Assembly: GCF_030704535.1 (NCBI RefSeq)
Contig: NC_081817.1
Span: 28,521,001-28,585,000, forward strand
DNA length: 64,000 bases
Direction of reading: 5' to 3'
Source: Vitis vinifera
Lineage: Eukaryota; Streptophyta; Magnoliopsida; Vitales; Vitaceae
Numbering within the stretch: position 1 is the stretch's first letter; the number at the start of each line of letters is the position of its first letter. The position numbers and the translations under genes were made by a program. Below are positions 1 to 64,000 of the stretch, piece by piece. Below the pieces are notes generated by a model. It searched no databases. It was not told the origin of the DNA and saw nothing but the letters and a program-made list of their open reading frames with translations.

Positions 1-1155
1 GTTCATCTCTATCCTTCCTTCTTATGGATTGTAGATCGTAACAATACAACAGAGGTAAATCAAACCATCAGTGACAGGGGAAAAGAGAGGAATTTTTCAG
101 TGCCATGAACCTAATTATGATAGGGCTCGATGACTATGTCTTGTAGATGCTACCTTACAAGGGAAGAGAATCCACGCTTCCGCCAGGGAGTTCAGTTGGT
201 CGGACAAGCAGAGATCACTTTTCAACCAGATTTGAATGAATTGGTGGTTCTAAATCAGGCTGAAAACCAATGGAATTTTTTATTTTTTTGATAGGTAAAT
301 TTTGCTGAAGACCACTGAAATTTGTTCATGTAAATTGATGAAGCAGAAGGAAATTGACAAGGAAGTATGGAGGAGGATTCATCATGCATAAACACACTAG
401 GAATTTGGATTTGGTAGGGAAAAGAGCGTTGATTATTCCATGGATGAGAAAAGGAATTGGTTTTGAGCATCTTGATTGTGGTGTAAAATGCAAATCCTTC
501 ATGGGTGCTCAAATTCAGTTACAATATGGAGGCATAAAGATCTCACTTAGTACAGTAGGGTTCATAAGAGGAGTTTGAAGCAGGGAACTTTATGGTGGAT
601 AACACAGGATTTGGATGAGGATGTGGAAATAGATGCAGCTAACAGAAGAAGATTACATATATAGAAAAACCATGTGCTTGTTCTCGTAGGGGATTTGAAA
701 ATCATCTACCTTTTGAATGTTTATAGTTAAAGTACGTTGGTGAGGTTAGACAAGAGGATAGGTATTTTGCTATTGTTGGTGTGTTTTATTTTCTAGCACA
801 CAGCCACATGTCTAATCAATACTACTAGGGCTTTGGCGGTACATGTGGAAGGACTGAGTTGGTGTGAAGCATATCAGTGTCATTGTCTATCCTTCATTAA
901 CTTGTTAAATTTCCCTTTGTAGGCTGCTGGTGGGCATTGTCACAAATGCGTAAATTATTTGTCGTTTGTATGTCTTTTGTTTGCTACAGTTTTTTTCTTC
1001 CCAATTTCCAAGTTTTTGACTTGTAGAACATCTTGGGTTTATGCGGGTTGCTGGAAGCAAGAAATTGATTAGTTGTCAGTGCAGGCAGTTAGACATAATG
1101 CTGTTGGTTGGCACACTAGTATGCACATTCTTTTCGTTTTCTTTGGATTGCTCCT

Positions 1156-1217
1156 GAGGCCTGGCTCAAGTGGAGAAGGGAGAGTTTATAGTTCTAATTC
1201 CATTTACCAAAAAAAAA
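1156..1217 (+). repeat. decayed SINE fragment (copy 1)
   Basis: GGCCTGGCTCAAGTGG, then GTTTATAG, TTCTAATTCCATTTACC and an A-run match, in order, the better preserved SINE at 15031-15142 (GGCCTGGCTTAAGTGG, GTTTATGG, GTTCAAGTCCCAATGGGGAC, A-run). The tRNA-like A box is still recognisable; the B box is mutated. Its partner copy is at 1766-1836. Confidence 0.5.
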
Positions 1218-1765
1218 GCAAAAAATCTCATTTTCCTTTGTTTCCCTTCCTGTATCGCTCTTTTTTTCTCTGTTTTCGTAATTTAATTTCTGCCCCTATT
1301 TACTACATATAGAAAAACCATGTGCTGGTTCAAGTAGGGGATTTTGGAAATCATCTACCTTCTGAATGTTTATAGTTAAAGTCCGTTGGTGAGGCTAGAC
1401 AAAGGATAGGTATTTTGCTATTGTTGGTGTGTTTTATTCATCTAGCACACAGCTACATGTCTAACCCATGCTAGGGCTTGTCTATCCTTCATTAATTTGT
1501 GAAATTTCTTGTTGTAGACTGCTGGTGGGCATTGTTGCAAAGTGGGTAAACAGCATAAATTACTTATCTTGTTGTTTGTATGTCTTTTGTTTGCTATAAT
1601 TTCTTTCTTCCTAATTTCCAAGTTTTTGACTTGTAGAACATCTTGGGCTTATGTGGGTTGCTGGAAGCAAGAAACTAGTTAGTTGGCTGTGCAGGCAATT
1701 AGACTTAAAAACTGTTGGGATTTCACACTAATATGCACATTTTTTCCTTTTCTTTGGATTGCCCT

Positions 1766-1836
1766 GATTCCTGGCTCAGGTGGAGATGGGAAAGTTTATA
1801 GTTCTAATTCCATTTACCAAAAAAAGAAAAAAAAAA
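1766..1836 (+). repeat. decayed SINE fragment (copy 2)
   Basis: This is the same fragment as at 1156-1217, carried along in the second unit of the tandem duplication: CCTGGCTCAGGTGG, GTTTATAG, TTCTAATTCCATTTACC, A-run. It shows that the SINE inserted before the 650-bp duplication. Confidence 0.5.
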
Positions 1837-3251
1837 TCTCATTTTCCTTTTTTTTTTTTTTTCCTTTCTTGTATTGCTCTATTTTTCTCTGTTTTTGTAA
1901 TTTAATATTTGCCCTTATTTATTAGTTCATATGATTAACAGGGTATTGCTAATTGTTTAGGAACTAGGATTGAAATTATTGCTCCCTAAAACTATTATTA
2001 TATGTTTTGTCCTGACTGGATTGGGGTTTCTCACATCATGAACACAATGTGCAAATTGGTGTTTGGAGAGAGGTGCTTTGGAAGGTTGGTGGGAGATGTT
2101 ATAGAATATAACATGTAAGCTAGGTTGATTAGTGCAATTGAACTGTTTATGAAGACTCAGTTGTGCGAACCTTGGCAGTTTAACTTCTTCAATGTTGCTT
2201 TTTGTTGCAGCGTTTCTGTTCTTAAATTTGGTGGTAGAACCTGCACCAGATCCTGTTTTTGAGCTCCACTGGGGTTCTATGTAGAATAGGGAATTTCTAA
2301 TGAAAGCTAAAACTATCATGGGTGGGAACACTACCTGGAATGAGGCCAGCTATTGTAGTGATGACAAGTATGAATTGTTCTATGAAAGACAGGAGCTCAA
2401 TCAACTCACTTCTTAGGATATTGGTGTACATGTTAGGTTTTTGTGTACATGATTGGATGGGATATCTAATTATACCTCAGGCATCTAGAGGAGCTTGACT
2501 GGCAAGATTCTCATTTTCACCCTTTGGGTGAGAGTTACAACATTTTGACATTATGTTAATTTAACGTGTATGACTGGGCCCTAATTTCACTGCTTAAAGC
2601 TTGGGGGGATTCAGGCTTGGTTGCCTTTCTCTGTTTCTCTATTGTGTGTTTCTTTGCATTGGTTTTTTTGGTCAAGATTCATGTTGTTATTTCCCCTTTC
2701 CAAGTTTTCTGTGAATGTACAATATGAGTCAGTGCGCTTGTATCTGCATTATGAGTAGTAGGTATAAATAGGGCTTACAAGGGTGAAAAAGAAAATGAAG
2801 ACTTAGGAAAAAAAAAAGTGGTAATTTCAATAGTTTGTGTTATATTGTCATCATTGATGCATAAAGTTGGACATTTACTTGGGAAAAACTTGAAAAAGGA
2901 TAGAAGTAACCTGTAGTTTCTTGACACTTTGTCATTATATCTAATTTTCAAATGAAAATAACCAACTGTGCTCGTTTTTAATGAAATTTAATGCAGCTTT
3001 ATACATTTGTATTAAAAAAGATTTGATTTCTGCCAAGGTTGACATTTCATTTAGACCGCTCTTCATTCCAATTAGAAATATGATTTTGTTGTATGTACCT
3101 TCACTGTTTGTATCACTGAATGCGGACATTTACTTTGAGGTTACTGGTCTTCCACTCAATTTCAGGTTAGGGAATGTGAATTGTTGGGATATAAGAATTT
3201 ACTATTTTGATCAGAATTCTGAGTGGCAATTATTGTGCAGGAAAGTAAAGT

Positions 3252-3770
3252 ATGGACCATAACGAGACAGGGTGCCAAGCTCCTCCTGAAGCCCCCATAC
3301 TTTGCATCAACAACTGTGGATTCTTCGGGAGTGCAGCCACCATGAACATGTGTTCCAAGTGCCACAAGGATTTGGTATTGAAGCAGGAACAGGCTAAACT
3401 TGCTGCATCATCGTTTGAGAGCATCGTGGAGGGCAGCTCCAACTGCAATGCAAAAGAGTCCATGGTCGCCATTGCCAAAGCTGATATAATACAGACTGGT
3501 CCATCAGAGTCAATGCCCGTCCCAACACAGGCAGCTTGTGCTTCACCAAGCGAGACCAATGACAGAGTGAAAGAGGGTCCAAACAGGTGCAGTTCTTGCA
3601 GGAAGCGAGTCGGTTTAACAGGCTTCAATTGTCGCTGTGGAAACATCTTCTGTGCAGTGCATCGCTACTCTGACAAACATGCCTGCCCATTCGACTACAG
3701 GACCGCTGCTCGAGATGCCATAGCCAAATCCAACCCTGTTATCAAGCCTGAAAAGCTTGACAAAATCTAA
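3252..3770 (+). CDS. A20/AN1 zinc-finger stress-associated protein (172 aa)
   Basis: The protein has the two zinc fingers of plant stress-associated proteins (SAPs). The A20 finger uses C18, C22, C34 and C37 (C-x3-C-x11-C-x2-C within [10 protein letters not shown]...CSKC). The AN1 finger uses C113, C116, C127, C129, C134, H137, H143 and C145, followed by the usual [17 protein letters not shown] tail. The 172-aa length is normal. SAPs are soluble ubiquitin-binding or E3-like regulators of abiotic stress responses; that role is family knowledge. The coding exon is intronless, and the start is the first ATG after a splice acceptor at 3240. A second SAP gene with the same layout lies 4.7 kb downstream on the same strand, with a diverged linker between fingers, so the pair looks like an old tandem duplication. 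The exact SAP number cannot be assigned from sequence alone. Confidence 0.95.
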
Positions 3771-6090
3771 GAAGCCATGTTTGAACAGTCTACCCCACGA
3801 GTCTTCTCTTGTTTACTCATGACATAAATGGTCGCTCGGGCTTTCCCTGTCTGAAAGAACATTATAGATCAGTCATCCATGGTGTGTTTTGCTGCTGGTC
3901 TGATGAACAGGCTTCTCATGGTAAGTTTTCAATGCACCCTTCTGCTTTATGTTATACTTTCTCCTGGGTTTGCTACATGTGTGGTTGGTTCATGCAGAAC
4001 TCAAACTGGTACAAGAACTTATCTATGAGCCCTTTATACTAATATTTAGCTTTATGTGATAACGCTATTAGGCCTTGTTTGGGTTTGTTTCCTATTTCCC
4101 ACTTTTACCGGGAAGTTAAAGTTGAAGTCATAATTTTTAAAAGAAAACATTAGTATAATAAATTTTTTATTAAATATGAAGAAACCAAGATTTTTTTTTT
4201 TTTTAAAAAAAAATTATCTAGAAATAGAGGTGGTATAGTCCTTTAGAAATAACTCCTAAATTTAAAAATTAATTATTTTTAATTTGTAGAATCACATAAA
4301 GTTATTGAAATAGCATTTAATAAATATTTTTTTTTTAAAAGTTATTTTAAGTAGTTTTCTACTTTCTAAAATTGCTCTCGCGTCTCAACAGGTTTGTGAA
4401 TAAAATGTTAATTATCTGGTATCGTGTTTCAATGGTAAAAAAAAAAAAAAAATGTATGAAATATTAATTTTTTTTGTAAATAATTATTTAAAATTTGTAT
4501 TTTATTGATAGATATTAATTCAAAGTACTATTTAAACTAACTTATAACAGACTGCTGAATTCATCAATTTTGTGGGCCATTGTTGACCAATTGCTTTATA
4601 TGCCGTTAGTGTTGACCATTTAATTTTTATCTAAATGGTTTGACTAGCGAGGTTGTTTTAATTGACTTTTATGGTAGAGAGAGAGTGTCTTCAAGAAAAG
4701 TTTTGAGGAAAAGAAAAAATGTAATAAAAGTATCCATTAAAAAGTTGAGAAAAAATTATTTAGAATCCCTTAGATACACTTTCTGTTTTTTTTTTAAATA
4801 GAAAAATAAAAGAAAATAATTTTTGGAAATTTATATTAGAAGAGTATTAATTCTAAAAATTATTTAACAAAATATATACTTTTTTAATACAAGATATTTG
4901 CTTTCTTATAATATTTTTTTTGTTTTAAAAATAAAAAATAGAAATGTATCTATATATATATATAAATATATATATTGAAACAAATCCCTTTTTTTAAAAC
5001 GAAAATATGGGAAATTTATGTTAGTTTTTTATTTTTATTAAACATTAGTTTGGGAATCAAACATAAGATTGATATTTTGATTTCTATATGTTGGAGTTTT
5101 AGCATGAGGCTTGGTATACGCAGAGGTGGTGTTGGGGGAGAAGGCATGGAGAAAACATATTGGGGGCCAAGAGGGGGCCTTGAGCATACAAGAAGGGTGA
5201 TGGGCCTGATGGGAGTATGGCTGGCACGAGGCTTGGGGCAACCTTGTCAAGTATGTGTGGCTGGAAAATAAAAAAGTGGTATATGATGTGCCTATGTTGA
5301 TTGGAGTCCTACGTTTTTTGACTAGACACATTGGATTTGTGATATCAACGGGTTGGGAGGTTGGAACCCCCAAAAGTCTTTGATTATGTCATACTTTTTA
5401 GCATTAGCTATTACAGATTAGTTTGAATTAGATAATCCTTAGCCATCACAATGAGATGGGTTTGTCACGCTATACTCTCAAAATGTCAAATTTGACATGT
5501 ATATAGAAATAGATTTTTGGTGGGTTTTAGTTTTCTTTTGACAATCGGGTTTGAAACGGGTTCTATCTCGATTATATATAAAATTAGATAATAAAAAATG
5601 GTTTAATTTAATTTAATTTTTTAATTTTCTTTTTCAACACATAAAATAAATTTACTTTTTATAAATATAAATAATAAGAATTTATAATATTTATTTATAA
5701 ATCATATTATTTAGAAATATAATTAGATATTTGTTAAAATAAAAATATTAGATCGGACGATAAATTCTCTTACCCACATCAACCTACTTTGCTTAAATTT
5801 TCTTTTGGATTAATCAATACGATTTTTTTATATCGTTTATAGATTGGATTTTAGAAAGTTAATTAATTTTTGTCGAAAAAGTTCAACATTAAATATAATT
5901 TAAAAAATATCTTAATTTGGAAGTAAAATACTACTTCTTATAAAAATCTTATTTTGATTATACACTAAGTATTTCACATTTAATATAATTTATATAATAC
6001 TAATATCACAATTTTTCTAATAACCAAACATAATCTAACACGAAAGGCAAACCCTATATTAACGTGAATGGTCCAAAAAGAGAGGTGAAA
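3771..6090. other. 3' UTR then AT-rich intergenic DNA
   Basis: About 300 bp after the stop is probably 3' UTR. From about 4070 (a GGCCTTGTTTGGG stretch like the end of hAT-type MITEs) the sequence is very AT-rich, with A/T runs and a short TA run near 4950-4975. Open frames at 4975-5373 overlap on both strands and have no recognisable domain. No gene is seen. Confidence 0.6.
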
Positions 6091-6560
6091 CACCTTAATG
6101 TGGACAGGACCGCAGAGAATCTTACCCCCCCTATTTCAAGGGGCTAACGGACAAACCTGTCAGAGTCAGAGATGCCTCGTGTGGCCAGCGCCGTCACATC
6201 GCCCACTTCCCTCAACCCCACGGCTCAACCGGAGCTAATCTCACTGAGTCGCCGACTACTCCACCAGTGCCGACATTAGCCCAACCGAGTCAGCTCAAGC
6301 CGAAGATCGAGCCGGATCGTGCAAAGGCCAATAATTGGAACCTGGAAATGTGCGGGGCCCACGCCGCCCCCAAACCTAATCTGTTGAAAGCGAGTCCACC
6401 GAAGGCAGAGTCACCTGGGGCCCACCCATCTGGACAAACACTTCTCCGTTGCAGCAGCCCATGGGGGCCACCATGGAGCCGCAGGCAAGCGATCTCCGCC
6501 GTCGACCTGCAGATGTTTTGACTTTCTTTGCACGAGTCTAACCTGCTGACCTGGTCCTCA
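6091..6560. other. GC-rich island of unknown nature
   Basis: About 470 bp of GC-rich sequence sits abruptly between very AT-rich flanks. It contains open frames on both strands (for example 6267-6521 + and 6290-6670 -), but none has a recognisable domain, the frames break often and no convincing splice structure is seen. It could be a captured gene fragment or a promoter-like island. I do not assign a function. Confidence 0.4.
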
Positions 6561-7340
6561 GTGGCGGGTCCACACACCGCCCATTTGAAATTTTTTATTA
6601 TTTTAAAAAAATTATTAAAAAACGCGATAATTGTTAGCCGCGTAGATTGCCGGAGAAAGGACAACCGCACCTACAACTTTATTATTTATTAATTTATAAG
6701 AAACTCATGCTACAAGTATTATTAATATAATTTATTTATACATATGAAATATTTTAATTTTATTCAAAGTTAATAGGAAGTTAGGGATGTCTTTTGAAAA
6801 CTGTTTTTTATAATCATTTTTGTTTTACAAAATATATAAACCACAAAACACTTTTCACAATAAAAAAATTTAATTTTTATTTTTTACTTTTAACAATAAA
6901 AATTAAAATATTTTTAAAATTATTTTAAAAATATTAAAAATAAATTTACAACATTTGAGGTGGTTGACAAATCATTATAAAATAATTTTTAAAAATTTAA
7001 AACTATCTTTCATAATTATTTTTTTAAATAATTATTAAACAGGAATTTATCATTTTATAACATTCTTTTTTTCATTTTAATTTATTATTTTCTTTAAATA
7101 AAACCAATAAAATTATCCATTTATTTCAATTTTAATGCACAAAAAATAAGCTTAATAGCTATAATTTTGGTCTTACCTTTTAAAAATAAAATATAAAAAT
7201 ATATTAATAATTGTCTAACAATATTTTAAAATTTATGAATTATTTTTTATTAATTCTTTCATGATTCTCAAAACAATTATTTTGAAAAAGAATTTCACAA
7301 TTTTTATTTTCCTAATAAATATTAAATACGTTTTAAAAAA
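6561..7340. other. AT-rich intergenic DNA
   Basis: A/T-run-rich sequence with several short palindromic stretches (for example around 6790-6990). No gene or clear element boundary is seen. Confidence 0.5.
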
Positions 7341-7356
7341 CGCTCGGTTTAGCTGT

Positions 7357-7583
7357 CACGTGTTTCAAATTTTAATGCACGAAGCCATCACTAATTAAAA
7401 AAAGAAAAGAATGTGGAAAAACAACGTAAAAGCCAAGAAGCTGAAAATCACTAAAACCGTCGAAATACAGAGTATGTCGAAGAAATTTGCCAACTGGCAG
7501 AGTCAGAGAGAGGGGGAAACTGCGACGCAACATGAAGCCACGTGTCGGATTCAATGGGGGTAAAAGCGCGTGACAAACACGTC
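7357..7583. promoter_or_regulatory. G-box / ABRE-like cluster upstream of second SAP gene
   Basis: CACGTG occurs at 7357-7362 and 7539-7544, and CACGTC at 7578-7583, with a GCGCGTGAC stretch just before the last. ACGTG cores are the ABA/stress response elements bound by bZIP factors, and G-boxes are also bound by bHLH factors (established knowledge). They lie 0.9-1.15 kb upstream of the SAP start codon, so stress-inducible expression is plausible but not shown. Confidence 0.45.
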
Positions 7584-8512
7584 CCGCGCGAGGAAAAGAA
7601 AGGCTCGGTCAGATTGGGCGGCTGTACTTGCTGTTGCTGAGACACGCTCTTGTCACCATTTCATCTCTTTCGAATTTACCACATTGCCCTTCTCCACTTT
7701 ACTTACCGCTCCAACCACGCCTCCTTTGTTTTTATATTATTTTATTTTTATTTTTTAAAATATTTGTATAAAGTCAAACAAGGACAAGTGGAGGGGTTGA
7801 TTTGTTGCGAGAGTGATAAAAAGCTTTAAAAAAAAAAAGAAAAAAGGAGTTGGAATCTTACCTTTGAGTTGGAAAATGATTAAATTTACAAAATAAAATA
7901 AAAACCCAAATGAAAAAAAAATATTCATAACAATAATAGAATTATATAGATTAAATTAATTACGTAAATTAAATAAAAAATATTTTTATTGCATAGTAAA
8001 AAAACATTTCTATAATTATTTTTGTTGGTATAAAATGCTTTTAATTGTTTTTTAAAATATTTTAAAAATTATTAAAAATATCTTATATTCTGTTTTTAAA
8101 ACAAATTCTCAAAAAAGTTATTTTTAATTTTTTAGTTTAAATTTTATTAATTAAAAAATGCAAAATAAAAACACATTGTGAATCATGACGAAGGACACGT
8201 CAGAGCTGATCTAGAACAAAGAAAAAAAATTTAAAAAAAAAAAAGTTAAAAAGAACAGTAAATAAGGAAAGGTGGGGAGGGCAAAATGGTAAAAGGAAAT
8301 TCGCATACGCGTCTCTATGAGGCCCATATTCCATCGCCATTACCGACCTTTGAATCCCTTAAAATTCCATTCTCTGAACCCCAAATCTTCATCCTCCAAA
8401 CCCTCGTATCCACCCGCTCTCTAGCTCAAGAAAAATTTCAATCAATCCCCCCTCTTGAAATCCTTGATCTCCTCTATTTCTCTCACTGGAATTCGGATTC
8501 TGAATCGAGGAT

Positions 8513-9031
8513 ATGGCTCAGAAAACGGAGAAGGAAGAGACTGAGTTCAAAGTTCCAGAAACCCTCGCCCTATGCGTTAACAACTGTGGATTTACAGGCA
8601 ATCCGGCCACAAACAACATGTGTCAGAAGTGCTTCAGCGCCTCCGCTTCGGCGGCGGCCGCGGCAGCTGCCGGAGCCTTGAAGAGTAGCCACAAGGTGTC
8701 CGGCGGAGCCGCAGACGCGAGATCCAGCTCCGCGAGGTCCCCCGAGCGAATGGACTCGCTGGCGGAGACCAGCCTGGATCGGACGAAGGACGCTGCCTCA
8801 GCTGCGGCGGTGGAGGAGGTCGGGAAGGTGAAGCGGGAGGTGAATCGGTGCTCTGGATGCAGGAGGAAGGTCGGGCTCACCGGATTCCGGTGCCGGTGCG
8901 GGGACCTGTTCTGCGCTGAGCATCGGTACACGGATCGGCACGAGTGCAGCTACGATTACAAGACCGCCGGTCGCGAGGCTATCGCGCGGGAAAATCCGGT
9001 AGTGAAAGCTGCGAAGATCGTGAGAGTCTGA
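8513..9031 (+). CDS. A20/AN1 zinc-finger stress-associated protein (172 aa)
   Basis: This is the second SAP of the window, intronless in the coding part. The A20 finger has C21, C25, C37 and C40 ([20 protein letters not shown]). The AN1 finger has C113, C116, C127, C129, C134, H137, H143 and C145, at the same positions as in the gene at 3252, followed by [17 protein letters not shown]. The linker just after A20 is a low-complexity Ala/Ser run ([13 protein letters not shown]). The CDS is GC-rich, unlike its AT-rich surroundings and its neighbour. A pyrimidine-rich leader (about 8290-8512) precedes the ATG; the longer open frame starting at 8286 is in another frame and is not the protein. The likely role is ubiquitin-linked stress regulation, inferred from the family. 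Confidence 0.95.
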
Positions 9032-9307
9032 ATATAATAGGGCAAAAAAAAAAAAATCAAACCAAAATTGTAAAATTTAGAGGTCGAGGCTCTCGATCTC
9101 GATCTCTTCATCTCTCGGAGATTGTGCTCTCTAGATCGACCTTGCGAGAGAGCGCGTTAGAGAGATTTGTCGAATCATTTGCAGATATTAAGATGAAAAA
9201 AGTCTCTCTGGTTTGTTCTTGTTGGATCAATCTGTTATTCTCTTTTTTCCTTTTGTTGAATGAATGAGGATTGGATTGTTGCTTGCGATATTCATTATAC
9301 CGTTTTC

Positions 9308-9402
9308 TTGTTTGCTTCCCAAGAAAATTAATGAAAAAAAAAAAAAAATCGTTTCGTTTTTCGTTTGTTTCATTTTCTTCTCACTTCTCAGCATCCAAAC
9401 GG
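9308..9402. repeat. inverted arm pair of the CCGTTTGG motif
   Basis: The arms are TTGTTTGCTTCCCAAGAAA (9308-9326) and CTTCTCAGCATCCAAACGG (9384-9402). The second is 17/19 identical to the reverse complement of the consensus seen at LSM7, COM1 and SUGP1; the first is 17/19 identical to the SUGP1 left arm. Here the pair lies about 280-370 bp 3' of the SAP stop codon. Confidence 0.6.
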
Positions 9403-11769
9403 GATCGAGATGGCAAGCGCTGTAAATATCAGGTGAGGTTTGGTTTTTTTGTCATTCACGACCCTGTCTAAAAGTTGTGGGGTCTACAGAAGGGATTGGT
9501 GGCGATATTATCGTGAGAAACTCGAACGAAAACTAAGGATAAATTACCACGATATAATCGAGGATTTGACACGTGTACATATAAACAATGCCGGAAATAA
9601 AAAGCTGTAAAGGGTGTGCGATGAGAACATTGTTTTTATATTTTTTGGGTGGTCGGGTGAGTTTACGTACTGCGATTGGTTTTGGATTGGAAGCGTATGT
9701 ATTTTTTTTCAAATATGGAAATCTCGAGAAGTATTTTGATCGAACGGTTGTGGTGGAAAGTGGGTGGACGGCGACAACGACGTCGTTTTGGAGGTAGGAA
9801 GTAATAAATATGGGGATGGGAAACTAGTGGCGCCCGTACAGGTTGTCAAATGTAGGAGACCACTCAGAAGAGAAGTGCTATACTGACATCACGCAGGTCG
9901 TCAGATGCCTAACCAATTGATAGTCGACACCTGTCAATTGTTTGAGCTCCCATTGGCTGCCATGGAAAAAAGACACGACTGCCATATGTGTCGGAAAGCA
10001 GTTATGTTTTAAGATGTTGACATAAAATAATTTTTTATAGTAAATAAAAAAAATTCGAGTCATTTCAGAACTTATTTCTTTATGAATTATTTAAAACAAT
10101 TAATAATTATTTTAAAGAATATTATCTAAAAAGAATATATACCTTTATGGAAAATAAATTTGGAATAATCAATAATTATTTTAAAATTTATTCTACAAAA
10201 CTAATTTCAAAACATTGTGAAATAGATCTTGGGATCATGAATTGTGCAAAAAGCGGAAGAAAATGCACTATACACGTCCTTTTTCTATCATGAAGAGCAT
10301 GAAAGGAAGAAGGTATGGAAAAGTCAATTAAATTTAAAATAAAATTTTTGTGTATATACCTTTCTTTTTTCCTTTTTTTTTAATCTTGTAATTTGTCAGT
10401 TTTAAACCCAAATAAATACTCATGATTTACCCGCTTTAAACCCAAATGGACACTCACCGTTTTAAAACACGTCTATAAAGTTAAAAAGAATTCATACTTA
10501 TATAACGTTAAAAATTTTCTCTTCTATCTGATATAGGATGTCACAAATAACAAATAATTTGAAATTTTATAAATTTTTAAATGAATTTTAGTTTAAATTT
10601 TTTTCTTCCTTAATAAATTGAACTTTTAAATTCTTTTGAGAGAATAATAAAAAGAAAGATGCAGATGAGAAGAGACGAAAAAAACATCGACCAGTGACCG
10701 ATTGTTAGAGTAGAGGCAGAAAAAAAATCTTACATCAAAATATATAACAAAAATATGGACTTCTTACTAATTATTGAGAAAGATTTTTTATGGCAAGTGA
10801 ATGATTGATTGTGATTTGACAAAATTATAATAAACACTGGAATAAAAAATGACTTATACAGGAGGAAAAGTAGATGGCAAATTACAAATGTGTTTTAAGT
10901 GATTTTAAAAACTGTTTTTAATATTTTTAACACTTAAATAATAAAAAAATTTAAGTGTTAAAAATATTAAAAACAATTTCTATAATCACTGTGAAATGAG
11001 CTCTAATAGCAGGACTTTCATAACATAACATTTCTGAGTTGATTATGTAGTTTTTCAATGCTTTCTCAGCCATAAGAGTTATTTCCCTAATCCTAAGATT
11101 CAAGTCTTAAATTTTCTTTTACATGATGAAAAGTAAAAAGAAAAAAAAGGAAAAAAAAAATCGGAAAAATAAATTCAAATTTAATAAAATTTTCTTGCAT
11201 GTTTATCTAAACTTATTCATTTTCTTTCCACTTCTACATGATGAAAATAGAACAAAAAAATAATAATAATGATGATAAGGTCAGAGACTAAATAATGCCA
11301 AATGAAATCATTAACAAAACAAGGAACATAGTCATTTCCAATACAAACATTAGTGACAAAAAATAGTTGGGACCAGCTAATAATGCTCCTTTCCTTTTCT
11401 TATTAATTTATTTATTTTTCCAAAAAGAAATTATTGTAATCACACTGCAACATGGTAGGGAATGATAGGAATCTTTCACATTCTAGGGCAAATACTCTGA
11501 ATAGAATATGAAAATTTTATAACAGTTGGGTAAGCAATAACATTACCATTTGTTGTTGTGGCTAATGATTAGAAATCATTCCCCAACCAGACACTCTTTG
11601 TGGAATTAATTAAAGATTTGTCAATCATGATGGTATGAAAACCTACCCCCCTTTTTTTTTAATTGCATTTTCTAGAAGGTGGTTGTTTAGAAGCATATTA
11701 AGGAAATTTTTTAATTTTCTTCATTATTTCATATTTAATGAAGCATTTATAATACAAATTAATTTCCAT
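9403..11769. other. intergenic DNA
   Basis: No gene is recognised. A CACGTGT sits near 9571. The frame at 9588-9797 has no domain. From about 10020 the sequence is AT-rich and includes the palindrome listed at 10888-11000. Confidence 0.5.
10888..11000. repeat. AT-rich palindromic MITE-like element
   Basis: The left arm (10899-10946, AGTGATTTTAAAAACTGTTT then TTAATATTTTTAACACTTAA) is closely mirrored by the right arm (10951-10990). It belongs to the same family as the palindromes at 35966-36060 and 48165-49445, which share the AATATTTTTAA(T/C)ACTTAA core. No coding capacity; non-autonomous. Confidence 0.65.
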
Positions 11770-12010
11770 TAAACCCAAATGGGCCCTGACCACCTTATGA
11801 CCAATAATCGGTCGGCAATCCCCATGGTAATGAGAAATCTACCCTAATAATGAGTAGTTTATTCTAACTGCTATTAGGACAAACCCAGGCATATGGACCC
11901 ATCCCTGGACCCCAAACCAGTTAAACTGCAGGGAGGCTTGAACTCAGGACCTCTGTTCATTGCTAGAGGGCAAGATATACCCTAGGGCATCTTTACCGGT
12001 TTACCCTTTG
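11770..12010 (-). repeat. possible tRNA-derived (SINE-like) repeat
   Basis: On the minus strand CCTGAGTTCAAGCCTCCCTG resembles a pol III B box, with a weak A-box-like segment upstream (around AAACCGGTAAAGATG). No poly-A tail or target-site duplication could be fixed, so this is tentative. Confidence 0.3.
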
Positions 12011-12334
12011 TTTGATCAAGCAATTGTCATCTAGGGCTTGTGGGGTTAGGCGTTGGAAAACCATGAACATGAGATCCAATTCAATTTGTGTATGGATTTT
12101 CTAAGTTGTCCAATAGTTAGGAACATTTTGTCTACAGATTACCTAAGATCAGCTAGAAACCAAGAGGATAGTTGATGCTTTGTCACCTTCACCCAGTTTT
12201 TGGTCTACCATTTCAGGGCACTGCACCTCAGAAAGGCCCACACCTTTTCCCTAGTGTCTACATGATACTTATATCTTCAATACACTTGCAGCTACTTGCT
12301 CCTAAAAAAACAAAGGGTAACAGTTGTATCATAC

Positions 12335-12616
12335 CTGGATCTGCATTTTCATCTGCCTCTGTCCCATTCCTCCAATGAATCCAACGCATTTCCCGGGGCC
12401 TATATAATCAATGAATAAACAACAACAATTGCAGGGACCAAGTTCAAGTGAATAACATCAAGATATCTTCATAAAGAATCTAAAGACAAAAAAACAAACC
12501 TGTAATTGCCAAGACAGGTTGCAGAGAAGAGAAGGGCTTTTCATAGGTTTTCACTGCCACCTGCTATGAAGATACGCAGTCCATTTCTCAGATAAGGGGC
12601 TTCAGCAAGAACAAAA
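12335..12616 (-). pseudogene. decayed 6PGDH/HIBADH-like dehydrogenase fragment
   Basis: On the minus strand one segment (about 12616-12499) reads ...FVLAEAPYLRNGLRIFIAGGSE and, after a one-base frameshift, TYEKPFSSLQPVLAIT. It is followed by GT...AG and a second segment (about 12401-12335) reading GPGKCVGFIGGMGQRQMKMQ before another GTATG donor. The order resembles the (V/L)DAPVSGG..G.L.IF.GG.SE...and G.GQ...K..N region of beta-hydroxyacid dehydrogenases. There is no start, no cofactor-binding domain and a frameshift, so it is at most a broken fragment. Similarity was judged by eye. It lies 3' of LSM7 on the same strand. Confidence 0.35.
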
Positions 12617-12650
12617 TTTGTGTTTGGATGTTCCAGGAGGATCGAATCAC

Positions 12651-12845
12651 TTCACTGTGTTTTACACAGCAATTATGCTATCAATGGCATATCATTGAAA
12701 TATTTCTTTTTGTTAGAATTTATTTAAACTGAAGTCATTTTGGGATTTCAATGAACGACCTCATTTATCTTATATATCTGACTTTTTCCTATTATAGTGT
12801 CAATGAATATAGTTCGCACAACCAACTTGTGTAAAACACAATGAA
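12651..12845. repeat. 195-bp inverted-repeat element
   Basis: The left end TTCACTGTGTTTTACACAG (12651-12669) mirrors the right end, whose reverse complement is TTCATTGTGTTTTACACAAG (to 12845). The interior is AT-rich with no ORF. Target-site duplications are not obvious. Confidence 0.4.
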
Positions 12846-13110
12846 TTTGTTCCAGGGGAGAGGCATCTAAACACCCATCACAGTAATTAGCAAACCAGTT
12901 GGAACACATGTAACATCAAAAGGCAATTTTACCATTTCATATCATAGATGACATAACTTGGGTACAAAATAGACTAAATTCATACTCTCCATAATCTCCC
13001 CCTTGGGAATAGGGTGTCTTGTGGAAAATTAAAAGGAAAATAAAAGAGCAAAAGGCATAGTGATGTGAATCCAGCTATTCTTTAAAACATAAAAATGAAG
13101 ATGATAAAGT

Positions 13111-16100
13111 CTAGGCCCCATCTGGCTGGATAAAAGGGTTAGCAATCTCATCTGTGCCATCAGTTGGTGACACCAGCATTACTGCAGTTCCCCTACAAAC
13201 CTGCAGTAATTACACACTATCAATTACAGAAAAAGAAAAAGAAAAAGAAAAAGAAAAATGTATTCGCATCATATGACTTTTTGTGAGCACAAACCCTCAC
13301 CATTTTTTCAAGAAAAATAAAGTATATATATGGCAGGGCAATGACCCACAAAGCTTTAAAATGAGATGGATATCTGATGATTGTAGGAATTTTGATTATT
13401 CCCATTTTATTTAAACCTGTCCTGAACCTTATTAGGGAAAAAATCCCAGATAAAATTGTCTGAAACCCTCCAATCATGACATGTTTCCAGCATTAACACT
13501 CCACTGCTAAATGTGCACCACATGCCAGAATTTTGTAACACAGTTCTCTCAGATGCAAATTTCCATTTTCAAGCTCACGCGCATGAAAAAAAACACAATA
13601 TGAGAGAACATACTATTAGGCCAAGGCGCCTGGTTTGATCTGTAGTCTTCTGTGGATCATCTGGATCTGCAGCAAAAAGCAAGAACAGAAAATCAACTAT
13701 CTGCACTCTCTGCCAGCAAATAATCATTACCAACAACAACGATAATAGATAAACTTCTTTTTTAAGAGAGTTCTAACTACTCTCAGAAAGAGAGTAGTGG
13801 TTTCCATTACAGATGCTTAAAGCAGTTCTTGGGAAGGCATGCACAAATTCAGTTGGACTGATCATTGGTTACAAAGTGAAGGTTAATTCATCATGGAGCA
13901 TACATAACAACAAAACAACCTAAGGTAACAATAACTAATCTTTTAAAAGATGATAACAACACTCTGCAATAGCTAAAGAATCCTATGGGAGCACATTTAC
14001 ATTTTATACATGAGTATATTAAACAAAAGGAGGCTATTTTAGCATATTTTGTAATAATCAACACACACAGCCACATTCGCCCAGTTATTTGGGTTTTTAA
14101 GTTACTATCATGTAAGGAAAAACTTGATTTCATAATATGAATCATTTACTAAGAAAAAGGCATTAGAAAGCTTAAATGCCAAGCCTCCGAAAGCACAATT
14201 TTCCTATTTTGAGCCCTTGATCATATGATAGATTTGGTGTATCAAAAAGTTTGCCATTTCTGATTGTCAGACTGGTAATCATCTCATAGACAGGCTACTT
14301 TACATAATTTCCATGACTGAATAATTTCCAACCAGTCAAGTTCAGTTGCAGGTTAATAATCCCTAATGAATCAGTGACAAAAGGACTTACCTAATTGTCC
14401 AATTCCCAAACTGAAAGCATGGAAAATTTTCAGTTCTGGCATGTAACTCGAGAATTTTCAAGCACATGAGAAATCAGTATGGGTCAGAATCAACTCAATT
14501 AAGAAGCCACAACAATTGCCCACATCATTCCTAGTCATCAAAAAGGGCCTCCCCAATTAAATGAAACTCGTTTGAGTTTAAAACATAAAATAAACATGGA
14601 AAAATGTACTGCTCCAAGCATTGAAGAAGAGTGCATGTATGCAGCAAAGAGGAAAAAGATTGCATGTTTCATGGAGACTTAGTAAACCATGAATAGGCCA
14701 CTGCACTTTCTGAGGTTGCCCACAGCATTCCTAGTTATCAAAATAGGCCTTGCTAATTAAATGAAACTTGTTTGAGTTTAAAACATAAAATAAATATGGA
14801 AAAATATACTTATCCAGGCAACAAAGAAGAGTGCATGTATGCAGCAAAGAAGAAAGAGATTGCATATTACATGGAGACTTAGTAAACCATGAATAGGCAG
14901 ACCACTGCACCTTCTGATTGCTCAGAAAGCATGGTGGAATGAGAATACAATCTTAGTCATTTGCTAATCGTAAATGGCCCACAGAAAGAACAACAGCTTA
15001 GTGGGGAGATATAGAGTCGTAAGTGGGAGGGCCTTAAGGCCTGGCTTAAGTGGTAAAGGGTTGGGGGGGGGGTGTTTATGGGAAGTTCCAGGTTCAAGTC
15101 CCAATGGGGACAAAAAAAAAAGGAATTAACTATAAAATAAAAGAGTGATAAGTGAGAGGTCTAGGAAGAACAGGAACACAACAGAATGCTTTTCTGAGGA
15201 CCTAGTGCCAGTGATAACAGAAGTTAAAATGATAAACAAAATGATGGAATGTCCAATGAGATGGTGTTGTCAAAATCAAGATCAATCAACACATAGTGCA
15301 TGATGTAGGTTTACCAAAACAAGGGACATATTGCAAAAGGGCATGTCAATTGAGAAAGCAAGAAACAACTCAATGGCTTATGATTTAGAGAAAGATATGG
15401 CCTTGAAAAAGATAGGATCCTTTTCAGTTGCAACCACTAAAAACCATAGGAAGAACACACACACACATAAAACATACAGGAAAATGTTGCACCATGAGCT
15501 ATGGTTACTTAAAAACTTGTGTTTAATTTAAAATATCTTTGATATTTTATAGACAAGGTTAAAGAGAAATTGATTGTTAAAGTCTTTTATCATGTTCAGA
15601 AGTAAAAGTTTGTTAAGAGGACTTTGACATAACCATGAACACACCATGCAGAATTTTACTCATACAAATTTTTTGACAAAACAAACAAAGAAATAAATAG
15701 TTGCCTCATCAGCCTCAACATTTTGAGGCTCAGGAGATGGGACCCTTAAGAGGTGCATCAAGGTCACTTTGTTGTATCCTTTATGCAACCTTAAAGTGCA
15801 TCCTTGATGATTTCCAAAAATGAGGCTGCCATCAAAGCATAGGATGAATACCATCTGTCTAAACAGATAGGCCATGGGCTCCTAAGGATGGGCCTCAAGG
15901 GTTTCCTTGAGTCTCACGTTGAAGCAAGAACTTTGCATGCCTGTGATAGATTACCTCATCTTCTTGGGCAAGTAATTGGTGTGTTTGTCAATGCTAGAAA
16001 AGACCAGGAATATGTACATGCCTTGATCTCCACGTCTATTGTCCTCAATGAAGAAATACTTTCAACTAGAAATGTTCATCACAAAAATTAATGATTTTTG

Positions 16101-17630
16101 ACATGCAACAAAATAAGAATAGATGAATGCTGGTCCACAGCATGACAAGTGGTGATTCAGTACTACTTATGAATTATATATTTGATAAGAGTGCGATACC
16201 ATCTTTCAGACAAAAAACAATAATATCATCATTCCTTCTCCTAGGAACAGAAGATTGCATCCAAAAGAATCAAAAACAAACTACATCCAACTAAAAATAG
16301 TTTGAAGTGATTTACCTCTTAAAAACTCTACAGCTTCATCCAAGACAAGGTTTAGCAACTGATCATAACCTTTTAGCGTCCCTGTTACTGTAACCAAAAA
16401 CATCATTTGATTAGATAGTAGCACATCATCAATGAAGCAGGCCCTCAGAATAAAACAACCAAGGGTGATAAATAAATTACTAGACATGAGGAGGAGCAAT
16501 TCATTCTTGGCTTCAAAGGAAAAGATATATCTAGATTACTTTGAGTCTGTCTGTGTGTGGGTGTGTTATAATCCGTGTTTGTGTGAAGACAGATTAGGAA
16601 GAAGGAATATGTAAAATAGAAAATTTTCAACTTGTAGATTAGATCATCACAGTGGCAAGTTACACATGCATATCTCTGTCTATGATAAAAAATAAAAAAA
16701 AAGGTTAATTTCATATGATAGATGGCCATAAAAGCCCCTGAAATCAGAACTAGGTGAAACATAAAAATCCAACAGCCTGAACACAAGGTAAATGATATCC
16801 TGCATGTTGCAAGAGAGAGAGATAGCGAGAGCAAACAACCAGTCCTGTGTTCATCTCATTAATTTTAAGTTTAAAAAAATTACCCACGTTCTATCACTAT
16901 TCTTAAGGCTCTCTTCAATAACATTTGTCTTTTATGGCATTGCTATTTGGTTCCCATTGTATACCTCTTGTATACTTTTGTGCACTACCTTTTTTCCCAA
17001 TATTTATAGACAAAGAAAAAAACTCCCTTCCTTAACATTTTAAGGCTTTTATAAAATATAGTCGTTTCATGTGTGACAAAGCCAACCAATCCAATGGCAA
17101 TTCCACAACTGTAATCGTAAACCTGTTCTTCCATTTTGATTAGAAAAAAACTACTGCTTTTCTATGTTTTTTCATTGAAAAAGGTTTCAATTCAATGCTG
17201 ATAAGCTGGATAGTCTTTTGATTGCAAAAATACTAATTAGTTGAATTCCAAACACACACTCAAAGCAAAGCAAACAAAACTGACAAATCATACAGTGTAG
17301 CAGATAGAGGAAGGTTTACACAAATGGCAGATAAAGTACTTCAAGCAAACTATAAGTATAAATACTTGAGAGAAAGAGGAGAAAATTCAAGACCTTGTCT
17401 TCCACCAGTAAGCTTAACTTGAACACCCTTGTCCACGAACTTCGCCAGATCCAAAACTGTTTCTTTCCTTCCTGACTGAAACAGAGTTTCATAACACCAC
17501 ATATCATACTGTATCAACATTCAAGTAACGGGGGAGAGAGAGAGAGAGCAACTATCTCTATTTTCTGTATTTTCATCTTTCTCGTACAAAAATCGATACA
17601 CCGATATGTAGAGGGAGAGACCGTTACCAT
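13111..17630 (-). CDS. LSM7: U6 snRNA-associated Sm-like protein LSm7 (99 aa)
   Basis: LSm7 is a subunit of the LSm1-7 ring (cytoplasmic mRNA decapping and decay) and of the LSm2-8 ring (nuclear, U6 snRNA 3' end). The coding exons on the minus strand are 17630-17628 (ATG only), 17475-17394, 16387-16316, 13666-13614 and 13200-13111, all with GT/AG junctions and continuous frame: 300 nt, 99 aa, the same length as I recall for the plant family. The Sm1 motif is in exons 2-3 (SGRKETVLDLAKFVDKGVQV, then TGTLKGYDQLLNLVLDEAVE) and Sm2 is in the last exon (VCRGTAVMLVSPTDGTDEIA). The start codon is the last three bases of its exon, immediately before GTAACG. Large introns (up to 2.6 kb) hold a 200-bp tandem duplication and a SINE. 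A non-coding first exon near 18050-18100 is likely but not fixed. Confidence 0.93.
13228..13257. repeat. (AAAAAG)n microsatellite
   Basis: About five copies of AAAAAG lie in the last intron of LSM7, 28 bp upstream of the last exon in transcript sense. Confidence 0.8.
14518..14918. repeat. two-copy 200-bp tandem duplication in LSM7 intron
   Basis: Copy 1 at 14518-14717 and copy 2 at 14718-about 14918 are in the same orientation. Shared blocks include CATTCCTAGT(C/T)ATCAAAA, GTTTGAGTTTAAAACATAAA, AGAGTGCATGTATGCAGCAA and GGAGACTTAGTAAACCATGA. The divergence suggests an old event. It is intronic with no coding signal. Confidence 0.85.
15031..15142 (+). repeat. short tRNA-derived SINE
   Basis: It has an A-box-like TGGCTTAAGTGG, a G run, a B-box-like GGTTCAAGTCCC, GGGGAC and an A-rich tail. 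Imperfect 17-bp direct repeats flank it (15014-15030 GAGTCGTAAGTGGGAGG and 15143-15159 GAGTGATAAGTGAGAGG, 14/17). It lies in the large LSM7 intron, antisense to the gene. The degraded copies at 1156 and 1766 are relatives. Confidence 0.6.
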
Positions 17631-17754
17631 ATTGCTTGATTTTTTTTGAGCTCCTCTTTCAATCCTCGGAGACAGAGAGAACAAGTTCAATTCTGTTAAA
17701 CAAAAACAAAACTGCTAGCGTTGTTATCTCAGAATATCACAAAACCCTAATCCT

Positions 17755-17923
17755 CCGTTTGGTTGCTGGGAAATGGCAAGAAAACAAAACAAGAAGGGAA
17801 ATAAAATTAACTAAAAAATGAAAGTGAAATTCAACAGCATCCAATAACACTCAAACCCTAAAACCTCTTACAAAACTCCAAAATTTGCCGTTTATTTCCT
17901 GCAATTTCTCAGCAGCCAAACGG
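17755..17923. repeat. inverted arm pair of the CCGTTTGG motif, LSM7 5' region
   Basis: The left arm CCGTTTGGTTGCTGGGAAA (17755-17773) and right arm TTTCTCAGCAGCCAAACGG (17905-17923) are reverse complements apart from two positions; similarity continues weakly inward. They lie 125-295 bp upstream of the LSM7 start codon, in its 5' UTR or 5' intron. It could be a MITE or a conserved 5'-intron structure. Confidence 0.7.
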
Positions 17924-18119
17924 ACAGTAAAATGAAGGAAACTTACGTAAATGCTTAGAAAAAAAAATAATGACGAAATTGAATCAAGTAACTTATAAGT
18001 ATATATAGACAGAGAGATTACTGTTGTGGTGGTGAATCAATGGCTACGCTGAGACCGAAGCAGCGGCGCGAGAGAGAGCGTTTTGACTTTTGAGTATCGA
18101 GCTGTGGATTCATGTGCCA

Positions 18120-21100
18120 GGTCGTATTGATAAAGGCCTGTTTGGCTACGAGGAGAAATTTTTTCTCTAAATTAGCAAGTTGATCACTCCGTCAATCTTA
18201 ATATTAACCAAGTCGCGGATATAAAAGAAGTACTTAAGCATTTATGGCCAAGTAAGGTAAATATCATATGATACAAGAGAGTGTTTGATAAGTTAAAAAT
18301 ACCTCTAATAAATAAATTAAATATATTTGATAAAATAATTTAATTTCATAACTTATAATTTTTAATTAAAAATAACTTCAAATATTAAATTAAAATGAGT
18401 TGCTTATTTTGAATTCTCAAAATATTTTTCCCATTTATCCCGACTCTGCTCTTATTTCTCTTCAAAACTTTGTTATCTCTCAATAACTTTGTATCCACAA
18501 ACAAAACTCTATTTCTATTAAGGGTGATAAAGTTTGATATGATTTGTCAATACGACACAAATTTAACATGTTTTTTTGTTAGTTTTGACTAAATAATGGT
18601 TCAATAAATGTAAAAAGATAAAAGTTAGAAGGATGCAAACTTGTTTTCTATAGGAGTTCAATAATTCCTACCTACGTCCATTTCTCCTCGATCTCCTTAT
18701 GATTGTGGGTTCCAGTATAATAAGGCTTCCACCTTAGTCCTCAAGTCTACATTTTGATTCAATGGCTCCAATAGACACATAGATGAATATCTTTAAGTTC
18801 AACATCAACTTGAGGCTTCAACACATAGCCTTACTCGAGTAAATGAAGGTTTAATAATACTTAGTCTAACACGATAGATTTTTGAATATGCAAAAAGCTA
18901 AGATGAATACAAAGGTGCATTGAGAATGATTTGCAAATGAAAGATTAATCCACGAGTAGTTTAGGGTTTTTGAATTAGAAAATATGGTAGATAGGTAATT
19001 CAATGCAACGGTTCTCTTAACAATAAATGAAAGGAAAATATTTATTTATGGGTTTTCAACCGCAGACACCTAAAAAGTAAAAACTAACATTTATTAGTCG
19101 AGTTTCAGTCGACCGATTGATTAGTCATGACAATAAATGTACAATAAGTGATCGTTTATCATTTGTGAGGTTCAACTGGATCTCGATCCGACCTTGACCT
19201 AGAAGGGATAGCCTTGACCAGGAATGTATGCTTTATGGAAGAGATAAGGTTTTTATGCGATATGAATTGGATGTCAACCAAGAAAGGTAACTAGTTGAAC
19301 CGATTCCAAACCAACTCCTTGGCAAAGCCTTTAGGTACCTTTATAACTCAGTATTATAGAGTCTTGCCTAAGCTTTTGGGGTATACACTTAGATTCAAAT
19401 AAAAATGTGATCGTTTAAGAAAATTAAAAGGCAACTCAGTACGAGGAAATGCATAATCTAAATTAAATCCTAAGTGCATTCAAATGATTCATCTTACATT
19501 GATTTCATAGACTTTAATAGGTCTTCATATGTCATTGACTTTGTTTTCCTTTGATTCTTTCAAGATACACTTATCTTGATGAATACTCGAAACTTAACAT
19601 ATTGAGAAAAACCCTTAGGCTAACAACTTTGATTAAATTAATTTTAATAAGTATTTATATAAATATCTATGGGAAAACGATATATTAAAATCACTTTTAA
19701 TAAATAAAAATTAATTTTAGTTATTTATTTTTTAAAACTTCCTTTAATTGGTTGTTAGGAATATAGAAACTACAAATCATAATAATTTTTTAAGAGGTTT
19801 TTATTTTTCTATGCCAATTAAATAAAAAAATAATAAAAATTTAAATTTTACACATATCATCATTTCTATTACATCGTTGAATACATTTAAATTACATAGA
19901 TTGTTGTTTTAGTATTAAATATGTTTTCAAATTGACATATTTTCGTTGAACATTATAAAGTTTGTCATACCTATATCATTTTTTCAATAAATCAATGTGT
20001 TTTCAAATTGAAATATTTTTGTCAAACGTTATAAATTTTATAGTACCTATATCATTTGTTTAATAACAAAAATTTAATATATATTATTGTTTTTTTTTTT
20101 TGAAGTTTTCCATAATATTTTTATGAGTTTTGTTATTTTTTTTTTGTTAAAATATCTATTAATATTTTCCAATATATATGTAAAATCCAACTACTAATAT
20201 ATTTATGAAAACTAACATTTTCACCATCGATCTCAAGTACTTGATGCAAACAATTATTCTTCAAATAAAGCTCGAATTAATAATTAAGAGATGAGCATGG
20301 TATCTCTATAAAGGTTTTAAAGAAAAATCATCACTCTTTACCGTGTAAGTCAATATCGTCTCTCAAGTGAATGCCATAATACCAAATAGGGTACTTTTTT
20401 CAATAGGTACCAAAAAAATACCACCAATCAGGCGGTGTATATATTTTAAAATCTAAATGTATACTATAATCCCATTTATTTGTACTCGTATATCTTAATT
20501 CCATTTGCTCATACAATCATTAAACAATCCAAGTTTCATTAAACATATTTAATGGTATCATCACAGTACCTTAACATTTTCCTTATGTATATATAATATC
20601 AATTGTTTGATAAATTTATTTCAACATTATAACGTAAACCTAATTACAAAATTTAGAAGAGTAAAAACAATTAATTCACTAATGACATACAATTCTATAT
20701 GAATGGCATTTACATTGTATCAAGTCTAAAATAATTTCATGTCACCAACTTGAGCCATTAGAGTAAATAATAATGAAAAATTTAAAATATAGATGATACT
20801 TTATCATCTAGAAGTATACAATGCTTCTAGGAGTAAGCAAAGAAAATTGTTCATTCACAAATATATATATATATATATATTATGAAACAATTAATAAACT
20901 ATAATAAAAAACCATAAGTTAATTTCATAATGTATTTGAGAATGATTCACAAAAATATTTTTTTTTAAAATAATTATTAAAAATAGTTTTTAATTGTTTC
21001 AAGGATATGAAATTTTATTTGAAAACTCAAGTATATGAAAATAAATAAATTCAGCATATTATGTAAAATATAAAAATGTTAGAATTATTTTCCATTATTT

Positions 21101-21280
21101 CAATTATTGTTACCACATTGTTTAAAAAGAAAAAGGAAATTTTCGAATAATTTTTTTTCCGTTATCAAAAAATTGTTCTAAGTTAGAAAATATATTTTTT
21201 AAATTTTTTGTTATTATTTTATTTCCTTTGTAATTCTCTCAAACTTTCCGCTAACCAAAGATAGCCTTAATCATTGCGGT
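18120..21280. other. AT-rich intergenic DNA between LSM7 and eL31
   Basis: No gene is seen. CTGTTTGGCTACGAGGAGAA near 18140 resembles the CCGTTTGG arm but has no clear partner. A two-copy repeat lies at 19922-20075 and (TA)n near 20861-20881. The rest is low-complexity A/T sequence without long frames. Confidence 0.5.
19922..20075. repeat. two-copy tandem repeat, about 75 bp
   Basis: The unit begins TGTTTTCAAATTGA(C/A)ATATT and ends near ACCTATATCATTT. The second copy starts at about 19997. Non-coding. Confidence 0.7.
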
Positions 21281-21289
21281 TGGACCGGG

Positions 21290-21500
21290 CCCTCTTGTAA
21301 TCTAACCGAATAGGGCCAAGTTGGGCTGGGCCTAAATGATCACAAAGACATCACCTTACAAGTAGCCCGATAGGAGGGCATTTCCGTAGTTTCACTAATG
21401 GCAGCCACTAATATATAACCTTCATCACCAATAACCTAGGGTTTCTCCAGCAGCCGAAGGTGAGGGAGCCGACGAAGAAGAAGAGTCCTCAACAGCAACA
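21290..21500 (+). promoter_or_regulatory. ribosomal-protein-type promoter (site II and telo-box)
   Basis: TGGGCC at 21327-21332 and other GGGCC cores nearby (for example GGGCCCTC near 21288 and AGGGCCAAG near 21313) are site II-like elements bound by TCP factors. TAGGGTTT at 21437-21444 is the reverse complement of the telo-box AAACCCTA. This combination is typical of plant ribosomal-protein genes and fits the eL31 gene that starts at 21501. Confidence 0.7.
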
Positions 21501-24212
21501 ATGGTTGAGAAGTCGAACAAAGCCAGAAAAGAGGAGATTGTCACCAGAGAGTACACCATCAACCTCCACAAGCGTCTCCATGGATGGTACTTTATCTTTC
21601 TCCATTTCAGTATATGTTGGATCTGTAGTGTAGAACGTTGATTTCTGGAATTTGATATGGTTGTGTATGTGCTTGTTTGTTTTTTAACTTAATCGAGTGG
21701 TTCTTTCGTGGTGTTTATGAAGTGAAGCGTTGATTTGCTAAAATCGACGATTTTCTTTGTTGAAATCGACTTGGGAGCCGTGTGTCGGCGATTCTTTTTA
21801 ATCCTGAAGTTTATGGAATCTTTGGCGGTTTGCTTATTTACTAGAGGTTTATCCGTTGATTTTGCTGGCAAGGAAAATTTGTTTCTGCATGAGAAAATCA
21901 TATTTCAGTATTTGGCGCGTTATTTTGGTTTGGTTTGATTTGATTTGATTTTAGTTTGGTTTTGGAATGTAATTGAAACGGATAACATGCAATGGGGATG
22001 ATTGGAAAATGCTTTTCTTAACAGATGTTACACAGGAGAATGTTCCAAATATGATGTAAAAATGGAAATTTTGGAAGAATGGTGGTTGCTTAGAGTGAAT
22101 CTGTGAAAGTAAAGACTGAGTCCGACATACTGTTAGGAAGTATCTCATAAGTCTAAAAAAATTATTTCTAATTATTGTCTTTTTGATTCAAAATAAATAA
22201 TAAATGGGTAGAGAGGAAAATCTCAGATACGGGGATTTGTGGTTGTATGCTTGCTGGTGAAGGGCAGTGGTAGAATTCCCAAAATTTTGCAAAGACTGTT
22301 AAGTTGGAATGAGCTTTGAATAAAAATTTAATTTTTTTTCTAGGAGGTTTTTATATTTTACCCTTGTTGTGGTGGTGGAAGGAAATTGAGGAGTATTCAT
22401 GAAGGGCATGGTCAAATGTGTCAGTATAGTTGAATGTTTTTGCATATGTAGGGGTATAAAGCCATCTCTAAAATGGGGTCATTGATTGAAGTTGGAACCC
22501 TTTCTAGAACCAGTGGCAATTTAGGATTTCATGAAAATGTTTCACCAATATTTCTGTTGAATTTCAGTTTTTTAAAGTTGTATTAAAATATCACAATGTT
22601 GTAATTCATATGCTAGAGTACATCTGAAGGAGTCCACGCTGCTGTAATATGCGAATGACATACACCTACCCATTACCTGTTGTATCATCTGTTTCAAGGG
22701 ACTTGATTGCCTCTACTGAGCTTATGCTTTTGTAATTGTTCATTTATATTTAATTAATTGTTCTTCATTGTCGTTCTCTTGTTGTGATCTTAGTGCTATG
22801 AGACATTCCCTAGCTTTTGGGAGTAGCAGGATAAGAATGGTAGTACTATTATTAGAGATAAATATATTCTAGACATAGGTGCATATAAATTTTATTGGTG
22901 TCTTGTGCTGTTACTTTGATTTGATATATATATTTTTTACTGCTTGTTTTTTTAAATCTATACCATCCTTTAGGAAATACTTGATTTCATACCATTTATT
23001 GAGCATAACAATTATAAGTCCATGCATGTATGCAAAGATCACCTATGATTGTTGTTCATCCTGCATCTCTCTCCATTTATGCATCTAATCTCATCTAATT
23101 CTTCTAAACCTCTAGGCCATTTTCCCCACAAAGTTCATGGTCCTCACTCCATTACAAAAATGATCCTTTACCTCCCCACCATTTTTTATTTATTTTTTTT
23201 GGCTTTTCTATGGTAATCATAGAATGCCTAAAAAATTTGTTCATACCATCTGTTATAGTAGGAGCAGAAATGCGCTGATTCAGCAACATGATTAGCTTCA
23301 AATTTCATGTCCCACTGATTCAGCGACACGAAGCGTAACCTAAAAGATAAGTATAACAATGCATCTGCTTTCTCATCTTCCAAATCTCCTAATGCTGCTA
23401 CCTTCTTATGTAACTGCTTCTGTAATTGTTTGAGGAAAAAATGCTTGTAATTGAATGTTAAATGCCCAACATTATGAATTCTGTAAGAGTTATTTCTTGT
23501 GTTCCCTTTGTCATTGGAGCTATAGGATCAGTGAATTACCATCTGTGTCGTTTTTGTGCACAAATAGGATTGGTGAATTACCATCTGCATCAATTATGTG
23601 GAACACATTTACACTAATCTAAAACTTGGGCAGCTTACTTGAAGCTTTTATGAAGGTTTCTTGTCTTAGCCCAAACTTGAGGTTCATCCCATATAAACTG
23701 GTTGCATGTGTTAATTTGAGCATTCTAAATTTGTTGAGTTAGACTGACTAACAACCCTGTTGTATTTTTTATGTTCCCGCTGGAGGGTTCACAACATGTT
23801 TTTTATTTGAAGATTTACATAATTCATAACTGCAGTATTCTTGTTGATTTTTGGGACTTTAGCCTTTCAGCTAATCTAATCCATTGTAGCCACCTAAATA
23901 CAAATTCCTTGTGCTCCAATTTCAATGTGCAGCACATTCAAGAAGAAGGCTCCAAAGGCCATAAAGGAAATCAGGAAGTTTGCCCAGAAGGCTATGGGAA
24001 CAACCGATGTCAGAGTCGATGTTAAGCTAAACAAGCACATCTGGAGCCGTGGGATCCGAAGTGTTCCAAGGAGAATCCGTGTCCGCATTGCAAGAAAAAG
24101 AAATGACGAAGAAGATGCCAAGGAGGAGCTTTTCTCGCTGGTCACCGTTGCAGAGGTCCCACCAGAGGGATTGAAGGGCTTGGAAACTAAGATCATCGAT
24201 GATGAGGATTGA
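21501..24212 (+). CDS. RPL31: 60S ribosomal protein L31 (eL31, 121 aa)
   Basis: eL31 is a component of the cytosolic 60S subunit near the peptide exit tunnel. Exon 1 (21501-21586) encodes [20 protein letters not shown] then LHKRLHG. Exon 2 (23933-24212) continues with [40 protein letters not shown] and an acidic end, IIDDED. The split TGC codon joins across a 2,346-bp GT/AG intron. Total 366 nt gives 121 aa, normal for plants. The start is the first ATG after a short purine-rich leader, 57 nt past the telo-box. A second frame across exon 2 (23894-24217 minus) is a shadow. Plants usually have several RPL31 copies; which paralogue this is cannot be told. Confidence 0.97.
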
Positions 24213-24668
24213 ACCAACCATGCCTCCCTGCCTTAATTAGGTACTCCAGTTTTGGGTTTTATGTTTTTCCGATCTTAATTCAGAAAATGTTTTTGGTTGG
24301 TTTTGGATTCTCTGTGGAATTTCTCCCTAATTAGAGTTGTTTATCCCATTTATGCATTCAGTTTGTGTTAGAAACATGTGTGAACTGAATTTTATTTACA
24401 TCCCTTGCGGCTATAGCTTTGAACATGATCCTCATTCTGATTGTTCATCTGATATGAGAACATGATTTTGTTCTTTGAATTTATACAGCAGGTGGCCAGC
24501 TTGATGGCTGGACTTGGCAAACATATGATCAGGCCATTAAATTACCATTTGATGGTTTTAGGAGCTTCAAATGCATTTTCTAATCGAGGTGGCCTTTTTT
24601 TTGTGTTTTAAATCTAAATAGACATTAATTTAACTTAAAATCCAAACAGAACTTAACAGTATTAAGTA

Positions 24669-25471
24669 TTAAGGTTTTATTTGGTTATATTTTTTGTTGT
24701 CTGTTTCAATTTCTATATAGAAAGTAGACTATTTTATACAAACATTATTGCCTTCAAATTGTTTTTAAATATTTAAAATTTGAGTTAGTAATTTTTTTAG
24801 TATTTTTTTTTCCTAAATGCTCTTCTTCGTCCAGATTTTCAATATTCTCGAATTTTGTGGAATAATTTTTTTTTAAAACAAATCGAAATTAAAATAGGAT
24901 CACAAAAGGGGTGAATTTCACAATCAACCCGATGGTCATTTTGAAATACAAATTTAATTTTACAATCCAAATTTTGGGGAACCATGAAGAGTTCATATAT
25001 AAATTTTCCATCTTTAAAATAATTAGTTGCTAATTTTGAAGTTTTAAATATTAAAACAATTTTTTTGCTTATAAAAACAAAAAATTGTTTTTAAAAATTT
25101 ATAATATTGTTTTATGGTTTTCTAAAAACAATTTTTATAAAATAAGTAGATATTGTTTTAATCGATTTTTTAAAATAAAAGGAAACATAAAAATAAAAAA
25201 CAAACAACCCATTAAAAAATAATTAATTTGAACATCATATCATCCCATTTATTTTTTCACAATTTGATATTATATCGAAAATTTTCAAATATGATATTTC
25301 TTTTAATTATAATTATTTTTCTAAATCTTATTTTATTTTTTATTTTTTAAAATATATTAAACACCTTTATTTTTATAAAATAATAGAAAATTATTTTTTG
25401 TTATTTAACTTAAATTTTTTTTACTATTTTTAATAACAAGTTTTACAAAATATAACCAAACAAATCCTTAA
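24669..25471. repeat. 803-bp TIR element (non-autonomous DNA transposon-like)
   Basis: The left end TTAAGGTTTTATTTGGTTAT and the reverse complement of the right end, TTAAGGATTTGTTTGGTTAT, match at 18 of 20, with TATTTT following on both. The interior is very AT-rich with no long frame. Target-site duplications are not clear. It sits about 450 bp past the eL31 stop. Confidence 0.6.
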
Positions 25472-25939
25472 TTTTATTAATTAAGTGAAGATTTAAGAGC
25501 TCTATTTGATAAATTTTTGAAAGAAAAGAGTTTTTTCAAAATTTGTTTTTAATTTGGCAACAATTGAAAACATAGAAGATACTTTTTAAGTTTTTACATT
25601 AAAAAAAAAAATCATATTTTATATTTGAGTTTTCAAATACAATTTTATTAATAATTATTATTTTAAGAAATGTTGTTAAAAGTGATGTTTATTTTTTTTT
25701 AGAGTCGAGTCCCAATTTTACTTAGAGGAAAAAATTTGGAGAATATGTAACATGAACACGCGTCAACATATGGTTGGCTGTTCGTAAGGGAATTTTACTG
25801 CCCGCCAAACACTATAATTTTAAAAGAAAAATGCACCACAGTCCCGCGTTGTACGATTGAAGGAGGTGAAATTACCGTAAAGCCAAGCTTCCACGCGAAG
25901 CTTTTCAGAGAAGCTTATTAGCCAAGGGCCCAAGAGGCA

Positions 25940-26193
25940 GCGTTCTTTGGGCGTTTCTGTCATTGATCGCTCACATTTTCTTCGTGCTCATACCTTTCTC
26001 ACAGCAATCGCAGTGTTTCTGTTGCGATCTCTGTGAGCTTTCAGTTTCTAGAAATCTGTTTGGCTGTAGAGAAAAGGCGGGAAAGTTAAAGAAGCTGGAG
26101 TTGTTTTACTCGCTGGGTTTTTTTTGTTTGGAAGCGGAGAAAATGCAATCCTGAAGTCGACTGGACTCGATACAACTAATTGGCTTAGCTGAG
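25940..26193 (+). other. putative 5'-UTR exon of the COM1-like gene
   Basis: A pyrimidine-rich, more GC-balanced stretch after long AT-rich DNA ends in GCTGAG followed by GTGAGT (donor at 26194). The matching acceptor TTTCTAG ends at 27386, two bases before the start codon. This implies a 1.19-kb 5'-UTR intron. The transcription start is inferred only. Confidence 0.5.
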
Positions 26194-26280
26194 GTGAGTT
26201 TTTTTTTTTCCTTAGTTTGGGGAAACCGAAACAACATAATTCCTGAGATTTGGAATGCTCTTTTCTCAGCAACCAAACGG
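26056..26280. repeat. inverted arm pair of the CCGTTTGG motif, COM1 5' region
   Basis: The left arm CTGTTTGGCTGTAGAGAAA (26056-26074) lies in the presumed 5'-UTR exon. The right arm TTTCTCAGCAACCAAACGG (26262-26280) lies just inside the 5'-UTR intron and is exactly the reverse complement of the consensus. The two arms bracket the splice donor at 26194. Confidence 0.6.
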
Positions 26281-27388
26281 AGTGTTGATTTGCTTCTGTG
26301 ATTGCTTGGTTTCGAAGAAAGGTAAGTTAGTTAAATGCTTACACGAAATTGTGATATTAATATTTAGTTTCGATTTGCTTTTAATTGAAAGGCTCATTTC
26401 CTCTGCAATCCTGAAATCGTGTAGCGCGTTGGATAATCATTTAGGTAGAATCATGAAAGAAAGCGATCTGAGTACGTAGGGAAAATGGCATTGCAGATAA
26501 CATGATTTGACCATGTGAATTTGGTTGCGATTTTTTTCTTAGCATCAGTGTTCTGTTGTTTCCTATTTTGAATTTGTATTGTGCCAAAAAAATTGGGGAT
26601 TTCAGTTAGTTTAACTATTGTAATGATGTTATTATGAGTTTTTGGAGAGTTAAGATTAGTTGTGAAATTAGAGAAATAATGTAGGACTATGTTCTTGAGC
26701 GGCAACCATACTAGGCCTACGTATTCTGAAACTAGTCTTGTGCTATGAAGATATGAATAGAAGTGGGGTCAGGCATAATTTTGATGGTTAAGCGGACTAT
26801 TGAGTTGGCTTAAGAAAAATGCTTTGAAAACAAATAATGTCTTAAAAACCTGTTAAAATGAAAACAAACTGAACATGATAGTCATTTTTGCTTTGAATTG
26901 AAAGTTAAAAATGATGATTTACAAGTATGTATTCGAGGTGGATTGCTTGTATACATTTCTCTCTGATTGGGCTTTTATGTACTATAGAACATATCTATTT
27001 TTCTGAAGAAAAAACTTGAAAACTATGAAATTGGTAATAAGTACTTGAAGGACTATAGGAGATAAATCATATTGTTGATGAACTTAAGGGACTAAAGAGG
27101 ATGAACTTATCGAACATTGCTTATCATTTCTGTTTTAGATTTGTGAAAATAAGGACTTCTGCAGACACTTTCTTGCTTGAGGTTCTAGTGGGGACTTCCA
27201 AATTTTTGGGATTGTTCTCCAAGTTCCTAACAGAACTTTTATTAGTGGTAATAAATATTTATTACCACTTAGCCATCCTAAGTATTTGCACCAACTGCAT
27301 CTATTTTCTTCAGAATAAGATTAATATATTGGGTGCTACTGACCACTATCTAATCTCATATGGGTCACATTCTTTGATATTTCTAGAG

Positions 27389-29781
27389 ATGGAGTGGAAC
27401 ATTGAGAACTCCCCTGATCGTGGCCTTCCCACTAATAGCGGTGATATAAAGTATCTCTCTGGGCTTAGCACTATATTGGTTGCCACCATTCAAGAGGCAA
27501 AGGACAGGATTTCACAAGTAGAATATATTTTCTGCACCCAGCTCTTTCCAAATATCCAGTCGAAATTTAAGATTTATTCTGAGGCAATAAAGACAGTAGA
27601 AGATGCATGGAAAAAGAAAGAAAATGATCTCCTCCTCCAAATAGAAAGCCTTAAGCTTGAAAAGCAGCAAGCCCTTGGAGAAAATCAATCTCTCAAGCTG
27701 GAGAAGGCAACATTGTTGGAAGAGAAGGAAGAAAAAACAAATCCACTTCTAACCAAACTACAAAGTTTAGAGAAGGAAGTTGGTGTTCTAAAACGGGAGC
27801 TCTTGCAGAAGTCTAAGGAAGTTGACGAGGGAATGGAATTGCAGAATAAACTAATTCAATTGATTGAGAAAAAATCTTCTGCAATATTGACCAAGGGAAA
27901 GCAATTGAAAGAGCAAGAAGAAAAGAAAAGTGAAGTTGTTGCCAAACTACAAAGTTTAGAAAAGAAAGTTGATGAGCTACAACAGAAGCTTAAAGAAAAG
28001 ACTGAAGAAATAGTCAAGGGAAAGGAGTTGCAGGAAAATTTATTCAAAAAAATTGAATCTCAAGACTCAAAGATGATGAGTAATCAATTTCTGTTGAATG
28101 ATCATGAAAAGGAGATGAAACTACTTATTGATCAAATCAAACATCTGAAGAAGAATGCAGATGAGCTCCAAACGGAGCTCCAGAAAAGAAATGAAGAAGT
28201 GGTGGAGGGAAGAAAATTGCAAGAACATTTGCTCAAGCAGATTGATTTGAATGGTCTGAATATGCTGAAGAATGAACGACAGTTGGAGGAGCATGAGAAA
28301 AAGGAAAAAATGCTTCTAACCAAAATTAAGGGTCTAGAAGAGAGGGTTAACGAGCTCCAGGTGGAGATTAATGGGAAGAGTAATGAGGTGACTGATGGAG
28401 GGGAGTGGCATCAAAATTTCCTCCAACAGATTGAATTGAAATCTTCTGAGTTGCTGTCTGAGAAGAAGAAAAGAAGAGATGTTGTTGCTGCTTATAAAAA
28501 GCTGAAATCTCAATACAACTTTCTTTCCTCAAAGCTTGGTCTTACTACAGAAAATGTGCTCACACCAGTCAAAATAGAGGAGGAAAATGATTCTTTGATG
28601 CATCATGTAAATCCACTAAATTCACCTGGTGAGATTTTATTGCCCTTTCCTTTTATTCTTATTAGGTGCTGAATAATTAGCTACAATTGGACATATTAGT
28701 ATTCTAGAAAATGAAGTTTGTTTGATCTAATTGGATTAAGATTTGAAATTTGCTGCAATTTTGTTATATTATTGATTATAACTTTATCAAACTCGGAGGG
28801 GTGATGGCACACATTCCAAACAGATCTTGATCTTCTCCCATTTGACTGAAAAAATTCCTTTAAATTTGCATAATATTACATGGCATGTTATTGAACTTGT
28901 TAGAGAAGAAAACCAAAGAGCCTATTAGGAAAATAAATCATGTTCAACTTGGGAATATACTCGTAAACTTGCACATATTTGGACATTTACCCAAGGTTGT
29001 TATTTTATGGGATTGCATATATGCAATTATCTCTAATGCTAACCCATCTTTTACTCCTTGTTTCATAGGTCCTGAGAATACTATTCCAGAAACTTCTGCT
29101 GCAGCTTGTGAAGCAAATAAACAAAAGAATGTGGTCAGTTTCCCAGAAAACTTGGATAGTGTCAAAAGAGTTGGTTTAATTCAAAGCTCAAGTTGCCAGT
29201 CCCCTTCTAGTTCTGGTTCCGCTGGAGCATCAAAATGCACCACCAACTTGAATTCTAGCTCACTGGCTGGCACAAAGAGACCTTCGTCTTCTTGGAGAGA
29301 TACCAGGTCCCGTCAATGCCAAGGTGGGGCTGACCCACATGATGATTTTCTTGATACTCCCTTGGAGAATATTAAAGGGAATTTAAACAAGGCCAAGAAG
29401 GAAGAATATCATGATCTTCCAGTCGCCATTCCAAAAGACATGAATTTTGATAGCTCAGATGATGAAACGCAGGATGTGAATGTAGAACCCAGCCAACAAA
29501 AGCAGCCCATGCCTGCACCCAAGCCTGGTACGAGAGTTTTTAAGTATGTGGAACCAGTAAGAACCAAAGCAGAACGGGAAAATTTGCAAGGAATTGAATG
29601 CAAACAATGCAAGAAATTCTATGATGCTGTTCTTCCCAAAGATGGAAATAAGGACACTGATGGCAATAAGCGGAATTTTCGCTGTGAGCATCATGAGGGA
29701 GTTTCTAGGCATCGGTATAGGTATGTCCCTCCAATGACTCCAGAAGGATTTTGGAATATTGGATTTGATTCTGAAATGTGA
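27389..29781 (+). CDS. COM1: COM1/SAE2/CtIP-like DNA end-resection factor (650 aa)
   Basis: The family promotes MRN/MRX-dependent processing of meiotic and other double-strand breaks. Exon 1 (27389-28628) and exon 2 (29069-29781) join through a split GGT codon, giving 1,953 nt, 650 aa. The N-terminal part (about 70-400) is a long charged coiled coil with three or four related blocks (LQSLEKEVGVLKRELLQKSK and similar). The C-terminus is diagnostic: ECKQCKKFYDAVLP (C591 and C594), C619 and H622, then RHRYRYVPPMTPEGFWNIGF, containing the RHR motif of Sae2/CtIP. The open frame extends upstream to 27101, but an acceptor at 27386 makes the ATG at 27389 the likely start. Arabidopsis COM1/GR1 is similar but somewhat shorter as I recall. 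Other gene models may split exon 2. Confidence 0.9.
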
Positions 29782-30171
29782 ATTTTTGAGCTACAACAGA
29801 TTTATTTGAGCTATAGCAGAATTTGATATTTAATTCTATTATTTGCTGCTTTGTGGTCTTAACTCTTAAGTGAAAATTAAGTAGGGAAAACTACTAAGAA
29901 AGCGAGATACAGGTTACCTTCATGAACAGAGAATAATTCTTAAAACCTTAATGAAGTTGCATCTTTCCCCCAAACTTTACCCACTGACAGTAACATGTTC
30001 TAAGCTCAAAATTTAACATTTCATGATTCTACATCTATTCAATATTCAAGAACACATAATGCTAGATTTCCAAACTATTCTTGTAGAAAGCACAATATTA
30101 AAATGCGATCTATAGATTATATTGTTGGCTTACACATTCAGTTTGGTTTAACTATTATGCATTTATTAGAC
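29782..30171. other. 3' flank of COM1-like gene
   Basis: The first 100-200 bp are probably 3' UTR. Nothing else is recognised. Confidence 0.4.
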
Positions 30172-30480
30172 TTGGTAGCAGGTAGAACTGGCAAAAATAT
30201 CTATCTATTGTGTCTAATTTCCACCCTAAACATATTTTGCCGGTTCTACCTGCTACCAATAGTTGAAGCCATTTTTCATGTGTATCTAAATACTCGAAAT
30301 ATCTATCTGTTGTGTCTGATTTCCACCCTAAACATATTTTGTCAGTTCTACCTGCTACCAATAGTTGAAGCCATTTTTCATGTGTATCTAAATATCTATC
30401 TTTTGTGTCTAATTTCCACCCTAAACATATTTTGCCAGTTCTACCTGCTACCAATAGTTGAAGCCATTTTTCATGTGTAT
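30172..30480. repeat. three-copy minisatellite with an inverted leading arm
   Basis: Units run 30197-30298, 30299-30391 and 30392-30480 (102, 93 and 89 bp), each starting ATATCTATC and ending CATTTTTCATGTGTAT. The 25 bp just before them (30172-30196, TTGGTAGCAGGTAGAACTGG) is the inverse complement of the block at 30235-30259 inside unit 1 (one mismatch) and of unit 3 (no mismatch), so a hairpin can form. Confidence 0.85.
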
Positions 30481-33400
30481 GGACTTCCAAATGGAATATC
30501 ACAATTCTCCCATTAATTGCCAATAGGCTTATACAAGAAAATGAGAAGCGAGTTTTACAATAGGTTGGGTTGGTTGGGAAGCTGTTGTTGTATGATTCCT
30601 GGTCGTCTTTTATTTTTTTGTACTTCTTGTCTGTTAGGACTTAGGAGCGATTCTTGCAATCCACCGACACTCAAAATTCAAACACCATACTGTTAGAAGT
30701 GACTTGTGAGTTAATTGAATTTGAGGCTAGACAAATACTTCAAAAACTTCAAATTCAATGTATGGATCATGAAAGATCCTTAAACACAAATTTTGTTCTC
30801 AGAATTAAGAAAATCTTAAATATATTTTCTTTATAGTTTAGCTGAAAAATTAGACAAATAAAGAAATGATGATTGAAATTTGGGAGGATGAGAATGTACA
30901 TATTCATAATTTATGGATGTTAGCCTAGTATATACTACAAGTCCATTACCTAACCGTTTAAGTTTTTAGGTTAATTGGTAACCTAGTATAGAATAAGAGT
31001 TTGATCAACTAGAGGTGGATTGGGTTTTGAGTTGGAGACTCTCCTACTGTTTGGTCTCCCATCTTTTTATTCATAATAACTGAGGGTGTTTACTTGGTAT
31101 ATATTATAATTTCATTATCTAATATTATGTCGATTGTTAATTTAGGCTTCACACTTAACAAAGAGACGTGTCCCTTCACACAATTTAATAGAGGATTGCT
31201 AATGGACTATACTCTCAGTCTTTACTGCTTCCCAGTCTTAGGTTCCAGGAACCTAAACCTAGGTGGGCCTGGGCTTTGTTCTGGTGGGCCCTTTGGTAGT
31301 AAAACCATATCTCCTTTAGGTAGTATGGGACCAGCCCATGACTTTAAATATGTGGGTCCAAGTGTATTGAAAGAGTTACTTAGAACATGGAGTGCTGTGC
31401 TGATCTGCCAGACTTTGATGTTTCCTTTCTCCTACAGTCTATACAGTTGTACCCAGCACAAAGGCATAAATGCTAGGGATAGGATGTAATGACTACACTT
31501 TAAAACTCTGGTGTTCAAGCTGCATTTATCAACACACACCCCCATGACCCTTGCTTTATTTGGCATGCCAACTGCTTTGTCATGTGCTTCTTCCCCCTTA
31601 CCTCAAAACAGAAGAACATGAATTGGCTTTTGAACTGCCTCTCCATTTTCTGCTTAGATACAAGTGATATTATATGTAAATGTATGTAAAATGCCATGGT
31701 GCTTAAGTCTATGTAGGATTAAGAATCTATCTGAAGAAGCAAATTGAAGAAGACGGATGTTTGGAATTATAAAATTATAGTGTTTAGGAAGAAGCAACCC
31801 AACTCATTTCTAATCATTGTCAAAGCGACCCATAATTTGCAGACATGTAAGATGAAGAATGTTCCTTGTGGAATAGAGGATTTAGAGCCTTTAGGTCAGT
31901 CGTAAGCTAAATTTTTATGTTAGTTGTAAACTACATTTTCATGGGTGAAGGATTGATGATACAAGTGTATCATTAGAGACCTCAATAGAATTATAAAAAT
32001 ATGAAAAATTTAGGGTTCTTAATCAGTATTTATTGAATATGTAATCTGGATTGTTGAAAACATACGATAAAATTTAGGTTATTAAACGAAGATATAGATA
32101 AATAAGATTAAAATATAAAGTAATAAGACGTATAGTATATGTGACACAATTTGATTGATCCCTTTTTTTTTTTGTGATGTACTGAATTAGTATAAAACTT
32201 GAAAATATTAGTAAATAGTCATTTTGACAATGCATGAATCAAGTAGAAATATTATATTTATACTTAATGGGTTAATATTGAAGATGAAAGATTCGTTTTT
32301 CAATCGAATTTGTAGGTAATCCGGTTCATAGTCCTCTTTCATAAAATAAAAAAAAAAAAAATCCTAAAGATGAAAGAATCCTAAAATCATGGATGTTTGT
32401 TAAAATAAAATGGTCAATGTTCCCATTACCATTAAGATCTTATTGGAGAATATTAGGAATTTAGTTTAAGACTTAGGTAAGGTTTTTTTTAAAAAAAAAA
32501 AAAAAATTGGTGTTTAACTAGGTCAGTCATTTGAATAGAAATGGTTGAAAATGTGTTGTTCAGACTTCTGAATTTAAATAAAAGTAAAAGAATTTTAATT
32601 TTTTGTATTGAAAATAAGACTAGACTTTTTAAAAATAATCAATTCTAAAGTTCTTGAAATAAAAAATAAAACAAGGCCTTAATATTGTTATATTAATAGG
32701 AAAATAAATCATGTAGTTGAAAAGGAATGGTCTGTTTGACATATTTTAGAAAATAATTTCAATTATTCCTGGTATGTAAACTTCATTTGAAAATTAAAAT
32801 ATTAAAAATAATTTTTGGATTTATTTTCCATGAAAAATACTATATATTTATTTATAATATAAAAATTCTCAAAACATTGTATAAAAAATACTTAAATACA
32901 TATCAAATCCATTCTAAAAAATGTTTGCTTTCAGACTAAATTTTGAACAAACAAAATTTATCAAATGTGGTCTTAAACTTAGAAAATTATTTCTGTTCCT
33001 CTGGAAGTGGTTTCCACATAAGCCCAAAATCTTCCATGGAAAAAGCTAAACTTCAAGGAAGCTTATAAAAATCATTTTATAGTCTTCTTCTTTCTATTTA
33101 AAAAATAAAAATTGAAGATCTTTAGAGATCCCTCTTCCAGAAAGAGTGTTCTTATGAAGACATTCTCCTCCTTTTGCTCCAAGTGTTTGGCTGTTTGTTT
33201 CTGTTTTTTTTTTTTCCTTTTTTTTCTTTCAATTATTCAGTAAGCATTTAGCTTAATCCACATGTTCTGCATTTTTTTTTGATTAATTTGTACAGATTCA
33301 GCCAAAAATATGTCATTTGCACATTGTACAGATCTCACTTCTGCATATTCAGTCAAGAAGACATTAAAATAAACTGGTACCTACCAATTAAAGTTGATAA

Positions 33401-34150
33401 AAAAATAAATAAATAATAGAGAACATAAACAATTTGAATACCATGTGCCTTTGAGTCATGCAATCTAATATTTTTATGATCAAAAGAAGAATTTTTATTT
33501 TTTTATTTTTGTATGAATGTATTTTAATACATGCTTCAGCAGTATGGCAAATGGATAAATACCCAAATTAAAAATAAATAAATAAATCATTTAAAAAAAA
33601 AAAAAACCACATAACTTTTTTGGCTTTGGTGGTATCGTTGGTTATGATGATATAACACTGCTGAGCCATCTAAGTCATAGTCTTACTGTGTCAATTCTAG
33701 AGATATTATGCTTTGGGGACCTTTTCTTTTACGAAGAAAAAAAATTACTTGTTAACAATTTAGGACAAAAGTGTGATTAAAATGTGACTATAAGATAGGA
33801 ATTCGGGTAAGAAATTTAAAAGTAATGCTTCCAAAACCAAGAAAAGTGATTCCAAAAAACATAAAAAACGAGTCATGATTCCACCCCTGAAATTTATGGA
33901 ACACTCACCATTGCCTTTTATAACCACTTCAACAATTTCCCATAACCTTTTACACGATAAAGTGGGTGATTTTTCTCTCCCACTGCTGTATCTTATAGAC
34001 CCTCTTTGCTTCACGTGAATCTTTGTCCTTTTCAGCTTTTCTTTTCTTAATCTTAAATTATGAAAACACTTTCTTGAAATAAAATCAGATTAAAAACAAA
34101 AACACACCCGCACATAGAGCGCATTTTCTTTTTCTTGCTTTTACAAGTTT
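30481..34150. other. intergenic DNA without recognised genes
   Basis: Frames at 31094-31489 and elsewhere are short, without domains or conserved motifs. The sequence is AT-rich from about 31970 on, with A-runs near 32345 and 32489. A weak inverted pair (about 32728 and 32970) may be a MITE. Confidence 0.5.
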
Positions 34151-34212
34151 CAACTTGACCCGATATTTCGGAGCCGAAACGTCAAGTGTTCCGAAATTTC
34201 GTAATGGGTCGG

Positions 34213-35283
34213 TTACCAGAGACAGTCGTTGAAGCTAAACGACGACGCTTCGAGGTGGTCGAACGGCCACCCAGTTGGGATCGATCCACAGAGGTGGTTG
34301 TGGCTCAGATCCAGGTGGCCGATATACGCAGCCGATGACAAAGATTTCGGTATCTGACCCTTGAGGTTGTTGTACGATAAATCCAGTCCTATGAAGTACG
34401 TTTTCGACCCGAAAACGTCTGGTAATTTGCCTTCGAGCGAGTTTCGGCTGAGGTTGAGGATGTTGAGTCCGGTGTTGCTCAGTAGAGATGCCGGGATGGA
34501 ACCGGAGAGTCTGTTGCTGTCGAGGTTGAGAGTGGAGAGAACCGGCATTGAACCGAGTTCAGCCGGGATCACACCGGAGATTTGGTTTACGGAGAGGTCA
34601 AAATCGGCGAGCCGGTAAAGGCCTGAGATGGAGCTCGGAATGGTGCCGGTGAGCTGGTTCCGGCCGAGCATGGCTCGGCTCAGCATCGTGAGTTTTCCGA
34701 AATCCTGCGGAATTCCGCCGGTGATCTGGTTGTTCCGGAGGTCCAGGTGCATTAGTGACGCGAGGTTCACAACCGACGCCGGAATGCTGCCGGAGATCGA
34801 GTTATCCGCCACGTTCAGAACCGTCAGTCGCTGCAACTTCCCGATGTCCGCCGGGATCACACCGGTGATCTTGTTCCCGACGAGGTCGAGGATCCGAAGC
34901 TTGCTGAGCGACGAAATGCACGGTGGAATCTCGCCAGAGATGCCCTTCCAGTCCGCGATTATCAGCGTGGTGAGGCTGTCCAGCTTGCAAATGGAAGGCG
35001 AGATCGCGCCAGTCATGTAGCCAGACCGGCCGGCGCGCTCAAAGATCGGATCCTCCGACTCCCCCCGGAGGTTAATGTCTGCGACACGACCGGCGGAGTC
35101 ACAGCTGATGCCGAACCAGCTGGAGCAGCAGTCGTTGCCGGACCAGCTCTTGAAGATTCCCAAGTAGGGCTCGTTCAATGCAGCTTTGAAGTCCAGCAGA
35201 GCCTGCCGGTCTGCCGGCGTACAAGATTCGACGCCGGTAGCGCCAGCGACGATAAGGGCCGTGAGGAACAAGAAGAGTTTCAT
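34213..35283 (-). CDS. DRT100-like extracellular leucine-rich repeat protein (356 aa)
   Basis: The product is a secreted LRR protein without kinase or membrane anchor. A hydrophobic signal peptide (about 1-20, KLFLFLTALIVAGATG) is followed by the LRR N-terminal cap (CTPADRQALLDFKAAL, then NDCCSSWFGISCD). About ten plant-type LRRs follow (GxIPxx(L/I)xxLxxLxxLxLxxN pattern, e.g. GEIPPCISSLSKLRILDLVG, GSIPASVVNLASLMHLDLRN). The closest family is DRT100, named from a DNA-damage tolerance screen; its real role is unclear. The CDS is intronless and GC-rich. The C-terminal cap ends FNDCLW and then stop, where family members usually continue CLCG..L, so the end looks cut short by a small frameshift. 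A TATATAGG box lies 140 bp upstream of the ATG. Confidence 0.9.
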   Translation of the reverse strand: MKLFLFLTALIVAGATGVESCTPADRQALLDFKAALNEPYLGIFKSWSGNDCCSSWFGISCDSAGRVADINLRGESEDPIFERAGRSGYMTGAISPSICKLDSLTTLIIADWKGISGEIPPCISSLSKLRILDLVGNKITGVIPADIGKLQRLTVLNVADNSISGSIPASVVNLASLMHLDLRNNQITGGIPQDFGKLTMLSRAMLGRNQLTGTIPSSISGLYRLADFDLSVNQISGVIPAELGSMPVLSTLNLDSNRLSGSIPASLLSNTGLNILNLSRNSLEGKLPDVFGSKTYFIGLDLSYNNLKGQIPKSLSSAAYIGHLDLSHNHLCGSIPTGWPFDHLEASSFSFNDCLW

Positions 35284-35422
35284 TCCTCTGTGTGCTTAGA
35301 GTGTGATGCGGTGTTTGACTGTGACTGGACAGTGAGGGTGTTTAGTGGCGGGGATGGGTAGTTGCAGTGTTACGTGGGTGGAGGGAGGAGGATGATGCAC
35401 CAGGCATGGGCTGATGGGTTTG

Positions 35423-35430
35423 CCTATATA
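35423..35430 (-). promoter_or_regulatory. TATA box of the LRR gene
   Basis: On the minus strand TATATAGG lies 140 bp upstream of the LRR start codon, giving a leader of about 100-110 nt if transcription starts 30 bp downstream. No other TATA-like match is nearer. Confidence 0.5.
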
Positions 35431-35503
35431 CACAATATTTGGACGAAAATGCCCCTGTCTTGGGTTACAATTACGCTTTATAGAAAGTAGGAAATGATAG
35501 GGG

Positions 35504-35526
35504 TTTATATATATATATATATATAT
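35504..35526. repeat. (TA)n microsatellite
   Basis: About 11 TA copies, roughly 220 bp upstream of the LRR start codon. It lies beyond the presumed TATA box, in the distal promoter. Confidence 0.85.
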
Positions 35527-35965
35527 AATTTTTTATTTTATTTTATTTTATGTCATCTTGAGTATTATATGATGCTTGGGCAAGTAACGGATCTAATTTT
35601 TGTATACAAAGGTTAAAAAAATAACAATAATAAGAGTTCAATTCAAATGATTGTTAATACATGTTGATGTTTTTATCAATGTCCAAACATTTTTCTTTTG
35701 ATTTAAGAGAAAACTTGTCACAATCATGAAATGTCCATGTAAGGAAAAATGATTTGGACTCATTTGAATGGTAGGTGCATGTTTTTTGATTGAATAATTC
35801 AATACATTTTGGTGGATTTACAAATTGGTAAGGAAAAAGCAAAAACAAAATGGTGCAATCTTCCAATAATAATTCATTGTAAACCCATTTTGGATTTGTT
35901 TATCGGACCTCAAAACTCAATTTTAGATTTTATTTTAAAATGATTTTGATTAATAATTTTTTTTA

Positions 35966-36060
35966 CAATGATTTTAAAAAGCATTTTTAATATTTTTAGT
36001 ATCTGAAAATAATTTTTTACATAAAATATTTTAAGTGCTAAAAATATTAAAAACATTTAG
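35966..36060. repeat. AT-rich palindromic MITE-like element
   Basis: Left and right arms (ACAATGATTTTAAAAAGCAT then TTTTTAATATTTTTAG; AAGTGCTAAAAATATTAAAA then ACATTT) mirror each other with a short central spacer. Same family as 10888-11000 and the array at 48165-49445. Confidence 0.55.
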
Positions 36061-36689
36061 GAATTTTAACTCATTTTTATTAGTAATAATTTTAAGAAAA
36101 ACATTTAATATTTGAATATAAATAGAAAATATTTTGATAGAACTATTATTAATATATTACATAATAAAAAAAATTTAAAAATCATATATCAAATACCGAA
36201 TTTTTGTTAAAAAAAAGACGCTTTTAACCTTTTTCAAAATCACTATCCAATATATTCTTAATCATATTTAAATAATCTTCTTAAAAGTATTTTCATATTA
36301 AAACAAAGTTTAATTCGAAAGAGTACAATTACTTTTCTCCTTTTTTTTTTCTTTTTTTTTCTATGTGATTTTGTAATTTCAAAATCAAAGATTTTAATTT
36401 TGGCATTTAAAACCTTTTAAGTTCATTGATTGATGGATAGGCATAGTAGGAGAGATTTCATTCCTTGTGCTTTTGCTTACCACCTTCATTGTTGTACCAT
36501 GTGCTCCACTTTATCCATTATTCAATACAATCATACCATGATCCTCCTCCATCTCGTATCAAAACTTCAATGCCAAACATCCGTTTTAAATACTAATTTA
36601 AAGTTCCCAATCCAAGATTTCTTCCTCCGTTTCTTTAATACCCATTTATTACTAAGGCAAAAACCTCTTTTTTTTTTTTTTTTTTATGA

Positions 36690-36690
36690 A

Positions 36691-36731
<41 letters not shown>
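36690..36731. repeat. (AAT)n microsatellite
   Basis: About 14 copies of AAT, preceded by a long T run; likely highly variable between accessions. Confidence 0.9.
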
Positions 36732-36733
<2 letters not shown>

Positions 36734-38903
36734 TTTAATGCAAAGAAAAAGGAAAAGGAAAAAGAGTGATGATGTTTTAAATAAAACTATCATTTTATTA
36801 GACTTCAGCTACCAATTTTCTTGAAAGCTTGATCTTGTGAAATTTAGGTTTAACATGTATATCATGCTTCTTAACACCGGAGACAAATAGAATTTGGATT
36901 CATATCAAACAAACGAATATAACAAAATAGACATTCTGTTAAACCAAACTCAAATATCATGTTGAACAACTAATTTTTCTAAAAATTTAAACTTGTAAAA
37001 TTTGTATTCAATATATATATCATACTCCATAACAAATGAGATAAAAAATAAAAATTTTAATTTTTTTTTTATAATTATTAAAGGTCAGCAAACAGAATTT
37101 TAAATAGAACTTTCATTTATATATTTCATATGTGAAAAACTCTTTTTTATTTTTTTATTTTTCTCAAAAGTTATTTGGGAATAAATTTTTATTTAAGTAA
37201 AAGATTTTTCTAATAAAAGTAAATTGAAAATACATATTTAAATATGAAATTCAATCATATGTATAATAATAGTTACTTATATTCAAATCACTTATGATAA
37301 ATAAATATTTGGTGTTTATCAATTTATTAATAACCATACTTCTCCTTAAAAAAAAAAATAATTAATTCAATTACCCAAAAGATTAAAAATGTCTTTAGAT
37401 TTTTACCCACTCAATAAAATCATTTGAAATTTAAGAGGAAAGGTGCTTTTAATCATATAAAGATTGTCTCATTATTATGCACTCACATTTGAAATGATGA
37501 AATGAGGGGGGAAAATGTATAATAATATAATAATGAGCCTTTTTGGATCAAAGTTTGAGATGGCTTTTTTGTTTGGATGCCATGCCCCATTATTATTTTG
37601 CCTTTTCTGATATAGCTTTTACAGCTCACACCCTCTTCATATTCATGGCTTATCCACACATTTTGGATCTATATATAATATGAAAATTAAATAATATATT
37701 TTATTGACATTTTTTTTTGTGCAAATTCTTAAATGTTTCATGATTTATAACCTTTTAGTATAAGGCTATCGTTTAACTTTTGTGGGTGTAATTGAATTTT
37801 ATGTTTTTAAAAATTATTTTTAAAAATATTTTTATTAGGGTGTAATAATACCATTCTTAAACCCAACGATGGGTCACTCATACGATGACTCTTAAAACAA
37901 ACTTGTATAATATCATGTCGAATGTTATAAAAGATTTAGCCTTAATATTAATTGGTTTTGAGATGAGACAGTAAAAGGTTCATCCAATAAAAATTAAGGT
38001 AAAAAAAAAAAAGTTTGATCATGTTTTCTAAATTTTTTTAAAAAAAATATGTATTTTTTTTTTCTTGATTTAAAAACAAGTTTTAGAAAACATGAGCATT
38101 GGTCATGTTTTCTTTTTGTTTTTAAAAAATGGTGAAAACAACTTTCACTTATTCTCTATAAATTGTTCTTCATTTTATTTTATTTTGTTTTTAAAAATTA
38201 TTTTTTGAGAACAATGATCAAATAGTGATAGAATTTTTAAAAAATATTTTTCTATTTTTAGAAATAAAAAAAGTTTTTAAATCACCCAGCTAAACAAGCT
38301 CCAATATTTTTAAAAACTTTAATGTAAGTCATTTGGGGGGAAATATGGATTTTTATTTATTTTTTTAAGATGAGAATAGTGTAAATTAGGAGATTTGGAG
38401 CATATGATTTAAAGTTTTATTTAATTATTTTTAAAAGTTGGGTAAAGTGGTTTTTACTTGATACATAAAAAAAATTCAAAAATGTGTTACTTTTTATTTT
38501 TTTCAGTAATTTTCTTTTATAAAAGCATCGTACTTTAAAGTTTAAAGTTTATTAAGAATAGTTTTTAATTTCAAGATTTGATAAGGTAAAAAGATGTGTC
38601 AAATGGGATCTTAATAAGATCTTGATGTTTGTTTGAAAAGATATGTTAAAGATGAGAGAATGATAATTTACTATGCATAAAAAAATAAAAAATAAAAAAT
38701 TTAAGAATTAAGTTTTGTAAAAAAAAAAAGGATTTTAATTCGGATGAAAAGCATGTAAAATTTTAAATTATTTTATTATAAAAGTTCTTCAAAATCTTTT
38801 TTTATTATAAATAAAATAAAATAAAATAAAACACAATTAAAATTAATAAGAAACCTGCCTATTTTTAAATTACTTTTATCAAAATAAAATTATGATAAGA
38901 ATC

Positions 38904-39617
38904 TGTTGAGGTCTCGCGTTCCTGGTGATCCACGTGGTTACCAAATGGATGAACGCACGATCTCAACCAATATAAATTCTTGATTCAGTCGTTCCACCTG
39001 CAAAAGGCGTCCGGATGGGGTGTCCGGACGCACCCTCTGATGGTTTTTTCAGCCATGGTTAGAGAGAGATAAATCAATTGGCCTTTTACTAGGTATAGTA
39101 AGCTCATCTTCCCCTTTGTGTGAAGGTTTGTATATATAGTATCAGAAGCTTTGTTCCCCTCTTTAATGGTGGGGAGATATTTTGTGTTGTCATGATGGAC
39201 ACTAGGTGGTGACAGGGCCATCATCACCATAAGGGCGGCTGACAGAGATCGTAGTAGGTGATCATGTGAAGTGATCGTGGGAAGTGACTTGTTGTCCCTT
39301 CATCTTGTCCTTTCACTCTGCAGATGGCGAGATGTGGGCCATGATAAGCTGTTGTGATAACGTGCAAGACTTGCTTTCCTCAGTCAATGATCCGGACAAA
39401 CATACCTGGATAGTGTATGTCGGTTTTCCGGATGCGCTGTGACAGTCGTCCGGATGTTATATTTGTGAGTGTCGTGTGCCTTTCCTTGAACCGGATAGGA
39501 AAGGCGCGCCACGTGTACTCTTGGGGAAATCCGGATGAGGGTGATCCGGATGATAATGCGTGCCACGTGTCATAACGAGGTGTGTGGCACGTGTTATCAT
39601 GAGGAGGGGTCCCTACA
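38904..39617. mobile_element. solo LTR (714 bp), probably Gypsy-type
   Basis: The block starts TGTTGAGG and ends CCCTACA (TG...CA ends), with 5-bp flanks GAATC (38899-38903) and GAACC (39618-39622), one mismatch apart. It is more GC-rich than its AT-rich neighbours. It holds eight CCGGA cores (39011-39546) and four CACGTG boxes (38931, 39510, 39564, 39588). A TATATATA lies near 39130. No internal retrotransposon genes or second LTR are nearby, so it is a solo LTR. Minus orientation is favoured because TGTAGGGACCCC looks like a typical LTR start, but this is not certain. Confidence 0.7.
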
Positions 39618-41009
39618 GAACCTATTATTCGTAATAGAAAATTTAAGAAGAATAAATTTTGAATTTAGGTGGAATAAATTTCCTATTATATGTATCCGTT
39701 GTGCTTTACTTGAACATGGGAATAGTTGAAATATTTATTTGATTGAAAAAGTATTATTCATATAATATATTATTTCACTAAAATACAATGAAATTTCAAA
39801 ACGGAAAATAATTAAAAAAAAAACACTTTGCTAAACTATCTATAAAACAATTGAATCAATAACACCTCTAGATTGCACTTCTTTCCTGTGTTACGAGTGA
39901 AAGAGAAAATGTAAAAATTATCATTAAAATAGTTCAACTAAAACTTATTTTATTCATATGAATTACATCATTTATATATGAAAGAATTTTTTCATTATTC
40001 CTCGCTAATAATAGTGGAATGGACAATGCAGAGTCAAAAAATGATTCTAACACGATGAACCAATTTCATAAATCCACTTATAACAAAACAAGTATAAAAA
40101 TGATAAATAAGCACAATAAATATGAAGTAATGAAAATATTTTTTTAATTTTAATTATATTTTAAAATTTTTCTTTCCCTCCTTTTTTTTCTCTCCTTATT
40201 TTCTTTGAAACTTTTTAGGAACCAAACATACACTAAATGTAATTTGTGACAAAAACTATTACCCTAATCGATTTGATATCGGTTTTTTCCCTTTTTAGTG
40301 TGACACCCAAAAACTATTTTTGGGTAACATAGAATAACACTAATGGAAGATATGAATTGGATTAAGAACATTTTTGTTCATTATCCACCTACCCAAGAAC
40401 TATTCTTGGGTAGAAATAGAATGACACTCTAATGGATAATATTAAAATCCATGATAGTTGGATTGCACATGAAAGGAGAAGTGCATTGATTGAATATTTT
40501 GTAGATAACAATGCCCCAATTATTTATTTATTTTTTACTTATATTTTACAAATATTTGTGTATGAGTAACCATGTGCAACTACCACTTCTTATTAAATGC
40601 ACACCAAATCAGGACTGCAGTGTTATTGAAGGCAGCGGTGAACAGAAGACACAAGCAATTGTCTTCGTGGCTCCCGTCTTTTTCTATATTTTAATTGTTC
40701 TAACCATTTCAGAAAATCATGGACTTGTGTTGGCTTTTTTTGTGAGTAAAATATGAAAATTAAATAAATAAATAAAATTGAAGTGGGTTTGCTTGTGGAG
40801 GGTTGAAATTTGACTTTGTTTTTCTCTTTCTTTGTTTGGATTTTTTTTTTTTTTTTTAAGGATGGTTTTGTCCATCTTCTATTATTCAAATTATTTATAA
40901 GTTAGCATATAATTTTAAAAATTTAACATCTGAATTTGGAAAATAATTTTCAATATTCAAATTAATTCATTATTAAATAAATTAAATATTAAAATTTGAA
41001 TTCATTAGG
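39618..41009. other. AT-rich intergenic DNA with paired hairpins
   Basis: No gene is recognised; the frames at 40511-40756 and 40623-40889 lack domains. It contains the two hairpins listed at 40305-40411. Confidence 0.45.
40305..40411. repeat. two related 21-bp hairpins
   Basis: The 21 bp at 40305-40325 (ACCCAAAAAC...TTTTTGGGT) and at 40391-40411 (ACCCAAGAAC...TTCTTGGGT) are each perfect or near-perfect palindromes with the loop ACTAT. Each is followed by TAGAATAACACTAATGG or TAGAATGACACTCTAATGG, so a larger unit (about 86 bp period) was duplicated. Confidence 0.75.
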
Positions 41010-41162
41010 GTAGTTTAGTTGATTAAGACAAACACTTGAAAATATGGTTCCAATAAGTAACGCATAATATGAGTTTGAACCCTACCGATGATGATACCTT
41101 GAATTTACTCGGTGTTGGCCATTATGAAGCGGTTAGTACCCCTTATAAAAAAAAAAAAAAAA
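41010..41162 (+). repeat. tRNA-derived SINE with poly-A tail
   Basis: It has an A-box-like TAGTTTAGTTGATTAAGAC, a B-box-like GAGTTTGAACCCTACC and an A run ending at the repeat TTGAATTTATTAGG (41163-41176). The left flank has TTGAATTCATTAGG (40996-41009): 14-bp target-site duplication with one mismatch. Confidence 0.75.
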
Positions 41163-43467
41163 TTGAATTTATTAGGTTCTGGATGATTGAAATGAGTTTT
41201 ATTTTATACGTTTTTTTAACATAAATTTACATAATTTTTAGAAATTTATTTATTTTTAAAAAAATTCAAATTTCTTCAAATTTGCTAATTTAGAAATGGG
41301 AGAACCCTTACAAACTTTTTAATCAAGCAAACGAATTTTGTATTTCTCAAATTATTTTTTTAATTATTAATTCCAATTTTTGGAATTTATTATAACATGG
41401 AATAACATGCAAAAGAAGCACATGCAACTGACTCAGTGTGGGGCCATAAGGTCCAACACTGATCCCCCACTAAAGGCTGTCAGTGGGCCACTTCAAAGCA
41501 GGCTTCAACAAGTGGGCTGGCCGGCCCATAACACAAAACCACTTTTGGGTTGGCCCACATTGCTTGAAACTATAACTTTTGAGATTGGCCTCCATGTGGA
41601 GCCCGGTTTGGGCCCTATACCATGTTGGGCCCCACTTGTGGACCATGGTCAGTGGGACGGAAGATTAATTGTCTCACGAAAAATAATCAATTTTACCACA
41701 TGATTACACGATAATTGGTAATTAAAATCCTAAAAAAGTAACTATTAATTTTATTAATAATAATAATAATATTAATTCATTTAAATTTTCCTTCTTAATT
41801 AAGAATATTTACGTTGACTTGTTTTCTAATTTTTTATTGTAAAAAATAAATATTATATATAATAATTATAATGAATTAAATGCTTAATCAATTAATTATT
41901 TCAAAATATATATTATTTTTAGTATGAGAAAAAAAAAGGGGGGGGGGGGGGGGGGGGGGGGGGCGGGGCGGGGGAGGAGGAGGTGTCGGAGAAGAATGGT
42001 GGGGACAATGATATGAGATTTTGAATGACAAAATTTTGAAAAGACATCATAACCAAGGGTTGAGAATGAGCCACGTGGCAATATCCAAATATGGTGGCCA
42101 ACATCGCATGATTAAGAACATGGGTGTGTGTTGTACTGATTACGACATGATTCAAAAGTGGTCACGTGGATAAGTCAACAATTCCCCTCATCTATGTGAT
42201 TATAATATTTTCTAAGTTCACGTATTATTATAATATTAGATTTTTTTATAAAATAAAAAAAATTAAAAATATTCTTATAAATATTTTAATTCATAAGGGA
42301 ATAAATATTATAAAATAGAGATAGTTCGTAAATATTATATAAGAAAAATAGAGAAATAAGAAAGAATGAGATGACTCGTGATTTAGAGTATGAATATAGG
42401 GAGTGTGTAAACATTGAATGTTTCGAAAATTCAATGATTTTATCTAATTTCTTTTTTCATAACATTTATATGTTATAGTGAAATGATTTTCTCTCATCCA
42501 TGAATGTAAACCTGGTTAATCGGACCGCCCTTCCATTGACACAACAATTTTTCTATCTTCTGATTGAAACAAGAGATGGGGATATATGCCATGTGCAATG
42601 CATATGAAGTAAAGATGACATTTCATAAACCAGTTAACTTGTAGCTTGGAAATATCCCATTTAGGATAAAAGCCAAGGTGTAGAAACCCTAAAAGAAATA
42701 TCCCGTATGGGAAAAAGGCCAAGATGTTGAAACCTAGACAAATACAATGCATCATGGTCATGTACAAGTGGAAAGTGTGAGTTGGACCACCAAATGTCAT
42801 CCAAAAAATATGATCATATGATGATCGATCATGTTATCGTTTCTTTGTATCTTGCTAATGATCTCAATTTTTTTGTACTTGGGTTGTATCTTGGGAATCA
42901 TCTCATTTTATTTATTTATTTATTTATTTTAAATCTTATCATATTTTATTTAACCAATCAAACACAATGTAATGTCAATTCTATAGGTTGGCCCAAAAGT
43001 TTTAGGCCAAAGCCCAGCCCTACTCATGCCACAGCCCAATACCACCCGGCCCAACCACATTATGGCCAAGTGGGCCAGTTTTTTTTTTAAGTTTTAAGTC
43101 CTTTTGAAAATTTGGCCCAGCCTACATTCAATGCAATTTCCATATTTTAAGGGGGGGAAAAACTAAAATAGGATAAAAAGAGGTCTCCCAACCTTTGTGA
43201 ATGGGTAATGTATAAGAAAATAATTAGTTATTTCAAGTTGCCGATGGGATGCATTTCTTGTTTTTTTAAAATAAAAATTAATAATAACGCTTCTATAAAA
43301 TACAAGTAATTTTACGATATGTTTGATAGTAATTATAGAAAACATTTTTAATCTATAAAACGAAACTAACGTTAGGAACACACAAACACCCGGTGATCAT
43401 AAGTCATAACTAATTAAAGAATAACTAAAGAACATAAGGAAGTTACCAATTTTCAGTCTCCAACTAT
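41163..43467. other. intergenic DNA with TGGGCC-rich patches
   Basis: Two GC-richer patches (about 41440-41650 and 42990-43080) hold several GGCCCA/TGGGCC motifs, which resemble site II promoter elements, but no gene is seen beside them. The rest is AT-rich, with an (ATTT)n run at 42907-42930. Confidence 0.4.
41938..41975 (+). repeat. poly-G tract (26 G, then GGGG and GGGGG blocks)
   Basis: A run of 26 G (41938-41963) is followed by C, GGGG, C and GGGGG. It follows an A run. Such a tract can form G-quadruplexes and is often length-variable and hard to assemble, so its exact length is unsure. Confidence 0.85.
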
Positions 43468-43652
43468 AGCCTTGTTTAGGAGAGCTTCTTAAACGCTAAA
43501 AATAACGGTTTTTAAGAGTATTCCAAAAAGTAAGGAGAAATATGCTTTTTCTTTCAAACTTGGTATTGAAAACTCAATTGAATCGAAATAATAATTACTT
43601 CTACTTCTTCTATCGGTAAACGGAGAAGTTAAACGCTATCCCAAACAAGGCT
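43468..43652. repeat. 185-bp MITE
   Basis: The ends are inverted: left AGCCTTGTTTAGGAGAGCTT and the reverse complement of the right, AGCCTTGTTTGGGATAGCGT. Both are followed by a TTAAACG or TTTAAC stretch. The interior is non-coding. The target-site duplication is not clear. It is just downstream of the methyltransferase stop. Confidence 0.75.
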
Positions 43653-43839
43653 TTATGTATCTTTGGCTTCAAAGACGGATCATCTCTAATCAAGCAACAA
43701 ATAAAACCGGCTTTGCAAGCAGGTATTTCATGGAAAATTATATGCATGAGAATAATCTATAACAACCGCCATAAAAACTTGAGGCCTTCTCTTTCAATTC
43801 AGATTGCTAGGAAATAATGAAGTTCTGATATAATTGAAT

Positions 43840-46800
43840 TCATGCAAAAATGTCTTCAGTAAGAAATGATTTGCTGCTATCAGTAGGAGGATCAGATGGG
43901 AATTGAAGTTGCTCATAGTTTAGCTGTCTGGATGCTTCATATAAAGCAATGCCAACACTCACAGAGAGATTCAAACATCTAACATAAGTTTCAACCATTG
44001 GGATTCGAATTGTACCACCGCCAAGGGCTTCACTCTTGCAGTCAAGCAGAGCTTCAGGTGGTAGCCCACAAGTTTCCGAGCCGAATATGAGCCAATCTCC
44101 TTTTCTATAGGAGAAATCCTGAAAGAATATAAAGCAACATGTCTGATTCCTAAAAATGTTCATATATATATGAAATTTGATGATGTGTATCTAGTGAACA
44201 CACACATGACAGAAAGAAAACCAAGAAAGATGGCAATAAAGAGAAACCCATCATCGTTCTTAGTGTTACACTACATACTTTCAATCAGGAAAAATCCTTC
44301 ATAATTTTTATTTTTTTTTTTATATCTGTGGATGTCCAGGCCAGCTTACGCGCACCTCGACTAATCCCACAGGGCTCTGAAGTTAACGACCGGGTAAACC
44401 TCCAGTAGCCTTGAGGGGACTCGAACTGGTGACCATTGGGGAGCAAACCCAAGACCGGACCAACTGAGCTACCCCTCAGGGTTGGAAAAATCCTTCATAA
44501 TTGATGAGACAAAAGGGAGGGGCAACTTACAGAATGAATGTTTGTTCCTCTCTTGGTAAATGCCAACAACCGCTTTTCTCCTTCCTGCACCAAAAGGAGA
44601 GAACATATAGAATTTAAGGGAAAGCGCTAGGTGGGCTTTCAGAATCCATTATTGAAGATAAGGAAAAACCTGTTGTCTGAAATATTCCCGAAATTCTGCC
44701 CACGAGTCATGAACTTTAACAACCACATATCTAGTACAAAAGAGTTAATTGTTGACATAGTCACAACTTTTTTGTTGCAAGTTAGTTCATAACAATTTGA
44801 GTACATGGCAGATATCAAATTTAATAAAACAACTGCAGAAACTATAGTTGGAGATCTAGAAGTTTGAATGAGTCACTGACCCTCTGAAGATTAATTATTA
44901 AGAATCCTGCATGTCATGTCAAGCCTGACAGGCAAGCATGTGAACCAGCAATTGTATCATAAATTACAAAAACAGATATTCAACTAAAATCAACAAAATG
45001 TTTACTCCCAATTACTTGAGTTCGGCTCAACTACATGAATCCTTCTTTTTCAATCTATCTAAATTTCTAAACCATATTTTCTATTGAGCAGACATGTCCA
45101 TATAAAGAATGCCACTCAATTGCTATGAACCTCAGGGCATTAGGAAATGAAACATAGAAAAAAAAAAAGCTTACCACACCCTTTAAATTCTAATCACAGT
45201 TTATGAAAATAACCTATTGTACAAATAGAACAGATTTGCTAGGATACGGCCAATAATCCAACCCAGCACGCTTCAGTTTTGCATCATCCACCTGAAATCC
45301 TAATGGCTGGAGGGATATAAAACTTCAACATTGTTAGAAGTAAACCTAATGTAAGCATCTTAAAAGACAAAAGAGAAGGACTAGAGGGGTGACAATAGGC
45401 AACTTCTACCTCGATTAGGTGAAGTCCAACAGCTGATGCTGCACATGTTCTGGCAATGGTTCCTGTGTTCCCAGGAATCTGCAAGGAACAAGAAAATCTC
45501 AGAGCCAGCCTCAAGAAATTGAAGCTGTTGGCAACCCAAAAGAAAAAGAAAAGTATTGTCACTTGTGGAGTCGCAGAGTTTTAGAATTTACCACATGATT
45601 GTTGTGTAAAATTGGAAAAAATAATAAATTAAATTAAGAAGAATTGTGAGAAAGAGGAAGTTACAAAAGTGGGAAAAACGCACAAACTTCATTCTTTAAA
45701 AATTTAAGTAATAACCTATTCGATTGTTTACTTCCAATGTACCAAACAGAATTGACAAAGGCATGGACACAAACCCCAACAAATTGGGTACACTAATCAC
45801 CAAAAATCCAACCAAGTGGCATTTCTAGTTAATATTCTTGTTCTTTTTTACAGTGGTACCATTCCTTTTATCAAATCAGTTGCTTGCATTGTCCAGAGAA
45901 GACGTGTTTAACACTACATCCAATGGTTCATGGAGATTTGATGCCTTTTGCCATTATGGACAGGAGACAATCTAAAAGGAGACAAATTAAGTTTAAGGAC
46001 ACAGGTTCCTAATGTGAAAGAAATGTGTCCATGAGGTTGAATGGGACTAGTTATCATCAAGACTCTGAAACTGCTAAGCTATATTGTTTAAGAAATCCAT
46101 CAACCTGATCTGAAATAAGGATAAGTCCAGCCTCTTTCCTGGAAAATGGAACCCCAAAAAATATAAGATAAACCATTTTCCATCACTTCAAAAAAGTCCA
46201 GCTCTCTCATCACAATAGCCTACATGGTATTGCTCCAGAATGGGAGTTTTCCAGGGTTTGTTGCCAACACCATTTCTAAAGCAAACTATGTTACCTACTG
46301 TTTCCTTAAAAATTTATAATCACTCATTTTTTTCCCATCATTTCCCCGTTCTTAGATACCAATTTTCTGCTCCATGAAGTGCTACACCAAAAGTCCTAAT
46401 CTTATCCATGTTCATGTTTCATATTCATCAAAAGATTTGAAATTTCGGACAGATGCACACTGCACACTCATGTAACACACATATAACACATCAACAAAAC
46501 ACTATAACCATCCATAACAATTCTGCTATAACGGGTCTCGATTTCCAGAAAAAACGTATAACCTTTTCCACCCAACACACCTGGTTTCAGATATATAGAT
46601 GCGCAAATTCTCATAAACACCTAGTCACATCTTCTACAAAAATCATAATTTTGAATACATACATAAACACGCTTAAGCATAAATATAACAACACACTAAC
46701 AACATACCCTCAAACAATTCTGCTATGAAGGATCTTAATTTCTACTATGTATACGTAAGAGATCATCTGAAAAACATAATTCAGTACCAAAACCCCACTT

Positions 46801-47242
46801 CAATCACCAATAATATCACTTGCCACTCAGAAAACCCAATTGAAACAAAACCAATTACCAGATTTTCGATATCATTACCTGAGGAGAAACCAAAACCACC
46901 TGAAGAAGCCTGTTATTGGAGATTTCAGCAACTCTCTCACCAGCACCATTAGGCAATGAACTGTCACTGCCTCTTTTAGCTGCACCCACAAAAAAGATAC
47001 AGAAATTAAGCTAAAAAAATGGAAAAATCCCTACTATGAAGAAGGTTATGCGGGTTCAATTCTACGAAAGAGAAAGAAAGCAAAAGGGAGCAAAGAGGAA
47101 AATATGGAGTACAGAGAGAGCAAATGGGATAGAAGCGGTTTCTGTGGACTTGGTGGAGGAAAAATGGGCGAAAGAGAGAGACCCTTGTACGGAAATGAAA
47201 AGGGGCTATGGCGTTTAGGGTTTTGAGACTGGTGGAATCCAT
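43840..47242 (-). CDS. SPOUT/TrmL-like tRNA 2'-O-methyltransferase
   Basis: Homologous TrmL enzymes transfer methyl from SAM to the 2'-OH of wobble nucleotide 34 of tRNA (family knowledge). Fixed exons on the minus strand: 46979-46879, 45478-45410, 45306-45248, 44730-44670, 44584-44531 and 44118-43840, all in frame. They encode LQVVLVSPQ, IPGNTGTIARTCAASAVGLH, GFQVDDAKLKRAGLDYWPYV, DSWAEFREYF, LLAFTKRG, then DWLIFGSETCGLPPE and the knot region IRIPMVETYVRCLNLSVSVG with IALYEA. These are the three SPOUT motifs. Exon 1 (ATG at 47242) is proposed, with an N-terminal extension suggesting organelle targeting; its donor is unsure (GTACTCC near 47135 fits the phase). One intron carries a SINE; another looks U12-type. 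Confidence 0.88.
44288..44502 (-). mobile_element. tRNA-derived SINE in methyltransferase intron
   Basis: A perfect 19-bp target-site duplication (GGAAAAATCCTTCATAATT) flanks it at 44288-44306 and 44484-44502. The body (44307-44483), read on minus, begins CCCTGAGGGGTAGCTCAGTTGG (A box TAGCTCAGTTGG), has the B box GGTCACCAGTTCGAGTCC, then the tail half GATTAGTCGAGGTGCGCGTA and a terminal A-rich stretch (T-run on +). Sense matches the host gene, within the last intron (44119-44530). The perfect duplication suggests a fairly recent insertion. Confidence 0.92.
44731..45247 (-). other. probable U12-type intron of the methyltransferase gene
   Basis: The 5' end reads GTATCCTAGC (45247 down), close to the U12 consensus GTATCCTTT, and interrupts the codon CC|A within the conserved DYWPYV motif. 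TTAAC (44748-44744) lies 14 nt before the terminal AG, at the expected branch distance. Length 517 bp. Only the core TTAAC of the U12 branch site is matched, so the call is probable. Confidence 0.6.
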
Positions 47243-48164
47243 TCCAGGCGTCTGTCTCCGCCGCTGCCGGTGGGTGTGGAGCAGCGGAGGTGGCTGTGGG
47301 TTTTGGATTTGAGGTTTCTGTTTTATCCTAATGTTTGAATTAGAAATGACTCCTTATCGTAGACTCTCTCTCTTTCTCCCTCCTTTTTTCCACCTTTTTT
47401 ATTTTTCCCCTTTTTTTTGTCTTTTTTTTTTTTTAAATAAATTAATATGTTATGTGCATTTTTTAAAATTTTTTGTAGAATTGGTAATTAATTTTTATAA
47501 TTAGCCTGGAGTAATACGTGTCCACAATCTTTAATTGATTTGTTAAGGACATTCAATCAACCAAATTAATTAAAATCAGAGGTGACAATTTGTGTTGGTG
47601 GGTCGTGTTCGTATCATGTCAAAACTTATGTATTCTACAACATGACTCAACCCAAACCCGATAACAAATTTATGACTCGATTGACTTATTTATTAAAAAA
47701 TAAATGTAAAATGAAGCAAGTTTAAGATAAATAATTGAAAGAAGTAATTAAGTTAATAGTGGGATTACTAGATGGATTAATTTGGGGTTAAATTCATATT
47801 ATACAAATTGATCCAAAAGTTATTTATTAAACAAGTTTATGCAGATTGAAAAATATTTGACTCAAACTCATTTATATTCAACAAAAACATGTGAAAAAAC
47901 ATATTAAGATCACGTTGTGTCCATGAATCATGTCAAACTGTGTCATCTTATATGAAATATAAAACTTTGGTCATTATATTTTTAATTAGAAGTTTAAGTT
48001 ATGGTAAAATTATGATTTTTTAGGGATAAAAAAGTTATCACCGGGATGAGTAATATTAGTGTTATTTATACTCAAATAATCAATATTCTTATAAATGTAA
48101 GCATTTTTTAAAAAATAAATTATGGCAAAAACGTAATAATATAACTTTTACGTTATAACAATCA
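47243..48164. other. methyltransferase upstream region and AT-rich DNA
   Basis: The first 150 bp holds pyrimidine-rich promoter-type sequence of the minus-strand gene. From about 47440 on, the sequence is AT-rich. A GTGACAATTTGTGTTGG...GTCGTGTTCG segment around 47580-47960 looks like a degraded repeat. No gene is seen. Confidence 0.45.
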
Positions 48165-49445
48165 TCTATTATTATGTGAGAAAATGATTATAGAAAGTGT
48201 TTATAGTTTTTTAATATCTTAAAGACAACATTTTTTAAGTGTTATAAAAATTAAAAACACTTCCTAAAATCACTTTTAAATTTATTAACAAATACATCGT
48301 CTTTCTGTTGCAAAATAATACAAGTGATTTTTTTAATACTATAAATGATTTAAAATTTTTTTTAAAGTATTTCATAAATTTTGTCAAATACTTATTATTA
48401 ACTTTTTAACGTAAAAAAAATGTTTTCTAAACTCGTTGTCAAATGAACTCTAAGTAATTTTAAATTTTTTTAAAAGTGTTTTATAAATTTTACTAAACAC
48501 TTCCGTTTGATAATAAGTCTAAAAGACACGTTTAACCTTTTTGATACTTGAAAATTTTTATATTTCAAGTATTAAAATAGTTAAAAAAACTTTATAAAAT
48601 CACTATAAAAAAGTAAAAAAAATAAAAACACATTTGATAGTGATCCTATAAAATGTTTATAATTTTTATAATACTTGAAAATAAAAATTTTCAAGAGTTA
48701 TAAATGCTATAAACATTTTTTAAAATCACAATTAAACGCATTTGAGTGTGTTTGACAATGATTTTAGCAAACCTTTATAATATTTATAATACTTGAATGA
48801 TAAAAAAAATTAAAGTGCTTGAGAAATATTGGAAATGCTTCCTAAAAATACTATGAAACACACTCAATATTTGTTCAAAAACATTTTTTTTTAATTAATA
48901 ATGTGTTTGACAGTAATTTTATGAAACGTCTTTAATATTTTTAATACTTAAATGATAAAAATTTTAAAGTGTTAAAAATATTAAAAACACTTTCTATAAT
49001 CACTATCGAACATACTCTTATAAATATTTATTAAAATTATTATCAAATGAACTTTTAAAATCAAAGCATAATTAATAAAATTAGCTATAAACCTACAATA
49101 ACATTACAACTATTAACCTTAAAAAACTTTGCTTTATTGATGATGCCATTAAAATTTGCATAATAAAACCCAAAACATTTTAGGAATCACTTTGTCTTGA
49201 GATCTTATTTTTCATCCAAAGCAAAATGACATGTCTAAGAATATGTTTAATAGTAATTTTAGAAAACTTTTTTAACTTTAAGCATTTGATAAAATTTGGG
49301 AAACGCTTTTAAAAATAAAAAAAATCACTTGTAGTATTAAAAAATCATTTATAGTGTTTTATGAAAAATATTTGATAGACGATTCTCTTAAAAATATTCG
49401 TAGAGAAAACACTTTTACTAAAAACACGGTCAAACACGTTTTAAT
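48165..49445. repeat. array of related AT-rich palindromic MITE-like repeats
   Basis: At least six units follow one another: about 48165-48290, 48510-48625, 48626-48740, 48745-48870, 48898-49020 and 49240-49445, with further degraded units between 48300 and 48500. Typical parts are ends like TGTGTTTGACA(G/A)T and mirrored CACTTT..TATAATCACTATC, with a centre like TTAATACTTAAATGATAAAA. They resemble 10888-11000 and 35966-36060. No ORF. Confidence 0.75.
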
Positions 49446-49599
49446 GTTTTATTATTATTCCATGAAGGGGTAAAATGTTATTTAAAAAAGAAGAGGGGCC
49501 TTTTAAAATATTATAAATTACTGGTCCAATTTGACTATTTTCATAAAGTTTAGTGGCAAAACTGAAAATTCATCTACGTATAAAATGCCCCACCCAATA

Positions 49600-49692
49600 C
49601 ACCTAATTCGCCCTTCGCTCCAGCGCGATTCGCGATCTCTGGTTTAGGGTTTCGTCAATTTCTCCGACCAGAAGGTGGAGATTTAAGATCAG
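49600..49692 (+). promoter_or_regulatory. telo-box and 5'-UTR exon of SUGP1-like gene
   Basis: TAGGGTTT at 49645-49652 (reverse complement of the telo-box) lies in a GC-balanced stretch after AT-rich DNA. GATCAG followed by GTAACT gives a donor at 49693, so this is probably the 5'-UTR first exon. The likely acceptor is near 52052 (TTGTCAG), giving a 2.36-kb 5'-UTR intron. Confidence 0.55.
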
Positions 49693-49729
49693 GTAACTCT
49701 TTTGATACGTGTTTCGCTTCATCGTTTCT

Positions 49730-49853
49730 TTGTTTGGTTGCCAAGAAACCACTGGAAAATAATTGAAAACCCCGGAATCTCATAGCAGCCGGTGTGAAAT
49801 TCCGTCCTTTTTTCTCCTGTTATTTTACTAAGGTTTCTCGGGAACCGAACCGG
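49730..49853. repeat. inverted arm pair of the CCGTTTGG motif, SUGP1 intron 1
   Basis: The left arm TTGTTTGGTTGCCAAGAAA (49730-49748) begins 37 bp inside intron 1. The right arm TTTCTCGGGAACCGAACCGG (49834-49853) matches the consensus reverse complement with a few changes and one extra base. Spacing is about 85 bp between arms. Confidence 0.5.
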
Positions 49854-52095
49854 ATTAGGGCTCGTGGATGCGGGTAAGTTGGTGTGAATTGGTGGTTTTA
49901 TATGTTGGGCTCTGGATATTTCTAGGTAATTGATTTCCATTTTGGGGTTTGTTCATGGAGTTAGGTATGCGGTTATTATTATTATTGTTATTTATTTTTT
50001 GGGGTTTCAATTCAACTGGTTTCATCTCTTGGCCTTGGCAGATTTTGTACTTGGTTATTGTGTGAAAATTTTTGAAGAATTAAACTTCCTTGAAACCAAT
50101 ATGCCCCTTTATTTTGGTTTTCAAGATAATAGACAATTTATTTATGTATGCCCACTGCAGCCGGGACAAGGTTTTATGGTTACTTGTTATTGAATTTTAT
50201 TATTTGGATAGCCAGTTGGTTGTTGTTGATACAAACTGGTAGTTTGAAGAAATCAACTTTTAGATGATTGAATTAAGTTTAGGGTTTCGTTGAGTTTTTT
50301 CCTTTTGAATTTTTTAGGTTTTAATCCAATTACCTTTGACACTGAATCTGGATGGGGCTGATTTTATCTAGTTGTGGTATGAGAATTTTCCCAGAATTGG
50401 ATTTTCTAGATATCAATATATTCATTTCTTTTGGGTTTTGCGAAATAGAAACTATCAGCTCAGTTGAGCCCACTGCACTGTCATGTTTCTTTTAAGAACG
50501 AAAAAGAAAAAAAAGAATATGTGGGATTTCATTTTCATTTTTCTTTCTTCTATTTTTCCATAGTTCTCTTGGAAGACAATCTAGAGGTGTAGGATTGAGA
50601 TGGCTAGAAATCTACTTTTGTGTAAAGGATTTGGATTTTTTTCCCTGAGTACATTAAATCTTGCCTAGTGGAAATGCATGTGTATTTTTCCTAAGATGAA
50701 TTTTAAATATTCTGCAATGATTTGCGGGGTTTAGAATTGAGAGTACTGCTCAAAGGAACATATACTGGACCCCAACACATGTTTAAGAATAACATGTCCT
50801 TCCTATAATGATTTTTCTAGAACTGCATGAAACAACATGGGAAAGAAATTTATGGTCCTGATCCTTCGGGGACGTTTCATGCAGAAATTGTGATAGGGTA
50901 AGGAACAAGCATTAGATTTTTTCCCACATGTTGATTTTTGAGTGGAAGAAATCATAGTGGGCCAGGACCATGAAATATTTTTGCCCAGAATAATAATTAT
51001 TGCTTGTGCTGTTCTCCTCGGTCATGGACTGAATTGTCCCGAAGGTGAACAGTGCACAAAGTTTCCTTGAGTTGCATGACTTAATTTACTAAATTAAAAT
51101 CATGCAGCATTATTGGGAACATTAGGTTGAAAATATCAACTGCCCAAGTCAATTGATACACATGAAAAATGTGGCTCCACACTGTTCTTTCATTATTGAT
51201 ACAAAGTTGAAGAAGATTAATGTGGCCACTTCCAGCTCAGTATTTAAATGCTTTGCTTGTTGAGGCAAATATGTCACTTAGTCAAATACCTGGTTCCATA
51301 ACCAGTGTTTTCTTTCTGAATGGTTCGAGATTTAATATAACTTTTTGATTCCAATAAGTTATGAGGCACAGTTATGCTACATGGGTGTAGTTTTTGGAAT
51401 TGGTTTGTTGTGTCAGGGGAGCTGACTGTTGTTTTACTCTCCCCCTTTCAATTGTTTTCCTTGTGCTGTTTTTTTCTTGGTTCATGTAACTAATTGGTCA
51501 ATAGTGGTTTTCCTCTCATAGGAGGCATCAAAGCATTAGAATATTTGTACTGGCAGTTATGTTCAGCCTGTACGTACAGTAGTTTTGTTCTGAAAATATT
51601 GTAGGAGATGCAATTATTTTATTTTGAAGAAATGTCTGTTCAGTAAATGGTATAACTTGCGCCTTTCTTGGATGAATTAAAGTCTCCCCAATGTTTGTTT
51701 TCTTGCTTTTTCCAATTTAAACTTTTTTGATGAGTTTTATAGCTGTTATTTTCATTGACATATGCTTCGTTGTATTAAATTAATAATGTCTATATATTTA
51801 CTCTTCTAATGCTCGCAAATTAACATAAAAATTTTCTAGAACTAGATTAATGAGACCACCATTTTTTCCTGCTCATTAGCTGTTAAAATTAACATATATT
51901 AACTTTCAATTAAAATTGTGTTACTTTAATGCATGCTAGTTTATCCTCTTTTCTGATTTTGAGAATTAAGGAATGCTAATTAATCAAAGTCACAGAGATC
52001 AAACGTATAGTTCCATTTCAATGTCTAAATAGCTTGTAAGATTGCTTGTCAGACAGTGGATTTCCGTAAGCAGCCTAAACGCGCTTGGGTTTACA

Positions 52096-55000
52096 ATGGA
52101 GAAAGGAGCGGCTCCTAGCCTATTCGTTAATGATGGTTCATTTATGGAGAGATTCAAACAGCTTCAGCAAGAGAACGAGAAGGAGAAGGGGAAGGGTGCC
52201 AAATTGGAGGAGCCTAAACAGCGCATGGTTGTGCCAGCAACCTCAACTCCTAATTCAATCCCTAGTAAAACCAACAATGTATCTAAGACTAATGGCACCC
52301 GCAAAACTCCCCTGGCTGCACCAAATGGCAAGCTTGCCTTCAGCTTGAAACAAAAGTCAAAGCTTGTGCCACCTCCTGTTAAGTTAGGTGCAGATGAGGA
52401 TGAAGAAGAAACCGATGCTGGAAATTTGTCCAGTGATGCACCAATGAAACGACAGAAGTTGGGTCAAAAAGATTCCTCTGAGCATCCATCACCACAAGTA
52501 GATGTTGGTAATTACTGCCTATATGAATATCCTTTATCTGGTTGGGTTGGAACAGAAGGGTTGTGCAGGTCTTTTGGTTCTCTCTTTGAGCCACAAAACT
52601 GGAAGAGAGATTCCCAATTTAAACATCCATGTTCATTGTATCAATAGCACTTTTCTACTGCTGTTGGAGTATATATAGTTTCCCTACACACCTCATCTCA
52701 TGCACATATGATACAAATACGAATAAATCTATAGGTACATGCTGCAATAGTTAAATTTTTTTTTTTTCAGCCTTGTATCTTTTACAGTTAGGCTCACACC
52801 TAGTAGCATCACATGATCATGTTTTCCATGCAAATTACTTTACCTTGCATGGTTGGATTGGCTTTGTACTAGGGTTCTTTTAAAACCGATAAAGTCAGAT
52901 TCAAGATCTTTGCCATATATTCTTTTACTTACTTTTTCCTTGACTGATGTTCTTGTCAATTGTTTTTACATCTTTTAGTTTAAGTTAATGTAAGATTTTA
53001 TTGGACTGAAGACTATTACCCTTAATATCTGGTTGTTGCTTGGTCATTGTTACATCTCAACTACCATGCTTGCATTTATTCACTTTAAAATTGCCCTCTT
53101 TCTTCAAGAGGAGAAGGCTGTTCCATTGCCTATATTGTAGGCCTCATTGGACATAAGTTGTCCTATTTATCTCATGGATTGTTATTGAACATGTATTTTT
53201 TTACTTTAGTTACAAATAATTGGTTGGCTCAGACACAAAATACCTTAGGAGCTGCCCTGGCAGTTATAGAGTGTTAACCCTGGGTTATAGTAGTTCTAAT
53301 AGTCTGAGGCAATTCCTTGTTAAAACGGTCTCTCTTCTCCTTTATAAAACAGTTTCTCCTGTCATGGAAACAAAAGTTTGTTCTCTTCATTAAGGACACT
53401 GTTATTCAGGAACTCCTCTAGGTCTATATCTTCTCTACTCTTGAACTGGTGGATAAAGAGAACAAAACATTCTTGAATTTTCCATCTCATGAATGCAGCT
53501 TATTCCTTAAGTCCCTATCAACATTGGTGGGAAGAGATGTTCAATGAAAGATTTGGAAAATGTGGCACGCCTGCTACAAGAGTTATTTGCATTCCCTTGT
53601 TCATGCTCTCGGTATTAATCAGTTCTTTAAGTGACATGCAGCACCACCTTCCCCAAGTGATCCTGCAGTGAAGAAAGTTGCAGACAAACTTGCGAGTTTT
53701 GTGGCAAAAAATGGAAGACAATTTGAAGATGTTACTCGTCAAAGAAATCCTGGAGATACCCCTTTTAAGTATGTTTTGTCTTGCCAAGTTATTTTTAATT
53801 ATCACATGCTTTCTTGATTTCTACCTGTCACAGTAGGTTCCTACTTGCCTGGGTAATTTTTGAAATGCATAAGAACCTGTGTCTCCCTTGTTTCGAACTG
53901 GTGGACCATCAGTATCCACAAGTTCATTTCATAAAAGTTTTCTGATGTTTTCCAGCTTCTTCACATGTGATTATTACTATATGCAACTTGTCACTCTTGC
54001 CCCTGCTCTCTCTCTCTCTCTATATCAACTCTTGGTTCTAAACATTTGTGTAAGCTTGGGATACATAATTTTTTGCCTGAAGTCTCCATATTTTAGCATT
54101 TTTTCGTTAAAAAACCTTTTTGGCTTGGGAAGGAGGGCTGTCCTTTTATGATTATGAGAGGGAATGAGAACTGTATTAGGACTTTGGGAGATTGAAAGTG
54201 AAAATTTTAATGTTATTTAATGTGGAGACTCTGTAAAATGTTAATTAATCTGGAATGTTAGCATGTTGTGTTTCAATTGCTGGTTTCAATTTTCACATGA
54301 AAATTCTGTACCAAAGCTGCTTGATTTTCATTCTCTTTTTTTCTTTTTTGTTTTTTGGGAGGTGAACTTAAGTGGAAGTTTCTATATGGTCATATAGATT
54401 TGTAGTTCCTCTTAGACCCAATGCCATATAATTTCTGTCTTTTGATTGATAGTTTTTGTACCTTAAAAAAGGATATGGGCATTACAATTCCCATTGACAT
54501 TAGGGTTTTTGTTGGTTTTTCCCTATGAAACTTCTATTGTGTTATCTTAATTATATATATTTGGTGTTTGTTCTTATTTACAGATTTTTATTCGATGAGG
54601 GATGCGCAGATTACAAATACTATGAATATCGGCTTGCTGAAGAGGAAAAGACTCTTTCACAGACTAGGGATTCCCAGACATCACAGAGTGGTGGTACTTC
54701 CATCTCTTCATTTTATGTTACCCTAGTCTGAAACTACTTTTTGGTGATACTCATCCATGTGAGTTTCAAATATTGATTTGGAGGGGAAATAACCACAACC
54801 ATTTTTGTGAACATTAATGTTTGTTCTGTATGTATCACACCAGCAGAAATAAGTGTTGAGAAAAGTGAGATAGATGCTAAAACATACATCTTAGATCAAA
54901 ATAGTTTTGAGATGCCATGCACCCTAATCAAAATGACTCTACAATGGTCATATGTTAAATAGTGAGCTGGAGGACACTATCAATATCTGAAAATTAAAGT

Positions 55001-57595
55001 GTAAAGTGAAGCGATAATTTACTAATTGTATTTGAATTTTAGAAGTTGTTAATTACTATGGGATGGTTCCTGGAATTGTATATGAGGTTTTAATTGTGAT
55101 TATCCTTCACATGCTATATTGTTTTTTGTTCAAGTTTGGCAATGGTCCTTTTTGTTTTAATTGGAGTTTCCCTTGTTGCCCTAATTATTTTTTAATTTTG
55201 ATCTTGAATCTGCTTCTCCAGAGTTTTGTTAATGTTTGTAACTGGTTTTACAGATGGATGTGTTCATGATGTCATTTCTATCTATTTATTTTTGAGCTCT
55301 TGAAACCATGACATGTTTGAATTTACTATTTCTGATAAGATTCAAAACTTTTGGAGTGTCTCACTTCCAGGCCCTCATTTCTTGATTTGTTGTTCACATT
55401 TTTAGTACAGTAGCTGGTCCTGCAAAGCTAATTGAAGAATTATCCTTTTTGTTTGGTTATGAAAAAGTTGACAATTATTGATGTTTTTGTTCTCTCTTGT
55501 TTCCTCTTTTCTTTACCTATCTAAAAAATGTTTTTGTTCTCTCTTTTCCTATTTTTAGAATAAAAAAGTTATTTATGGGCCTCTATTGTATAGGTGGTAC
55601 AAGCACGTCAGCTCCTAAATCAACTAGTGGTTCTCAAAGGTCAGTTCAGCAGCGATCTAATTATCAAATCCCAACCTCAGCTTTATATGAAGCCACTGAG
55701 GACACTAGGGCTTCGGGTAGTTCTGTTCAAGCAGCATTGGCTGGAAGAGCTGGTTATGGTATGTACCGATATTTTCGTGTTTGTTTTCCATTGGTGAAAG
55801 TTTGTTCTGTTGACAATCTAGGTTGCGTAGTTATGGTCATGTTTTAGGTGTCTTTATCGGTATTGGTTGACACATAATTCACACAAGCCAAAATTTTAGG
55901 AAATCACAACGTTTGAAAATATTGGAAACCCCACATTTGTGCTTGTTTTGAGACATTTGTAGGTTCTCTTCTAGAATCTTTGTCCTAGAGGACATCTAAG
56001 CAATTTTTTTCTTCTTATTTATTTGTTTATTTTTACTACATATGTTAGGTAATGAAGTTACCGTGGCCAAATGGGTCCATTAAACCATAATCTCATTGGC
56101 TTAAATTAGCATTGATTTAGCACTTGTTTTCCCTTGATCTATTTTATTTCTCTTTTGCTTTTTATTTTTATTTTTACCTTTATTTATTTATTTTCTTTGC
56201 TTGGTGTGGGTGGGGGGTTGGGGAAGGGTTGAGAACTGAATTTCAGAAGCCTTAAAGTGTGTCTCTTGAAATTAAGAGAAATGAATTTGGAAAAAATGAC
56301 TTTGCTTCTTTCCTCCTTATAAGGGACTCCTTTCTGTTTGTTTTAGAGCCAAGAGTTCATAGACATTTCTTAAAATAGATAATTTAAGTTGTGGCTTTCT
56401 TTTGACCTTATATCATCACATAGACTTGTTATATTTGTAATTTTGTCTATAATATCTTACAGGTGTTATATTTCCATATTTTGCATGTCAGTAATCATAA
56501 TAATATTTCAATTAAATGATGGATATACTTTCAGTCACTTGGCACTTGGTTGTGTATATTGTTATTATGTATGCTTCTGCTTGTAGGTGAATCTAGTGCA
56601 CCAACAGGTGCAGATCCTATAGCAATGATGGAGTTTTACATGAAGAAAGCGGCGCAGGAAGAGAGGAGGAGGCAGCCTAAGCAGTCAAAAGATGAAATGC
56701 CTCCGCCTGCTTCTCTTCAAAGTTTGTATCTGTTCGTTAAATTATATGTCCCCTTGGGATACTAGAAACATTTTTTTTTTTGCCTTTACCAGGCCCAAAA
56801 CATAAACAATTTAACTCTTCAACCTGCCCTTGTATGGCATATTTTCTCAAATTTTTGGCTCCAGCTCCTGGGAAGAAAGGTCATCACATGGGTGACTATA
56901 TCCCTCAAGAAGAGCTTGAAAAGTTCTTGTCTACCTGCAATGATGCGGCTGCGCAGAAAGCTGCTAGAGAGGCTGCAGAAAGGGCAAAAATCCAGGCTGA
57001 CAATGTTGGGCATAAACTCCTGTCTAAAATGGGTTGGAAAGAAGGTTCTACACCCTCTCCACTCTCTCTCTCTCTCTCTCTCACTCGATTGCTCGTACAA
57101 ATATGATTCCTGTTGTTTGGGAAATTGTGATTGACCTTTTAGTTGGTTGATAATATATAGATATTTGAATATGCTGCTAGTTTGTCATTTCTGGTTTGTC
57201 ATTTCTGGATTGCAGGTGAGGGTTTGGGGAGCTCTAGAAATGGTATTGCAGATCCAATCATGGCTGGAAATGTGAAGTTGGACAACTTGGGGGTTGGTGC
57301 TCAACAGCCTGGTGAGGTAACTGCTGATGATGACATATATGAACAGTACAAGAAGCGGATGATGCTTGGTTATCGTTACAGACCAAACCCTCTGGTATAA
57401 CCTATACTCCATGACCTTTTCTCCATCCATCTGTTTTTGTTGTTGTGGCGATTTATCAACTAAATTTTGATATTTGGAAGCCTGAGCTTGTGTTTGTTTA
57501 GTTAATAAAGGTTACCTATATTTGCTTTTTTATAAATTTTAATCTTGCTTTCTTGGTCTCTTTTACAGAACAATCCCCGAAAGGCATACTACTGA
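52096..57595 (+). CDS. SURP and G-patch domain splicing factor, SUGP1-like (443 aa)
   Basis: SUGP1-like proteins act at branch-site recognition with the DHX15 helicase in pre-mRNA splicing (family knowledge). Coding exons: 52096-52507, 53642-53768, 54584-54690, 55594-55758, 56587-56721, 56865-57044, 57216-57394 and 57569-57595; total 1,332 nt, 443 aa, the length I recall for the Arabidopsis homologue. The SURP domain is at about 138-200 (SPSDPAVKKVADKLASFVAK, GRQFEDVTRQRNPGDTPFKF, then ADYKYYEYRLAEEE). The G-patch is at about 362-405 (NVGHKLLSKMGWKEGEGLGS then GIADPIM). The N-terminus is low-complexity and carries basic runs; the C-terminus ends GYRYRPNPLNNPRKAYY. The start follows the acceptor near 52052; ORF continuation before it is not needed. 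Introns 1-7 are GT/AG. Frames overlapping in other phases are shadows. Confidence 0.95.
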
Positions 57596-57988
57596 GGAAC
57601 TTTCTTTTGTAAGCAATTTACTTCTCAGGATTGAACTAAAGAAATAAGTTGAAGTGAAACTACTCGTTATATATGGGAAAAAGGAAAAATGGATTGGTAT
57701 CGCATGAATGAGTGGAGCAAGTTTATCTGGAGCTTTTGTTTTTGTTGTTTTTTTTTCCTTTTTCTTTTTTAATGTGAATTCAGTGTTTATTAGCAAATTA
57801 TTTAGAGGACTGTCTTTTAAGGGTACCTTTCCTTTTTTTGGTAATCTTGTTCCTTGTGTGATTGGAATTTCATTGTACCTGCTTGATTAGTATATTTTTT
57901 TAAGTTAGTCAGATCTCATAATAAAAAAACATGTACTTTGAAATTGTGGAAGTTGTTTCCAATAGTAAGGGTATGAAGCAAAAAGCCT

Positions 57989-57996
<8 letters not shown>

Positions 57997-58020
<24 letters not shown>
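57997..58020. repeat. poly-A run (24 A)
   Basis: This homopolymer is about 400 bp past the SUGP1 stop. It may mark the end of an inserted sequence, but no element could be traced upstream. Confidence 0.6.
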
Positions 58021-58279
58021 TATTTCTCATGTCTGAGCACATGGCCTAGAAAATCATAGTCCATACATTGGGCTTTCCTGGTGCATGCACTGCTTCACAC
58101 CTTATTCTACTACCTTTGGACCCAACTAACTCCATTGAATCTGGTCTCTCAAATTGACATCAACGAGGAAGTTCCAGGATTAGATGCAATTAGGGCAGCA
58201 CAGACCTTTTAATAAACATACTGATAAAACTAGACATGGTCATGGATTTTTGGTCTAAAGGTGTCTAGGCCTTTCTTCT

Positions 58280-58562
58280 TTAGGTTTGTGAAGTGGCTAG
58301 GAACTGGATATGGCAGAATTGATGTTAGTGGGTACCTTTCTCTTGGAATGGGTTAAGCTTTACATAGACCATCAATCAGTGTCTGTGAGAGGCTTTGTAG
58401 ATTGTTTGTGCTTGGAAGTTCAGAGAGGGAGGTTGTTTTTTGTTTTTTCTTTCCTTGTTTTGCCTTTTGGCACATGTTGTATAAGTTGTGTGTACTTTGT
58501 TGTGCTCCTTTTAAGGCACTATTAATATATTCTCTTTTATTGCCTGTCAATAAAAAAAAAAA
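58280..58562 (+). repeat. possible LINE 3' end remnant
   Basis: The sequence ends CTCCTTTTAAGGCACTATTAATATATTC... then CTGTCAATAAAAAAAAAAAG, a style common to the 3' ends of plant L1-type LINEs in my memory. No reverse-transcriptase motif is present in the window. Tentative. Confidence 0.3.
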
Positions 58563-61300
58563 GTATTTGTGCTTTATTTATATCTTTGCATCCTCCATAA
58601 TGTACAAAGGGATCCCCCATCACATGCAGCCTGCGTTCTCATTTATGGTCTACAGACTAAATCAAGCCAAGTTTGGGAACTCTGTCAGTCTGGTGAAGAA
58701 ACCCTGTTACAGATTTGATTAGATGAGGTTTGCTAGAGGACCTGATGAGCCAAATTAGTTTTCTTTGCTCCAATAGTTAATAATATATGTAGTTATTGGA
58801 GCTCACAGGATTTATCACAGACGATGGTGCAACTGGATTTACCTAATTGGGAAAATTCTTAAAAAAGAGTGGTGTGAGAGAGCAAACTTATTATTATTTT
58901 TGATAGTTAAAATAAGCAAATATATTAAAAGCTCGGGAAGGGCATGCAAAGTATGTGTGTGAATGAAGTTAATGAGGTTAAGTACATTAGGATGCAAGCT
59001 TTTCTGTTGATTAATTTACTAGGCTAGCTTTGTGCATATTTCTCAGTATACATCACGATTATTTAGTTACATTTACTCCCATAAGTGGAGAATCAAGTAG
59101 GTAACCTTCAAGCTGACCCAGTTAGTGTGGAATTGGATCTGATTATTTTATTTAGTCTGGTCACCAGAAGCAGAAGCTGAGTCATAATTGTAATGTTCCT
59201 AATAACTTCTATGACTTGGGCAGGTAAGGCTCTCCATTTCTTTTGATTCTATCTTCTTTGTGACATTGCTTATTCAATTCTAAGGCCCCATACCTGTTCT
59301 GTCGTGCTACACTCAATTATAACAACTGATAGGAATAGAATTGGATGTCAGCCACCTAAAGGCCTGACCTTGATCTTCTATTTGGTGTTATTTTAAAAAT
59401 TAGATCCTGAAAATCATATTTGATAACCTTCCTTGCTGTTATGCTTGCAGTGCAGAATGTAGATAGCATGTAGATTGTGATTCTAAATTCTAGTATAATG
59501 ATAAAAATGCTTTCCTGGCATTTTTTTATATTCCCTGGCATCACACCCTACCTGAACATCTAGACGTGTCCAAGGGCACATAGCTGTGGTCCCAAGTAGT
59601 TCACTTCACTAATTCGAGCCGAATTAGGTGCAGAAAATGGCCCTAGTAAATGCCTCCACTTATGAGTTCTTTTGACAATACGCACTTTATCTTCTCAGCT
59701 TCAATATTCCGAGTTTCCTTCTATGGTAGCTAAAGAAAGGAAAGATTGGTATTCAACCTGTGAATTCTTATCACAATACTGACAAAACAAGAATCTAAGT
59801 ACTGGATGCTACCCTTACCAAATTCCATATCCAAAGAAACAGTCTCCCATAGGAGAGTGATTCTTCTCATAGGGGAACTCTTGTGCCTTCAAGACACACA
59901 CTTCACCTTTTCTTTTACAAGGAACTATTAGTTATGCTTAAAAGTCAAGTTTTCAGGAAACCATCGAACCAAATACGCCTTTACGTGTCCTTGTTTCCCT
60001 CCACAGAAACAGCTCAACTTTATTAGACTTTGAATGTGAAAGCTGTCTTTTTATGACTCACTTGTCTTTTACCTTTTGTTGCAAGTGAAGATTCCTAGAG
60101 CATGGATATTATCCTATCAAATGTTTGTGTAATTTGCAGAAAGCTCTCATTCTTTCATCCTTTTTTTCTCTAGTTTAAGAGTCTGTTTGGTTGGGATAAC
60201 TTTTAACTCCTGTGTTTAGCAGTAGAAGAAGTGGAAGCAAGAGTTTAACTTTGTATAAACACCCTTAAAACATGTGTTTAACTTTCAATGCTATAGACGT
60301 TAATGTTTAGGTAAGATTCAAGTTCTTTTCATGGGGCTTGAGTACCCTAACAGTATTGATTAATTGAGAACCAAAACAGGATCTAGCATCTAGTATTTTG
60401 TGTGAATATAGGATAGGATGCATCATACATTGAGAAGGATGTAACATTAAAAGTTACAACTTACAAGTAGGTTGGACAATAGCTTTTATAGAGTGGCATC
60501 GATGCATATAACATGGAATAAACTTAAAAGCTTCTTCCTTCTCTGAGAACAGAGGGAAAAAATTCCCAATACTGAAAACTATGCTTTCCTGTATGTGGGG
60601 GTTCTGGGAATGGTACATGGTATATATCTAACTTGTCAATGGGAATATCATTCATCTTTGATTCTAGTCTGCTTACTCATTAGAAAGTTGTTTGTTTAAA
60701 AATAAGGAGGAAGAAAAGAATATCTTTTTGATGAAATTTAGTAGCACCAATATTTAGGCATTTATTTTAGCTGGTGGTAAAGCAAACCTCGGGTGATATG
60801 GACTCATCCTTCTATGAAGTATCTGTCACTTTTATCTTGCATAACCTATACATTAGAATCACGGATCTGTCCTTTTTATCTTACGTCACTGCATGCATAA
60901 AAATTGGGCCTTTTTTATTCATTGTGAGGGATCACTTGGCTGGGCGAACAGCCTAACACCACCCTTTTTCAAGGTCAGGGCATTTTGATTTGGACGAAGA
61001 GTTGTCCCACTCCCATCCACTAGGGCGAATTCCCATAGGAGTGCCTCAGCTGGACTTTTAGCTGTACTAGCACAAGAAATTATATAGAAAATCACTGAAC
61101 CAGATGAAATTTGAGAGGGGCTTTTTGTTGAATTAAGCTTGGTGAATTGATATTCATAGATTTGTATGATTAAGAAAAATTCTATGGACCGTCTTATTAT
61201 TGTACTAAACATTTAATCTGGGTTTTCAATTAAATCTATTTTATAATATGTATGCCCATAATTGTAAGTTTATTACTTAATGTACAGAAGATTCAAGATG
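58563..61300. other. intergenic DNA without recognised genes
   Basis: Base composition is less AT-rich than elsewhere, but the frames (e.g. 60774-60956 and 60919-61212) lack domains or conserved motifs. Confidence 0.45.
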
Positions 61301-61308
61301 CCCAGAGA

Positions 61309-61468
61309 GAGGAGCATGTCCAGTCAAGCTCTTATCTAAGTAAACAGTTATCATAGGATCCGAGGAGCATGTCCACTCAAGCTCTATCTAATTAAAAAAG
61401 TTAATCATAGGATTCGAGGACCATGTCCACTCAAGCTCTATATAATTAAACAGTTATCATAGGATTCC
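61309..61468. repeat. three-copy 53-54 bp minisatellite
   Basis: Units 61309-61361, 61362-61415 and 61416-61468 each begin GAGGA(G/C)CATGTCCA(G/C)TCAAG and end ATCATAGGATTC or CATAGGATCC. Non-coding. Confidence 0.85.
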
Positions 61469-61581
61469 AAAAACAAATGCTACCCAACAGCCCCTACTTT
61501 TTTGGACAGTCCTTATAAAATAGGGCACTCAAGCCCCATAAATTTACCCAATAATTGAGGGGAGTGTCCTCTTCATAAAGA

Positions 61582-61939
61582 TTTTGTGCCCTAGTTAGTG
61601 GCCAAAACATGTCCTCATCTATTACCACACACACACAAAAAATAAAAAAGAAAAAGAAAAAGAACATAAAAGAAAAGAAAAAAAAATGCTTGAAAGATAT
61701 GAGAACAATTGGGTTATTCTATCTTGATCTAGACAATAGATTCCTTGAGCTACAAATTTGGCTTTTTTTCCACACAAAAAAAGAGAAAGAATAAAGCTCT
61801 TATTGGATTCTATAATCTTAATGTGTGTGTGGGGAGAGATTCCCATTAGCACAATAATTCTATTTTCTTAAGCATTGAGAGGATTATTATTGAGGGAACA
61901 AGTTTGTGGGGAATGTGCCCCAATAATTAGGGCACAAAA
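61582..61939. repeat. inverted-repeat element, about 358 bp
   Basis: The left end TTTTGTGCCCTAGTTAGTGGCC (61582-61603) mirrors the right end (reverse complement TTTTGTGCCCTAATTATTGGGG). The interior holds A-rich low-complexity sequence and an (AC)n patch. Target-site duplications are not clear. Confidence 0.45.
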
Positions 61940-63459
61940 GACCAAGCATTAGGTGGGTGTTACCTGTTGGTGGGTACCCAAACACATTCAACTACCTTCT
62001 AAAAGGCAAGTTCTTGGTTGGAGGGCACTTTTAAAATTTGCTTTTTGGATGGTTGTGGGCTTGGCTCTCTTCACTGAGACAACTTCCTAGTGTTATTTTA
62101 TGCTATTTTATTAATGCTTTTTATTACAATATGTTATTCCTAATTTTTATGTTTCTATCATAATCAAGCTTAAACTTTATCTAGGTCCCATTTTTAGCTA
62201 GAAATTTGAATTGAAGTGCAAGTTATAATTTTTAAAACACAAATTTTGTATTAAAGATTTTTATCGAATATAAAATATTTTCTTGCATAAATCTAAGTAA
62301 GGAATAATATTTTCTTGATTTTTCATTAATTTTTGTAATTATTAGTTTTTTAACAAGTATATAAACTGTTATTAAGGTTTTTAAAAAACTTTTGATTTAT
62401 CAGAAGTCAATATCTAAGTATACAAATATCACTCGTGTGTGGATCACTTAAATGTTATAAAATGTTTTAACTTATTTTCACTCAATATCAACCAATTTTT
62501 AGACGAAATGGTCAAAATTCGATTTATAACTGGTATGGGAGTAAAAAGTTAAGACTTTCTTTTATGAGAACCCTATTTTGGGATAGGGATAGGTGTGATA
62601 TCAACCCTAGATGTATATATATATATATATATATTTTTAAATTTACACCTTTTAATAAAAGATCATATAAAGGAATAATTTCCTTTTAGTTTCATATCTT
62701 CTTTAAGAAATGCTTATTAAAAGTTCAATTACATTGCCTAAACTTTAGTTTTAATTTGATAATACATTTTATCTTCTCTTTTTAATTATAAAAAAAAAAA
62801 TTAAAAAACTATTACGTTATGTTAGAGTTCGATGATGTGAATTCTATTTGGTTTAACCCAAAAAGCTCATGATGTGATATATGTGGTGAAACTATAATAT
62901 GATATATATTTATACAGTTATGATGATTATATTTCTATTATAACTATTTACAACTCTTCCATTTTATACTAATTTTTTTATATAGTGGATGTCATTATCT
63001 TATATCCGGAATTTTTTTTGTTTAGTTTTTCACGTAAATCTATATATTTTTATTCTATTTTTAAATTTTATTTTTTATTACCTCTTCTCGTTATTGTGTA
63101 ACATATTATTAAATTATTTTGGTTAGTTATTAAGCCTCACATGCAATACTATAGCCGATTAAATGCTTTGAATGAATAAAGCTTGACAATGACATCGATA
63201 GTCAAGGAATTTATTGATTATTTTAATACTCTGATGGGAGTTGATAGGTTTCATAAATTACAATTTCCAATCAAATGTGGCAAACAACACTAATAAAATT
63301 TTGTGATTAAGTTTATAATTAGGAAAAATCTAAATTATTCAATCGACACTTACCGAATATTAAATACGAGTCATTCAAAGTGTATAGTAAAATGCGAACC
63401 TTCATTTTATAAACATATGAAATTTGAGTTTTTATAAACATATGAAATTTGAGTAGTGT

Positions 63460-63523
<64 letters not shown>

Positions 63524-64000
63524 GATGTAAAATAATGAAACCAAGATATAAATAAATTAGACTAAAATATAAAATAATAGGATTTGAATTGTACCAAACC
63601 AATCAAGTCGTGCGTTTTCCTATAAAAAAAAGTACTCTTCGATAATATAGTCGGGTCCTTATAATTATGAAATAAATCATGATTTTTTTTAGGAGATATT
63701 TTCCCATCCAAGGTACGGATTTTTAATGACATGAATCACATGATAATATAATTAAGAATTTTATTGGGATTTTTTTTTTTGTTTGTGCTTTTATTAGAGG
63801 GAAAATAGAGGTAAAAAGTGGAAAATGAAGGAAAATAAATAATAGATTTAAACTTAATAAATTCTTTTAATATGTTTCTTTAAACCCATTTCACTTATTT
63901 TCCTAGATTATATAAAAATTAAATAATTTTAAAATATATAAAATTTTAACTAATTTTAATTATATTTGATTTTTTTTTTGTATTTTTCATAATGAAATTA
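61940..64000. other. AT-rich intergenic DNA
   Basis: No gene is seen. It includes (TA)n near 62612-62632 and the long (AT)n run listed separately. Confidence 0.5.
63463..63522. repeat. (AT)n microsatellite, about 29 copies
   Basis: A perfect or near-perfect AT run of about 60 bp. It is likely to vary in length and to be hard to sequence. Confidence 0.9.

Follow-up and report, generated by a model that had tools for sequence, protein, structure and literature searches.

A sequence-specific inverted element recurs at four loci in the window, the whole 64,000-nt stretch of Vitis vinifera DNA analysed here. It consists of a CYGTTTGGNTGCYGAGAAA arm, about six free bases and then GAAA, arranged as a head-to-head pair around 57–187 nt of unrelated DNA. 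Our preferred reading, which we hold tentatively and at somewhat less than an even chance, is that the element frames short 5' leader introns and probably began long ago as a mobile element; that the pairs are nothing more than transposon relics is almost as likely. An earlier note on this DNA had described eight arms in four head-to-head pairs, and all of them were found at their positions when we rescored the sequence against the consensus arm type, the 19-mer CCGTTTGGTTGCTGAGAAA, which was derived from the same arms being scored. The exact consensus arm that the note saw in COM1 is also there (26262, minus strand, 19/19). The matches, however, range over 13–19/19 and not over the claimed 15–19/19, because the arm at 9308 reaches 13/19. 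The arms are as follows.

9308..9326, plus strand: locus 1, arm 1, 13/19, the weakest of the arms
9384..9402, minus strand: locus 1, arm 2, 17/19; its plus-strand reading contains the acceptor-like CTTCTCAG, which ends at 9391
17905..17923, minus strand: locus 2 (LSM7, gene on the minus strand), arm 1 in gene direction, 18/19
17755..17773, plus strand: locus 2 (LSM7), arm 2, 18/19; its minus-strand reading contains TTTCCCAG
26056..26074, plus strand: locus 3 (COM1), arm 1, 15/19
26124..26142, plus strand: locus 3 (COM1), an extra copy like arm 1 within the loop, 14/19
26262..26280, minus strand: locus 3 (COM1), arm 2, 19/19; its plus-strand reading contains TTTCTCAG, which ends at 26269
49730..49748, plus strand: locus 4 (SUGP1), arm 1, 15/19
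49834..49852, minus strand: locus 4 (SUGP1), arm 2, 15/19; the acceptor position is GG, not AG

Random occurrence of these arms, which the note held to be improbable, is indeed contradicted by the counts. With at most three mismatches the 19-mer matched four times in the window, compared with 0.01 expected from 100 shuffles, and at 15/19 or better there were eight single matches (seven of the eight arms and an unrelated one at 14910), compared with 0.125 expected from 40 order-2 Markov windows. Pairs in forward-then-reverse order (at least 13/19, no more than 400 nt apart) numbered five, which are the four loci with COM1 counted twice owing to the copy at 26124, whereas 60 simulated windows gave a mean of 0.28 and a maximum of 2; the reverse-then-forward (tail-to-tail) order was seen once, in COM1, against 0.33 expected. 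With a weight matrix, which was built from the same eight arms and is therefore circular for those arms, the four loci scored 47.7–58.1 bits; the runner-up pair in the window reached 17.9 bits, the top score over 20 simulated windows was 24.5, and the best single arm in the window outside the four loci scored 14.6 bits (at 40211). The window is generally rich in inverted repeats (544 pairs within 500 nt with a length of 16 nt or more, the longest 25 of them mostly AT-rich), and what is distinctive is the shared arm sequence, not inverted repeats as such. Long AT-rich inverted repeats are densely clustered at 48164–49057 and probably represent nested or decayed transposon ends.

The arms exceed the reported length. 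The 19 conserved nucleotides, eight columns of which are invariant, are followed by a lapse of about 6 bases and then by GAAA in six of the eight arms (AAA in seven), the exceptions to GAAA being COM1 arm 2 and SUGP1 arm 2, the latter with TAAA. Outer columns such as −14, −6, 33, 36 and 38 reached nominal p < 0.01, uncorrected for 60 columns, and the LSM7 arms are 87% complementary over a length of 30 nt. The loops of loci 1 to 4, which are 57, 131, 187 and 85 nt long, shared no match longer than 12 nt when the four loci were compared, and the 12-nt match is poly-A/T. Well-kept arms around unrelated inner DNA are hard to obtain by neutral decay alone, and for this reason we favour an element of leader introns over decayed copies.

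Gene context and splice-like sites

The earlier note had placed three of the pairs (LSM7, COM1, SUGP1) at 5' leaders, in or beside a 5' intron. The gene content and the nearby donor-like sites agree with this placement, while the leader introns rest on inferred gene models. The exon-joined LSM7 peptide contains an LSM domain and has the LSm7 chain 3jcr_7 as its best PDB match (E 9.3e-36), COM1 is identified by a SAE2/CtIP C-terminal domain at 28.9–29.8 kb, and SUGP1 by a partial G-patch match at 56.7–57.1 kb, to which a SURP-like exon recognised by eye can be added. The fourth pair, at locus 1, is 3' of an A20/AN1 zinc-finger gene and starts 276 nt past its stop codon; we recognised no gene led by this pair up to the 3' end of LSM7 in the ORF lists, inspected by eye. 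Two A20/AN1 zinc-finger genes (stress-associated protein type), at 3249–3770 and 8504–9031, share a strand and are separated by about 5 kb, both with an uninterrupted coding frame.

Beyond what the note described, arm 2 in gene direction resembles a 3' splice site: it reads TTTC, six free bases and TTTCTCAG, a pyrimidine tract with an AG, and after the putative cut CANCCAAACGG. This geometry was noticed post hoc, with p values uncorrected for other looks, and donors and acceptors were scored with a home-made scheme based on plant consensus values. An AG stands at the acceptor position in three of the four second arms (loci 1, 2 and 3), compared with one of four at the mirrored place of arm 1, and these three AGs fall between the 96.5th and 99.3rd percentiles of all AGs in the window by the home-made score. 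At loci 1, 3 and 4 a GTRAG donor follows arm 2 after 30, 41 and 21 nt, respectively; a GTRAG would turn up by chance within 42 nt with a probability of 0.045 per locus, which gives 3.5e-4 for at least three of four loci (post hoc and uncorrected). Outward of arm 1 on the other strand, GTRAG is absent from the first 42 nt at all four loci. LSM7 lacks a GTRAG in the 400 nt that follow arm 2 and has only a GTAAC at 127 nt. The candidate sites and the possible exon at locus 1 are as follows.

9392..9432, plus strand: possible 41-nt exon of locus 1, between the acceptor-like AG of arm 2 and a donor-like CAG/GTGAGG at 9433
17941..17946, minus strand: candidate donor GTAAGT at LSM7, 23 nt ahead of arm 1; fails the home-made score threshold
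26033..26038, plus strand: candidate donor GTGAGC at COM1, 23 nt ahead of arm 1; weak, and fails the home-made threshold
26194, plus strand: stronger donor GTGAGT between the COM1 arms
26322..26327, plus strand: candidate donor GTAAGT at COM1, 41 nt past arm 2
49693..49698, plus strand: candidate donor GTAACT at SUGP1, 37 nt ahead of arm 1
49874..49879, plus strand: candidate donor GTAAGT at SUGP1, 21 nt past arm 2

For LSM7 and COM1 the implied introns would measure 181 and 237 nt, and for SUGP1, using a different AG, 140 nt; at locus 1 the nearest donor-like site before arm 1 is 288 nt away. In the home-made acceptor scan, locus 1 alone among the arm-2 acceptors passes the threshold, and it is the sole passing acceptor in its region. 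Acceptors scoring better than arm 2 were found at 17954, 17811 and 17693 for LSM7 and at 26215 for COM1, with none at SUGP1. The COM1 donor at 26194 would give a 76-nt intron and leave arm 1 exonic. Set against intron ends, all of which are predicted sites, the pairs present an acceptor-like AG in three of the four second arms and donor-like sites nearby, with mixed home-made scores.

These positions outline how an element framing leader introns might act. At LSM7, COM1 and SUGP1 a 5' splice site would lie 23–37 nt ahead of arm 1, arm 2 would supply the pyrimidine tract and, at LSM7 and COM1, also the AG of the 3' splice site, and a short leader exon with another donor behind it would follow arm 2. 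Arms able to pair would hold the ends of the leader intron together, so that the element would most likely influence if this intron is removed and which splice sites are used. The presence of identical words at unrelated genes points either to common descent, that is, a mobile origin, or to a shared binding partner. The shared sequence, which goes beyond mere complementarity, suggests an old mobile origin as terminal inverted repeats, with the arms kept afterwards.

Several further features accompany the loci. The exon-like stretch at 9392–9432, just 3' of the zinc-finger gene, contains an ATG and eight codons to a stop if unspliced. The COM1 leader has another weak arm-like copy, TTGCTTGGTTTCGAAGAAA (13/19), at 26302–26320, which ends just before the GTAAGT donor at 26322. 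A 16-nt direct repeat in COM1, TGCAATCCTGAARTCG (15/16 alike), at 26144–26159 and 26404–26419, surrounds a 244-nt stretch with arm 2 and could be the footprint of an insertion or of a local duplication. Direct repeats of similar quality were found at a few other sites in the window, under a complexity filter that excluded the COM1 repeat itself, and because of these comparable repeats we do not build upon it. Downstream of COM1, at about 30209–30460, there is a local direct-repeat array with spacings of 93, 102 and 195 nt.

Pairing of the arms

The note had also proposed a conserved intronic structure acting on splicing or transcription. This proposal is weakened, as the arms of a locus pair no better than swapped arms and have no excess of G-U pairs, although four loci give little power. 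We found no covariation between the arms: the duplex energies of the own-locus arms ranked 2 of 24 against swapped arms (low power with four loci), and the core identities within loci (11, 17, 15 and 14) were no better than those between loci. Selection on RNA pairing would favour G-U mismatches, and there was no such wobble bias among the mismatches (6 G-U against 7 A-C). Predicted folds close on the arms at three of the four loci, with the arms unpaired at locus 1, and the folding z values of loci 1 to 4 were −1.5, −3.4, −1.7 and −1.9. Across the whole window no Rfam family matched at the gathering score. Given neither covariation nor wobble bias, we reject strict conservation of an RNA stem, at the low power of four loci.

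Transposon relics, DNA-level sites and chance

The strongest competitor to an element of leader introns is that the pairs are remnants of an ancient MITE or foldback family, with CCGTTTGG at its termini, whose copies tended to insert near gene ends and have no function today; we consider this quite possible, if short of probable. The splice-like look of arm 2 would then be a by-product of a pyrimidine-rich strand. Relics would explain why the same sequence stands at unrelated genes in strict head-to-head order, why arms of one locus resemble each other no more than arms of different loci do, which is expected if copies decay independently, why G-U and A-C mismatches are alike in number, and why one of the four loci is 3' of a gene. 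They fit less well with the flanks and the interiors. Exact target-site duplications around the pairs were 2–3 nt, against a random mode of 3, and the best degenerate duplications of the four named pairs scored 0.50–0.625, against a random median of 0.625; an alternative COM1 pairing gave 0.75, inside the random 90% value of 0.78. Neither exact nor degenerate duplications therefore rise above random, no inner sequence is common to the copies beyond the 12 nt of poly-A/T, and the window holds no solitary strong arm. Grapevine hAT and Mutator elements are reported to make 8- and 9-bp duplications (PMC2528002, in the part available). The plain MITE that the note had offered thus keeps its inverted arms, common to four loci, but lacks a target-site duplication above background and related loops. 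Like plant MITEs and non-autonomous TIR transposons, the pairs put short inverted termini at several loci near genes; unlike them, they come without target-site duplications and without shared inner sequence. A recent MITE insertion was rejected on account of the same two absences.

A protein-binding site present in two copies near the transcription start, resembling intron-mediated enhancement (IME) and acting without RNA pairing or splicing, is in our view distinctly unlikely. Such a site would account for an arm sequence conserved without covariation and for three pairs near gene starts, and plant IME signals are reported to be active within ~1 kb of the start independently of splicing (PMC7411622, in the accessible portion). 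The fixed head-to-head order, however, is not expected for sites of this kind. The IME motif TTNGATYTG has 19 matches in the window, none inside an arm, and only the nearest, at 26369 in COM1, is within ~100 nt of one. One Arabidopsis paper on first-intron motifs (PMC8157754), string-searched in its main text, contained none of the short arm strings. IME signals (TTNGATYTG, CGATT) share with the arms that they are repeated words in promoter-proximal plant introns, but, as far as the available text of PMC7411622 describes them, they differ in sequence and are shorter, dispersed and unpaired.

Chance similarity picked by eye is very improbable: a single window was examined and the consensus was drawn from the same arms, but the shuffle, Markov, pair-simulation and weight-matrix counts all contradict it, and we reject it at the level of this window.

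Occurrence elsewhere and meaning

Such words are, by our impression, common in dicot first introns, and we do not use this as evidence. Among the papers listed by letter-string and topic searches of the literature, none was seen to describe the motif. The accessible portions of papers with string matches include primer tables for Weigela, grapevine VvGIN1 and mulberry, the mulberry primer continuing into TGCAG as does LSM7 arm 1, and papers on Hamamelis, pepper and barley that match an 11-nt string only; the other matches were mostly in non-plant papers, e.g. PMC12599655 and PMC4009273 (E. coli). The plant matches hint that the arm word may occur in other dicots. A prokaryotic source was rejected, the exact 19-mer being found in 2 genome contigs against ~1.9 expected for uniform bases, and so was a viral source (the 19-mer in 0 viral contigs, a 17-mer in 10).

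Two further known systems come close to the pairs. Conserved complementary intronic segments of the IRBIS kind likewise comprise two complementary segments able to bridge splice sites. Those segments are, as we understand them, specific to one gene, whereas here one sequence recurs at unrelated genes and without covariation. With introners the pairs share inverted repeats at or near inferred intron ends and an acceptor-like site inside one arm. Introners, however, are described in the available text of a survey (PMC9860276) as whole introns alike in sequence, whereas here only the arms are alike, the loops are unrelated and no duplications were seen; in that same text the survey reports no introners in land plants.

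A wider reading, possible but doubtful, is that the element frames short leader introns in many genes, perhaps across dicots; arm 2 would provide a 3' splice site ready for use, and its complement, arm 1, would follow the 5' splice site closely on the intron side. If so, the first splicing step of the genes that carry it would be under one common control, possibly following the domestication of transposon ends that created the leader introns. Should the pair indeed frame the leader introns of many genes, plant first introns would have in it a sequence signal of unusual length, and a repeated element would be tied directly to leader splicing and expression. If the arms are an old transposon end, they would exemplify, in land plants, inverted repeats that act as splice sites.
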